A stretch of DNA of 64,000 nucleotides from Tribonema minus (Eukaryota > Sar > Xanthophyceae > Tribonematales > Tribonemataceae): positions 62,001-126,000 of the forward strand of contig JAFCMP010000008.1 of NCBI GenBank assembly GCA_017506865.1. Reading direction: 5' to 3'. The position numbers and the translations under genes are program-made. Below, piece by piece: positions 1 to 64,000 of the stretch. A model generated the notes under the pieces. That model did no database searches, had not been told where the DNA came from, and was given only the letters and a program-made list of their open reading frames with translations. Within the stretch, counting starts at the first letter, position 1. Each line of letters starts with the position of its first letter.

Positions 1-660
1 CATCACACAAAACCCCTAAAATTGTACCACATAGAGTCGTAACCACTTGTTTATTGTCAGTGTTGTGGTATGTGTGCCAAAACCCGACTGGCGGCTTCAC
101 TCTGATGTAAAGAACTTGTTATGTCAAGCAAAGCGCTACCAAGCAAGTTCTCTACCAGTAGCTGGCACAACACCTTAAACAACTGACGCGCGCGCATGAG
201 CAACTTGACCAGACGGGCTTGTGACCAGCTAATGGTGGCTGACTCCAATGCTGGCAAGGCAGCGGCAGCAGCAGTACCAGCAGCAGCTTGGCAGACATGC
301 AGAGCATAATATGAACTAGTCTACGCCGTCACTATGAGCATCAGCTCAATGACAACTTGAAGGTGGCAGTACATGCTTACGATTGCACGCCTGTTTTCTA
401 TGCCATTGGAATACTTGGGGCTCTCTTGTGGTTAGTTGAGGGCAACATGTGCGCTTGCCATCGTTGTGGAATACCTGGCCATGGTGCCTGATCGCCACAC
501 ATCTTGGTCATACAGGTTGCGAGCTGTACAATGGCAGGCTGATGCAGTCGATATCAAATCACAACTGAATGCAAACAAGTGCTTGCACCTGCACGCGATA
601 ATTCGCAGTACTTTTTCTTAGTTCTCAGTGCATGACCTGACAAAGGTGGCATTATGATAG
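1..660. other. Left flank, no gene recognised
   Basis: Only short open frames occur here and none has a recognisable motif or a convincing splice context. The stretch ends where the composite inverted repeat begins. It could be the distal part of an intergenic region. Confidence 0.4.
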
Positions 661-661
661 A

Positions 662-3600
662 TCAGGCTGTACATGTACATATGGACGTGTCAGCATGGTC
701 CTCAGTTCTGGGCGCTGTCAAAGGCGACCCAGGCCTGCATAAATCTTGTTCAAGACGGGACAAGTGTGCCTCACGGCTGGGCAACCCTAAGTAGGGTTTG
801 GTTGTGGGGTGTTGGTGGTAGTGTGAAGAGGGGGAAGCCTGTTTGCGTTTGAGTCTCTCTTCGGAGAAGGAATGTTGCATTGAGTGCACATCCAAAGAGA
901 GGGCTTTTCGCGCCCCTTGCGAAGCGAAATTAATAAAAGTACACACGTTTCGGCACTGTCGGCAGCGCTCCACATGGCGTACTCTGGCCGTGTCATGACA
1001 CACATGGCAGAATCCAGGGGGGGGGTTGCACATGGAGGAGGACGTAGGGGAGGACCCCGAGATGCCATTTGGCGGCGGCGGCGTTTGAGTGGTTGTCGTT
1101 GCGACACTTTCAGACTGTCATACGACATGTAGATTCCTTACAGCTAGATGCCCATCATCTGGGCTTTTTCGCGCCCTGAGCGAGAATTAATACAAGTACA
1201 GTGTACACACGTTTTGCCCCCCCCGGGCCAGCTCGCCAACATTGAAAGGTGTGGCAGCGCCATGAAGTGGAGGGTGGGGGCTGCTTGTCTGGCGCGCCTA
1301 GCATGTTTCACCAGCCATGGTGCATCTGGCGCGCCGCAGCAGCACCTGCCACATTTCAGCCGCACATTTTGGAGCCCCTTATCACACAGCACCAGCAGGC
1401 CAGAGGAGCATTACGTTCGAGCTCGCGGCATCGGCAAGGACATGGAAAGCTTTGCAGTTCGCCTCTCAAGCAGCACGAGCAGCTACTTCCCTCCCCTCAC
1501 GCCACCCAAGGATACTATCTTCGGGCCTTTTGGCACCGTTGATTGTCATACCAATTGCTCTTCGAGCTGATCCGTGGCTGAAGCAGAAGGAGTGGGGCTC
1601 ATGCAGCTGTGCGCAGCTGCTGCAGACTACGCCTGCTCGGCCGTCGCCAGGGCTCGTGCCTTTTCCGCCATGTGCCGACCAACCTGCGCTTGAAGTTCGC
1701 CACCAAGGACACTATCCCGGGGCTTCACGGCACCCTGGATTGTTGACCCTACTCCTATGGAGTGTTGTTCGTGTGGCGGCAAACCGCAGCTTCTGCTGGC
1801 ACCTCTGGCCCCGACTGCTGCATCGGCGACTGTGGACATCGGACCTGCGCTGCCTCCACCAGCACTTGCCGCCGTACACCGCATTTGCTGCCCCAGCACC
1901 TCACATCTGGACACTATCTTGGGACCTAGCGGTACCCTTGATTGTTGTTACACACACTCTTTCAGAGTCTTGTCCGTGGGGAGGGTCAGCGATGCGGCGA
2001 CGGCGCAGGCAGGTGGCGGCTTCGCCTGCTTGGTGGCCTACGCCGACGCAGCGACCGAGTGTCAAGCCTGCTGCCTGCTGCGCCAAGATCATCATCGCAA
2101 ACACCAACACCTGCAACCACACCGTCGAAGACCGGAGCCTATCCGCCGCCGTCCCTGCCGCCGGCGATGGCGCACGCCTTCAACCCACAACCGACACAAG
2201 GACACTATCTTGGGGCCTCGCGGCACCCTTGATTGTTAGTCATACAACTCTGCGAAGTGTTGTCCAAAGCATGTGGTTAGAGAGCGGCGCCTGTGCGCGG
2301 CGACGGGGCAGGCGGCGGGAGCTGCTTGGCGGGAGCGGAGCGAAGGAGCAGGAGCAGGAGCAGCAGGAGGAAGGAGGTCGCAGCAGGGGTTCCAGTGTGC
2401 GGCCGGGGACACCGGGGGGGGTAACACTAGCAAATAGAAGGGCGGGTTTTAGTAGATATGCTTGCTGGAGTGACAGCATCAGCCTTTGCAGCACCAGTGC
2501 CTGGCACTTAGTGATCCATGACCATTGTCCTCAGTTCTGGGCGCTGCTACCAGTAGCCCAGGCCTGCACAAAGCTGTTCACGGTTAGGAGCATTTTGGCA
2601 GAGACACGGGAGGCCTCAAAGGGGGTCTGGTCGTGTAGAGGCAGTAGCTTAGGCACTTTGGTGCAGCATGATAGTGGGGACCGATCGGGGTTCGGGTGGG
2701 GTTTGTTGGGGTTGGGTTGGACTCTTCGTAGTAACAGCATTGATACCCTTAGCACCAGTGCCTGGTGCCCAGTGATCATTTTGCCTAGAGGCGTGATTCA
2801 GACATGTCAGCATGGTCCTCAGTTCTGGGCGCTGTCAAAGGCGACCCAGGCCTGCATAAATCTTGTTCAAGACGGGACAAGTGTGCCTCACGGCTGGGCA
2901 ACCCTAAGTAGGGTTTGGTTGTGGGGTGTTGGTGGTAGTGTGAAGAGGGGGAAGCCTGTTTGCGTTTGAGTCTCTCTTCGGGGAAGGAATGTTGCATTGA
3001 GTGCACATCCAAAAGACAGGGCTTTTCGCGCCCCTTGCGAAGCGAAATTAGTAAAAGTACATATGGACTTTATTCGCGCCCCTTGCGAAGCGAAATTAGT
3101 AAAAGTACATATGGACTTTATTCGCCCCTTGCGAAGCGAAATTAGTAAAAGTACATATGGACTTTATTATGAATAAAGTCCATATGTACTTTTACTAATT
3201 TCGCTTCGCAAGGGGCGCGAAAAGCCCTCTCTTTTGGATGTGCACTCAATGCAACATTCCTTCATCAAGTCCATATGTACTTTTATTAATTTCGCTTCGC
3301 AAGGGGCGCGAAAAGCCCTCTCTTTGGACGTGCACTCAATGCAACATTCCTTCTCCGAAGAGAGACTCAAACGCAAACAGGCTTCCCCCTCTTCACACTA
3401 CCACCAACACCCCACAACCAAACCCTGCTTAGGGTTGCCCAGCCGTGAGGCACACTTGTCCCGTCTTGAACAAGATTTATGCAGGCCTGGGTCGCCTTTG
3501 ACAGCGCCCAGAACTGAGGACCATGCTGACACGTCTGAATCACGCCTCTAGGCAAATGATCACTGGGCACCAGGCACTGGCGCTAAGGGTATCAATGCTG

Positions 3601-5300
3601 TTGCTACGAAGAGTCCAACCCAACCCCAACAAACCCCACCCGAACCCCGATCGGTCCCCACTATCATGCTGCACCAAAGTGCCTAAGCTACTGCCTCTAC
3701 ACGACCAGACCCACTTTGAGGCCTCCCGTGTCTCTGCCAAAATGCTCCTAACCGTGAACAGCTTAAAGATTTTATGACAAAAGTTTGTGCAGGCCTGGGC
3801 TACTGGTAGCAGCGCCCAGAACTGAGGACAATGGTCATGGATCACTAAGTGCCAGGCACTGGTGCTGCAAAGGCTGATGCTGTCACTCCAGCAAGCATAT
3901 CTACTAAAACCCGCCCTTCTATTTGCTAGTGTTACCCCCCCCGGTGTCCCCGGCCGCACACTGGAACCCCTGCTGCGAACTCCTTCCTCCTGCTGCTCCT
4001 GCTCCTGCTCCTCCACGCCGCTCCCGCCAAGCAGCTGCCGCCGCCTGCCCCGTCGCCGCGCATAGGCGCCGCTCTCTAACCACATGCCTTGGACAACACT
4101 CCGCAGAGTTGTATGACTAACAATCAAGGGTGCCGCGAGGCCCCAAGATAGTGTCCTTGTGTCGGTTGTGGGTTGAAGGCGTGCGCCATCGCCGGCGGCA
4201 GGGACGGCGGCGGATAGGCTCCGGTCTTCGACGGTGTGGTTGCAGGTGTTGGTGTTCGCGTTGATGATCTTGGCGCAGCAGGCAGCAGGCTTGACACTCG
4301 GTCGCTGCGTCGGCGTAGGCCACCAAGCAGGCGAAGCCGCCACCTGCCTGCGCCGTCGCCGCATCGCTGACCCTCCCCACGGACAAGACTCTGAAAGAGT
4401 GTGTGTAACAACAATCAAGGGTACCGCTAGGTCCCAAGATAGTGTCCAGATGTGAGGTGCTGGGGCAGCAAATGCGGTGTACGGCGGCAAGTGCTGGTGG
4501 AGGCAGCGCAGGTCCGATGTCCACAGTCGCCGATGCAGCAGTCGGGGCCAGAGGTGCCAGCAGAAGCTGCGGTTTGCCGCCACACGAACAACACTCCATA
4601 CTATCATAATTTAGGAGTAGGGTCAACAATCCAGGGTGCCGTGAAGCCCCGGGATAGTGTCCTTGGTAGCGAACTTCAAGCGCAGGTTGGTCGGCAAATG
4701 GCGGAAAAGGCACGAGCCCTGGCGACGGCCGAGCAGGCGTAGTCTGCAGCAGCTGCGCACAGCTGCATGAGCCCCACTCCTTCTGCTTCAGCCACGGATC
4801 AGCTCGAAGAGCAATTGGTATGACAATCAACGGTGCCAAAAGGCCCGAAGATAGTATCCTTGGGTGGCGTGAGGGGAGGGAAGTAGCTGCTCGTGCTGCT
4901 TGAGAGGCGAACTGCAAAGCTTTCCATGCCAAATGTACTTTTTATGAATTCTCGCTCAGGGCGCGAAAGCCCAGATGATTGGCATCTAGCTGTAAGGAAT
5001 CTACTCGCTCAGGGCGCGAAAAAGCCCAGATGATTGGCATCTAGCTGTAAGGAATCTACATGTCGTATGACAGTCTGAAAGTGTCGCAACGACAACCACT
5101 CAAACGCCGCCGCCGCCAAATGGCAGCTCGGGGTCCTCCCCTACGTCCTCCTCCATGTCCCCCCCCCCCTGGATTCTGCCATGTGTGTCATGACACGGCC
5201 AGAGTACGCCATGTGGAGCGCTGCCGACAGTGCCGAGCGTACTCTTATTAATTTCGCTTCGCAAGGGGCGCGAAAAGCCCTCTCTTTGGATGTACTTTTA
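662..5300. mobile_element. Composite inverted repeat / fold-back element
   Basis: Positions about 1440-3172 and 3173-4927 are near-perfect reverse complements meeting at an almost spacer-free centre near 3171, where an AT-rich stretch reads the same on both strands. Outside these arms, 683-906 is a direct copy of about 2805-3030, and 950-1145 is the reverse complement of about 5033-5250. A unit of about 50 bp (hairpin GGGCTTTTCGCGCCC followed by CTTGCGAAGCGAAATTA and an AATAAAAGTAC-like end) is repeated three times at 3020-3168 and once or twice on the other side. Inside each arm a block of about 55 bp (GACACTATC...CACCCTTGATTGTT) recurs four times, at 1500, 1705, 1911 and 2200 in the left arm. 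The architecture resembles fold-back DNA transposons: long inverted arms made of internal repeats. No transposase is visible, so it would be non-autonomous. Inverted duplication by repair or an assembly fold-back are alternatives; the arms differ at enough places to argue against a pure artefact. Confidence 0.6.
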
Positions 5301-5395
5301 TTATATTCCACTTGTGGCTGTGGAAATGCCATGTTGTAGGTGTGTCGCCTTGTTCTCACTCTTGGATGTAGCATGCAAAGCTTGCACGCCACACC
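5300..5395. repeat. Dispersed repeat, second copy at 30585-30690
   Basis: A block beginning GTACTTTTATTATATTCC and running into CACTTGTGGCTGTGG and GTAGCATGCAAAGCTTGC occurs here and again near 30585-30690 in the same orientation. It directly follows a copy of the GTAC-ended terminus seen in the fold-back element, so it probably belongs to the same repeat family. No coding capacity is seen. Confidence 0.6.
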
Positions 5396-5403
5396 CCGCC
5401 CCC

Positions 5404-6062
5404 ACATCACCCCCAACAAAGCACCCGCAAGCGACTGTCCCCCACATACTAGCAGGGATACCAAACAAAGCTACAAGACTCTCCCCCCACAGACAGACCC
5501 GTCTTAGGGCCACCCAGCTCCACGCAGACTCCATCTCAAAGTTTTCGTGCAGGCCAAGGTCACCATAATGGGCCCTGAACTGGAGATTGTGGCTATCTAC
5601 GTGAACCCCAATATCATAGAGATAAGCAGAGGGAGTCACTGGGCGCCAGGCGCTGACGCTAGAAAGAAAGGCTATATAACTAAGCAAAGCATCGCCTCCT
5701 TGATGAGCGGGACGGTGGTTCACCGGGCCTCCCATATCACCCCCAACAAAGCATCCGCAAGCGACTGTCCCCCACACACTTAGTCTAGCAGGGATACCAA
5801 ACAAAGCTGCAAGTCTTAGACTCTCCCCCCACAGACAGACCCTTCTAAGGGCCACCCAGCTCCACGCAGACTCCATCTCAAAGTTTTCATGCAGGCCGAG
5901 GTCACCATGATGGGCCCTGAACTGGAGATTGTGGCTATCTACGTGAACCCCGATATCATAGAGATAAGCAGAGGGAGTCACTGGGCGCCAGGCGCTGACG
6001 CTAGAGAGAAAGGCTATATAACTAAGTAAAGCATCGCCTCCTTGATGAGCGAGGTCACGGCT
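5404..6062. repeat. Two tandem copies of a repeat of about 330 bp
   Basis: Copy 1 (about 5404-5735) and copy 2 (about 5736-6062) are nearly identical, with a few substitutions and one short indel. Part of the unit (CTTAGGGCCACCCAGCTCC through the GGGCCCTGAACTGGAG block) is a diverged relative of a segment inside the fold-back arms (near 3425-3525). The tandem pair is therefore probably an older, independently duplicated derivative of that family. Confidence 0.75.
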
Positions 6063-6680
6063 CACCGCAGGCTGCAAGCCTGACAAGATATTGCCATTTA
6101 CCGCTGCGAGTAACTTGTGGTTGGTGCCGTGGCGTGCAGCCGACTCCGCTTGCTCTCCAAGCACGCCAAGCCGCTGCCTGTCCCTCCTCACGCCAGCCAG
6201 GGCTTCCGAGACACTACGTCATGTACGCTGCAGATTGATGATTGTGCTGTGGGATCAGTGGCATTTGTCAAGTGCCCAGGCGATGTGATGTATCACGTAC
6301 AACATCATGTCATGAATTTGAACGGCGCAATCTATCCTTCAATGACACACGACTGCGACGGCGGTGTGTGCTCAGCCTGCACTTGCGGTTTCGCTGTAGC
6401 CTCAGGGGCCCCGAGCAACTCATATCAACATGGCAACAACCTGCAGCTATGCTGCACATCTGCAAACGTAAGCAGTTCTTCTCCCTCAGCGAGCGCAACA
6501 CAACACATCAAGTAACTCCTGAATTCATGTTCACAAGCATTCCTGCAAGTCACAGCAGCTGTGCTCAACAAGTGGCTTCTCCACGCTACCTTGAGTGCTT
6601 GCGAGCATTACACTTTCAAATAAAGACATGATTGACAGAGTGCTGAGGCTCCTGGACAAGGACCTCAAGCGAGGAAGGAC
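6063..6680. other. No gene recognised; short Cys-containing open frame
   Basis: An open frame on the plus strand (6117-6515) would encode about 130 residues with scattered cysteines (for example DCDGGVCSACTCG), but it has no recognisable domain, signal peptide or splice partner. I do not call it a gene. The stretch is otherwise featureless and ends at the 3' end of the U6 gene. Confidence 0.3.
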
Positions 6681-6795
6681 AAAAAGTTGGATACGGATCA
6701 ACCGAGTTGTGCGTGTCATCCATGCTTCTGGGGCCATGCTAATCTTCTCTGTATCGTTCCAAGTTTAACGGTTGCCACCCTGTTTCCAGGGGGTC
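6681..6795 (-). ncRNA. U6: U6 spliceosomal snRNA
   Basis: The minus strand carries the invariant core GGAACGATACAGAGAAGATT directly followed by AGCATGGCCCC. This contains the ACAGAGA box, which pairs with 5' splice sites, and the AGC catalytic triad. GGATGACACGC, the start of the internal stem-loop region, follows. At the 5' side CCCTG-GAAA-CAGGG forms the expected 5' hairpin with a GNRA-type loop. The gene ends in a T run (A run at 6681-6685 on the plus strand), as expected for a Pol III transcript. A TATA-like TTATATT on the minus strand (around 6818-6824) sits about 25-30 nt upstream of the inferred start, the usual Pol III type 3 spacing. The exact 5' end is uncertain by a few bases. Confidence 0.93.
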
Positions 6796-6816
6796 CGACA
6801 CATTCGCGAGCTTTGA

Positions 6817-6826
6817 CAATATAAGG
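6817..6826 (-). promoter_or_regulatory. TATA box of the U6 gene
   Basis: CTTATATT on the minus strand lies about 25-30 nt before the inferred U6 start and matches the TATA element of Pol III type 3 promoters. An upstream sequence element probably lies within the next 40 nt, but I cannot define it from one copy. Confidence 0.6.
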
Positions 6827-6829
6827 AAG

Positions 6830-8126
6830 GTCAACATTTTCACCTCGCCCTGCGGGAAACCCGCGATGTCTCGATGTGTCACATGTGGAGTGGTATGGCT
6901 ACTATAGCTACAGATAGCTACAGGTACCTAGCTCACACTCTTGCAGCGTGCTTCAGAGAGGCCCAACAGCACCTGGCAGAGCCAATGCAGCCCCACGGGC
7001 GCACGCTGTTAGCAAGCTGCCGCAGCGTGGAACAGGCAGAACGTATCACCTTCCACGGCCGCAGGGCATTGCGATGCTGATTCCGCCGTGAGCGTGCTAT
7101 GTAGGTACGGCGACTGCTGGAAACTTCACCTGAGAGCCATCTCTGAGTGCGGAGCGAGAGGCGAATCCGCGGAACTGTGCATTCACAAATGCCACTGGCC
7201 CCTCATGCCTGCAGGGAAGGGCGCCTTCGCAGTATGAGCATCGTAAAGCAGAGTATTGCTGCAGAGTATCAATGCTGTAAGCCGTTCTGTGGCGCAATGC
7301 GGCGACAGCGCAGCTTTCTCTCATGCTTCAACAGTTTGTTTTTTTTCACATGCATGCGCCGCCAGTGCTGCGAGAACTGACCTCGGAGATCCACAAGACC
7401 ATTGACCTTGATATTGTGCTATATACGACACCAGCACTTACTACTGCAAAAAAAAAAAAAAAAAAAAAGGGAAAACCTGCACTTCAAATCGCACTTGAAC
7501 ACGCTCGAGCTGAAAAATCTGGACTAAAGCTTTGCAAAGTAATCTGCAGGACGATCATACGGCTCTCAGGCGCGGCTTGACTGGAGTGAAACATCCGGCG
7601 TGGACCTGATATTGGCAGCAGAAACTGCAAGGTACAGTGTATCCGTGTATTAATCTTTTTCCTGTCAAAGATGGGTCTTTGACATGTTCAGCTCGCATCA
7701 CTTCTGCACCTGCTGTGTCCGTGTGTCATGTGATTCGACTTTTGCGCGTCAACCCAACAAACATCATTATCCCGCCACTGTGCTCTCTCCGGAGCTTCCT
7801 GTGCTGCCTCGAATGCCTTGCGGCATCATTGCATCATGCTCTCCAGATACTGCAGCATGTCTGTGCGAGCTGTGCAGAAAATGCCAGTGCTGACGGAAGC
7901 ATGGTCGCTGACGCAGGCCTTGCTTTGTCGGTGTTTTCGCACACCTTCAACGATCTAACTCATATCCTGGAATCCTGCAGAGGCTCCGCGACAACGCTAA
8001 CGTGGTGCATCACGCCTAACTGCTCAACTGTACCCCGTGTGGACTCACTCTTGCGTGTGCACCCCGCTCCCCCGCCCGCCCCCCCCCCCCCCCCCCCTCG
8101 TAACAGTTCCGGCTGCCGCGGCGCCA
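6830..8126. other. Intergenic stretch with poly(A) tract and poly(C) tract
   Basis: No supported gene. There is a 20-base A run at about 7449-7468 and a run of about 16 C at about 8082-8097 just before the first exon of the chromatin gene. Several short open frames overlap on both strands without motif support. Confidence 0.35.
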
Positions 8127-11100
8127 ATGGTGCAGCAGCGCGCGCAGCACCTGAGCTCCACCGACGGCAGCGATACGGAGGAGGTGCCGGCGGCAGACGC
8201 GCGCGGCGAGCACGCAAAAGGAAATACAAAGGGGGTGAAGGCGGAGGCGCAGCAGTGCTCTGCGACGGAGGGCGATGCGTGGCCCGCAAAGCACAGGCAC
8301 CACCTCGCGGCGCTCAACCCGGTGCGTGCCGTACTTGAAGTTGAACTTGTATTTTAATGTTGATCTTTGCGCGCCGGCCGCGTGGTGGGGCGGCCCTCTG
8401 TCTGGGAGTGCCCTTGCGACTTGCGCAAGACACGGAAAAAACTGTTTGGTCGTGAGAGGAAACGCATGATGCAGTAAACGTGCACAGTACTTGTGGCACA
8501 TGGGGGGGCACAGGCAGGATACCCTCACGTCAACGCAAGTTCGTCGCATGGGTGCACACCGCAGCTGACAATGGCGAATGGCCAGGCATACACACATAAC
8601 AGTACCTATGCGTGGGGGGTACCAAACACCCATACCTTTGTCCCCTCTCCATCACCAGCTCTGGCATGCGTCCAGCAAACCCCCATGTGGTCAATTGTCA
8701 TTCGTTGTCATTTGTCACACCGAAAAGCACGTGCTGAGCCAAGAGTACTCCAAGCGCAACAGTCGAGGCACTGGCGCAAAGCACAAGCGCGAGTGCAGCG
8801 GTAAGAGGGGCGCAAGCACGAAGCAACGTGCGCCGAACTAGCGAGGTCGTCAGAGCCCTGCCGCCGTTGCTGCGCAGCGATACTACACATTTCCTGCTCT
8901 CTGGCGCGCGCCCAAGCCCTGACGGATGAGCACTGACATGAGGGTACGGGTATGTAACCTGTTCGTGCGCGCCCCATCCTTTTCATTTCTCAGATGCGCT
9001 ACGGCTCGCCCTTGGTGGATGAGCGCTGACATGAGGGTATGGGTATGTATCCTGCCTGTGCTCGTGTTTTTGTCAGATGCGCTACGGCTGGCGAGCTGTG
9101 GGTGGCATAGCGGAGCTGGCCATTGAGGGGCGACTGGCGGGGCCGGAGCTGGCGGCGGCGGACAAAGCGGCGCAGGATATGAGGCACTGCATCATTAAGG
9201 TATGTATTAGTCATGACATATACGTACTGCATAGACCTGTAGTATGACGCCTACATACCATATACATAGCATCATCAGGGCATGGCGCATACATATCGTA
9301 TCATAACACTCCAATACAGTACCATGTGTCACACAGCGGAGCTGGCGGCGGCGGACAAAGCGGCGCAGGATATGAGGCACTGCATTATTAAGGTATGATG
9401 CATACATACCGTACCGTAGCAATGTAATCTAGACATTATCACGCATCATGCAGCGGAGCAGGCGGCGGCGGACAAAGCGGCGCAGGATATGAGACTTGTC
9501 ACCTAGAGCTCTACGATCTTTTGATTCGTTTTCATATGAGGCACTGCATCATCAAGGTATGTACGAGTCATGACATACACGTACTGCATAGACCTGTAGT
9601 ATGACGCCTACATACCATATACATAGCATCATCAGGGCATGGCGCATACATATCGTATCGTAGCACTCCAATACAATACCATGCGTCACACAGCGGAGCT
9701 GGCAGCGGCAAACAGAGCGGCGCTGGATACGAGGCACTGCATGTGTATCATTACTGTGTGGCGCGCACCGCATGTATGTATGTATGTAAATCAATCGGGG
9801 CAAACACCGCCGAGGCTACGAGCTTGTCAGTGCAAACTACTTGGCACGCCACCATATATATGTAGTGGTTTACTACACTTCAAAGTACCTTGCATGATGA
9901 CCGACCGTATTGTAGTCGTTCAATACACTGCCACACCTCACACAGCGGAGCCTGTCGGCGGCAGACAAAGCCGCGCAGGCTACGAGGCACTACACCATTA
10001 TGGTTTGACGCATACGTGCTGTATAGACCTGTAGTATGAGGCCCACACATCCCATACAGACACCATGTTTTTTTGCAGAATGGAGCTGGCGTGGCGGCGG
10101 ACAGAGCGGCGGAGGATGGCACTGCATCATCAGGATGCGGCACACGCGCGTGTATGTGTAGTTGTTTGCGACACGACATACCTTGCAAAACTGTTTTATT
10201 GTAGCCAATGCACTACCTCACACAGCGGAGCTGTTGGTGTCGAGGCACCTTTGTGAAGGTATACAATGCACCGTGGTGGGGTGCTTGCCGCAACCTCCAT
10301 GGCACGTTTATGTGACATCGAGCTAGAAATTTGCTGAGCAATGGCGTGCGTGCGCTCCACGCGTCGGCGCAGCAGGCATCTTTGGGTAGGTATACTCTCA
10401 AGCACAACACCGCAACGGGGTAATGGTCACTAACCCTAACCTCAACCTCAATTCAACCTGGGCTTCTGCAGGTGATGTTCCCCCTGGACAACGACGGCAT
10501 GCACGTCTTCAGCGTTGAAGTGTTGTGTGAAGATGGCGCGGCCACGGCAGCACTCAACTTCACCTCAATCAGCACTGTCCGCAACAATAACCTCAACTTC
10601 AAATCTGACCTGCAGGTGACGTTCCCCCTGGACGACGACGGCATGCACGTCTTCAATGACGAGATTCTGTGGGACTTGCTGAGCGATGGCGCGGCCACAG
10701 CGCTGGACTTTGCAATAACGTGTGCGCGCCGCTACGGCCTCACCGCGGAGCAGACGGCGGCGCTCGCGGGGGATGTACAGGCGCAGCTTGACAGGTGTGT
10801 GCATACATGCAAAGTTTGTGCATGCATGCAGAGGGTTTGCAGCCTGCTTTCTACTGATAAGATGGTGGTAAGAAGTTGGTAGCTTGCGGGGACGTCCAGG
10901 CGCAGCTCGCCAGGTGTGCGTTTTCGTGCATACATGCAAATTTTGCGCACTATGTTTTGTAGGCTAAACATACATGGTGTCACCATGTTCGGAAGGCTCA
11001 ATGTAATGTTCTGTAGGTTGAACATAGCGGGGGATGTGCTGGCGCAACTCGACAGGTGTGTTTTCGTGTTTATACATGCAGAGTCGCTTTGTGCAGGTAT

Positions 11101-14100
11101 GATATTTTGAAACAGTAGCTCGCGGGGGACGTCCAGGCGCAGCTCGACAGGTGTGTGCATACATGCAGAATTTGGGTGCTTTGTTTTGTAGACGAACTTC
11201 AACGATGACCGGGGGTGTTTTGTGTTTGCATGATCACCGGGGTAACATGCGGGCTGACCATAGCTCACGGGGGACGTGCAGGCGCAGCTCGACGGGTGCG
11301 TATTCGTGTGCATACATGCAGCATATCTGCACTTCATGTTTATCGACAGAAGCAGTAATGAGACGCAAAAAAGTTACTGTATTTGTGCAGTTTCTAATAC
11401 TTCTAGTAGTCATGAATGTAAAGTAATTGATCCAGATCTTCGCCATATGTATGGAGCTCGTGCATACTTACCCCACTGTACGTCACCTACATGCCTGCCG
11501 TGCCCTGAACGCTGCCCCACTGTTGCCATGCAGCGCGCATACGTACTTACCAGCTTTACATACTGTGTAGCTGCATACCTGCTGTGCCCCGCAGGCACCT
11601 GAGCGCTGCCCCATTGTCCCCATGCAGCGCGCTCAAATACTTGCCCATTGCACCCACATGCCCCCCGCCCCCGCAGGCGTCTCACACGCGTCCTGCAAGA
11701 GCGCACAGCACGCATACGTACCGACCCGCTGCACCTATACCTACGTACCTGGCCCCCGCCCCGCAGGCAGCTCGTGCGCGGCCCGCAGAGCATGCAGCGC
11801 ACATAAGAACTGTACGATCTTTTGATTCGTTTCCACATGTACTAACCCGCTCTATGTCTACAAACATACCTGCCCCCCCGCCGCCGCAGGCACCTCGCGC
11901 GCGTCTCGCAGAGCGCGCTGTGTGCATGCGCACTTAACCGCAGTACCTATAGTGGAAGTATGCATTTGCCGTGCCCCACAGGCACCTGAGCGCTGCCCCA
12001 CTGTCCCGATACGTACTTACCCGCTTCATCTATACCTACTTACCGCCCCCGCAGGCACCTCGCGCGCGTCCCGCAGAGCGCGCAGCAGCGCTGCCCCACG
12101 CTCGGCACGTACGGGCGCACGCGCACCTCCGGCGGCGGCGGCTTCCTGGAGAGGGGGGTCGGCGCACGGGGGTCGCGGCCGCGGACCATGGAGGTATGTG
12201 GGATCGGGATTGGAGTTGGGATTTGAGCAAGGGTTAGGGCCAGGGTTTGGGGTAGGGTTGGGTTAGGGTTAGGGTCGCAGTAAGGGTTGGGCACGCGCAA
12301 GCGAGAGGGGGGTCGGCGCACTAGGGTTGCGGCCGCGAACCATGGAGGTATGTATGTACGGCCGGGGTTAAGACTAGGGTTAGGGCCATGGTTCAGGGTA
12401 GGGTAATGGTATGTCAGGGTCAGGGTTAGGATAGGGCATGCGCACCTCTGGCGGCGGCGGCGCCCTGGAAAGGGGGTTCGGCGCACGAGGGTCATGGCCG
12501 CGGACCATGGAGGTATGCACAAGTGTAGCAGTGCGCCTCGCCGGCTAGTTTTAGAGTAAGGGTTAGTGTCAGGGTTCCGGGGTAGAGGGGGGTCAGCGCG
12601 CAAGGGTCGCGACCGCGGACCACGGAGCTATGTATGTAGCAGTGCATGCCGCCGTTGTTAGACTTCGAAGCAACAGGCCACCTCTGGCCGACGCCGATCT
12701 CGACAGTAGTTGCATATCTCAACAGTGTTATGACACGCTACGGCTAAGAAGCACCTGCTAGTGTTCATAGTCACCAAAACCCAGTTTTCAAACTGCCAGT
12801 CTGACACCCACAACCACTACATGCAGCAAGTACTGTATCACGATAATTGCTGCTGAATCACAATGACGTATGCAGTGGAGGAGTACGAGCCGCCGCTCTC
12901 GGAGTCCGATCTTGACGGTTACGATCTCGGCAGTCACGTCGAGCTACTGCGTGATAAGCACCTGCTGGTGGTCAGAGCACAACAGGATGCTAATGAGACC
13001 TATGACCACTGTCATCGACCAGTACATACAGCAATCATTATAACAGCTGCCGCTTAATGACAATGATATACATACAGGTGGTGGAGTACGGACCGCCTCT
13101 AGCGGAGGCTGATCTCGACAGTTACGTAGCGCGCCTCAACGTGGAGCTGCAGCCGCTCAACCGCCCCGTGCAGTACTTCTCGGAGAACACGTGTCACATC
13201 TGCCAAGTAATACTTGATAATGCGCCTGTTGTGACGATTACGCAGGTGGAGGAGTACAGGCCGCCGCTGGCGGAGGCGGATCTGACAGTTACGATCGTGG
13301 CAGTTACGTGGCGCCGCGCTGCCGCGTAATAAGCCCTGTGCTAGTGCTAGTCTGACACCCACAACAAGCACACACAGCAACTATCATGACAGTTGCTTGC
13401 TGACTCACGATGATTGACTCATGATGATATACGCACAGGTGGAGGAGTACGGGCCGCCACTGGCGGAGGCCGATCTTGACAGTTACGTAGCGCGCCTCAA
13501 GATCGAGCTGCAGCCCCTGAACCGCCCCGCGCAGTACTTCTCGGAGAACACGTGCCACATCTGCCACAACCGCAAGAAGGACGTCTTCAACTGCTGCTCC
13601 ACGGGCAAGAACAAGCACAACTACTGCGGCTTCCACGTCATCTCCAAGTGAGTCAGTCAGTGAGGAAGTCAGTGAGTCGAGTGAGTGAGTCAGATGCTGA
13701 TGATTGCACGGACGACCCTGGGATGCGCTCTCCAGTGCTTCGTGCAGCGCCAGTTTTTGCCTGCATCAACGAATGGTGCACTTGACCACGTACTTGAGGT
13801 TAGGTTTAGGGTGTACCATTCTTGGATACTGTAACGAATTGCTAAGTGCTGGCTTCGGCGCTAGGGGTATCGGGCAGGTGTGAGCGTGGAAGTGGCGATT
13901 TGAAGTATGTTGCTGTCGCTGTATGAAGTTTGTCGCTCGCTTGAGTATAGGGTTAGGGTCAGGCGCAGCCACGTTCAAAGGCAGCGCCGCTTACGCCATC
14001 ACCGTCAGAACTCAGCGGCAGCGCGCTGAGGCAGTGTACAGTGCTGAGCGCTGAGTCAGTGCTCAGCGCTTCGCTCTGAGTCAGTGCTCAGCAACAGCGC

Positions 14101-17100
14101 TGAGTCAGTGCTCAGCGGCAGGAACAGAGTCAGCGCTCAGTGCTCTGTTGTCCATGCAAATGTCGCCGCGATGGCCGTAGGTAGTGGTGATTAGCCATCC
14201 GCGTGGTGTTTCGCGCGCGCGAAGACAGCGATCCCTGCAGTATCGCGTCGCGTTGCATGCAAGACTCACGTTGAAGCCATGCCGCGCAATGATTGTACAC
14301 GGTGGTTTGTAGGCAACCAGGAGTGTTACGTAGCTCTGGTGTAAGCTGGCGTGCGGTCGCAGGTCTGGTGGGGAGCCTGAGGGGGTCTCAATGCGCACTC
14401 GCTTTCGAAGCAGAAGCACGCACACCCTGCTGGTGCAGTTTGTGCCGCTGTAGTGCCGTCGTTTCCGCGAGCTTGCGCAAGCGCCGGTGCCGTCCGCTTC
14501 GTGGTCGCTTTGTCACCCACCCCAGCGGGGTAACCGGCTTGTCACTTGCACGGCCGTGCTGACCCCCCCCCCCCCCTCCCCCCCCCCCCCCCCCCCCAAG
14601 TACCAGGTTCGGCGTCTGCGTTGTTGCGCAGCTCTCATCGAAAACCCTACTTGCAACACCTAACCCTGGCCTTACTTCCCGCACATTCGCTCACGTGTAT
14701 TTGACACTGCTTCTATGATGTGTGCACGCTCTGCGATGTGCGCGCGCTCTGCAATTCGTGCGCGCGTCACAATGAGGGCTCCTCACGGGCCTCTGTGGCG
14801 TATGACGCAGCAAGGTTGTCGCAGCGAACACGCAGTATCACGCGCAGACAAGCAAGTAAATCTCATTCACCGCATACCCCCGCCGCCTTTATCCCCCTAA
14901 TGCAGCGCCACTACCCCCCCCCCCCCCCCCCCCATCCCCCCCCGCACCGTGCCCCCGCCGCGTCAGGTTCGGCATTCCCTCCGTCGCGGCGTTGCGCGCC
15001 GACCCCAGCCTCTGGACGGAGTGCCCCGCGTGCGCGCTCGTGTGCCCGTGCACGGCGTGCAACAAGCTGCTGCGCGACTCGGTGCGCCGCGATCGCAAGC
15101 TCAACCCGCACCTCTATCCCGAAACCGTCGAAGCCACCCCCGCCAACGCTGCCGCCGCTGCCCCTGCCGTCGCTGCCGCCGCCACCCCTGCCGCCGCCGC
15201 CGCCGCCACCGCGCCTCCTGCCGCCACCGCGCCTCCTGCCGCCGCTGCTGCCGCCCCTGCCGCGGCACCGCAGCCGCTGCCGCCGGCGCCGGCGGCAGCG
15301 ACGGCGCCACCTGCCGCTGCCAGCAGCAGCGCTCCGAGGCAGCAGCAGCCGATGGTGCGCGGCGGCCGCGGGCGCGGGCGCGGGCGCGGCTCCGGCAGGC
15401 CCCGCGCCGCCGCCGCCGCCGCCGCTCCCGCCGCCGCTGCCGCAGCTGCTGCGGAGCGGGACGAGGTGTGGCGCGACGAGGGCCTGCAGTTCTGCGTCGT
15501 GTGCGACGGCAGCCGCGCGCCAAACGTGCGGTGCTGCGCGTGCCCGCGCGCGTTCCACACGCGCTGCGCGAAGCCCGCGCCGCCGCCGCCGGCGCTGCTG
15601 CTCGGCGGCGGCAGCGGCGCGTGGCGCTGCTGCGACTGCGAGGGGCCGCTGCGCGGCGGCATCGCGCCGCCGCAGTTCCAGGTGCGCGTTTGTGTGTGTG
15701 TGTGTGTGTGTGGGGGGGGGGGTTGGTAGGGGTACGGGGAGCAGACGCGTCGGAGCGCATCATGCAGTCAGGGTTACATAAAGTACTATGTAGTAGGGTA
15801 GGTGCGCCAGTATGCATCTTATTTGCTTGTGTAGATGATGTCAGGGTCGGTGTAGCTGGCTCAGCATGTTTTGTGTGCGCCGCGCGGGCACGCTGTCAGG
15901 CATCAGAACCTCAAGCATCATAAGTTTGACACATTGAATCAGCCAGACGGGCCGTTCGACCGTAGCGGCGCGTTGAGCCGTCATTTTATTTGCACTTTCC
16001 TTACCTACGAATGTGCCTACGAATGTACCTACAATTCGAAACTAGGGCCAGGGCAGACCCACTTCTACATCCGCTCCTGACTTGGACCTACTTAGCTCTT
16101 GAGGCTAGGGTCAGGGCAAACCTACATATCCTATGTTCGGGCAGCGAAGCGCCGCAGCGGCGGCAGCTGCGTGGCCTACTGCGCAGCACAGGTTTCAAGC
16201 CAAGGTGAGGTTATGGCGCTCGATTGCTGCCTTGCGAGTACTGTGCAAATATCTTGGGTTAGGGTCAAGGTTTCATACTTTTGAAGCAAGAACGTGCAAG
16301 TGCGCCGCCCAATGTTCTCTGCAGGAGTTAACAAATTCGCTGCTACTCTCCCCCTGCACATTGCGCAGGGCACCAACCACCTGCGCGCGTGCCGCGCACT
16401 GCTGTCATTCATGAGGGACAGCGCCTTCGCCAATAACGTGGTGCCACCGCCACGTCAAAGCTGAAGTTGACTAACATCAACCTACAACTTCAACAACAAC
16501 TTCAAGGATGCCACCCCGCTCTCTCTTCAGGAGCCAACAACTGCGCTGCGATCCCCACCTCGTTTGTCACGCAGGGCACTATACCTGCACACGTGCCGCG
16601 TGCTGCTCGACTTCATGACAGCGCCCTCGCGGAACTTCGCGCGCCACCGCCACATCAAAGTTGAAGTTGATCAACTTCAACTTCAACAAAAACTTCAACA
16701 AAACTTCAAGTATACTCACAGCTGCGGTGTCGACCCCTTCGCGTTCTTCACGCAGGGCACCAACCACCTGCGTGCGTGCCGGACGCTGTTGAAGTTCATG
16801 ACGGACAGCGCCCTCGCGGACAACTTCACGCACCCCGTAACGGCCGACGACTTTGGCGCCGCCGCCGCTGCGGAGTGGCTGCGCTACGAGCGCGTGGTGC
16901 CGCCGGACAAGCGCATGGACCTGAGCACTGTGCTGAACAAGCTCAACAGCCACCAGTACGGCGTGGAGGGCGACGGAGGTATGTATGTATGTAGACTCTG
17001 TGTGTGTACGTTCGTACTTACCTTAGGTTACTGCCATGTATGTTTTTTTATGGCAAGCGTAATTTACTGCCATGTGTGTTTTTTGTTGGCAAGCACATGG

Positions 17101-19733
17101 ACCTGAGCACGGTGCTGGCTAAGCTCAACAGCCACCAGTACGGCGTGGATGGTGACGGAGGTATGTATGTATGTGTGCGTACGTTCGTACTCGCCTTAGG
17201 TTACTGCAGTGTGTTTTTTTATGACAAGTGCATGGAACCTGACCACTGTGCTCCGTAAGCTATTTCGGAGAGTGTACATCGTGCTTCATGCGTACTTACT
17301 TACTCTGTAGTCTAGTCCTACTTGGCTGTGCGCCAGTTTCGTGGTGGTGCTTTCTAAGCTCAACGGCCACCAGTACGGCGTGGAGGGCAACGGAGGTACA
17401 TACCTACATCCCTGCGTATCTTTGAGAGGCTACCCCATGCTTCATGCGTACTTTTGTGGTGTGCCCCAGTCTTGTGGTGGCTTCAAAAGTCACAGCAGCT
17501 TATCAGGGGCACACGGGTACACCGGAGAGGGGGGGGGGGGCAGGGGTTTAAAAGGGCAACTGATGTCGCAAAACAGACCATGATGTGTGAGATACATATA
17601 TACCTCCAGCGCCCTCAATGCCGTACTTATGCCTGCTGAGCTCGGCTTAAGAATGCAAATACCGCACTCATGCAAACGCTGGAGCGCAAGGACCCACTTC
17701 ACGAAGCACAGCGTGCACGTCCCCCTGCAGGGACTTGTTGCCGTTGCAAGTGCTATATTTGCTTCCGCTTGAGGGGCGGAAGCCCCCATGACCGCACACC
17801 GTACACAACACATATGCCCCTATTTAGCTCGTGTGTTCCTTAGGGTTAGGGTTAGGATTAGGGTTAGTTCCTAAGGGTTAGGGTTAGGGTTAGGGTTAAG
17901 GTTAGTTAGGGTTAGGGTTAGGGTTAAGGTTAGTTCCTAACCTTAACCCTGACCCTAACCCTAACCCTAACCCTAAGTGTGTTCCGCGCTGAGATAGCTC
18001 GAGCACACACAACCACTCACAAAGCTATCTACAGACAGGGCTCACACGGGGCCTCCTCCGCCGCTGCCTCCGATTCCACTGCCCGTTCTGCGCTGCGCAG
18101 GCGCCGGCATGAGGCACTTTGTGCGCGACATGCGCCAGATCTGGGTCGCGTGCTGGACGTTCAACGAGTACGGCAGCGCGCTGTACCGCATCGCTGCGAT
18201 ACTGAGCCACTGTGTGGAGGCGTGGTGAGCCCTTCACGAGCGTACCCACATACCTGCACTTCGAGATGCGCTCGAGCACGTGTCGTTAGGAGTGTGCGCG
18301 CATGTTGTCAAGGAGAACAAGTTCCTGAAGTACGGCAGTGCTCTGTATCGCATCGCCGCGATACTGAGACACTGCACTGAGGCATGGTGAGCCCATGTTG
18401 TTCACGAGCATACCTACATACCTTGCGCGCTGAACGTTCAACGAGTACGGCAGTGCTCTTTATCGCATCGCCGCGATACTGAGCCACTGCACTGAGGCAT
18501 GGTAGGCCATGTTGTTCACGAGCATACCTACATACCTCCACTTCAAGATGCGCTTGAGCTTATGTCTCGAGGGCGCGTGCGTGCATGTCGTCAAGGCCAG
18601 CTTTGCAGGGGGCACAGCCAGATTCTGGCACCAGACTTGAACACCATCGTCAGAATGTGGGAATGCAGCAACACCAGCCGTATAGGGAGCATGTAACTGA
18701 ACTTAAAACAGCATCTCTATACGCCACTGAACCGCGCACTGCCTTCAATTCATGGATGGCCTGCTTCGCACCGGGCTGTGCGCGCTGGCATGCGCAGAAT
18801 TCACTGGTAGAGCAGAGAGGAAGGCGACATAGCAGCAGCAGCAGCAGCAGCACCATGCAATGCATGTGACCATATCTTTCAGCAGCATCGCCTTATGTGA
18901 GATACCTCTGTACCAATCTTGCGACCGCCCCGGTCCGCATCGTAGGTACATCAGAGGGGGGGGGGCACATGGAGGAGGACGTAGGGGAGGATCCCGAGAT
19001 GCCGTTTGGCGGCGGCGGCGTTTGAGTGGTTGTCGTTGAGACACTTTCAGACTGTCACACAACATGTAGATTCCGTACAGCAAGCTTCAAGTTAGATGCC
19101 ACTCATCTGTGCTTTGCGACCGCCCCAGTCCGCGTTGTAAGTAGGTATAGCAGCCTCGTATCTGCCTGGCAGAATTACCAAACACAATGGCCCTAGACTC
19201 GAGGGTCTCCGATTTTCCGTTCATTCCGCATGTTCTTTGTCAAAGCTGCTCTCGGTTCAGCACCGGGGAGTCGTCAGAGCAGCAGTTTTGTATTTTGAAT
19301 GACTTGAAGTATCGTCGACCTGCACAGCAGCCCCACTCAGTTTCAAGGCATTGAGAACGCTGCACCCCCACAGCTACACGGAATGCACTACAGTATTGTT
19401 CTGTCCACCCTTCCCATCAGCAAACAGAGACACCTCTCCGCAATCGCGCCAGCACCTGCCTGTAAACCTCCCCCCCCCCCCCCCCCCCCCCGCCAAACGA
19501 CCCCCCTCCCCCCTTCCCCCCCCCAATCAACAAAAAACACTACCCACCTTCTACGCGCGCTTGCACCCACTCTCACGTCCTGCAGGATCGCCAAGACGCT
19601 GCTGCCGATGCTGCGGCCCGACTGCCGCGCCGCCATACAGGCGCTGCCGCCGCAGCCGCAGCACGCCTGGGCGCCGCCCGCGCTAGCGGCAGCGGCCGCG
19701 GAGCCCATCGCGAAGCGCATGCGGCACCACTGA
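8127..19733 (+). CDS. SNF5-repeat / 4CXXC_R1 zinc finger / PHD / bromodomain protein (9 exons)
   Basis: Exons: 8127-8321, 9077-9199, 10616-10794, 12055-12193, 13439-13647, 14967-15681, 16756-16978, 18101-18224, 19586-19733. All junctions are GT-AG and every phase matches, giving 684 residues with no internal stop. Exon 3 encodes a SNF5-type repeat (VFNDEILWDLL...FAITCARRYGL...VQAQLDR). Exons 5-6 carry a cysteine cluster (FSENTCHICHNRKK, then LWTECPACALVCPCTACN) resembling the zf-4CXXC_R1 domain. Exon 6 then has an Ala/Pro-rich linker and a C4HC3 PHD finger (FCVVCDG...CCACPRAFHTRC...WRCCDC). Exons 7-8 form a bromodomain (MDLSTVLNKLNSHQY, FVRDMRQIW, then the acetyl-lysine-binding Asn in TFNEYGS). 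SNF5 repeats belong to SWI/SNF remodellers and PHD and bromodomains read histone marks, so a nuclear remodeller subunit is inferred. Exon 2 (41 codons) could be a cassette, since exon 1 also joins exon 3 in frame. Introns measure 0.75-1.4 kb and are full of exon echoes. Confidence 0.85.
8912..9076 (+). repeat. Acceptor echoes before exon 2 of the chromatin gene
   Basis: Two units of about 80 bp precede the acceptor. Each contains GGATGAGC(A/G)CTGACATGAGG followed by GTA(C/T)GGGTATGTA. The unit ending at 8995-9008 carries CAGATGCGCTACGGCT, matching the real acceptor plus the first bases of exon 2 at 9074-9090. Confidence 0.75.
9336..10258 (+). repeat. Six donor-side echoes of exon 2
   Basis: After exon 2 (ending 9199) the segment CGGAGCTGGC...GGCACTGCATCATTAAG|gtatg recurs at about 9336-9392, 9453-9558 (interrupted by a 40-bp insertion), 9694-9752, 9946-10003, 10078-10136 and 10224-10258. 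The nearest copy is almost identical to the exon, and the later copies show more substitutions and internal loss. Each keeps a CAG at its left edge. Used as an exon, the first copy would be 56 nt and would break the frame, so I read these as decayed duplicates rather than exons. Confidence 0.85.
9496..9542 (+). mobile_element. 40-bp insertion with a 7-bp direct repeat
   Basis: Within an exon-2 echo, the expected run GGATATGAG|GCACTGCATC is split by about 40 bp containing CTACGATCTTTTGATTCG, and the insertion is flanked on both sides by ATATGAG. Because the uninterrupted sequence is known from the exon and its other echoes, the insertion limits are clear. Related sequences occur near 11804-11838 and 39688-39726. 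Confidence 0.65.
10440..10560 (+). repeat. Upstream echo of the SNF5 exon
   Basis: Preceded by CTCAACCTC-type intron sequence and a TGCAG acceptor, 10473-10560 repeats the start of exon 3: TTCCCCCTGGACAACGACGG, then GCATGCACGTCTTCA, then a diverged GATGGCGCGGCCACGGCAGC. The real exon starts 143 bp downstream at 10616. The echo could be mistaken for a real exon but diverges where the SNF5 core should continue. Confidence 0.75.
10882..11300 (+). repeat. Four donor echoes of exon 3
   Basis: The exon 3 end plus donor (GGGGGATGTACAGGCGCAGC TTGACAG|gtgtg) recurs at about 10882-10919, 11025-11060, 11119-11155 and 11263-11300. Each is followed by a similar intron start (tgcatacatgcag...). The units therefore copy the splice donor together with the first part of the intron. 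Confidence 0.8.
11590..12010 (+). repeat. Five acceptor echoes of exon 4
   Basis: The string CCCCGCAGGCACCT followed by CGCGCGCGTC and GCAGAGCGCGC, which is the exon 4 acceptor and start at 12050-12080, recurs in variant form at about 11590, 11675, 11757, 11880 and 11974. Each copy has a preceding polypyrimidine stretch and a TACGTACTTACC-like spacer. Spacing is about 80-125 bp. Confidence 0.8.
11804..11838 (+). mobile_element. Second short insertion related to the 40-bp element
   Basis: GTACGATCTTTTGATTCG interrupts an exon-4 echo between CGCACAT and ACATGTACTAACCCGC. Neighbouring echoes have an uninterrupted CGCGCATACGTACTTACC-type spacer at this point. A short direct repeat (CACAT) flanks the insertion. 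Confidence 0.5.
12200..12640 (+). repeat. Exon 4 donor echoes embedded in TTAGGG-like sequence
   Basis: Copies of the exon 4 end (GGAGAGGGGGGTCGGCGCAC, GCGGCCGCG, ACCATGGAG|gtatgt) occur at about 12303-12349, 12441-12517 and 12583-12635. They are separated by degenerate GGGTTAGGG-type tracts. The middle copy extends further into the exon (CGCACCTCTGGCGGCGG) than the other two. Confidence 0.8.
12660..13330 (+). repeat. Four acceptor echoes of the zinc-finger exon
   Basis: The start of exon 5 (VEEYGPPLAEADLDSY) is echoed at about 12670-12715, 12876-12955, 13072-13215 and 13241-13325. The third copy is remarkably long: it stays open for about 43 codons up to the first two zinc ligands (NTCHIC) and then diverges. 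Each unit also repeats an intron segment (ATCATGACAG / TGACTCACAATGA-like). The real exon begins at 13439. Confidence 0.85.
14006..14145. repeat. Array of GCTGAGTCAGTGCTCAGC quasi-palindromes
   Basis: Within the intron between exons 5 and 6 an 18-bp near-palindrome, GCTGAGTCAGTGCTCAGC, repeats with variants at least four times. The TGAGTCA core is also the consensus of bZIP/AP-1 sites, but a random intronic expansion starting from the GTGAGTCAGTCAG donor at 13648 is equally likely. Confidence 0.7.
14562..14933. repeat. Poly(C) tracts upstream of an acceptor
   Basis: C runs at about 14562-14597 (interrupted by one T) and about 14914-14933 precede the acceptor at 14966. They may act as a polypyrimidine tract. 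Similar C runs lie before the final exon (about 19471-19490). Confidence 0.6.
16366..16690 (+). repeat. Two acceptor echoes of the first bromodomain exon
   Basis: CGCAGGGCACCAACCACCTG and the following GCGTGCCG...CATGA of exon 7 are echoed at about 16366-16480 and 16571-16690. Each is followed by the same tail (CACCGCCAC(A/G)TCAAAG) and a run of ACTTCAAC repeats. The period is about 190 bp, continuing into the real acceptor at 16755. Confidence 0.85.
17096..17402 (+). repeat. Two donor echoes of the first bromodomain exon
   Basis: The end of exon 7 (ACCTGAGCAC(G/T)GTGCTG, then GCTCAACAGCCACCAGTACG, then GGAG|gtatgtatg) recurs at about 17096-17165 with few changes and at about 17340-17400 with many. 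Distance from the exon and divergence rise together. Confidence 0.85.
17838..17977. repeat. Interstitial telomere-like tract, head to head
   Basis: About 100 bp of mostly TTAGGG repeats is followed directly by CCCTAA repeats, inside the intron between exons 7 and 8. Shorter TTAGGG or CCCTAA tracts occur near 12240-12290, 33467-33495, 33763-33790, 36098-36115, 38103-38125, 38450-38525, 39031-39090 and 47505-47577. The host telomere repeat is therefore probably TTAGGG. Repair-associated insertion or slippage growth would both give this pattern. Confidence 0.85.
18315..18510 (+). repeat. Two donor echoes of the second bromodomain exon
   Basis: The end of exon 8 (GTACGGCAG(C/T)GC, CGCATCGC, GATACTGAG, CACTG, GGCATGGTGAGCC) recurs at about 18330-18395 and 18433-18505. 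Both copies are followed by the same intron start (GTTGTTCACGAGCATACCTA). Confidence 0.85.
18945..19145 (+). mobile_element. Retroelement 3'-tail fragment in an intron
   Basis: This copy shares the GGAGGACGTAGGGGAGGA and TTGAGTGGTTGTCGTTG blocks and the ACATGTAGATTCCGTACAG end with the tail at 28780-29033. It lies inside the last intron of the chromatin gene, in the same orientation as the gene. Only the tail is present. Confidence 0.7.
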
Positions 19734-21643
19734 CGACACTTCGAGGGGAAGGGGGGTGGGGGGAGGGAAGCTCGAGTGTCGCTCTCGTTTTGCGTACGGT
19801 GTGCTGCGCCGACCGCGTGCCGCCCGGCGGCGCGTGCTGCTGGGCATCTGCCGTTCAAGCACTGCAGTTGCGTGTGCGCGAGCTGCTCGCTGACTTGGCT
19901 CCTGACGCGACGCCGGCCATAGCAGACTATCGTGTGTGAGTGTGTGTGGGGGGGGGTTAACCAAGCGGTCGCGGGCCTGACGACGGACGCTGCGAAGGCT
20001 GTAAAGGCATGACGCTCGCGGGCGCACCACGAGCGGCGCTCGTTGCCGTGCCTGTCGCGCAATGTGGCGGCAGCAGTGTTCGGTTGTCCGACTGGAGTCA
20101 TCTTTGAACACCATGTTGCATTGCAAGCTACTACACAGCACACACGACCCTTGTGGTCGCTTGTGCTGCCTAGCGTCCTCTTCTTTCCTTTTCATGCATG
20201 CGCATGAATCGAAGAGTCTTGACAGAGAGCGCTCAGACAGGAAACAAATACCACTTCTATTTTGTTCTCTGACAGTGTGGATGACAGGTAGAGGACGAAT
20301 GCCTCGTTTTGTTGCTGCGCTTTCTAATTCGTTGAAAAATGGTTATTCGTTAAGACGTCCGCACGTCTCTTGTGACTTGTAGGCGCATCGTGAGACATGT
20401 GTTCTCCCTGGAGCTCATGCATGCCTGTCATAAATGATTTGTTGTCACTTGAGCAGATATTTGTGTCATGCAGCAAGCAGCTTGAGGAAGACTGATGCGA
20501 TAACGCAATAAGGGTACAGGAGATTTGCACCACATGTCATCGACCAGTTTCTCGTAGTGGAAGGGTGCAGCGTCAGGCTGGGGCTTGGGATGACTGGACT
20601 TGGGGGATGTATCCCAAGGTCTAAACTCCACATACAGCATTGAAGTACTTCGAGATGCACACTCACTACCTGCAACCACTTAAAATGCTTATTTGTCGCG
20701 TCTTTCAGCGTGACCGATGCGTGGCGTTGGCACCAACGACTCGGGTTCTGAGCTAGGCGCAGATAGAAATGTTACCGGTACCTAAAAGAGTGCGCGTGCT
20801 GCAAGGGTCTGCTTGAAACTTTGCGATGCTTGGGGTCTCATCCAAAAGACATGATTGTCCATCTGCGCCATGTTTCTCGCAGCAAGCAATCCCTCTCGCG
20901 CGTCTTATCCCTCGTCTTTCGCGCTGCCCGCTGCGAGCCAAATCTTACCGGTTAGCCCTAAAAATCCACAACGAATGCACGCATAGCAAGGTGCTCTGCG
21001 TGCTCGCTCATTGAAACGCAGAGCGTGAGGTATACATGTACTGCACGGCGCGCCAGCGCCAACACAACAACCCTGAGAGAGCGCGAGTTGTGCCGATAAT
21101 TTTTTTCGGCTGCGATTCGACCCGAGCTATGCCTCTGCACGGATGCAGAGCCGGCTGCTGCTGCGCAGCTGCTTGCTCGAGCCTTGACATGGACTGTTTC
21201 TTGCGTTCCTGCTACAAGGGCTTGCTGCTAAGTTGCCTGGCACATGCCAACGCAACTCACCTCCTCGAACTGTCCCGGGAACTGTCTGAACGGATTGAGG
21301 CAGGTTGATGCGCACCCAACCACCACACGTTGAGAGCAGGCAGGCTTACCCGTTCTTAGCGTGCCTGCGCACTACTTCAGCAGCACGTACTCCGGCATCT
21401 TTGAGACGTAGAATCCCTGCGCTTAGATCAAGTCTCTCTGCTACACAGCCACACTCAACGGTTGATCTCTGCAGTCGACGAAGGCACGGAGGCGCGCACA
21501 CACAGCGGTGGTGCTACATAGGCTACAAAGAGCACATCCCTCAGCAGCGCAGCAAATACTGCCGTGGATGCAATAGGGCAGCGGTCTAGGGGCGATCGGA
21601 GGTACAAGCTGCACCGCACGTGAGCTGCACCCAGACTGCCAAT
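19734..21643. other. Intergenic region, no gene recognised
   Basis: This stretch runs from the stop codon of the chromatin gene to the start of the glycosidase gene. It contains a TGTAA at about 20000 that could be a polyadenylation signal. I see short open frames but no domain, RNA gene or repeat in it. Confidence 0.4.
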
Positions 21644-24600
21644 ATGCGGACAACGTTCGGTGTCGCAGTGGCGCTGCTGGGAGCAATGGCAAATGCTGCA
21701 GACCCAACGTGCTCACGAGGATTGCAAAGTCAGGTACGCATGTGGTGCGGCAACGCGAGATCTGCTTGGCGCTGTCGCTGAAAGTGCGCGACGTTGGATG
21801 CGCAGAGAGGCCCCGGTCCATGATCGAATGCGAAGATGGTGGTAGTGTTGCAGCAGGCGAGGTGCATAGATGCTGCAACTACTTGACCTGCTGCGCAGAT
21901 GCCATATGCGCGCTTGCTCCAAAGCTCTTGGCCTAGGACTTGACATGTGTGCGTGGGATGCGCCCGCGTCGTGTATGCATCGTGTTTGGTGTTGCTATAC
22001 AAACGTTTGCAGCATGAGCAACAGAAAGCACCTGATTGGAGCCTTCAATGCAGTCACGATGCTAATGCTGCTTGGTGCAGGCGCCACTCACTGCAGGCGC
22101 CGGCGTCCGTATTTACTTGCGATCGTTGTGTTGGCTTGTTCACTCGGACGCTCCCAAAGCCTGCCCCAATACTGTGCTAATTATAGCGCGCTGATACGGC
22201 TACGTTCTCGTTGCAGGATGGAACCGCGTGCTGCCCAGCAACTTGTGGAGCTTGCGGCAGTTCCGATATCCAGTGCAGGTACGTCGGGTGCCGTATGGAG
22301 CAGCAATGGTGCCTGCACGTGCTTTTGTGTTGGTCAGTCTACATCATATTGGGCCTGCTTACATACAGTGTCTCGCACTCATTTGTGTATTGCACGATGT
22401 TTTCTGTTATCATCAATCATGCCATGCGTGTGATGCTTGCCGGACGATGGTCCAGCGCGATCCGCGTTGCGTGCACGTTGGCGAATTATGTATATCCAAG
22501 TTTGCTACCCCCCCCAGTGGCTGCATGCTCACCTTACCCCTGCACCCTCCACCCCTGCCGTCCCTCCCAGTTCTCTGCCGGGCGGGCACGGCGAGTGCTG
22601 CATCGAAGGCGTCATGGCGCAGGCACGGTTGTGTTCCACACACGAGCCGCCGTGCATCATGGAGCTCGAGCAGAGCAGGCTGCTTGCCGAGCAACGGCGC
22701 ATGGCAGCCGACACTGACCCCGAGCAGGAAGTCGCGGGGGCAGGGGGGCGGCAGCTGATTGCGGTTGACCAGAAGGATTCCCCGGTCGGGGGGTTGACTT
22801 CGGTGTCGTCGTGGTCAGAGACCCCCAACAGCGGCTTCACCGGCAGCAGCAGCAGCTCTTACAGCAACATATCGTGAGTGCCGCTTACCTGCCCCAAGCG
22901 CCGTGCTGCGTGCATCACTGGAAACATCGTTGCAGCAGTGCTCAGCACAAGAGCTCGCTGCCCACATAGCAACACGTGCAATGCGCAATTAACGCAGGCA
23001 GTGAACATGGATATAAACACACTTGTTGACTGCGCCGTACATGGGAACCCGGTCTACGGCAGTCGTCCGAGTAAGCAAAAGGCCTGTGGCCCTGCACCTC
23101 ATGATCAACATGCTGCACGATCCGCGACAGTCTGTCGTCGTGTCTGCTCCACTCTACTCGAGAGACCCCAGTGACGTGTGCCCTGGTCGCCGAACATGCA
23201 TTAAATTCAATAGTATTTAAAGCGTGCTGACAACTTCACCCTTTGCTGCTGCACGCCGCGTCGATGATGCTCTCACCGCGCGATGCAGGCCTTCCACCGA
23301 GTCGTTGAAGAAAGCCAGGCGCAAGACCACCATCGGCCTCCTCTCCGGCCCCCAGAAGACAATGAAGCAACGAGAGAAGAGCTACAAAGTCAAGTGAGTC
23401 ACAGAGTCAGAGCCAACAAGCGGTCACCCGTATGTTTCACACAACCGTGCTGTTTACTCATACGTTGTAAGGCTTCCTGTGTTGTCAAGTGGATGGCCAT
23501 TTACGCCCTTTGCTGTGTGTGGTATGGGCACGCGTCACACACGCATTATACCTACCTACCATCTGGGATCCGCGCAGTGCTCCCCCGTGTACCAACAATC
23601 AGCTGCGCGCCATGCTTCCTACGCCACTTGCGCAGATCCTATGCTCAATTGCGTTGTCATGACGAGGTTGCGGTGACGCTCCACGGCTCGCTCCGTCACT
23701 CCACTGCTGCGCGTGATCTCACGCACAATCTGCTGTCGCTGTTATTGTTCGTGTCCCCTGGCCCTTGCCTCCTGGGGTATGTATGCAGGTTCGACGCCGT
23801 GATGATGTACCTACCCATCCAGGACCTCCAGTGGAGATACGTCGCCAATCAGCTCAACGATAAGAAGAGCGTGCAGCTCGTCATTGAGTTCTTCGACTCT
23901 GGCAGCGGAAAGTGAGTACTGTACACTATGTGCGCGCCGCATTTGTGGGACTCTGGTCGGAAAGAAGTTGGCACCTACTCGCAGCAGCTGCCTCCGCACG
24001 GACCTCGCTTGCGTCTGTACTGCTGATGCGCAGCCTCAAAAAGTGCGCAAGCGGTGGAACTATTAGGCTGAGGCCACCGACCTGCGTACACCTGCTCAAG
24101 GCGCAGCTTGACTAGCTCCTCGTGCCAGTACATGTGACTTGGGATAGCGATGCTCAGCTTGAAGACAGGTGCAGTCTGGTGGAAAATAATACTGGAACCT
24201 TCCGATGTGTTAAGGTGTGCAGTGTGCCGCTCTACCTACTCACCCCTTGCGCCCGTGATGCTTGTGCCTTGTGCTGGTGATGCTCAGCTCGAAGACAGAT
24301 TCAATCGGGTGAAAAACTTCAAGTGAAACCTTCCAATGTGCATGTAAAGGTGTTCATGGGACAGCTCGACTCACTCTGTGTGCCGGTGCTTGTGCTCTGT
24401 GATGGTGATGCTCAGCCTGAAGAAGATTGCCAGTGGCGCGTACGACAAGTACCTCATCAAGTTTGGCAGGGACGCCAAGAAGGACGGCAGGCGCATCTAC
24501 GTGCGGCCGCTGCACGAGTTCAACGGTAAGAGTGACGCTCCATTCGGCATTTCCGCAGTTGCCCTGATAAGCAGTCTCACAGCTGGCACAGGTCGCACCC

Positions 24601-27374
24601 AGTTGCTTGTATTGTGCTTTACTCACTCCGCCATCAGTACATGCCATTACGCTCGCGGTTGTGATGCACTTCAGTACTGGACATGAAATGCACAGTGTGA
24701 AGCACATGACCCTGTGAGCTGCGTGATGTGAAGCACGTGAAACTGCCTGACCACAGCATCCTGAGCTCCATGGCGCCATGGTTGGGTATCGGGGCAGAGT
24801 ATCAGCCATTCGTCCACTAATACTGTCGCCTCGTCTGCGGTGATGCTCATGCGACTAGTATGAGAGTATCAACCTTAAGCTCACTAATAATGCCGCCTCG
24901 TCTGTGGTGATGCTCAGGCGTCTGGTACCACCAGATGTTCACTAAAAAATAAATAATAATGTCGCCTCGTCTGTGGTGATGCTCGGCGACTGGCGCCAGA
25001 GTATCAACCATATGTTCACTAAAAACATGTCCCCTCGTCCGTGGTGATGCTCAGGCGACTGGTACCCGTGGGGTGTCTACTACCCCGGCAACAACATCAA
25101 GGACTTCCGCAACGCGTACAAGCGCATCATCAGCGTGCTCAAGTCCACGCGCGCCAACCTCAAGTTCCAGATGTCCTTTGCCGCCAAGAACGCGACCAAG
25201 AAGAAGGTCCCGTTCAAGGACTTTTTTGTCGGCAACGAGTACGTCGACCAGGCGAGTCACAGGCTGAAGTTCAAAAGTGTTCGGTGTATTTTCCCTGACG
25301 GGGGTGACGAAGTTACTTTGACAGCATGGCGTGAGGGCTAATAATAGAGTACAGCATGCTCTGCTGCAGGGTTGTATGCGCACATTCGCTGCCGTCGATC
25401 AGGGGAGCCCCCCCCCCCCCAACTTGCTGGTGCACCCCCGTATTCGCCTGGTTGTTGTTACATAGCCACAGATGACAACAGCGGTGGCCGATCGTTGCTC
25501 GTCTCCCCTTTTTTTTCAAGTTGTGGCTGCTGCTGCTTGCGCTCAACTCCTTGTTTACCCGCTTCTCGCCGCCACTGCAGCTGTGCGTCACGTCCTACAA
25601 CCAGTGCGGAGCCACGTACCCCAAGAACAGGCCCCTCAAGAAGATCCTCAAGACGTTCTACTCCTCCGTCACCAAGTTCACCAAGAGGGTGAGCTCCAGT
25701 ACAATTGCTGCACCCGGAATGCAAGTCCATAGCTCTGGTGCTAAGCAGCGCACGTGCTTGACGAGCGTTACTCATGTGTCACTCGGAGTGCCTGTGTGCT
25801 GCTGATGTGCACTCCCCTCACACAAGCTCTGCTTGTGCGCCATGAGATCAGCCGCAATTGTGTGCGCTCTGACGAGCTAAATGTCACGCCACTTCAGCAT
25901 GTACCACAGGCACTCATGCCTACTCCAACATCGCACACCTCACTTCAACACCAATTGCAACAGGTGACTCACCCCTCCACTGCCCCGCCGCGATGTGTCT
26001 TTGTCCCTCGCAGCCCCTCTGCATCGCCGAAATCAGCAGCACGGGCATCTGCAAGGGCAAACCGTACTGGCTGAAGCAGAGCTGGCGCTCGCTCGCGTAC
26101 GACTTCAACCGCGTCACGACTGTCAACTGGTGAGTGACCAGCACCGCGCAGTGGCACGGACCGCGTAGGATGAGCAAGCAGCACTGCTGTCTGCAGCGCG
26201 AAGTGCGGGCAGGCGGCGTTGGTCAGGGTTCGGTGTTGTCATGCAGCGCCAATTCTAACTTGAACAAGCAGCAACGCAGCTTGATGAAGGCAGCATTTTG
26301 TCTGTGGGCCTGTGCGCTGCATCTGCATTTGATTCACTGTAGCTTTCATATGCGTGATCGGTCATTGCGTGCTTGCCTCGCCGCGGGATCACTGTTTTGA
26401 TTCATGCATGTCAATACAAGGCGAGAGCTGCGTTTCGTTGCTTCACGGTTTAGGTGCTGCGGCAATTCACAATGCGCGCTCTGATTGGCGCGTGTGACCA
26501 GCGCTGCAGGTAAACTCACGGCCGTTGCTTCTGTTCCTGCTTTGCAAATTGCCAGGTTCTTCGAGAACAAGAAGAGTCTTCACCGCGACTGGGACCTGAA
26601 CTCCAAGGTGCGTCTGCGGTAGCGAGTTAGCTGTTTGGTCAGCACTGCTCAGCAGAGGTCCTTCAGAGCGGTACGCCATGTAGAGGGCGACAGATTGCTT
26701 GCCTTGCATTTGCCTCTGGGGAGTTGGGTTGGGGTTGGCTGTACGCCCTGCATGCGCCTGTAAGAAGTAGGGGTTGGAGGCTGGTGTATGTAGGCTCCTG
26801 ACGCTTTACCTCTGTCGCACACGCCACCCACAACGTCAGCGGCTGTCGCGTGGGCGCACCGCTACCTCAGCTTTGGTGCCTACTCCCTCTTCTTCTGCAC
26901 TGTACGCTGTCCCCCTCCTCTTCAACGTGCTCGTGTCAAAACCCACACAGAGAACCCAGATGCCCGCGCAAACCATCCTCAGGCATCCTGTCATCTGATC
27001 TGAAGCGTGTCTTGTGTAAAAGCCACAACAAACTCCAGATGCTCGCACACATCGCGTCACACGTCATCCTCGTCATCTGATTTGAAGTTGACTCTCCCCT
27101 TGCGCAGGCCGACGTCAAGGCCTGGGTCCAGGGCTACCACGCCTTTGCCAAGGCCACGGGGCACAAGTCGCGCGCGCTCCTCGACTCCCCCGACGCCACT
27201 GCCAACAACGACGACGACGAGGATCCGTTCGCCGCCATCATGGGTGAGCACGACGACGACGAGGCACTCGAAGACCCCTTTGCGGCGATCATGGGCGGCG
27301 AGGAGGAAGAAGATGATGCGGAGGAGGAAGCGGCGGTGGCGCTGCTGTCCCCCGCCAAGGGCCTCCTGCCCTGA
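21644..27374 (+). CDS. Secreted glycoside hydrolase family 26-like protein (11 exons)
   Basis: Exons: 21644-21733, 22217-22278, 22571-22873, 23289-23393, 23789-23911, 24416-24525, 25055-25251, 25581-25688, 26014-26129, 26556-26607, 27108-27374. All phases agree and the product is 510 residues. Residues 1-19 form a signal peptide (FGVAVALLGAMANAAD). Exons 2-3 encode a cysteine-rich module (GTACCPATCGACG...GECCIEG), then a Ser/Gly-rich linker. The catalytic part starts near KTTIGLLSG. Exons 6-7 join to give RPLHEFNGDWYPWG, the GH26 acid/base motif with its Glu. Exon 9 has CIAEISSTG, which fits the nucleophile Glu. Most GH26 enzymes are endo-beta-mannanases and some act on related glucans, so secretion to hydrolyse or remodel cell-wall polysaccharide is inferred. 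The C-terminus is an acidic tail with a duplicated DPFAAIMG. The intron after exon 7 appears to use a GC donor (CAG|gcgagt). Two introns carry echo arrays. Confidence 0.85.
24024..24415 (+). repeat. Three acceptor echoes before GH26 exon 6
   Basis: The real boundary GGTGATGCTCAGCCTGAAGA (24404-24423) is preceded at about 124-130 bp steps by weaker copies. These are GATGCGCAGCCTCAAAAAGT near 24026, GCGATGCTCAGCTTGAAGAC near 24148 and GGTGATGCTCAGCTCGAAGA near 24278. Similarity is highest in the two nearest copies. Confidence 0.8.
24834..25054 (+). repeat. Three acceptor echoes before GH26 exon 7
   Basis: GTGGTGATGCTCAGGCGACT plus GGTACCCG marks the real boundary at 25041-25068. Variant copies lie at about 24838, 24905 and 24973, with steps of about 68-70 bp. 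All are followed by related AGTATCAACC / GTTCACTAA spacers. The copies keep the acceptor and a few codons of the catalytic exon. Confidence 0.85.
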
Positions 27375-28200
27375 TCGCGCAGCGCGGGCACGCGCGGCGG
27401 TCTCGCAGCGCAGGCGCACGCGCTAGGTCAGAGTAGCCCCTGCGACAGGGGCTCTTAAAGCGAGGGGGAGTGTGCCCCCCGCCTCCGCCCCAGCGCGCCG
27501 CGGCTGCCGCCGACGTATGCGGGCTGGTGTGTCTGCAGCTTCAACGTTGAAGATGGTCCTCGTCGAGTAGGGTCACGGTTTACGCCCTAGAGTTGGGGTT
27601 AGGGATCGCGCCCCCGGCCCGGCAGCGTGCGCAGCAGCCACCAGCTGCCCCCCCTGCTTTTGCAGTATGCGTCTGTTCTTTGACCGGTAGTGGTGGAGGG
27701 TGACTAGGCTGTGTGCCCAGAGACATGATGAATTTGCGAAGCACCTTGTGTAGTCGGTGGTACCCCCCCCCCCCCCCCCCCTGACCTGGTTGTCGCACGC
27801 CTAGATATTGGATTGGCGTGGAGGGCGGGGGGGGGGGCGTTCCCCACCGCCAGCTGTCTGATTATGAGGCCCAGATTACATTTTGTGACGGGCAATTCCA
27901 CATAGTTTGCGTGTGCGTGTGCATTACGGTCCACGAACGCATGCACTTGCAGCGGTTAACCATCAGTTTCTCCTTGTGTCCTTATCATCGCCCCCCCCCC
28001 CCCCCCCCCCCCCCTGCGCCGGCTTCTGCCACTATCCCTAGGTTGGTTTCTCTAGGGGCGGCATCGCTACTCTCGCCACATGATTATTATGACTTTTTGT
28101 TCAGGTGGTGCAAGGGTCTCGCCCTGCTAATGCACTCCCCAATCCTCTCTGGATAGAGGCGACACACAACGTCAGGCATTCAACTTTCTTGCTGGTGCTC
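27375..28200. other. Intergenic region with two poly(C) tracts
   Basis: C runs at about 27762-27781 and about 27991-28014 flank otherwise unremarkable sequence downstream of the GH26 gene. No gene is supported. Confidence 0.45.
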
Positions 28201-28202
28201 CC

Positions 28203-29033
28203 TTGCACGCCGCGTCTCTTTGGTGTCTGCGCCTTGCTCTGTCGCATCTACTGCATCAGTTGCGTGTGATGGTGGTGCTGGCGGCTTGCTCCACGCACGG
28301 AAGTACTGATCGGAGGGCCACGCAGCGCCTCCTGCGGCAATACCTCAAAACGGGACTGGTGGACGAGGACTACACGCCGTTTCTGGGGTCCGCCGGGCCG
28401 CCGGGGAGTCGCAGGATGGACATCGTGCTGCCTGCCGACGCCTTCCCGGTGACCGGCTACGACGACCCGACACGCCACCTACCGCTCATGGTGGACGTTA
28501 CCTGCTTCGAGGCACAGGTGGCGTCGCGGGCGGCGAAGACTGCAGCAGACCCCGAGCGATGCTGCCGCGACCAAGAGGCCGCCAAGACTACCCACTATTC
28601 TGGTCATTATGATCAGAATTGCTACAAACTTGCCACATTGGCAATAGGGTCATTTGGCAGCATCGGGGAGCAGGGGCGGAAGCTGCTGGAGGCTGTGGCG
28701 ACGGAGTATGCCAGCAGGATGTCAGTGCCCGGAGGAGCGCGCCCTAAAGCTCTCAAGGGCATCGCCCTGGCGCGCTTACGCTCGGCACTGTCGGCAGCGC
28801 TCCACATGGCGTACTCTGGCCGTGTCATGACACACATGGCAGAATCCAGGGGGGGGGGGCACATGGAGGAGGACGTAGGGGAGGACCCCGAGATGCCATT
28901 TGGCGGCGGCGGCGTTTGAGTGGTTGTCGTTGCGACACTTTCAGACTGTCATACGACATGTAGATTCCTTACAGCTAGATGCCAATCATCTGGGCTTTTT
29001 CGCGCCCTGAGCGAGAATTAATAAAAAGTACTG
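28203..29033 (+). mobile_element. Retroelement 3' fragment, probably LINE-type
   Basis: The deduced product has the arrangement DIVLPAD...LMVDVTCFEAQ..., HYDQNCYKLATLAIGSFGS, GEQGRKLLEAVATEYASRM and LRSALSAALHMAYSG. This resembles the C-terminal region downstream of the reverse transcriptase in some algal and plant non-LTR elements, a possible restriction-like endonuclease fold. It is followed by a non-coding tail with a GGGCTTTTTCGCGCCC hairpin, ending AATTAATAAAAAGTAC. Only the 3' part is present, as is common for truncated retrotransposed copies. Tails of the same family occur at 950-1200, 4930-5250, 18945-19145, 29283-29355 and 52850-53120. The family assignment is tentative. Confidence 0.6.
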
Positions 29034-29282
29034 ATCGGTGGCATGAGTGCGCGTCTATGATGTGTATGATTACATGTGGTATTGCAAGGTGAAAGTTGCT
29101 GTCAACGTGCAAAAACATACGTGCATACGCCCCGGACGGTCCACGCGCTTGCGATCCGGCCTTGGACTGCCGCCCCATTGATGAATGGCAAAGCGTTTGA
29201 CAACCCTGTTTGCCTGTGTCTACGAACACCTTTTGTCATGATCATCACCACGGAATGCTTGCACCAGGTGCTGCTTCAACCG

Positions 29283-29355
29283 TACTTTTTATTAATTCTC
29301 GCTCAGGGCACGAAAAATCCCAGATGATTGGCATCTAGCTGTACGGAATCTACCA
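29283..29355 (-). repeat. Inverted copy of the retroelement tail end
   Basis: This is the reverse complement of 28961-29033, from the GTAC end through the hairpin to TAGATTCC. With the plus-strand tail it brackets about 250 bp, so the pair looks like a small inverted-repeat unit. Similar inverted pairing builds the fold-back element at the left of the window. Confidence 0.7.
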
Positions 29356-29359
29356 TGTA

Positions 29360-30480
29360 CAACGAGGCCTTCTATCAAGGGGGTCGTGATTTCATTGCCC
29401 GCATGACAGTTGCATGCAGGCTGAGCCTGGGGATAGCAGATATTGCGACGTGAGATATGCCGGTTGTCTTGAGGCTTTGATGTTATCATCATGTACTGTA
29501 TCGCTCAATAACCCCCCCACAACCCCTTCCCCCTGAGGTTATGCAGGTTGTGTTTTGATGAAAAACATTGCAGCTGTTACAGTTTTGTCATAGGGCCTTT
29601 TCTTTCCGATGCCCTTGCTCGCATGAGTTGGACAAGGTGCTTCATCACAGCTTTAGTTTCAATCTGGGGTCAGCAATCTGGGTCAAAAAAAAAAACAGGT
29701 TAACCTAGGTCTCAAAGCGAATGAGGGCATGCATGTTAGCACTGGTGATGGTGTCTGCTGCTATACTTGATGAGCGACGTCTCGCCAAAGACGATGGTTC
29801 GTGTTACCAACAACGCTTAGTTCTGATGTCAATGCTACATGCATTCATAGTTCTGCATCATTAGTTTCTCTGCATCTCCCACCCTTCGTAGGTCATGCAC
29901 GTCTTCAGGACCCTACTCGTTCGTTCGTTCGGTTGGCTTGGCGGGCCGCCGGAAGCTGTGCCGCCCGCCGCCATCTCTAAGGCGTAGCCAATCTGAGGCG
30001 TAGCAGAGATGAAGGTTCACAAGTGAAGGGCACAGATTTTCTTCTCCTCGCGCCATTGAATTTGAGCGCGGCTGACTTGAGGGCCATCGAGAGCCATAAG
30101 AAAAAAAAGCCGGCTTGCAGGCGGGCGCGCGCGTGGTGTCATGCAGGATCATGAGGGTGAGTGACATCTCTGCAGCAGACAAAGCAATGCAGCATCGTTC
30201 ACTGCTTTCAGGCTGACAGGCTGACTTTTTTGGCCCGCCAAAAAAAATCGCATGTGTGCGTGTGTGCAGTTTGACTGCGCGCTCTGTCTAGATCGTCTGT
30301 TCAATTACAGATACGTCGTTGACTGCCTTGAGATTGGCGTTGCACGTAAAGCAGGCTCGACTACAGTAGCATAGTCGCTTTGTTTCTATACACGGAATTC
30401 TTTCTGATGCATGCAGCCGTCGCAGCCGAAGCTTGCTGGCTGCTGCACCTATGCAGATGCAGCAGCTTTCAAAAGCCCTT
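29360..30480. other. No gene recognised
   Basis: Moderately AT-rich intergenic sequence with short A runs. No domain, RNA gene or repeat array was recognised. Confidence 0.4.
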
Positions 30481-30811
30481 TCAATCGCTCCTGATGGTCT
30501 GCGATAGATTCGAGGCGAGTTGACCATCTTGATGCGCAAATATATCTGTGTGGTCGGGCGCCGTGGTACCGCCGGCTTGCGGTACTTTTATTATATTCCA
30601 CTTGTGGCTGTGGAAATGCCATGTTGTAGGTGGTCGCCTTGTTTTCACACTTGGGTGTAGCATGCAAAGCTTGCGGTACCACTTTCGGGTAACGACTTGC
30701 GCCTCCAGGGCTGAGACTGCACCACACGTCTCATGAACGTGTCCGACGACGTGAACGCGTGCAGGTGCATTGGTGCATTGGGATGAGATTTTGCTCTCAC
30801 GTACTTGTTTT

Positions 30812-30925
30812 GAGCAGCAAGTAATCTTCTGGGGACACAATGGGCATGGCCTCACGATGTGTTTCTCGATGGTCCCTCGAAAGTGATCTCCGTGACCGCA
30901 GTTTTGCATGCTAATCTGGTGATCT
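30812..30925 (-). CDS. Possible RING-like exon fragment
   Basis: On the minus strand a short open segment reads NCGHGDHFRGTIEKH...PCPLCPQK. It is preceded by a possible acceptor (CACCAG at about 30920) and followed by a GTACGTGAG donor-like site. The CxH ... CPxC pattern resembles the second half of a RING finger. The first half is not visible nearby, so it may be an isolated exon, a gene remnant or chance. Confidence 0.25.
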
Positions 30926-31019
30926 CGCCTGCCTCGCTTGTGGTTTTACAAAAGACGTCGTCATTCATCAATCATAGGCAGCATCATTATCTGCGGCTAC
31001 CAGAAGTTACGACGGCAGC

Positions 31020-31340
31020 TGCCGGCTTCAGCTTGTGTTAGGGGGAGAATGAGGCACCAACGACATGGAGTTCATGAGGCTGTAGTTTACTGAAGCAAAA
31101 CTTCTTATTGGCTGATTTGATGACCCTGCACTACAGTATGGGCGCAGACATTCCCAACTGCAAGAATCTTGCATGGCCCGTCACGTCTGCCTTGCAGCAC
31201 CTTCAGAGGATGCACGTCCTCTGCGTTTACCACGCGCCATTACCAGCCCAATAGCGCCAAACCACCACTCTCAGTGCCTCGCGCCATTACTCTCTCTAAC
31301 AAACCATATCACCCGCACTTTTCTTCGCCTGTGACGCTCC
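31020..31340. other. Upstream region of the F-box gene
   Basis: The first exon of the F-box/ankyrin gene should lie here or further left, because exon 31469 begins in phase 2. I could not identify a start codon in a convincing context. Confidence 0.3.
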
Positions 31341-31344
31341 ACCC

Positions 31345-31400
31345 CGCCAGCGCTCAGCGCGGACCTCTGGACGCGCGTCTTCCGCCTCGTCGGCCCCGCG
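31345..31400 (+). repeat. Acceptor echo of the F-box exon
   Basis: CAGCGCGGACCTCTGGACGC followed by GCGTCTTCCGCCTCGTCGG repeats the acceptor and start of the exon at 31467-31507. The preceding CGCCTGTGACGCTCC block is also repeated, at 31327 and 31438. The copy then runs into unrelated sequence. Confidence 0.85.
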
Positions 31401-31468
31401 CTTTCTACCCCTCTGACTACCACATCACCCTTTCCTCGCCTGTGACGCTCCGCTGCCACAGCGCTCAG

Positions 31469-31586
31469 CGCGGACCTCTGGACGCGCGTCTTCCGCCTCC
31501 TCGGCCCCGCGCGCCACCTGCAGATAGCCTCCGTCTGCCGCGCCTGGCGCGCGCTGTACCCCGCCGCCTTCGCGCCGCCGCCGCAC

Positions 31587-31621
<35 letters not shown>

Positions 31622-33189
31622 CGCCACGTCGCTGCGCGCTGCGGCGGCGTCCCTCGGACTGCTGCGCTGGGCGCTCGACGCCGGCGCGCCGCGCGACCCG
31701 CGCCTCCTCGCGTACGCTGCCGAGCGCGGCGACGTCGCGTCACTGCAACTCGCGCTTGCCGCGGGCTGCACGTGGGCGCAAGGGGGGGCGTGGGCGGACG
31801 GCACCTGCGCGGCCGCCGCCGCCGGCGGGCACCTCGCGGCGCTGCGCTGCGCGCGCGACGCCGGCGCGCCGTGGGACGAGCGCGCGTGCGCGAGGGCGGC
31901 GCGCGGCGGCCACCTCGAAGTTCTGCAGTGGGCGCATGAGAACGGGTGCCCGTGGGACGAGACGACGTGCAGCGGCGCGGCGGCGGGCGGGCACCTGGAG
32001 GTGCTGCGGTGGGCGCGAGAGGCGGGCTGTGCGTGGAGTCCTATCGCGTGCGTGGGGGCGGCGGGGGGGGGGCATCTTGAAGTGCTGCAGTGGGCGCGCG
32101 AGAACGGGTGCGAGTGGGACCAGAACGTGTGCGTCGCCGCGGCGCGCGGCGGGCACCTGGAGGTGAGCGCGCGCCGATGCTGCTGCTGCCGCTGTGTGCG
32201 CTGCTGCAGATGTGCGCTGCTGCTGCTGCTGTGCGCGTGCGTGAGCGTGCGGGCGCGTTGTGAATGCTGCCGCTGTGTGTGCTGCTGTTGCGGATGTGCA
32301 CTGCTGCCGATGTGCACGTGCGTGAGCGTGCGAGCGTGGTGTGGGTGAGCTGCTGTGATGAGGGGAAGTGACTCTGTGGAGCGAGTGAAGAGGGGGATAG
32401 GTGGCTGCGGGCTGCAGGCGGTGGCGACGCGCGCACTGCGGGCGGCACCAGGAGGCGAACAAAATGCTCTCCGAAGCGCCGACTATGGCGCCAGGCACTC
32501 AGTCTCAAACCTCATGCAAAGGGCACACGTATGTATGTACGTATTGATTAGTATCAGTGCTCTTCACTTCGAGGCCACGCCTTCGCGGCGGCGCTGGAGC
32601 GCACCCCTTCGCGGCGGCGCTGGAGCGCACCGCGCCGTCCCTGCGGCGGGCGCGCAGGCCGCACGCCATTGCAACACCACGAGAATCGTGACGCCTGCGC
32701 ATGCGTCGCCGCCGCCGCCACACTCCATTGCTCCAGGTCCTGCAGCAGCCGCATGAGAACGGACGGCTGCCCCGTGCATTTTGCGTTGACTTAGTCTGAT
32801 GTTGGAGCTCTGATTCGCGCCATTGCAACACCCCGCAAGATCGTAACGAACCGCGTGCACCCCCTCGCCACGCTTTGTCATCGCCGCCCCAGATCCTGCA
32901 GTGGGCGCACGAGAACGGCTGCCCCTGGAGCAGCCTCGCCGTCAACGCGGCGGCGCGCGGCGGCCACCTGCGCACGCTGCAGTGGGCGCACGCGCGCGGC
33001 TGCCCCTTCGACCACGCCACCATAGCGCAGGCGCTAGCGCCGGGCGGCACCAACTGCGGCCCGGAGGCGGCGCGGTGGGCGTGCGTGGAGTGGGCGCTCG
33101 CGAACGGCGCGCCATGCGCGGAGGCGGCGCGCGCGCAGTGCGAGGCGCTGCGGCGGCGCGTGTCGTCAGCAACTTCAAGATCAAGTTGA
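31469..33189 (+). CDS. F-box / ankyrin-type repeat protein (5' end missing)
   Basis: Exon 31469-32162 joins 32893-33189 in phase 0, giving about 330 residues. It begins with an F-box-like segment (ADLWTRVFRLLGPARHLQIA...CRAWRAL), followed by a Gln run and about eight repeats of the type GGHLEVLQWAHENGCPWD. Such repeats are common in protist and giant-virus ankyrin proteins. F-box proteins recruit targets to SCF ubiquitin ligases, and ankyrin repeats bind the target. The host-like exon structure and surrounding echoes argue that this is a nuclear gene. The start codon exon is not identified. The stop at 33187-33189 lies in a CAACTTCAAGATCAAG stretch that looks intronic, so the true 3' end may be spliced differently. 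Confidence 0.7.
32738..32772 (+). repeat. Acceptor echo of the second ankyrin exon
   Basis: AGGTCCTGCAGCAGCCGCAT followed by GAGAACGGACGGCTGCCCC repeats 32890-32925 with a small insertion, about 155 bp upstream of it. Confidence 0.75.
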
Positions 33190-33565
33190 GGTTGTCTAAT
33201 CAGTTTGAAGTGCAAGGCGCTTTGGCGGCGGCGGCGGCGCGTCGTGGCGGCATGAAGGGCGAGAGACAGGCAGCGACATCTCCAAGTTATGGTTCCCCCA
33301 CGGGTCAAGGTCAAGCTCAAGCTCGGGCTGGCGCGAGTTCTGCCGCGCTCTCCCTCTGCGTGCAGCACTGCATGCCCCACGGGTCAAGGTCAAGCTCAAG
33401 CTCGGGCTGGCGCGAGTTCTGCCGCGCTCTCCCTCTGCGTGCAGCACTGCATCTTTCGCAGAAAATGCCATAGGGTTAGGTTAAAGTTAGGGTTGAGGCA
33501 CGCCCCGGCGCCATGCGCGCGAGAGCGCAGTCGCTCCGTTTGCAGCACTGCGCGTAGTACCCCCG
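33190..33565 (+). repeat. Tandem copies downstream of the F-box gene
   Basis: A unit of about 80 bp (CACGGGTCAAGGTCAAGCTC ... CTCTGCGTGCAGCACTGCA) occurs twice at 33298-33450. A diverged third copy at about 33465-33550 is joined to TTAGGG-like sequence. At 33209-33240 there is also an echo of the exon end (TGCAAGGCGCT...GGCGCGTCGT). Confidence 0.7.
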
Positions 33566-36235
33566 ATGTGTGAGCTCCTTTATACGGCGCGCGACGCGCG
33601 CTGCCGCCGCGCTTGCGTGGACACCAGCAGGCCAGCAACGATATATATCACAGAGACCCCGGAAGCTTACATTCAGCGGCGGTCATGATGTACGGCGTCG
33701 CGCGGGGTGCGTCTGAACAACGCCAGCGGAGCACTGTGGCTCAACACAACACACACCCTTGCGTTAGGGTTAGGGTTAGGGTTAGGGTTACACCACCGCT
33801 AGCGCCAACATCAGGTTGTGGCGCCTCGGGATGAGATTTTCGCCCTGTAGCGCTTTCAGCGCGTGCGGCTCCATGCTACGCAGAGTGAATCAACCCCCTT
33901 TCCACGTACATGTACGCTTCCTACGACGTTCGGCTGTTGCGCTGTGTGCGTTTGTGCATTGTCTATTGTGCATTGTGCCACTCGGCATGTGCTGCAGAAC
34001 ACGCCTGCGCTTTCCGCGGTGCCAGTCTGCTGCAGAGGTCAAATGCCAGCCTGATTTGCCTGTGCGCCCGATGTGACACTGGGTTGTGGCATTATGTATG
34101 AACTGCTGCTCGGCGTCTACGTACTGCAAGATGTTCAAGAGGGGGCTGCACTGCCCCATGTTGTGAGCCTGCATCCAATATCCGAGCTGCACTGTCCTCC
34201 TCACAAGCCTGCACTCAAAGATTATGCCTGGCTCGATGCCTTCAAAGTACACGTGGTAATTCACAGGCCAGGCCTGTGCTACTTTGTGCACCAGCAACAT
34301 GCATGCCTCGAGTTTTGCCCATGTCAGGAATCGCGCTTGTAGGTAATGTGCACGAAACTAAGGACACATTAGCCTTATTTTGTGCTGTACATTCATTGCC
34401 AGCTCCCAATTTCAAGCCCTTTGTGGAGTGTCACCAACTCCGTCCAAAATCTGCAAGTGCACAACTGCAGTCTCTGCCCCTAGCCACAGCAAGCATTGCT
34501 ATCGTGCCCCCCCCACCACCACCAATCAGCAAGTGGTGGTAATTGTGCTGCTCTGCCGTTCACCTGCAATGCCTGATTACGTCCTTGCCATCAATCAGCA
34601 TGCCATTGGATGGCAACGCACGGAAATTGTGGTTACTCTGTACAAAGCACAATCACAAGGCTCAGACCATGTTTAACATGCTCTGTCAAGCATGGCAATC
34701 CTAGTAGTTGCACTTGTGCATACATGCAGTGTTGCTCAACCCTGTCAGGCTATGTAGCAATCTGTCATTGTTCAGCAACACGTGCGTCTAGTTGTACGCA
34801 GAAGGAGTGCCGCCTCATGGTGCAACACACGGCTTCTAGGCCGCCCTACCAAATCAGGGACGACCTGTTGCGAGCTCTGCTTGTGGCACACAGTACGTAA
34901 CTTGCACGCGTGATATATCCAACAAAGAGTACATGTCAGCGTATATTCAAGGTCGATCTTGGCATAATATAATGTGCAGTTGAAGCACAGCAATACAAAT
35001 GCAAGCTCTCGGCAGGTCACACGTCACAAACGCGCAAGCACTGTGACTTTACAATTATTGATGTCAACCTCAAGAGGTATGCATTGCCGTTTCAGGTAGC
35101 AGTCATTGCTCAGCAGAGCCACCAGCACAGCGGTGCTGCGGCACCGCGCCCAGAGGCACTGCTACGGTGTCAATACTGTTGCTACCGCCGCCTACGATGT
35201 CATTGCAGTACCTACCGGCACAGAAGCCGTCAGTGTCTGAGCGCTGCTGCAGCATAGCTGGCGGTGACGGGTGGCAGCAGGAGGGCGCAGCAGGCGCGGC
35301 GCCGCACACCGCGGCACAGACACCAGTGCTCCGCAGAGCTGCGCGCGCAACCCGCAATGCAGCCGTATGCACGGTGTGCAGCGCTGGCGCCAGTATTTGT
35401 GCACCGCAGCAGGCCCTGCGGTGACGCCATTGTTCTGAGCGGCCGTTGTAGCTATAGCTGAGCCATGAGCAAGCGCCGCGGCGGTGCGCCCGCGCGCTGC
35501 GCACGGGACCGGCGGCGGCGCCTGCGGCCGCCCAATGTGGGGAAACGAGCGCAGCAGCGTTGAGCACTACTGCTGCGATGTCAGTGTGGAGGCTCAGCGG
35601 CTCGTGCGCTCTGCCCCCGGCGCGGGGGTCTGCGCCTCAGCTCTGCCCCGAAAAAGCTGCTCTTGAGGCTGGTTGCGGCGCTCGGGGCGGCCAGGGTGGG
35701 CCCAGGGTGGGCGTTCAACCATGAGTGGAATGGTGCCGCGCGTGCCGCCACGAGCATCTCGCAGGCAGGTACATGCACGCGGCAGAAGGGCGTGAGCGCA
35801 AGTATTCCGTAACGCAGCGCAGGTCAACACACGCGTGCCCTGACGCGCACGCCTGCGGGCGCGCACGCCGTGCCGACGCACAGCGCGCTCTGCGCCACCA
35901 TGCGCATATCACTGGGCTCGCATGGTGGCGCATCGCGCGGCTCTGCGTGCTGCGGCGGCAGCGTGCACAGCGCCATGCTACAGCCTACATGTAGTGGCAT
36001 GCGTGCCTGCCATTGTATGGCGTGCCTGCCGTTGTGCGGTGCGCCTGCCGTTATGCGGTAGAGCCTATGTGCAGGCGCGTGCCTGCCATTGCCTGTTAGG
36101 GTTAGAGCTAGGGTTACCCTCTGCATCGTGGTCCAATCCATCTGCTCTTGGGACCCGACAGGCGCCTGGTGCGCGCGTCTCAGAACTTAGGGGTTGGGGT
36201 GAGGACAAGGCTGAGCATCATCACAGCGCCGATCG
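33566..36235. other. Intergenic region, no gene recognised
   Basis: Contains a short clean TTAGGG tract at 33763-33790. GC-rich overlapping frames occur on both strands at 35.1-36.0 kb without motif support. I see no RNA gene. Confidence 0.4.
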
Positions 36236-36239
36236 GCCC

Positions 36240-36426
36240 GTTCCTCAGAACCAGGATAATCCCTGGCGCACGTGCTCCACGAACGCGCGGCGCCGCTCCT
36301 GCGCGCACGTCTCGCTGAGCATCATCGCAGCTGGCGCTGCCGCGGCGCCGATCGGCCCGTTCCTCACAATCAGAAAACTCCAGGCGCACGTGCTCCAGGA
36401 ACGCGCCGTGCCGATCGGCAGGTTAC
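36240..36426 (-). repeat. Two echoes of the terminal exon beyond the stop codon
   Basis: On the minus strand the end of the last quinone-reductase exon (GAGCGGCGC, GCGTTCCTGGAGCACGTGCG, CCAGG...TTTTCCTGGTTCTGAG) is repeated downstream of the stop. One short copy lies at about 36370-36410 and one longer copy at about 36245-36325. Echoing is therefore not limited to splice junctions. Confidence 0.75.
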
Positions 36427-39400
36427 TCAGAACCAGGAAAATTCCTGGCGCACGTGCTCCAGGAACGCGCTGCGCCGCTCCTGCGCACACGTCTCCACGC
36501 CGTGCAGCCCCAGCCACAGCACGGAGCAGTCGGGGTGGCAGATGGCGCGCAGTCCCCTGCTGATGAGGCGCCGCCCGGGGTCTCCCACGTACTGCACGTG
36601 CTGCCTGATTAGATGCATTAGCGAGAGGGGTTGGGGGGGTTGAGAATGGGGGGCGTGCTGCCTGTTTAGGATGCATTAGAGAGAGGTTCAAGGGGTTGAA
36701 ACCGGAGGGGAGACAAGGGGGGTCATGGTGCCTGCCCGGGATCACCCACGTACTGCACATGCTGCCTGTTTGGTGTGCATTAGAAGGGGGGGTTCAGGGG
36801 GTTGAGAACAGGGGCGTGCTTTGGAGAGAGGGGTTCAGGGGGGTGGGGGGGGCGTGCTGCCTGTTTAGAATGGATTTGAGAGAGGTTAAGGGGGTTGGGA
36901 GCGGGGGGGCATGGTTGCCCATCTTGAATGCATTTAGAGAGAGGGGTTCAGGGTCGGGAACGGGGGCGTGCTTTAGGGAGAGGGTTTCAGGGGGTTGAGC
37001 ATGGGGGGCGTGCTGCCCAATTAGAATGCATTAGCGAGAGAGGTTGGGGGGGTTGAGAACGGGGGGCGTGCTGCCTGTTTGGGATGCATTAGAGAGAGGA
37101 GTTCAGGGGGTGAAAAACGGGGGGGGAGAGAAGGGGGGTCGTGGTGCCTGCCCGGGGTCTGCCACGTGCTGCGCGTGCTGCCTGTTTGGTGTGCATTGGA
37201 GGGAGGGGTCCAGGGGGTTGAGAATGGGGGCTGCTTTAGAGAGAGGGGTGTGGGGGTTGAGAACGGGGGGCGTGCTGCCTGTTTTGAATTCGTTAACGAG
37301 AGGGGTCCAGAGAGTTGAGAACGGGGGCCATGTTGCCGAGAACGCATCAGAGAGAGGGGTTCAGGGGGGTTGGAAACGGGGGGCATGGTTGCCTATTTAG
37401 GATGTAGAGGGGGTAGAGGGTTGCTAACGGGGGGCGTGCTGCCTATTTAGAATGCATTAGAGAGAAGGGTTCAGGGGTTGGGAACAGGGGGGGGGTGCTG
37501 CTTACTTGAAATGCATTAGAGAGGGGTTCAGCGGTTGCCAATGGGAACGGGGGGGGGTGCTGCTTATTTCGAATGTAGACTGCCTATTTAGAATGCATTA
37601 GAGAGAAGGGTTCAGGGATTGGGAACGGGGGGGGTGCTGTGTTTTTGAAATGCATTAGAGAGGGGTTCAGGGATTGGGAACGGGGGGGGGCTGCTGCTTA
37701 TTTGGAATGTAGAGGGGGAAGAGGGTTGGAAACGGGGGGCATGCTGCCTGTTTAGAATGCAATAGAGAGAGGGGTCACAGGGGGTTGGGAACGGGGGGCG
37801 TGCTGCCTATTTGAAATGCATTGGAGAGGGCGGTTCAGGGGGTGGAGAATGGGCAGGGACAAGGGGGGTCATGGTCCCTGCACCGACATACTGCACGTGC
37901 TGCCTACTTTCGTGTTGTCCGAGTGAGGGGGGAGGGGGGGGGGGGGGGGGGGAGGGGAGGGCAGGGGTTATGGTGGTGCCAGCGCAAGCATTCCTAGGGC
38001 GGCACTCCTTGGGCGTGTGAAATGGCAGTAATGCTCTGCATTCACGCCTGACACAAGGCAGCCGCGTGCGGGGCGTCAACGGTACACGCGCTGCCCTTCT
38101 GACCTAACCTTGACCCTAACCCTAAGTGGCAACCATGCGGAGTCTTGTATGCTTGCATGCAAGGCAGTGGACCTTCTGAAGCGTACCGACATTGTCGAAT
38201 GCGTGCATGCAGCACCTCCTATGATGCAGGTCATGAAGCGAGGGACCAAAGGATGACCAGCACCTGACAGCGCAGAAATTTCTGCGCGTGATCAGTTGTT
38301 GAGCACTGTCTGTCCTCTTCTGAGCAACAGGACTGCGGTGTGCCACTGGTTGCACACTCATCAAGGCGGAGGCGAAGCGTAACTGTCACAGCGCTCGCCC
38401 CAACCTTCATCCAAACCTTCTGAAGTCAACGGTAAGCCTGGCCTTCCACACTATCCCTGACCCTAGCCCCTGAGAGCACACATTCTGTCCGAATTCTATC
38501 TCATCTCAACCCTAACCCTAACCTCTCACCATTGGTTGCCGTACGTAGAAACCACGCCTATGCGTTTGATGTTGGTCAGGCGGCTGATGACCCCGGTATT
38601 AGGGTTAGTGGGCGTTGTCCCATCGGGCATGTCAAAGGTGGCACCGGGGCACAGGCAGCGATCGAACCAGCCCTGCATGCCAGCAAAGCGCAACGCACCA
38701 CCCGAGCAGGTGTTAGAGTGTGCACTTCAAGGATGACAACACCATGTGCACAGTATACGGCATGGCAGCTCTTAAGTATGCATTTCACATCACCTACTGC
38801 AAACGCGTTTTCACGGCTTCAATATATGACATGGCACAATGACACCATGGGAAACATGGCCGAGCAGCGTGCGGGGTCAGCTGTGTGCGCCCGCTGCAAT
38901 TGCGCTGCGCAACACTCAGCACCATTCGCCAGGAAAGCAGTGCTCGGCAGGCTTAAGAAGGAGTTCTCTTGCGAGGCGCGTGCCCCTTGTGTAAACCAAT
39001 ATAGCAGTGCTCAACGAGTCACCATCCGGATTAGGGTTAGCCTAACCCTAATTCCAACCCTAACTGTAACCCTAATCCTAACCCCCGCGCAACGGATTTT
39101 CGCCTTGAGTACCATGCACCAGTACGCACCGGCCACTGGGCTCTGTTAGTACGAGTCCTCTCGCGAGAAGCCTTGCCCGGCGCACCTTGAACATTGCCGG
39201 CAGCAGAGTACTAGCTGGTACGCTAGGTCATAGAAAGCAAGGGAATGCCTCCTCTCAGCTACCCTCGACTACCATTTTGAGTATCGCCGGGGGCGTGTAC
39301 CACCACGTCGATATGATGCTACCATTAATCAACGATCACCTTCAGTACCGCCGACGGCGTGTACCACCGCGTCGGGAATACACAACGGCGAGGCCCTGCG

Positions 39401-41930
39401 CTGAGCGCAGGCCCTTCACAGGCGCTGCGCGCACCACAAGGGTAGCGTGATGCGAGGAAAGCAGTGATGCTATCACCACCCAGTGGCCACCTTCAGTATC
39501 GCCGGCGGCGTGTACCACCACGTTGAGTACACAAACACAACGCCCTGCTGCACTCAGCGCAGGCTCTCCACGTGCGCCGCGCGCACCTTAAAAGTAGCGT
39601 GATGCGAGGAAAGCAGTGATGCTGTCCTTAAGTGCAGCAGCGGCGACCACGGTCATTGGTGGAAGGCACTTGCGGCTAACCATCCCTTGTCACCTACAGC
39701 TCTACGATCTGTTGATTCGTGTTCATTAAACAACAATCACCTTCAGTATCGCCGGCGGCGTGTACCACCACGTTGGGTACACGAACACGAGGCCCTGAGC
39801 CCAGCGCAGGCTCTCCACGTGCGCGGCGACGGCGGGCGCGAGCGCGCCCTCCCTATACGCCGTCATGTACGTGCGCAGCTCCTCGGCGCTGAGCGCTGCT
39901 TCAAAGCCCTCCGCATACAGGTCTGCGACCCTCACGTCGTGCCCTGCCGACGGGCAGCGCGGTGGGCGAATGTTAGATATTTGGTGCTTGTTGGCCACTA
40001 GTGAGGGTAATCTAATCGAATGTGAGTGGTTTTGATTGTTTTGTTGGCGCAGCTCGTCCGCGTTGAGTGCTGCTTCAAAGCCCTCCGCGTACAGGTCTGC
40101 GACCCTCGCGTGCCCTGTGGGCATACAGCGCGGTGAGCAAAAGTTCAATGTTTGGTGCTTGTTTGCCAGTAGTGAGGGTAGTTTAATCCTAGGTGATTGT
40201 TCTGGTTGTTTTGTTGGCGCAGCTCCTTCGTGCTGAGCGCTGATTCGAAACCCTCCAAATACAGGTTGGCGACCCTCACGTCGTGCCCTGCCAACGCGCA
40301 GCGCCGCGGGTAGAAGTTCAAATATGAAGTAGCCACTTGTAGTTGCTACATGAAGCCTTGCGGTGAGCCAGGCCGGCATGAACAATTGCAGGTAGGCTTA
40401 GCGGGCGGCTCGCTCAGCGCTGAGCGCTGCCTCAGAGCCCACTTCTGTAAAGGTTCGCGACCCTCACGTCGTGCTCTGCGGGCGGGCAGCGTGGCGGGCG
40501 AATATTAAATGTCAAGTAGCCATTTCCAGTTGCTACATGAAACCATGTGGTTCCCCGGGCCGGCATGACCGATTGCAGGCCGGCTTAGTGGGCAGCTCCC
40601 TCCGCGCTGAGCGCTGTCTCAAAGCCCTCCAAGTACAGGTCCCTGACCCTCACATCGTGCGCTGCCGGCGGGGCAGCGCGGCAGGTGAAAGTTCATTTTG
40701 ATGTGGCCACTTGCAGTTAATACATGAGATCTTACAGTTCCCCGAGCCGGCATCACCAATTGCAGGGAGGATTAGGGCAGCTCCTCTTTGGCTGAGCACT
40801 GCCATAAAGCCCCCTCCCCTTTCGTCACCCGCACTTGATTGTGCGGACAAGTGAAAATTTCATGGCTACATCAATCCTTATGGGCTTAAGCTCTGCGACA
40901 GCGGATAGAGCGCAATGAATGAATGCTTGGCTTGATTGGCATAGAAACCCCTACAGGTTTCGGTCGGCCACCCTCGCGTCATGCCCTGCCACGGCAGATG
41001 GGGCGATTTGGGTAGTGCCGCATGCGCGTGGCACTCAGCAAAGAGGTGATTGAACAAATGCAGCCAGCGGAGAGCACAAGGTGTGAGGACGCATGAACAC
41101 AAATGCATCAAGCGCTCAGTTTTTGAGGGGCATTAGTTCAGTTTCTTTTCATGTTGTCTCATGATATGGGTACTGTCACTGATTTTAGTTGCTGCGCTAA
41201 TACAGGTTGGGGACATTGAGGCAGTGCCCTGCTGGCGGGGAGGTGATGGCAGCATGACACACGCCAGGCATGGCTATAGAGGCTAGGTTCAGGGTTAGCC
41301 CTAGAGGCTCTCAGCTGACGAGTTGACGTTGACAAGATTCTGAGCCTCGCCGCTTCGCTACTGAGAGGACCTTGAATGCCTGATTGATGCAACAAGGACC
41401 TCTGCTCGCAGATCAGTCAGCATTTTGTTGTTGGAGCGTTGACTGTGGGCCACAAAGCAGGTGCAGTGCCTTGTGCCACATGCGAAGATGATCGCTTGAA
41501 AGACTAAACTGGCTCACAGAAAGATGTCGCACTTCAAGTGAACCAATGCAGCAAGGTAGGTACATAAATTTGCTTTTCTGTGGCGTAGCTGCAGCTGTTT
41601 TCTGTAGGAGCTCGGACCCTGACATCCGCTTTTCCAGCATACTTGAAGTACAATCTGAATTTGGTGCTTCAGAGAACATGTCGTTGGCGTAGGCTCACCG
41701 CGATCCTTCAAAGCTGACACGACAGCATCTCTCAGCGCACAGCTGTAGCTGCTGCCTTCGTGCACGGGGTGGGCGTACAATAGAAGCACGCGCTGCTCGC
41801 CCCCATCCGCATTGCGAGCTGGAGGGAAGTGACAAGAGCACTTGTTGAGAGCCAAGCTGAAGGGACCAGGCAGCGAGCGCAGAGGCCTGAATGCTGCGTT
41901 TATAACGGCTTGCTGCAAGCCGAACAGCAT
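36427..41930 (-). CDS. Flavodoxin-fold NAD(P)H:quinone oxidoreductase-like protein (4 exons)
   Basis: Minus-strand exons: 41930-41699, 39943-39741, 38672-38530, 36604-36427. All phases agree and give 251 residues with a TGA stop at 36429-36427. After an N-terminal extension of about 45 residues, possibly an organelle targeting sequence, the product follows the Flavodoxin_2 family in order. The FMN/NADP-fold start is RVLLLYAHPVHEGSS. Then come HDVRVADLYAEGF, FVYPTWWYTPPAILK joined to GWFDRCLCPGATFD, LTNIKRIGVVSTYG and GDPGRRLISRGLR. The family reduces quinones by two electrons using NAD(P)H and FAD or FMN, and a role in quinone or redox detoxification is inferred. The ATG at 41930 is the first in-frame ATG; an upstream exon cannot be excluded. 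The introns carry the most extensive echo arrays of the window. Confidence 0.85.
36620..37920 (-). repeat. Minisatellite grown from an acceptor echo
   Basis: Units of about 50-75 bp read, on the minus strand, CTCTCTAATGCATTCTAAAC followed by AGGCAGCACG and CCCCCCGTTCTCAACCCCC. The first part equals the branch-like and acceptor region of exon 4 (TAATGCATCTAATCAG|GCAGCACGTG at 36600-36620). At least fourteen ATGCATTAG-type cores are visible. Three units, near 36745, 37150 and 37885, extend further and also copy exon bases (CACGTGCAGTACGTGGG-like), so the array is a series of acceptor echoes that expanded. A G run ends it near 37930-37955. Confidence 0.8.
37957..39285. other. Introns of the quinone-reductase gene with telomere-like tracts
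   Basis: Apart from exon 3 (38530-38672) this stretch holds scattered CCCTAA or TTAGGG repeats (38103-38125, 38450-38525, 39031-39090) and no other recognised gene. Confidence 0.5.
39288..39625 (-). repeat. Three donor echoes of quinone-reductase exon 2
   Basis: The exon 2 end (minus strand: TGGTGGTACACGCCGCCGGC GATACTGAAG|gtgat) is repeated at about 39495-39590, 39343-39420 and 39285-39320. The first copy extends about 90 bp into the exon, while the farthest keeps only about 35 bp. Downstream spacers (AAGCAGTGATGCT, GTAGCGTGATGCGAGGAAAG) are repeated too. Confidence 0.85.
39688..39731. mobile_element. Third copy of the 40-bp insertion sequence
   Basis: CTTGTCACCTACAGCTCTAC followed by GATCTGTTGATTCGTGTTC is about 90 percent alike to the insertion at 9496-9535. 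It lies just inside the donor side of a minus-strand intron. No clear target duplication is visible here. Confidence 0.55.
40030..41240 (-). repeat. Six acceptor echoes of quinone-reductase exon 2
   Basis: The exon 2 start (GHDVRVADLYAEGFEAALSA) is echoed on the minus strand at about 40040-40125, 40215-40300, 40425-40480, 40595-40670, 40955-41000 and 41195-41240. The first two are near-complete over about 24 codons (ARVADLYAEGFEAALNADEL; DVRVANLYLEGFESALSTKE). The last two keep only a dozen bases around the acceptor. The first units are about 180 bp long and include repeated intron sequence such as TTTGGTGCTTGTT. Confidence 0.9.
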
Positions 41931-42059
41931 GATTGGATCGTCCAGTGTCCCTTTTGCTGTTTGCGGTAGGAGAGTCAACTTTCGCTTTCTTCAAGTTTCT
42001 TTTGAAGTTTTCAAACTCAGAGTTGAAGGTGTGCGCCCGTGATCAGCGGTGAGTGCCTT

Positions 42060-45000
42060 ATGAGGCCGCTGGTCAGGCAACGTGGAGCGCTGCCACCCCT
42101 GCTGCTGTTGCTGCTGGCTGAGAACAGCCTGCCGTTCGCACCACCGACAGCTTCATGGCGGCCGCACACCTCATGTAGCTCTGGAGGCATTTGTTGCTCT
42201 AGCAGCACCAGATGGCGGCGCTGTACCAGGCTGAGCGCAGCAGGCGACAACCAGTCTGGCTTGGAGCGGGCAAGGCAAGCAGCTCTGGCGGAGGACCGGG
42301 AATGGTTCCTGCAGTTCATCGGGGATCCCGACAGCCCAGATGACGCACCTGCTGCAACAGCAACTGCATCTACCCGGCCACCACGGCGTGAGCAGCAGCA
42401 ACAGCAACAACGCAGGAGGCGGCGAGATACATACTGGGATGATGCAGATCCCGACGAGGAACAACCAGTACCAGCTTCAGCATCAGTGGAGGAGTTCACA
42501 CCTGCTGCGTCCGCGTGGCAGCCGGGCCCCGAGACTGCTGACGATACAGGGTTTGTGATGGAAAGAGGAGAGGACTTCGACAACAGAGAAGCAGAGGAAG
42601 TGGGGGACGACATGTTGGAGGACCAAATGGAGCTGACGGCAGACGAGACTGCTCAGCTGCTGACCTTGGGGTTCTCCGAGGAGGAGGCGACTTCGCTTAC
42701 GCCAGACATGGTCGGAATCATACTGGAGAGACAGGTAACGCTGCTTTTCTGACAATGCCCTGCTGGCATGCGTTGTCCAATGCTTGAGCTTTGATGCCCC
42801 TCGAGCATGCTGTACATGAGCGCGCCTGTCGTTGATGCCACAGCTGTGTGACGCTGGACCTTCAGCTCCATCAAGACATGTATAGCTCCATTGTTTCCAT
42901 CCCAATCCAGAGTACACATGCCAGTGTGTGCTCACATGCAGAATGAGTAATGTGCGCAGTCGCTCGTTTCTCTAGGATAGACATAGAACTTCAAATCTGA
43001 CTTTGAACATTTGAAAGTTTAGTGTCGCAAGAGATCCTCACCCCTCAGGTCAAGCGCCCAGCCAACATGCCAGCACACCGACTGCGCTTGCACGGGTTTG
43101 ATCCAGTGCTCTGTTGCTCACGCTTGTTTATCATTTGGTAATCCAGCTGTGCAGCTGTAATGAATAAGGTATGACTCAGAAACTACCTAGCATCAGTGTT
43201 CTGTTGGCATTTCGTTTACATTTCTGAGTCTCAGGTCAAGCAGCCATCAAGGCGCATACTTGTGGACTGGGAGACATTACATGCGGACTCCATGTTGCAA
43301 ATCTCCTCTGTTCTTCTGAGGAACTCTATCTTCTTTTCTAACTCGCAGGTCAAGCGGCCATCGGGGCGTATACCTGCGGACTGGGTGAGCTCGCGTGCGT
43401 CTGCTCTCTCGCGCAGTGGCGCCGGCGGCGGCTTTGAGCGCGGCGACGACGACGAGTCAGACCTGGACATGAGGTGAGGAGTCTCTGCCAAAACATGCTG
43501 CATTCAAATAGACCTCTGGCAGCCCCTCTTCGATTCCTGGCATCATATGTTTATGCCGCACATGGCTTACGCACATATCGTCAGTGCTGCGTGCGTGCAG
43601 TCTACCTGGGGGCCGCTAGACACTGTGCTGCTCCAAGACTGACTGCACCCTCTGCAAGGCAGCAGTGGACATCTGATGCGCATACGGGTTCGGTCAAAAT
43701 TTGATAGCAGTCCGGAGCATGCGTGCTCCTAGGTTTGGTCAAGGCGTCCCAACTGTCAGGTTGTGTTTTGCTTTTGTCCTCAACTTCAATTTCAATAAGT
43801 CATCACGCCACTGATCTCCTTGCATGGGTGTGCTGCAGAGCAAGGCGCTGGAGGTTGGCGGCGAGGTGCACGCTCAAACCACTTCAACTTCAACTTCAAC
43901 ATTCAAGTGTTTGTTCCCAACACTGACTTCCTTGCTTCGGTGTGTTACAAGTAAGAACCGGAAGTCAGGGAGCACTTGAACCCTAAGTGATATCTGCCGA
44001 CCCCACAAACTTCAACCACAACATTCTCATGTTGTCAATGATTGCCCCGGTGTCGATATGTTGCAGTGAGGAGCTAGAGGTCAGCGATGACTTTGTGGAA
44101 TCGCCGTATGATGGGGAGTGGGAGGAGGAGGACTCAAGCTGGCAGGAACAGGCGTCAAACAAGGTAAGTCCTGATGACCATGTTGAACAGCGCTTCTTTG
44201 CAAAGTGAGAGTCGACGTGCAGTGAGTCATGTCAGCTTGTTAGTGGGAACACGCATGGCCGGATGAGGAATGAGTTGAACAGTGCCAGTGGTGGGGCAGG
44301 GCAGGCGTGTGATAGGCCCAGCCCTATGGTTAGGGTTGACGCCTGGAAGGGGGCATCCAGCAGAGTAAGACAGAGGCATGGGAAATGGCAGTATTACAGC
44401 AGGCAACCAGCACAGGATGACAAAAAGGCTGACGATGAAGTCTGACGTTTGTCTGGAGTTTATTTTCCGACTTGCTGCGACTTGCACCGCGACCAGCAAG
44501 TACATGTTGGATGAGGCACGTTGTTGGAGCTGCAAACAGCACTGCACCCTCAAGCAGGTGCACACGTTGCTGATGCAGATGCACAGTAAGGTAGCTCCGC
44601 TGTTGCATGCTTGTCGTGCTTACCGACGCCCGCCCACTATGCCGTGCGCTCAACGCGCCAGCACACACCCTTTGCAGCCAAAAACACTTCAACACTTGGA
44701 AGTTACTGAAGTTGTTGAAGTAGGAGACTTGGCGCCAGCGTGCGTGCTCGTCCTGATCGCCAATGGCCGCTCACCGCCGTGCTGCAACAGAACGCATTCA
44801 GGAAACAGGCGTACATCTCGTTGCCGGGCAGTACATACCTCTACATCAACCAGCGACCACTGGGCGCACTGCAATGCAAACCCGCGCTGGATCTCAGCAG
44901 TTGAACATGTGGCGTCATTCCTTGAAGTAGGCGACTGGCGCCCAGCACTCGTCCTGACCGCGGATATAGCCCGCCAACATGTGAAGTTATTTCTTGAAGT

Positions 45001-48000
45001 AGATGACTAGCGCCAGCACTCGTCCTGATCGCCGATGCTATTAAGTTATAATCAGTCAGATAAGTATCATATCTCATTGCTGTGCTGTAGGCGGAGCGCA
45101 TCCGGACGCGCCGCCAGCTAGCAGACGCGTCCGCATACGACGATGATGACGGCGGCGATGACGGCGCCGACGCTGACGACGGCGAGTACGACGGCAGTTA
45201 CGGCAGTTACGGAATGCGCGGGGCGCGCAGCGGTGGCCGCGCTCAGACTGGCGGCGGGGAGGAAGAGGATGACTGGCTAGACGAGCGTGCGGAGGAGCGG
45301 CGGGGTCGTAGTGAGGGCGGTTACGGCGATTACGCCGAGGAAGATGATTGGCTGGAGGAGGGGGAGGGGGAGGGGGAGGGGGGGAGGGGGGGGAGGGGGG
45401 GGAGGACGGCAGCGGGTGGCCCAGCATGGACCGGTTCAAGGAGATGCTGCGCAAGGTGAGCGTGCCGATGATACGATACGCATAAAAGGGGGGGGGGGGG
45501 GGGGGGGGGGCAGTGGCTACTCGCTGATCAGCTCTGGTTCGCCGCAGCCGTTGTGCCTTTTAAGGAATGTGATAAACACGGTCATCAGCAGCCAGCTGTG
45601 CTCTCAAGCAGGTGTTGTTCGGTACGCGAGAGCCAACTTTGGTGTCCCGTGAAGACTTTGTGAAGTGCGTGCTGTGCTACCTGAGTAATGTCGCTAACAG
45701 TTCGGGCAAGCAGCGAGGGCCAGGGCTGCGTCTCGGGAGCCTGAGCGCTACCTACTTGTAAACAAGTAGGGCAAGGGTAGGTAGGTATGATGAGCAACGC
45801 TGGCGTTCCTGTACCGCATTCAGCAGGGGTTCCCCCCAGTGGCAGCCCCCCGCCGCGTGGTTTCGCCCGTCTGTGGCGGTGTGTGGTGGGCATAGAGTTG
45901 AACTTGAAGTTATGATATAGCCCGGTTCATGATGTGAAGCAAAGTCATACATAGTTGTGTTTCTTGTAGTGCGTACGTGCAGCTCTTGCGCTTGTCGCGA
46001 GTGGGCCCTGGAGGTGAAAGCAGTATAATAACCAATTTGCGTTAACAGATTGTTGGTCAGTAGTAGTCGCTGGGGAGTGTCACCCCATGCATTTCCCATT
46101 TATGTCTTGAACTTCATTGCTAACCCAGGCTGCGGGCGCAATGCGTTGTGATATTTTTGGCGCTTCAATGCCTGGCGCGCCTGAGCTCATGTGCGCGCAT
46201 GCAAGCGCCGATAGAAAGCCTCATGGTCTGGCCCCAGCTTTGCAAACGGCTTTCTGGTTCTTCCTTATTGTAAACCAGGCAGAGCGCAGGTTGCTGTCGG
46301 CAGAGGATTTCTTGGTTCTTTGCCGATAAATAACGCCTGAGCTTATGCGCACGCAGCGGAGAACAGCCTCACACGGCAATACAAACTGCTGATCGGATTC
46401 TGGACTTATTCAGAACAGTCCAAGCAAGAGTGCTGTGCTTCAGTTTGTACAAAATGCTATTCCGTTCCCCGCCTTGTGCTTCACCGATGGTAGGCGCCAG
46501 AGCTTATCAGCACACGCAATGGAGGACAGCCTCATGTAGCAGTTCAAACTGCTGTTCGGCTCCTGGACTTGCTCAGAATAGAGTACCAGCAAGGGTGCTG
46601 TGCTGTAGTACAAAGTGCTATTCCGTTCCCCGGCTTGTCTGGAATCGAGTACAGCAACCGCGTTCTGTGCTGCACCGTATATTTCAGCTCTTGTACTGCC
46701 TCGCCCCCCCCCCTTTTGCCCCTACGGTGGGTGCGTAGACGGGGGCTGCAAGGGAGGGACAAGCTCCACCGCTGCCATTCCTACGCTGATGCGCACGCGT
46801 GACAGGCGCCTAGCTTTGTCCAGAACCGAGCGCAGCAACCGCTTTCTGTGAGCATGCAGTAACCGCTTCACCGCTGACGTTCCTGCGCTGATGCGCGCGC
46901 GTGACAGGCGAGCCTCATGCACCTGGACCTTGTCGGCCCGAGCTCAGTATGTAATTGCTTTCTGTGCTTCACCGCTGACGTGCCTGAGCCCATGTGCGCG
47001 CCCGCAAGCGCCGATAGACAGCCTCATGGTTTGACCCCCCAGCTTGTTGAACCGCTAGTAGTTTTCAACTCACCTTGACAAGTCTCGAAGCGAGCATAGT
47101 ACTGCTTGCTGACGTTCCTGAGCTCATGTGCGCGCGTGACAGGAGAGCCTCATGCGCCTGGACCTGGTGGGCCCGAGTTTTGCGGAGTCGGTTGCCAAGG
47201 AGAACCAGATGCGCATCAAGGCGTACGACGCGTGGCTCAACCTGGTCAGCAACGGCATAGGCGAGGACATCGTCAATGGGAGGGACCGGGGGGATGAGGA
47301 GGGGAAGCAGCGCTCGGGACAGGGGGGCAGCAGGCACGTGGAGCGCTGCTGTACTTTCTCTCTCCTATGTTAGAAAACATGAGCTTTTTGGTCTATAATG
47401 AGGCGCGTGCATGTGACCGCATCATTTTGCATGATGACGCGCAGCCAAACCCGCTGGCAAACGGGACAGGCGGCAATGCCAGCGATGGCCTTGAGCCTCA
47501 TGCCAATCTTAGGGTTAGGGTTAGGGCTAGCCCTAACCCTACCCCTAACCCTAAAACCTAACCCTAACCCTACTGTTTGGTTAACCCTGCCGCTGGGGCC
47601 AAAGCGAGGACCAGAGAAATGGGGAGTTGGGCGTCTTGCAGCGAAGCTCTCACACCTGGGGGTCCCTGGGTGTATTGAGCGTCGGTGTATGTATATATAG
47701 GCAGACTGGAGGACACTCGTGCATGACATCATTTTTTTCATACGTACACTGTACAGGCGTGCGTACATATGTATGCACATGGAGGCGTGTGCAGCGCCAT
47801 GCCTGTATTCTCATTGGCAGCGGGGTAGGTACGTAGGCAGACACTGCAGCAGCGCTCAGGCCAGTTCGTCCTCAGATAACCTCCCATGTCAGGGACATGG
47901 GCATGCCATGAACTTCGTATTGACGACAACGTCGATTCAACGGCGGATTTCCATCTGGCAGTTGCGCAACGCACGGAAAAAGTAGTGTCATTGCTGTGCG

Positions 48001-49210
48001 ATTGCAGCTTCTTCCGCACCGCACGCGCTGAAGCGCAGGTGTCGCCGTTGCAGCAGCGCTCAGCGATCAACACGCGCGCATACGTACGTACCCCTGCAGG
48101 CAAGCGCGCGACAGCAGCGGCCGTCAAAAACCGCCCTCTCCCTCCTACGACAACGATGAAGACGGTTACGACAACGGTTACGACGATGACAACGATGACG
48201 ACGACGGCCTCGGCATTGGCGAGAGCATTGCGACATTTATCGGCGATGGCTGGAAGGCTATCACGGAGTCGTATGCGGAGGTGGCGGAACGGGGCCGCGT
48301 GGAGCAGGAGGAGTGGGATAGGGTGCGGCGCGCGGAGGCGGCGGCGGCGCGCGCTGAACGCGAACGCGGCGGCAGCGGCAGGCAACGTACGTAATTTGGC
48401 GGCATTGTATATATATAGACATGTCCATTTTGTTGATGAATTCTCATTGACAGTATTATAGTGTAATGGGGGCGTGGAGCAGGAGGAGTGGGTAGGGTCA
48501 GGCGTGCAGAAGCGGCGGCGGCGCGCGCGGAACGCAGCAGCGGTGGCGGTGGCGGCAGGCAACGTGCGTACATTGGCGTCATTGTATTGTATGTAGATGT
48601 GCGTGTGTGCGAAACGCACTTGTAACAGTACACTGCCTGTTGTGTTGTACGTCTCTCCTATGCATGTTCAGCTACAAGGTTCTTGATGAGAGTAATTTGG
48701 CATACATACATACAGCTGCAACTCATCAGTGTCATACAGTGCACACAGTGGTTCCGCATTTCCTGCATCAATGCTGTCGCAGCCTGTGTGCACATACACG
48801 CTGCATGACCTTCATGGCTGGAGTGATGCGTTATTAGCGCCTCTCCTTGTTTCAGGAGCCCCTCTCGCCGCACTCACTTCTGTGTCCGTTGCAAACCCTG
48901 GCCCAACGCAGGCGCGCGGCGCGCAGCCGGCGGTACTTCAACAGGAACTTCAACTCGGCCGCCGCCGTCCATGCGCGAGCGCCTGTACTATGATGACGAC
49001 CAAGCTATCGCTGACAACGTCGATGGTGATGACGCCGAGGAGGCCTCGTATGATGCGTATGCGCAGAGACGAAGTGAGCCCCCTGTAAAGGGGGTGAGGC
49101 GGGGGGAGGGGGAGGGGGAGCCCAGGAGGCGCCAGATGGCGCAACGAGGGGGTGGGCAGGGGGCACCGGGGGGGCGGCGGCGGTGGGACGTTGAAGATGA
49201 CGATGTGTGA
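42060..49210 (+). CDS. Acidic protein of unknown function, possibly plastid-targeted (7 exons)
   Basis: Exons: 42060-42734, 43349-43473, 44067-44163, 45091-45455, 47143-47333, 48100-48386, 48912-49210, about 680 residues. Phases agree except within exon 4: the frame must change by one in the G-rich run at about 45359-45405, probably an indel there, before it resumes as MDRFKEMLRK at the donor. The leader RQRGALPPLLLLLLAENSLPFAPP is a hydrophobic core followed by a Phe motif, like bipartite presequences for secondary red-type plastids. The body has acidic, repetitive segments (YDNDEDGYDNGYDDDNDDDD), a short helical segment (DLVGPSFAESVAKENQMRIK) and FSEEEATSLTPDMVG. I do not recognise the family. 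The intron after exon 5 appears to use a GC donor (CAG|gcacgt), which alone gives the right phase. An AATAAA lies near 49463. Confidence 0.65.
43046..43280 (+). repeat. Two acceptor echoes of exon 2
   Basis: CTCAGGTCAAGCGCCCAGCC (about 43046) and CTCAGGTCAAGCAGCCATCA plus AGGCGCATACTTGTGGACTG (about 43231) precede the true CGCAGGTCAAGCGGCCATCG at 43345. The nearer echo matches about 40 bp of exon, the farther about 15. Confidence 0.85.
43830..43980 (+). repeat. Two acceptor echoes of exon 3
   Basis: TGTGCTGCAGAGCAAGGCGC TGGAGGTTGGCG (about 43829) and TGTGTTACAAGTAAGAACCG GAAGTCAGGGAG (about 43938) mimic ATATGTTGCAGTGAGGAGCT AGAGGTCAGCG at 44057. The second echo has lost the AG, having CAAG in place of GCAG. 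Confidence 0.65.
44705..45040 (+). repeat. Three intronic repeats before exon 4
   Basis: A block of about 45 bp (GAAGTAG(G/A)(A/C)GACT...GCGCC, AGCACTCGTCCTGA(T/C)CGCC) occurs at about 44715-44765, 44930-44970 and 44996-45036. Unlike the other arrays I see no match to the adjacent exon, so it may derive from intron sequence only. Confidence 0.6.
45488..45512. repeat. G homopolymer run
   Basis: An almost pure G run about 25 bases long, just downstream of a donor site. Runs like this are prone to length errors. Confidence 0.8.
46150..47060 (+). repeat. At least six acceptor echoes of exon 5
   Basis: Copies of GAGCTCATGTGCGCGCGTGA CAGGAGAGCCTCATG (real boundary 47120-47154) are seen near 46180-46225, 46340-46375, 46500-46540, 46785-46810, 46885-46945 and 46975-47030. 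The copy at 46885-46945 reaches about 40 bp into the exon (GCACCTGGACCTTGTCGGCC). A spacer of the type TGTGCTTCACCGCTGACGT is repeated with them. Confidence 0.8.
47505..47577. repeat. Telomere-like tract, head to head
   Basis: TTAGGGTTAGGGTTAGGG is followed at once by CCCTAACCCTACCCCTAACC and related repeats, again inside an intron and again with the orientation inverted in the middle. Confidence 0.85.
48470..48590 (+). repeat. Donor echo of exon 6
   Basis: GCGTGGAGCAGGAGGAGTGG (48473-48492) and the following GCGCGCGGAACGC...GGCAGGCAACGTGCGTA copy the last 90 bp of exon 6 with its donor. The shared segment also includes ATTTGGCGGCATTGTATAT / CATTGGCGTCATTGTATTG just beyond the donor. Confidence 0.85.
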
Positions 49211-49812
49211 AGGCGGCAGTTTGCTGCATTTATGAAGTTTAATTTACTGTGCATGTGTCGAGGTATCGAGTGTGGTCGTGCTTCTTGCTTGCGTGACAAG
49301 TGTTGCTGATGACACATGCGCAGGGCATGCCTGGATGTCTGCAAACGCTGTGACTGATGAACATTTCAACAGAGATGTTGATGCTGCTTGCGTGCAATCA
49401 GGCGCCTAGAATTAGGGTTGCATAGTTGGTGTGGTGCTCGAGTGGAGGTGATGTGTGTGCCGAATAAACCAGGCTGTGTGTAACTTTTGACACCTTTCAA
49501 CAAAACTAATTCCATGTGCTGATCAATTAATCACTGGACGAGCGTGCATTGTCTACTGTGTGCGCAACGTTTCTGATGGAACCATCAAAACTCAAATAAC
49601 GCAACTTCAAGGAGAAGCGTGTTCCGCGAACGCATTCCCAACCGTCGGACGTGCGCTCCACGAGGGCGTGTCATGAGCGAAGGTCTTGTCAACGGCAGAT
49701 GGGCGGTCACCACTCCTGTAGGGGCACTAGCGTTCCTGATTCACGCTGTGCGGCAGCACAGAGCACGGGATAAACGCCATCCTGACCTGAGACTGCGACA
49801 AACAGCATCGAC
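49211..49812. other. Intergenic region between two plus-strand genes
   Basis: Contains the probable polyadenylation signal AATAAA near 49463 for the upstream gene, followed within 20 bases by TGTAA. The rest should hold the promoter of the downstream secreted-protein gene. No other feature was recognised. Confidence 0.45.
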
Positions 49813-51738
49813 ATGAAGGCCTACGCGGTGCTGGCGGTGCTTGCAGCCACGCTTGCCCTGGCAGCAGCTCAAGACTCGCCGCAACCCACGCCGACGCCTT
49901 CTGGCGGCGGTGGAACCGAGGGTGGCGGCAGTGGGCGAGCGCGAGTTCGTCTCAACCGCGTTTGCAGGGATCAGATCGACGCCTGCCGACAGGATGACAC
50001 GTGCCGCTCCTGCGTTTCCAATCGGGAGAACGTAAGCAACAGTAGAAATGACGGCCGCCGTTTTATCTTGCGCATTTGCCAATTGTTCACTGACTCTCAC
50101 CGAGCGCTTTGTCCGGAGCAAACAGCCTCACTGCATGCACCGCCGTGACGTGGCAAACTGAGTAAATCATCGTGCTGATTGATCATAGTGCTGCAGAGCA
50201 GTGCATATCTTGCCACTTCCAACAATTTCTCCACCGCTTTGGCAATCTTGACATAATAACCTCGTGAGCATGCTGCGCCTGCAATAGTGCGTCTATGAGC
50301 TCCTGCTTGAGAGTTGTCAGAGAAGGAGAGTATCTGTGGGAACAAGTACATAGCTCAACATTTGGCTGGCATGCGCATCCCATTTTTGAGTTGGCTTGTT
50401 CTGTGCCATTTGGCTCGTCTTGCACCGCGGAGGTTGTCATGCGATTGCTGTTTATGCAATTTGCTTGAGAGTGTAATGAAGATACATGGCTTACGACGCA
50501 GATTCGACTTTGGAATAGCTGGAGTTGCAGCAGCACGCAATGACATTCTGCAGAGCAGACACATCACGAAATTCACTCAGTGGTGGTCGTATACTAAATG
50601 CTTCAAATGCAGTTAATGGCACAACGACCATTCTGACCTATATCATCAGCAATGACACATAGAACTTGCATTTGCACAATGTGGTCGCACTGCATCATCG
50701 TCGCCCACTTGTGACACGTGCTACTCGCAGCAACAGCGGCAGTAATGCCTCACAGCACATGATCGCCACTTCGGTTCGTTTCTTGTCATACCCATTTACA
50801 TTTCTCTGCTTGCAATTCAACCTTCAACCCTCCACCTTCCATACATACATCCTTGTAGACACTCACGTACGCGTCTCTGTCTACATTCCAACTCTCGCAC
50901 GCCCCCACAACTTCCGCGTGTACCTACAGGCGCAGCCTCCGAGCGGCCTCGAGCACTTCAACTTGCAATCCTTGAAGTTGAACAGGCATACTCGCAAGCA
51001 TTCTTTGCCCTCGCAGCTTCCGCGCGCACACCTACCTACCGGCGCAGCCCAGCGATATCGCGCGCTTCAAGTAGCAACACTTCAACTGGTATATTCGCAT
51101 GCATTCTTCGCCTGCCTACATTCCAACTCTCGCACACCTACCGGCGCAGCCGCCCAGCGAGATCACGCATGTCAAATTGAAAATCTCAAACAGGTACTCG
51201 CATTCATTCTTCGCCTACTTACATTCCAACTCTCGCGCACCCTCGCAACAGTTCCGCGCCCACATGCCTACATGCCTACAGGCGCAGTCGCTGAGCGAGA
51301 TCACGCATTGGAAATCGCAGTGCTTCAACAGCTATACACGCATTTTTTCGCGTACTGACAGTCCACCCTCGCACCCCCCTGCAACACTTCCGCGCGTACA
51401 CACCTACCTACCCACAGGCGGAGCCCCCCAGCGAGATCACCTGCGACGCCATCCAGACCTTCCTGGAGCAGACGTTCCCCCAGTGCTCAGCGAGCAACGC
51501 CGCCGTGGCAGCGCTCGAGCAGTGCGTGCTGGGCGCGCTCGGAAGCGCGTTCAACCTGCAGTGCGGCAGCGGCGGCGGCGGCGGCAGCTCTGGCGGCAGC
51601 ACTGGCGGCACCGGCGGCGCACCCACTGCGCCCACTGCACCCACCGGTGGCGCACCTACCGGCGGGGCACCGACCGGCGGCGGTGGCAACACGCGTCGGC
51701 TTTTCTCTGTGTACCAGCTGCCCGACCTCATGCTGTAA
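49813..51738 (+). CDS. Secreted eight-cysteine Gly-rich protein, paralog 1 (2 exons)
   Basis: Exons 49813-50031 and 51418-51738 join in phase 0 to give 179 residues. MKAYAVLAVLAATLALAAAQ is a signal peptide, followed by a Pro/Gly linker. Exon 1 ends with VCRDQIDACRQDDTCRSC and exon 2 starts with a helical Cys domain (ITCDAIQTFLEQTFPQC...SNAAVAALEQC). The cysteine spacing is C-x6-C-x5-C-x2-C-x14-C-x13-C-x12-C-x12-C. A Gly/Thr/Pro-rich tail follows, ending RRLFSVYQLPDLML. The neighbouring gene at 53632 has exactly the same spacing. Four disulfides and an extracellular or cell-surface role are inferred. I do not recognise a named family. Confidence 0.85.
50920..51330 (+). repeat. Four graded acceptor echoes in the secreted-protein intron
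   Basis: The real boundary CTACCCACAGGCGGAGCCCC CCAGCGAGATCACCTG (51408-51443) is preceded by copies near 50925, 51040, 51137 and 51277. The two nearest keep (C/T)GAGCGAGATCACGCA or CCCAGCGAGATCACGCA, the next has CCAGCGATATCGCGC, and the farthest only CGAGCGGCCTCGAGC. Each unit also copies the upstream ATTCCAACTCTCGCACNCC and CTTCCGCG(C/T)(A/G) segment. Confidence 0.9.
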
Positions 51739-52845
51739 CTGCTGATGCGTGTTGAGCCAGCGGGGGTGACAGAACAGGCCCCCGGGGTGCTGCGGTGGTG
51801 TCATATGCTGAGCGCTGCTGCAACGGCAGGACATATCATAGTGACTCGTTGTGTGCGGTGCGCAGCAGCAGAAGCTTGAAGTTACCATTTGCGCGCACTC
51901 CCCCTCCGCTTCTCACAAGCCCCCCCTTCACTTGATGCAGCCAACTTCTACGTTTGAGGTCTGCAGCACCCTCCCCCCCCCTGTGCGCACACAGCACTGC
52001 TGTCCGAGCGCAGTAGCTATATACCTATACAATGGCGTGCAATTGTCTGCGGGTAGCTTCCAGCTGCTGATTCAAAAAGAGAGAGGGCAGTCCTGCTGGG
52101 CGCCAAGATCCGCTGCAGCTCAACTGCTCACCTGCCATACTTCAAGTTGTGACGTGCCCTGTCAGCAGCACTACATGACTGTTTTCACCAACACAATACA
52201 GCACGATGTTGTCTCCCAACGACTGCCGCGCCTCCTGGTCATTCTGTTGCTTTGCTTATAAGCTTAGGGTTCGGAGTTGCGTTGCGTGCCGCAGTGCTGA
52301 TCACAGTGCTATGTCATGTGCTCTAAGATTTGATGTGCAGTGTGAATCATCAGTTGCAGCCCACTGGCTCAAATGCACATAGATCAGCAGTGCCCGTCGT
52401 CGGCATGCCAGTGTACCCAGTGTCTCAGATGTAGGCTGCTTTATCGTGATGATACTACACAACTGCCACAGTCAACTCCCAGAACCTATGCAGCATGAGG
52501 GTGCCTCATCCTTTGTGGTAGTGCTGTGCCGCTCTTGTTCTGCATCCATTTTTGCTCTTCCTTCCGCACAGACAGAAGGAGGCTCTTGCCAAGCCCCAAC
52601 ATTTGTTGCATTCAAATCCCTGAGGCTTACAGTCGCAACATGCCTGGTGATGCCATCATGATGTCGAGTCCTTGGGCATTGAGTGGTCGTGCAATGGAAC
52701 TTGTAGTAGAAGTATGCATTATCTTTTTAACAAGGAAGGCTTTTTCATTAGTACACGTGCACGCACATGAACAAGTGCCTTGCCTTGTGGTGCTGTAATA
52801 TGGTATACCTGGAGGTATAGGGTACAAACACGTTGCATGCTTGCA
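51739..52845. other. Intergenic region, no gene recognised
   Basis: Lies between the first secreted-protein gene and a retroelement tail. The open frame at 51851-52261 (about 135 codons) has no motif and no splice context. Confidence 0.4.
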
Positions 52846-52847
52846 GC

Positions 52848-53125
52848 TTGGCCCAGTAAGTCGCCATTTTGGCAATCGGGTCATTCGGCAGCAGCAAGGC
52901 ACAGGGGTGAAAGCTGCGGGACGCTGCCGCTACAAAGTACGCCTGCAGCATGTTGGTGCCCGGAGCGGCCTGTAATTCAGCTTTAAAAGGCATAGCATAG
53001 CACTGGCGCGCATATGTTCAGCTCTACCGGCAGCGCTCCACATGGCGTACTTTTTGCGTGTTGTGACGCACATGGCGGAGTGTAAGAGGGGGCATACGGA
53101 CGAGGACATAGTGGGGGGAGAGATG
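52848..53125 (+). mobile_element. Old retroelement tail fragment
   Basis: Related over about 270 bp to 28640-28900: GGCAATCGGGTCATTCGGCA, then TGTTGGTGCCCGGA, then CGGCAGCGCTCCACATGGCG and the TGACGCACATGGC block. Much more diverged than the copy at 28.2 kb, so probably considerably older. Confidence 0.65.
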
Positions 53126-53631
53126 CCACTTGACAATGTCTTGCAAGATTGAACGTCAGAGGCAAGTGAGAAAATTTCAAGGTGGTCACAAGATACATGC
53201 AGATTCTGGTACAAAACTGGACATACACCATCTGGGCTTCCTTTGCGTTCTCAAGAGAGAGCTGTACACAAGAAGTACACAAGAGGTTTCTGCATACAAA
53301 GTGTAGTCTGCATCATGCTGCTGTACACGTGTGATGCAGCCCACTACATTCATCCACTGCGCGCGCAACTGCACGCATTCTTTGAAGCTGTGGCATGTGT
53401 CTAGCTGTGTCATGTATGTGACGCATTGACATCTAGCAGCCTGAAGATATATTATTTGGGCTTGCTATCCAATCTACAAAGCAGGGTGCTTCAACGGCGG
53501 GGGACTTCAACGGCCCCACCTGGACTTCAACATCAACCTTACAGAAAAGTTTCAAAGGATCGAGAGAGAGCCGCGACGCCAGACGCTGCTCACCTGCTGC
53601 AAGCCTTCATCTCTACTCAGCACCGTAAGTA

Positions 53632-54397
53632 ATGCAGCTTTCCATCGCAGCTCTCGCAGTGGCGCTCGCCGTGGTGGCAGGCGAGCAGGATGCAACTCCC
53701 AAGCCTGCTGGTGGTGCAGGCTCCGGCGGCATGATGCACCATCACATGGGAGGCACACGTGGCATGGGCCATGGCATGGGTCATGGCATGGGCCATGGCA
53801 TGGACACGGACGCTGGGCGGGGCCCGTCGCAGGGGCGTCGGATGGGGCCCATGTGGTTCGGCAGTCAGTGGTTCGGCAGTGCAGGAAGCAGCTGCACAAC
53901 TGCTATAGGGACAACAACTGCCGCTCGTGTGTGGCCACGCCGATCATGGTGAGAGAAGACATTGCTCATATGACGAGTTTCTGTAGCTGTGTTGCAAGTG
54001 CAAAAGAGCGCCACGGGCGAGCAGAGGCGCCATCAAGCCTCCATGGCGGCCGACAAGTGAGCGACTAAATACAAATCTGAGGGGAGCGATCGGTTACCAC
54101 CAAAATTGCGGTGTTCGCCGACATACCAACTGAGCTTGAGCAAAGTGATAACGCATGGCCTGACTGTGAGCCACCTCCATGGCGATCACACAATGTTGAG
54201 CATAAGCATGACATGGTGACACAACGTGCGTCCTCTCTGCCTGTGCTCGCAGACGCCGCTGCCGACTACTGTCACCTGCGCCTCCATCAGCACCCACCTC
54301 TACGAGACCTTTCCAAACTGCAAGAAGAGCAACGCTGCTGTTTCCGCCCTCGCCTCGTGCACAGAAGAATTCATCGGGAGCACATATGGACTTGAGT

Positions 54398-54432
<35 letters not shown>

Positions 54433-54615
54433 ACCGGCGGCGGCGTCACCTGCGGCGGCGACACCGGCGGCGGCGGCACCGGCGGCGGCGTCACCGGCGG
54501 CGGCGGCACCGGCGGCGGCGGCACCGGCGGCGGCGGCACCGGCGGCGGCGGCACCGGCGGCGCCGGCAGCACTGGCGGCGGCGGCGGAGGCAGCCGCAAG
54601 CTGTCTGCCTTGTAA
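53632..54615 (+). CDS. Secreted eight-cysteine Gly-rich protein, paralog 2 (2 exons)
   Basis: Exon 1 53632-53948 and exon 2 54253-54615 join in phase 0, as in the paralog at 49813. A signal peptide (MQLSIAALAVALAVVAGEQ) is followed by a Gly/Met/His-rich linker with four MGHG-type repeats. Exon 1 then has QCRKQLHNCYRDNNCRSC. Exon 2 encodes VTCASISTHLYETFPNC...SNAAVSALASC and a long pure Gly/Thr stretch ending SRKLSAL. The eight cysteines have the same spacing as paralog 1. The frame changes within exon 1 near 53850-53885, where a 15-bp segment (GTGGTTCGGCAGT) is duplicated. A very short intron or an indel there must be assumed, which leaves the exact linker uncertain. Its intron is only 304 bp and has no visible echoes. 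Confidence 0.75.
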
Positions 54616-54654
54616 GACCTGCCTGGATGCATGGCGGCCGTCGCAGTGGCGCAT

Positions 54655-54689
<35 letters not shown>

Positions 54690-54995
54690 CGGCGGTGGCA
54701 GCAGCGCCAGCAGCAAGCCGAATGCTCTGCGCTGTCGGCTTGGTCGTCAAGGCCGAGGTGTGGGGAGCTGCGGACGGTGCACCTCGACCTTCCTGAGCGT
54801 TGCCATGCAGAAGTGACGTGCATGCACAATGTCGGTGGCGCGCACACCGCTCATCGCAGCGGTGCAGAGATTGATGAACGCAGGGGCGGTGAAACGTGTT
54901 TGGCCCTGGCGGCTTCAGTAGCGAGGGGCTGTGTAGACCTAGTGTATATCCTTTGGGGGGGGCATAAACCTGCACGTTTGATGATACAGCAGAGG
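54616..54995. other. GC-rich downstream region, no gene recognised
   Basis: Includes a short GGC-repeat run at 54658-54690. Long overlapping frames on both strands here reflect the trinucleotide composition. Confidence 0.4.
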
Positions 54996-56110
54996 CGCCG
55001 CAACGCGCGTCCTGATAGCATATGTGCGGGCAGCGCGTAGCTGCTCTCAACATGTACAAGGGCGGATGATTGGCGGCAGTGCTCAAGCTGTCAGCATTCC
55101 AGCAGCCGACCGCTGATGACATACATGTGGGCAGAGTAGATGATCTCAATGTGTGCTAAGAGTGTATAGGGTATGTATGTAGGATTCATGAGTGGCAGCA
55201 GCGCTAGAGCCGTCAGCGTTTGAAGTCACCGCGCGTGCCTCCCTCCCTGCAGCAAAGTCAATGCATTGGGCCGCTCAGGAGGTGAACAGCAGCTGCTTAC
55301 ATCACCTGCGGGCACTGCATGGTATACGCATAGATGCCTTCAATACGGCCGTGACCACGGTAGCACTCGTACACGTGTCCCTGCTCAGTAGTGGAGAGGT
55401 GCCAAAGGTGGTGACAAATGTGCGGCAGCCTTCATTCTCCTGGCCAGGGTTTGGTGAATGTCATTCAGGGTGTATGGCAACGTGCATGGCCTTGATAATG
55501 GACAGAGATGTGGCAGAAAGCAGAGGGGATTCAAACTACTCATGAACTGCCGCTACATACCCCGTCACTGAGCAAACACTGCCGCGGGCAACTTGAACGA
55601 GAGCAATGCTTCATGTTCCGTGCTCTGCTGCTCTGTGTCCCAACGCGCATTGTTGCATGAGGCAGGCATTTCACCCGATGTTGCCTCATGCTGTCGGATA
55701 CTCGCAATCAACTGTGCTTCTGACTGACACATACATATGCGTACCCGCGCAAGCGTGCGCGTGGCATATTGCTTTGCGCGCTTTGAGGTGAGCTCTGGCG
55801 TGAATCGACATTATTGTGCTGTTCAGAACACGGCAATGCAGTCGTGTGGACGAGCGATGACTCAACTGCAGACGCACAGCGCCAGTGCGTCGACAACATT
55901 CACAGGTGCAAGAAGGGAGGCACACCAAATTCAAGGTCATAATGAAGGACATCAAGGTGTGTGACAAGCTACAAGTCACAGCGCGCATCACAACGGCGGA
56001 CATCCGTACGAGGAATTAATGGTATTTGAAATGCAGTAGTGCTACTTGGGATATACGTCAGGTACGTGTGCAGCACAGTGTGACCTAGACAGAAATTGTG
56101 AACTGCTTCC
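54996..56110. repeat. Segmental duplication, copy 1
   Basis: Matches about 61180-62300 in the same orientation at clearly recognisable but imperfect identity throughout. Shared blocks include ATAGCATATGTGCGGGCAGC, GTACACGTGTCCCTGCTCAG and GAACGAGAGCAATGCTTCAT. Inside, a block of about 35 bp (GGC(A/G)GCAG(T/C)GCT...GTCAGC) is itself repeated. A fragment with a C-x6-C pair (RQCVDNIHRCKK) near 55885 recalls the secreted family, but no full gene is seen. Confidence 0.75.
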
Positions 56111-56371
56111 TTGTGGGACTGCAGCGGCAATTTCTTGCCCTTGCATAAAATGGTCTAGATGGTGAAATAACCGTGTCTTTTGCTCCATCTCGCGCTGAGT
56201 ACGCGAGTCCGAGTAAATCGCTTTTTTTCCGGCTTGGGACAGAGAAGCAGCAGCAGCAGCAGCGCGGCGACAGCGCCGACAGGCTCTGCATCTGCGAGGC
56301 CATCATCGGCAGCTGGCGGCGGCAGCAGCAGCGCCGCCGCCGCTGCTGCCAGCGGCGCGGCGCTGGCATCT

Positions 56372-57832
56372 ATGGACCAGCTTTACGACGTGCAGACGCT
56401 AATAGGCTACGCGGAGCACCTGGCGGCGGCGGGGAGGGCGCCGCTCTCGCGCCTGCACTCTGCGCTCGAGGGCGCGGGCGCGCGGCAGCGCTCAGTCGCC
56501 ACGTCCAGCGTCCACCACTTTGTGTCCGCGCTGGAGTAAATCGTGGCGCGCCTCAGCAGCGGCGGCGACAGCGATGCTCAGCACCACGCCGTACGGCAAC
56601 TTGAACGGCGGCAGCGGCGCCGCTGCTGCCGCTGCTGCCGCTGCTGCGCGCTTTTCGCTGCGAGGCGATGGCAACCAGGCGCCCGCGTTGACGGCGCCCG
56701 CGTGCCTGCGGCGTGGGCCTTCCCGCCGCCGTCGCCGCCGCGGTGTCGCCGGTGTCGCTGACGCCAGGCGTCGGGGAGAGGGCGTCGTGGCGCTGCTCGG
56801 CTGGCTGGCGGACGAGGCGCTGCGGCGCTCGGACGCCGGCACACTTCAACTCTGTTGCGCGGAAGATGAGGTGGATGGGGAGGCGGCGGCGGCGGCGCTG
56901 AGCGGTGGCGATGATGACGTTGCGGACGAAGCCCCTGGGGGGGACGGCGCGGACTTGCAGGGGGGCGGCACCGAGGGGGATGAGCCGAACGACTTGGAGA
57001 GCCGGCACAGCGTACACACGGGGCCACCCACGTCCATGCTCGTGGGCACCGTGGAACCGATGGACCGGCAGCTGGAGGTGAAGCGCGTAGGGCCGCGCTG
57101 GCGGAGGAGCAGCGCCGCGCGGCACGCGCCGCCGCCGCCGCCCCCGGCGGCAACTGGGCCGCGCACCTGGACGAGGTGCACAGGTGCGTCGCCGCATACG
57201 CTGCCGCTGGCGCCGCCGAAGGCGTCACCGCCGCTGCTGCCGCAGCCGCCGCCCCTGCCGCCGCCGGCAGCGCCACTGCCGCCGCCGCCGCGCCGCCGCC
57301 GCCGCTGCCGGAGCTGCAGGCGGTGGCGGCGCCCGCTGCGCGCGACCGCGCCTCCGTGCGCGGCGGCGAACGCTCGCTCAACGCGTTCCACGGCGGCGCT
57401 GCCGCGGGCGGCGAGTACCGCGAGGTGCGCGATGCCGTGCGCGCTGCGGCGGCGCGCGCCGCCGCCGCCGCAGAGAGCGCGCGCGCGCTGGCGGCGGCGG
57501 CGGCGGAGGCGGAGGAGGACGCGGTGGCGGCAGCGGCAGCGGTGGCGCACGCGGGGGAGGCGGCGGCGGGCGTGGGCGCGCTGCGCGCCGTAAAGGACGC
57601 CATCGTGGTGCTGCGGGAGGACGTCAAGCGCCTGGACCTGAACGGCGCTGGCCTCGGTGTCGCTGCTGCAGCACCAGCAGCGCGCGACGCGGCGGGCGGC
57701 GGTGGCGGCGGCGGCGGGGTTCCTGCGGCGCAGCGGCGGCGGCGACGGCGCCGCTGCCGCTAAAGAGCGGTCGTGGTCTCTCGATATTGGGGATGCTGAT
57801 GGCATGCTACAGGGAGTGCTCGGGGTTTAGGG
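56372..57832 (+). pseudogene. IFT57: IFT57-like sequence with several frame changes
   Basis: Segments in different frames follow the order of intraflagellar transport protein 57. The N-terminal MDQLYDVQTLIGYAEHL with APLSRLH and VHHFVSALE comes first (56372-56537). SLTPGVGE passes into VVALLGWLADEAL at 56750-56825, followed by an acidic stretch. Then come DRQLEVKRV near 57063, NWAAHLDEVHRC near 57147, EYREVRDAVR near 57412 and AVKDAIVVLREDVKRLDL to 57640. A last frame reads SLLQHQQRATRR and ends at a stop near 57830. At least three or four frame changes are needed, in GC-rich runs, and no splice sites of usual length explain them. IFT57 is an IFT-B subunit needed for cilia, so an intact copy would support a flagellated host. 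Either this is a decayed (possibly retroposed, since intronless) copy, or the assembly has indel errors here. The family assignment rests on motif order only. Confidence 0.6.
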
Positions 57833-57839
57833 TTGATGG

Positions 57840-58700
57840 GTAGGGTATCCCATAGCGGGACACTTTGGTCGTGAAAACTGGCGGCGCCGCTGATGTAGCA
57901 GGCCCGCCTTTGCATATTGTCGTCATGTCGTTGCATGTGCCCGGCTCACTGGCAAGGCACGCCTGTGTCTTCATGTGCCAAGGCAAACGCAGCTGCGCGC
58001 ATTCATTGCGACTTATGTAAGTATGAACAGCCGTCGACCGGCAGACCGGGGCATGTCCCAGCCACTGATGCTGATGGCACTGACAGGATAGACATGCGGC
58101 GTCACATATCAAATTTGAAGTAATGCCATGAGTGAAACATTGTGTGTTGAGAACATCTCTATTCCGCCCCCCCCCCTTGCCTAGAGCTCTCGAGCCACGA
58201 GGCAACTTGTAAACTGCGCTTGCGTTGCCATGCATGTTCCGTATTCCATTTGTGCTGGAATGGGCATGACATTGCTGATGACTGAAGTCAAAGCACAGCC
58301 TGTCTACTCGCACGCCTGTTTTGACAGTCGTGACGACCTTTACAGCACATGTGCAAGCGGATGCTGGGTTATGTGCAAGCGGATCCTGTGCACTTGCGTG
58401 TTGTGTACATCTGCCTGTCCACAAACACATCTGCCTGGCACCTGGAGAACTCGGACGACCCAGATGGGGAGTCCAAAGGGAAAACAAAAAGCAAGCACGA
58501 CACAACTTCGTGAATTCACTACATACTTCAAACTTCAAGAAGATTTATTCTCCTCTGCAGCCGCCGCCGGCGGCAGCACCCGCAGTCGTATACATTCAGA
58601 AAGGGGTTCGAGGGGGGCTTGAACTGCGCGCTGCGCTTTCCTCAAAGTGAGACGCTGAGCCAAAAGAAGAGGAAACGCTACTTACATTTACGAAGCTACG
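57840..58700. other. Intergenic region, no gene recognised
   Basis: Short open frames only, and a C run near 58168-58178. Confidence 0.4.
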
Positions 58701-58925
58701 ATGGCAGTCATGCCACCTGCCGAGGGCAGTGTAAGCCGCGAGGCCGCGGTGCGGTGGTTCTCCAGGGAGTACCTTTATCCGCAGCAAGTGTTCAAGTTGA
58801 AGAAACTCAACTCATCTGGGAGGAGCAGAAACACCAGGGAGGAAGTTGAGCGTAGAACCCTGATCGCGATGGCCTTGCAGCCTTATCTGGAGCTAAGCGA
58901 AGAGGACAAACAGCAAACTCAAGGT
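58701..58925 (+). CDS. Possible small exon of unknown function
   Basis: An ATG-started open segment of about 75 codons reads AVRWFSREYLYPQQVFKLKK and continues to ALQPYLELSEEDKQQTQG, just before a GTAGGTAAC donor-like site. Its composition is less GC-driven than the flanks. I could not join it in phase to a convincing next exon. Confidence 0.3.
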
Positions 58926-59271
58926 AGGTAACAGCAAGAGCCGCGCTGTCAGCATTTTGGCGACCTCCGTTGCAAGGGCGGCCGCGCTGACAAGTATTTT
59001 TGGCACTGACATTTGATTATAGATGTACTTGTTTACAAATGAACAACACCATCGATCGACCATGCCATGCTTCATTTTTGAGCACACACAACATGTGCGA
59101 ATCAGTTTATCTTCATGTCACACTGGCGGCGCTGTCGACGCGCTGTTAGTCAGCCCACTACCTGTACCATACGAAGACTTTCAGGAAAGCGATTCATTGA
59201 AGCTATTGCTGGTGGTCGTGCACCTCTGGCTTGGATTCATTCCACGACAGCAACGGCATGTAGCATGATTG

Positions 59272-59639
59272 GCTTTGTGAAAGAGGCCAAGGCATCGGTT
59301 TCAGAGCGCTTTCATGCTTTACTTGCTCATCAGTACATAGACTGCTTCAACATTTTTTGGCAATTCGCTACCTGTGCAGGTAAACCCTACACGATCATGA
59401 AGCCACACGTACCAGCCCTAGCAGGTAGCTGTCACCGCCTCGGGCGAGCGCTGCTCTTCCACGGCGGTCTGCTGATGGATGAGTTCCTCTTCCTCACAAC
59501 CCTTCTGGCCTATTGCGACATAGGCTGGGGAGATGCATTTACTCTGCGACCAACGTCCAGCTGCTTTGACGGTGTTCCAGAGGCACTTGTTGCCCGCTTT
59601 CTGGGGGCTTTGCACCGAGCACAATGCATGATATTGCAG
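59272..59639 (+). CDS. Possible exon of an unknown gene
   Basis: An open segment of about 120 codons reads FVKEAKASVSERFHALLAHQ and later GLLMDEFLFLTTLLAYCDIG, ending at a good donor (TTGCAG|gtacgtgc). Amino-acid composition is balanced and hydrophobic stretches could be helices. I do not recognise the family, and neither the start exon nor the downstream exon was identified. Confidence 0.35.
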
Positions 59640-60203
59640 GTACGTGCTTCTTCACCAGCAATACCTCGGACACAAAAGCTCTGTTGACAATAGCATAGCA
59701 CAGAGCGATGACATGAAGATGTGGGTTGGCAGCGGTGTCCACGGATGGAAGTTGTAGTGTTGTTGCATTGGCAGTGTCTCCTTACCGTATGGCCAGCTAA
59801 CTTGAAGGCTGCTACCATTAACAGCTGCAATCAACCAGCCTGTTGTCATGTCAAGGATGTGCCAGCAGCATCGCAAATGTTGCAATGCTCTGTGCTATCA
59901 AGAAGCAGCCATGCCTCCGCATACCAGCCTCCCCCCTTTGACTCCGTTGTGCTGAAGCTGCCCTGCCACCAACTCGATTGTATTGCATTGTGTGAAGCGT
60001 CAGCATGCTATTTTTTTTACTGTGTTTTTTTTTCCAATCACTGTGCAGCTTCGGCATGGTCTCAGTTTGGCATCAATAACATCACCTAACGCTGTCATTC
60101 AGCTATATCAAAGTATGGCTGCAGCAGTTCAAGAATTTGCTGGCGAAGTGTAGTCTTGCCATTTTGTGCCGGTGATTAGGGTTTTTCTCTTAATTCTGTG
60201 TCA

Positions 60204-60239
<36 letters not shown>

Positions 60240-61175
60240 GAGGGAGACCAGTCCTATTGTGGCGATTCTGGCCGTTGCCTATGCAGGCGTGCTATCGGTT
60301 GACTGTGATGGAACTACTGCAAGTAACTGTACGAGATTCGCGTCTCACATGCAGCAGCAGAAGCGGCCATATATAATAGTAGGCGCTCACTAAGCTCCTG
60401 AGACAGAAACCAGCACAGTTTGTGATACTTCTTATACTGGCTGTCTGTACCGCCCGCTAGCATGCACTCGTTGTCGATGGCATATCTGCTTCTCTGATTT
60501 TTAACTTGCTGCCGCCCTGCATTTGCACCTGGCTGGAAGTGCTCCTCGAGGTGCGGAGCCCTTTGAATCTGCAGGGTGGTTGCGTGCAACGCTCTTGTGT
60601 GCACACTCACGAGTGCTGCTTGCTTGTGTCCTTTTGCCCGCGTGCAGACGCAGCCCCAAGCTCTTCGGCGGCAAGCGTCCTGCACCCGCTCCGCGTGGCC
60701 GGCGGCTGGGTGTCACATGTGTTTGTTGGGGGGCCATTCACCTCGGATCAACCGAAGAAGCACATCGTGTGAATTCATCCCGTGTGAATTCACCGTGCAC
60801 CTGTGCCCCTCGCAGCGGCTCGTGTGTTGAACCCGCCCACCGGGACAAAGTCGAGGACAGAATTGCATGACGGTCTGCAGAAGCCTTCGCCACGAGTAGT
60901 GTCTCCTGAACTTGCAAGTGCCGCCTGCATACTTCCATTCCTGCATTCTGCCCGTCCGCCACTTTGTTGATATGCGGCCATCAGCTGAGAGCCTTCCGCC
61001 TTCAATTGATCTGTTTTTGTGGCCATGGCCATCACTTTCTCTGTGTTGAATGCCTACATGCCTCCTTCCTCGTGAAAGTGTTGCTACACCTGAGCTTACC
61101 GCCTGTATGCAATGCACATGGCAAGCAATATGTATACATAGGGACGCAGTTCTTGCATCCACACGTGGCATACAC
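59640..61175. other. No gene recognised; long G run
   Basis: A G run of about 29 bases at 60207-60236 lies in otherwise ordinary intergenic or intronic sequence. A short direct repeat CATCGTGTGAATTCATCCCG / TGTGAATTCACCG occurs near 60765-60800. Confidence 0.4.
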
Positions 61176-61179
61176 AGAG

Positions 61180-62300
61180 GCTGCAACGTGCGTCCCGATA
61201 GCATATGTGCGGGCAGCGTGTAGATGCTCTCAACATGTACAAGGGTGGATAATTGGCGGCAAGTGCTCAAGCCGTCAGCGTTTGCAGTAGCCGACCGCTG
61301 TTGACCTACATGTGGGCAGAGTGTAGACAATCTCTGTGTGTGCTACATTGGCAGCAGTGCCGGAGCCGTCAGCGTTTGCAGTACCGCGCATGCCTCCCTC
61401 CCCGCAACAGTGTCGATATTGGTCCACACGGGATGTGGACAGCAGCTGCTTTCTTTGCCTGCAGTCGTATGCATAGATTCCCTCAAGAGGGTCGTGATCA
61501 CGGTTGCACCCGTACACGTGTCCCTGCTCAGTAGTGGAGAGGTACCAAAGCTGGTGACAAACGTGCGGCAGCCTTCATTGCTTCCGGTCAGGGCTTGGTG
61601 AATTTCATTCAGGGTGTATGGCAGCGTGCATGGTCTTGATGGTGGAACAGTGATGTGGCAGAAAGCAAAGGGAATTCAAACTTCTCATGAAGTGCCGCTA
61701 CATACCCCGTCACTGAGCAAACACTGCCGCGGGCAACTTGAACGAGAGCAATGCTTCATGTTACGTGCTCCTCTGCTCTGTGTCTTAATGCGCGTCAGTT
61801 GTATGAGGCAGGCATTTGACCCGATGCTGCCGCGTGCAGTCGGGTATTAGCACTCATATTTGTTTCTGACTGACACTTGCGCAATGCGTGCCCGCGCACC
61901 TGCATGCGTGTGTGTGGCGTATTTCATTGCGCACTTTGAGGTGACCTCTGGCGCAACTCGACACTGTGCAGTTCAAAACGCGGCAATGCAATCATGTAGA
62001 CGAGTGATGACTCACTGATCAGGCACATGAGTGACTCAATTGCAGGCGCAACAGCCAGCGCGATGACAACATCCACAACTGCAAGAAGGGGAAGCACACC
62101 CAAGTTTAAGTTCGTATTGAAGGACAGTAAGTGTGTTGCAAGCTACGAGTCACAGCGCGAATCACCACAATGATGGACGGGGTAGCTTGCTACTTGAAAC
62201 GCAGTATTGTTACTTGGAATACACATCAGGTTTGTGTGCAACACGGTGTGACTGAGGCAAAGCTTGCGAACAGCTTCTCCGGAGGTGGCATTGTTGGCTG
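61180..62300. repeat. Segmental duplication, copy 2
   Basis: Partner of 54996-56110, direct orientation, about 6.2 kb downstream. Several small indels separate the two copies. The CCCCGTCACTGAGCAAACAC block and the ACTTGAACGAGAGCAATGCT block are nearly unchanged between the copies, whereas other parts have diverged more. Confidence 0.75.
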
Positions 62301-62770
62301 TTAAGACACAGCTGCGGTGACCATCGTCCGCTAGCGTTTTTCACGTTGCACGATGGCAGCGAGGCAGCACTCAACTTCAACCTGCTTTGCCCTCCCCGTC
62401 AGCCGTGGTGAGGCTGCCTCAGCATTAATGTAGCGAAAGTGCTGAAACACACTGCAACAGCACGCACGCGCACAAGCAGAAGCAGCGCTCAGCCACCGAA
62501 GCAGGGCTGAGGGCACCGCAGCAGCACTCAAACCCTTCAGTCACAGCTCAAGTACTCAAGCAGCAGTGCTCAAACGCTGATGCAGAGCTCAGGCCCTGAA
62601 GCAGTGGTCAAGCCCTGCAGCAGCACTCAAAGACTGCACCGTGAGACACTGAGATGGTGTTCACGCACTGACGTCGTGCTGAGGCCCTGCACCACTGCTC
62701 AAGACTTGTGCCGTAAGGTTTCAATCACGCTGCCAGCCATCTCGGCGCCGAAGCAGTGCTCACAGGGGCT
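62300..62770. repeat. Tandem CAGCACTCAA-type repeats
   Basis: Degenerate repeats of the form CAGCAGTGCTCAA / GAAGCAGTGGTCAAGCCC run from about 62505 to 62710, with a period near 25-30 bp. Neighbouring sequence at 62750-62760 (GAAGCAGTGCTCACAGG) fits the same pattern and may be the exon edge they echo on the minus strand. Confidence 0.5.
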
Positions 62771-63119
62771 CCGGTCGGCGCGCACAGGGGGCCTGCCGCT
62801 GCGGCGCGTATCCAGTCGAGCGATGGCGCGCTGTCGCGGGTTGCTGCGAGGAGCAGCAGCGGCGACGGCAGCAGCATGTGCATTCAGCAGCAGCGATGAG
62901 CGAGCGCTGAAAGAGCGCGTGTATGGACTGGTTTCTGGCTGGCTCGGGTCTGTAATTTTCGATTGGGGAGGGGGGTATGTATGTACCTGGGCATGCAGAT
63001 GACTCTGTCAATCTGGCGGTGAGGCAGTGCTCGTCGGGGCTTGTGCCTTGCTGGTATATGTACATAATCATGTTGATCACAGTATGATTGTTACGATGTG
63101 TACAGGTCAGTACAGGTAC

Positions 63120-63186
63120 ACTGTACACTACAAGTACATTTACAATACAGTTGCAGTACAGTACAGTACAGTACAGTACACCGCAC
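63120..63186. repeat. TGTAC / GTACA microsatellite
   Basis: A (GTACA)n-like tract ending in ACAGTACAGTACAGTACAGT lies just inside the putative intron of the minus-strand gene at the right end. Confidence 0.8.
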
Positions 63187-63189
63187 TCA

Positions 63190-63784
63190 CCGGCGGACGC
63201 TGTCGGCGCGCCGCCCGAGGCAGCGCTCGGCAGCCCCAGGATCCACTCCGGCACCCCCGACGCGCCCCCAACATCAGCTGCACCCCCATCACCCCCCACA
63301 CGTTCACGCGACCCGCGCACCATCTCTCCACCACTCGTGCCGCCGGTGACAGTTACACGCGGGGCGCTCGCGTCCCCCTCCCCCGTCTGCGTGGCCGCGT
63401 CGATGCCAAGCTGCGCGCGGTGGTCGCGCCGCCACCGCTGCCGCTGCTGCCGCGCGCCCTTCGCGCGCGGCGGGCTAGGGTTGTTGAAGCCGGGGCCTGA
63501 AGTTGAAGTAGCGTGATAGCGCGCAGCCGGCGCCGCAGCAGCGGGACCCGCCTGCGCCGACGCTTCCGCCGCCGTCGCCGTGGCTGCCGCGCTGCCGAAG
63601 CACATGAACCAGCGCTTTGAGCCGCCGCTCCTGTCTGCGCTGAGGCCGTGGCGAGGATCAGATGCCGTTGAGGACAGCGGCAGCTGCTGAGCATCTGCGG
63701 CCTTGTTCGACGCCGCCGCCGCCGCTGGCTGCTGCTCTGGGGCGGCGCACCCACCATCACCACCACCACCACCAGCAGCAGCAG

Positions 63785-63825
<41 letters not shown>

Positions 63826-64000
63826 GCAGCAGCAGCAGCAGCAAGAGCGGCGGCAGCGGCAGCAGAAGTGCTCAGCGGCATGCTGCCGCGCAGCGCCGCT
63901 GCCGCCGCGCTCGCCGCCGCCGACTCCACGGAAGCGAGGGCGCTCACTCCTCCAGCGCTGCTGAGCAATGCTGCAGCATGAAGCTCGGTGCCACTCGCGC
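63190..64000 (-). CDS. Ala/Ser-rich protein, partial at window end
   Basis: The minus strand stays open from the window end to a donor at about 63189 (GCCG|gtgagtg), about 270 codons. It is rich in Ala runs encoded by GCA/GCT/GCC. It also has less repetitive parts such as RSGGSKRWFMCFGSA, YHATSTSGPGFNNPSPPRAK and GASGVPEWILGLPSAAS. The non-repetitive parts, the consensus donor and the lack of stops favour this strand. The start lies beyond the window, and the next exon may be near 62700-62900 (minus strand, PRQRAIARLDTRRSGRPP), but the phase could not be confirmed. Function unknown. Confidence 0.45.

What the first reader, a model, noticed from the sequence alone, without database searches (positions are those of the whole stretch)
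8127..51738. Exon-echo arrays: introns built from serial decaying copies of exon edges
In at least six unrelated genes (SNF5/PHD/bromodomain, GH26, F-box/ankyrin, quinone reductase, the acidic protein at 42 kb, the eight-Cys secreted protein), introns contain two to more than a dozen copies of the adjacent exon boundary. Copies keep the splice site, 15-140 bp of exon and the neighbouring intron bases. They lie outward from the exon, upstream of acceptors and downstream of donors, and generally resemble the exon less with distance. Because it recurs in both gene orientations, it looks like a genome-wide process rather than one accident. I know of tandem exon duplication and of introner elements, but not of this pattern as a general rule for intron content.
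Basis: partly seen in the sequence, partly recalled or inferred. Interest (0 to 1): 0.95.

Follow-up and report, generated by a model that had tools for sequence, protein, structure and literature searches.

The report
Exon-edge copies stacked in algal introns
In this algal genome short stretches of DNA are often copied side by side, and when the copied stretch spans the border of a gene's coding part the extra copies end up as decaying leftovers in the neighbouring intron, which is a plain but little-documented way for introns to grow.

Summary
In light-harvesting (LHC) genes chosen by family alone, 9 of 96 exon edges match their own intron, against 0.23% of 4268 shuffled exon-intron pairs and 0 of 96 reversed edges. 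Over LHC, chaperonin and window genes I found 105 copies in 43 arrays; 90 of 105 align through the splice site. Copies are tandem units, median spacing 156 bp, and resemble the exon less with distance (14 of 18 arrays).

In LHC genes, 45-bp tiles inside introns are duplicated about as often as exon edges, though outside the arrays only 19 of 480 are. Copies decay as neutral DNA: 50 of 54 gaps break the frame, and splice dinucleotides survive at the neutral rate.

Best reading: frequent short tandem duplications. When one straddles a splice site, the exon-proximal copy keeps the protein intact and the outer copy becomes intron, so introns lengthen (LHC median 959 versus 450 bp). One such event is published in potato; serial use in many genes is the new part. 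Splice choice is inferred; no RNA was available.

The parts
9077..10130 (+). SNF5-gene exon 9077-9199 and six matches to its 3' (donor) edge at 9337-9392, 9454-9493, 9534-9556, 9694-9742, 9946-10002, 10082-10130; the 9454 and 9534 pieces look like one copy split by a dispersed element at 9494-9533
8994..9009 (+). copy of the 5' (acceptor) edge of exon 9077-9199
10472..10511 (+). copy of the acceptor edge of SNF5-domain exon 10616-10794 (95% identical)
10882..11295 (+). four copies of the donor edge of exon 10616-10794 (10882-10913, 11027-11055, 11118-11150, 11263-11295)
11677..11918 (+). three copies of the acceptor edge of exon 12055-12193 (11677-11710, 11767-11798, 11890-11918)
12303..12627 (+). 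three copies of the donor edge of exon 12055-12193
12673..13293 (+). four copies of the acceptor edge of exon 13439-13647 (nearest 94%, farthest 83%)
16369..16645 (+). two copies of the acceptor edge of bromodomain exon 16756-16978
17090..17395 (+). three copies of the donor edge of bromodomain exon 16756-16978; the exon-proximal junctions 16978/18101 give a bromodomain with profile positions 1-51 then 55-83
18329..18501 (+). two copies of the donor edge of exon 18101-18224
24795..25066 (+). 67-bp tandem array ending about 12 bases inside the GH26-like exon that starts at 25055; barely touches the exon
31351..31401 (+). copy of the acceptor edge of the F-box/ankyrin exon starting 31462 (51 exon bases, 98%)
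32737..32773 (+). copy of the acceptor edge of ankyrin exon starting 32893
40047..40985 (-). five copies of the acceptor edge of the quinone-reductase exon 39741-39943 (40047-40114, 40217-40287, 40405-40475, 40588-40661, 40962-40985)
39277..39581 (-). three copies of the donor edge of the quinone-reductase exon (39491-39581, 39340-39429, 39277-39308)
43235..43270 (+). copy of the 36-base exon 43349-43384 of the acidic protein gene
46908..46942 (+). copy of the acceptor edge of the exon starting 47143
48465..48563 (+). copy of the donor edge of the exon ending 48386
51042..51304 (+). three short copies (18-23 exon bases) of the acceptor edge of the eight-Cys exon starting 51418

Best explanation
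The copies are relics of ordinary short tandem duplications (units mostly 80-250 bp) that arise at a high rate in the non-coding DNA of this genome. A unit that straddles a splice site gives two tandem exon edges. The transcript that still uses the exon-proximal site encodes the same protein, so the duplication is tolerated, the outer copy becomes intron, and the intron grows by one unit. The event repeats, often next to the exon, and older copies decay neutrally, giving a graded series. Shown: tandem units of exon edge plus intron, neutral decay of the copies, the distance gradient, longer LHC introns where arrays occur, and two LHC paralogues without the array. Inferred: which splice site is used, that selection merely tolerates the arrays, that exon-definition splicing (real exons have a partner site, copies as a rule do not) picks the right edge, and that break-repair fill-in and end joining makes the duplications.
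For: Own-intron matches far above shuffled and reversed controls. Spacers between copies are also homologous, 77% identical against 64% for shuffled spacers, n = 50 pairs in 17 arrays, so whole units were duplicated, not exon pieces alone. Several recent duplications away from modelled exons are exact head-to-tail repeats (82 bp in L053, 113 bp in L050, 79 bp at window 33296). Tiles inside LHC introns are duplicated at 6.5-14.5% by distance from the edge, LHC exon edges at 10% (9 of 90), exon interiors at 1.3% (2 of 151), flanks at 3.3% (61 of 1839). Copies are neutral: 50 of 54 gaps are not multiples of three; copy-lineage changes per site 0.056/0.051/0.075 over codon positions 1/2/3, against 5/1/22 changes on the exon lineage; GT/AG intact in 65 of 77 site-blind copies against 82% expected. 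Introns with copies are longer: LHC 959 against 450 bp, p = 0.001. Paralogue L061 lacks the L059 array (547 against 843 bp) and L036 lacks the L037 array (660 against 966 bp). Exon-proximal junctions give contiguous domains.
Against: No RNA, so splice choice is untested. Outside the arrays LHC intron tiles are duplicated in only 19 of 480 cases (19 of 399 in introns without copies, 0 of 81 in introns with copies), so much of the duplicated intron DNA sits in exon-anchored arrays. In the chaperonin and window sets edges exceed tiles: 14 of 47 edges against 91 of 431 tiles, and 15 of 28 against 118 of 324; both sets were partly chosen for copies. Exon parts of copies are more alike than their spacers in 16 of 17 arrays; this fits repeated sourcing from the living exon, but local alignment also inflates it. 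Third codon positions of copies change slightly more than first and second (102 against 77 and 70). Some recent repeats are not flush head-to-tail. No other species or strain could be compared.
Confidence: 0.75

Rival explanations
1. Edge-targeted duplication: something tied to transcription or splicing (for example breaks at R-loops or at stalled polymerase near splice junctions) makes tandem duplications preferentially at exon-intron borders, so that the living edge is the repeated source.
For: Anchored arrays exceed the random expectation in the pooled set; duplication is rare in LHC intron tiles outside the arrays (19 of 480); edges exceed tiles in the chaperonin and window sets; several 'internal' arrays start or end within 15 bp of an exon (CCT_C5 intron 5, CCT_C279 intron 4, CCT_C235 intron 1, LHC L055 and L062); gradient with distance; exon parts better kept than spacers.
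Against: In the set not picked for copies, 6 anchored and 6 internal arrays (LHC); LHC intron tiles, arrays included, as often duplicated as LHC edges; tandem growth places the youngest copies side by side, so a gradient is expected without targeting.
Confidence: 0.16
2. Functional copies: alternative or mutually exclusive exons, or splicing decoys kept by selection.
For: Copies keep usable GT or AG in 65 of 77 cases, 36 of 38 for acceptors; few in-frame stops, 4 of 105.
Against: 50 of 54 gaps break the frame; copies are partial exons by their reach; retention of the dinucleotide equals the neutral expectation overall, and donors are intact in only 29 of 39; near-flat codon-position rates.
Confidence: 0.05
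3. Introner or other mobile elements inserted in introns.
For: The genome does hold short dispersed elements, one inside an array at 9494-9533.
Against: Array sequence is private to its gene in the two cases searched: a 1.2-kb chaperonin array finds only itself in 158 Mb, and the 42 listed matches of window 9050-10700 elsewhere all fall in one 85-base stretch (40 of 773 candidates scored); copies match the adjacent exon, not other genes.
Confidence: 0.02
4. Assembly artefact.
For: Tandem repeats are error-prone, and the assembly holds duplicate contigs (L022/L023 99.88% identical, L009/L010 100%).
Against: Copies differ from the exon by 0-27% of exon bases, with indels, and lie on 13 contigs; misassembly would give near-identical copies.
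Confidence: 0.02

Closest known systems
Tandem genomic duplication across an intron-exon boundary (potato RdRp gene, Ma, Lan & Niu 2016, PMC4974935; abstract and Results section read)
   Same: A tandem duplication covering the end of an intron and the start of the next exon; a small formerly exonic piece becomes intron; splice signals inherited from the parent.
   Different: One event in one gene, shown by RNA reads, making an extra intron. Here serial arrays in many genes lengthen existing introns, without RNA proof.
[quoted passage not shown] Rogers 1989 and Hellsten 2011 known only through these papers)
   Same: Tandem duplication neutralised by splicing.
   Different: There the duplicated segment is exonic and creates a new intron; here the unit spans an existing splice site and extends an old intron.
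Small tandem duplications made at DNA breaks by CST/Pol alpha-primase fill-in and end joining (PMC8355091, passages read)
   Same: Short head-to-tail duplications without need for repeats or homology; a candidate source of the units.
   Different: Shown in mouse and human cells; nothing here tests that machinery.
Introner elements (Amoebophrya, PMC7789003, passages read; Micromonas and Aureococcus as cited there)
   Same: Repetitive sequence bound to introns on a genomic scale.
   Different: Introners are families shared between many introns, with inverted repeats; these arrays match their own exon and, in the two searched genome-wide, nothing else apart from one inserted element.
Tandem exon duplication / mutually exclusive exons (recalled)
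   Same: Repeated exon sequence in adjacent intron.
   Different: Here mostly partial exons with one splice site and frame-breaking indels.

Membership tests
Tandem genomic duplication spanning a splice site | Tandem units holding both exon and intron sequence | tested here: met
   90 of 105 copies align across the splice junction; spacers homologous, 77% against 64% shuffled
Tandem genomic duplication spanning a splice site | Absent from the same intron of a close relative | tested here: met
   Two LHC paralogue comparisons, L059/L061 and L037/L036; orthologues in other species not available, so gain and loss are not told apart
Tandem genomic duplication spanning a splice site | Extra copy removed by splicing in the mRNA | not testable with these tools
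   No RNA data; only contiguous domains at exon-proximal junctions
AGGT intron gain | Duplicated segment wholly exonic and a new intron created at a new position | tested here: not met
   Units include intron sequence and sit beside existing splice sites
Introner elements | Same sequence family in introns of many genes | tested here: not met
   0.23% of shuffled pairs match; a chaperonin array finds only itself genome-wide; other arrays not searched genome-wide except window 9050-10700
Introner elements | Terminal inverted repeats and target-site duplications | not tested
   Not examined for the arrays
Mutually exclusive / duplicated exons | Whole exons with both splice sites | tested here: not met
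   Exon reach of copies is shorter than the exon length used, save one 36-base exon copied whole without its donor; a second site made anew in a copy was not looked for
Mutually exclusive / duplicated exons | Copies under coding constraint | tested here: not met
   50 of 54 gaps not multiples of three; near-flat codon-position rates
Break-repair small tandem duplications | Arise at double-strand breaks by fill-in and end joining, little junction homology | tested here: inconclusive
   Five recent flush duplications have junctions from a 1-base gap to a 3-base overlap; no mechanism test possible

The most novel reading that the evidence does not exclude
Exon-intron borders in this alga are duplication hotspots: a transcription- or splicing-coupled process repeatedly copies the living exon edge outward, so that introns grow from their ends by an exon-fed conveyor belt and carry a dated record of the exon's past sequence.
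Probability: 0.16. Interest if true: 0.88.

Novelty: new variant of a known kind. Interest (0 to 1): 0.62.

Why it matters
Intron length varies widely and its growth is usually put down to transposons (general knowledge). Here a visible share of intron DNA (13% in LHC genes) lies in serial tandem duplications of exon borders, with the parent still in place. That makes intron growth datable copy by copy. It also poses a splicing question that can be tested directly: how the spliceosome picks the right edge among up to eight similar decoys, which suggests recognition of whole exons. Gene predictors and homology searches may misplace exon ends in such genomes.

Tried and rejected
A fixed 'ruler' of about 58 exon bases seemed likely from early arrays, but over 41 arrays the reach is broad, 16-99 bp, so I dropped it. 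Apparent over-conservation of splice sites in copies (86 of 89 intact) disappeared when copies were found without using the site (65 of 77). Functional exons, introners and assembly artefact were rejected as above. Species identification failed: a nuclear rbcL fragment is of the red type, so the host looks like a red-plastid-lineage alga; one LHC probe gave only distant LHC chains, and one search was run on the wrong strand by my mistake and says nothing. A haptophyte is my guess from recall only. Ladder trees were not built. Literature: (nine searches of one open-access library, read as listings; one search returned no paper) listed no description of serial exon-edge arrays in introns; subscription papers are mostly not held.

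Rows dropped and choices made. LHC: 31 gene models with 59 introns; 48 introns in 27 genes kept after a splice-site filter. Of the 92 LHC matches, 28 regions were fetched (20, 8); the rest were not. CCT: five of about ten gene clusters fetched; C51, C5 and C135 were chosen because copies were visible in the hit table, so CCT rates are inflated. Window edges: 29 chosen by reading the sequence, not all edges of all genes. Low-complexity tiles were left out. Reading frames were set by codon usage; four arrays had weak frame scores and were kept. Spacer pairs of very unequal length were left out. The kinesin table (122 of 191 candidates scored) shows two partial hits just downstream of a fuller hit (C511, C246); it was read by eye only.

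Full report
Setting. The window is C8:62001-126000 of a 158-Mb genome in 554 contigs. A nuclear fragment of a red-type rbcL and many LHC matches point to a red-plastid-lineage alga; the species is not known to me. In the LHC and chaperonin exons used, 89% of third codon positions are G or C, while LHC introns have 53% G+C, which makes exons easy to see.

Is it there? In the window, local direct repeats outnumber inverted ones (125 against 21 pairs, 104 of the 125 under 1 kb apart). I set 29 exon edges by reading the sequence and searched each edge (up to 150 exon bases plus 20 intron bases) in its own intron. 18 of 29 edges have copies, 45 in all. Five of the six named genes pass; GH26 has arrays, but they include only about a dozen exon bases.

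Is it more than chance, and more than this window? I took two gene families. For LHC genes (PF00504) I fetched 28 regions, built spliced models for 31 genes, and kept 48 introns of 59. 9 of 96 edges match their own intron, against 0.23% of 4268 shuffled pairs and 0 of 96 reversed edges. With other scoring the figures are 9 of 93 against 13 of 8329. For chaperonins (PF00118) copies can be seen in the hit table itself, for example three successive hits starting at profile positions 51-53 in C51. In five fetched loci 16 of 49 edges carry 40 copies, but three of the five were chosen because of the table; the other two give 1 of 24.

Anatomy. Over all sets there are 43 arrays and 105 copies; 90 copies align across the splice junction; the median spacing is 156.5 bp (92 intervals); per-array median exon reach runs from 16 to 99 bp (41 arrays). 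The clearest cases are C135 intron 4 (five acceptor copies, 90-98% identical), C5 intron 3 (eight donor copies), L042 (three) and L059 (four at this threshold). Spacers between copies are themselves related (77% against 64% when shuffled), so the unit is exon edge plus intron.

Decay. Identity falls with distance in 14 of 18 arrays with three or more copies (mean rho -0.45, p = 0.011), and nearest copies beat farthest (0.919 against 0.881, 24 arrays, p = 0.014). Changes on the exon lineage fall on codon positions 1/2/3 as 5/1/22; changes on the copy lineages as 77/70/102 (0.056/0.051/0.075 per site). Of 54 gaps, 4 are multiples of three. Splice dinucleotides in copies, found without using the site, are intact in 65 of 77 against 82% expected; acceptors 36 of 38, donors 29 of 39. 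Copies therefore behave as non-coding DNA.

Is the exon edge special? In LHC introns, 45-bp tiles are duplicated at 6.5-14.5% by distance from the edge (59 of 559 in all), edges at 10% (9 of 90), exon interiors at 1.3%, flanks at 3.3%. Against this, outside the array spans LHC tiles are duplicated in 19 of 399 (introns without copies) and 0 of 81 (introns with copies), chaperonin tiles in 15 of 154 and 11 of 136, so arrays at edges carry much of the duplicated intron DNA; and in the chaperonin and window sets edges exceed tiles (14 of 47 against 91 of 431; 15 of 28 against 118 of 324). For units of the observed size dropped at random over the LHC and chaperonin introns, 33-40% should cross an edge; I counted 25 of 39 arrays crossing (the 25 and 14 are my tally of the lists). 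Exon parts should stay visible about twice as long, because the exon side hardly changes; allowing for that the expectation is 50-57% and the difference is not significant (p = 0.08-0.42). Using intron sequence alone, 17 of 30 are anchored (p = 0.01-0.06), but 6 of 12 in the LHC set. The pooled set is biased by my choice of chaperonin genes. An edge preference is possible and not shown.

Consequence. LHC introns with copies have a median of 959 bp, those without 450 bp (9 and 39 introns, p = 0.001); arrays hold 3482 of 26962 LHC intron bases, 13%. In LHC plus chaperonin genes together the share is 21%, inflated by the choice of genes. Paralogues differ: the L059 intron holds an array where L061 has none, and L037 where L036 has none.

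Mechanism. A tandem duplication across a splice site leaves one site beside the intact exon. Using it restores the old mRNA, so the change is nearly neutral and the outer copy becomes intron. Repetition and decay give the series. For acceptors the correct site is the last of several, for donors the first; since copies as a rule lack the partner site of a full exon, recognition of whole exons would explain correct choice. This is inference from gene models (for example a bromodomain continuous across exon-proximal junctions), not from RNA. Short duplications of this kind are known products of repair of breaks with long overhangs (PMC8355091, passages), and one duplication across an intron-exon boundary is published in potato (PMC4974935, abstract and Results). 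A 2012 review names tandem duplication as the only proposed mechanism of intron gain shown in vivo (PMC3443670, passages). Introners differ: they are families shared by many introns (PMC7789003, passages), while the two arrays searched genome-wide are private to their gene, apart from one inserted element.

Verdict. Real, found on 13 contigs, and a striking natural series; most likely a known mutational class caught at splice sites and run many times over, hence a new variant of a known kind. The bolder reading, that exon borders are duplication hotspots, is not excluded.

Noticed in passing
window 9494-9533, 39686-39724, 11806-11832; L067 2152-2190; L046 1084-1120: A short dispersed element (core of about 40 bases, some copies preceded by a further shared ~25 bases): 42 matches elsewhere in the genome listed, 40 of 773 first-look candidates scored. 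The 9494 copy interrupts an exon-edge copy and is flanked by ATATGAG on both sides, like a target-site duplication.
   Followed up: partly
window 12230-12275, 17840-17976, 33763-33790, 39042-39084, 47527-47572: Interstitial TTAGGG-like telomeric repeats, the first two inside modelled introns of the SNF5 gene; they could be traces of break repair, like the duplications.
   Followed up: no
window 5392-6051 and L048 5782-6430: A roughly 330-bp tandem pair (92% identical in each, with reverse-complementary junction bases) on two contigs: probably one dispersed element with an internal duplication; the two were not aligned.
   Followed up: no
window 684-1202, 3005-5385, 18955-19115, 28632-29358, 52863-53132: Dispersed repeat families, 73-99% identical between copies, in direct and inverted orientation, probably transposable elements.
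   Followed up: no
window 54984-56109 and 61170-62277: 1.1-kb direct duplication at 78% identity, 6.2 kb apart, possibly neighbouring paralogues.
   Followed up: no
C70/C489 (L022/L023) and C490/C296 (L010/L009): Near-identical stretches on different contigs (99.88% and 100%), probably unmerged haplotypes or assembly duplicates.
   Followed up: partly
C334:714136-714324 (L002): Nuclear fragment of a red-type rbcL gene with one stop, a plastid-to-nucleus transfer.
   Followed up: partly
window 25250-25257: The GH26-like exon may end at a GC donor (CAG|GCGAGT); seen by eye, not searched for elsewhere.
   Followed up: no
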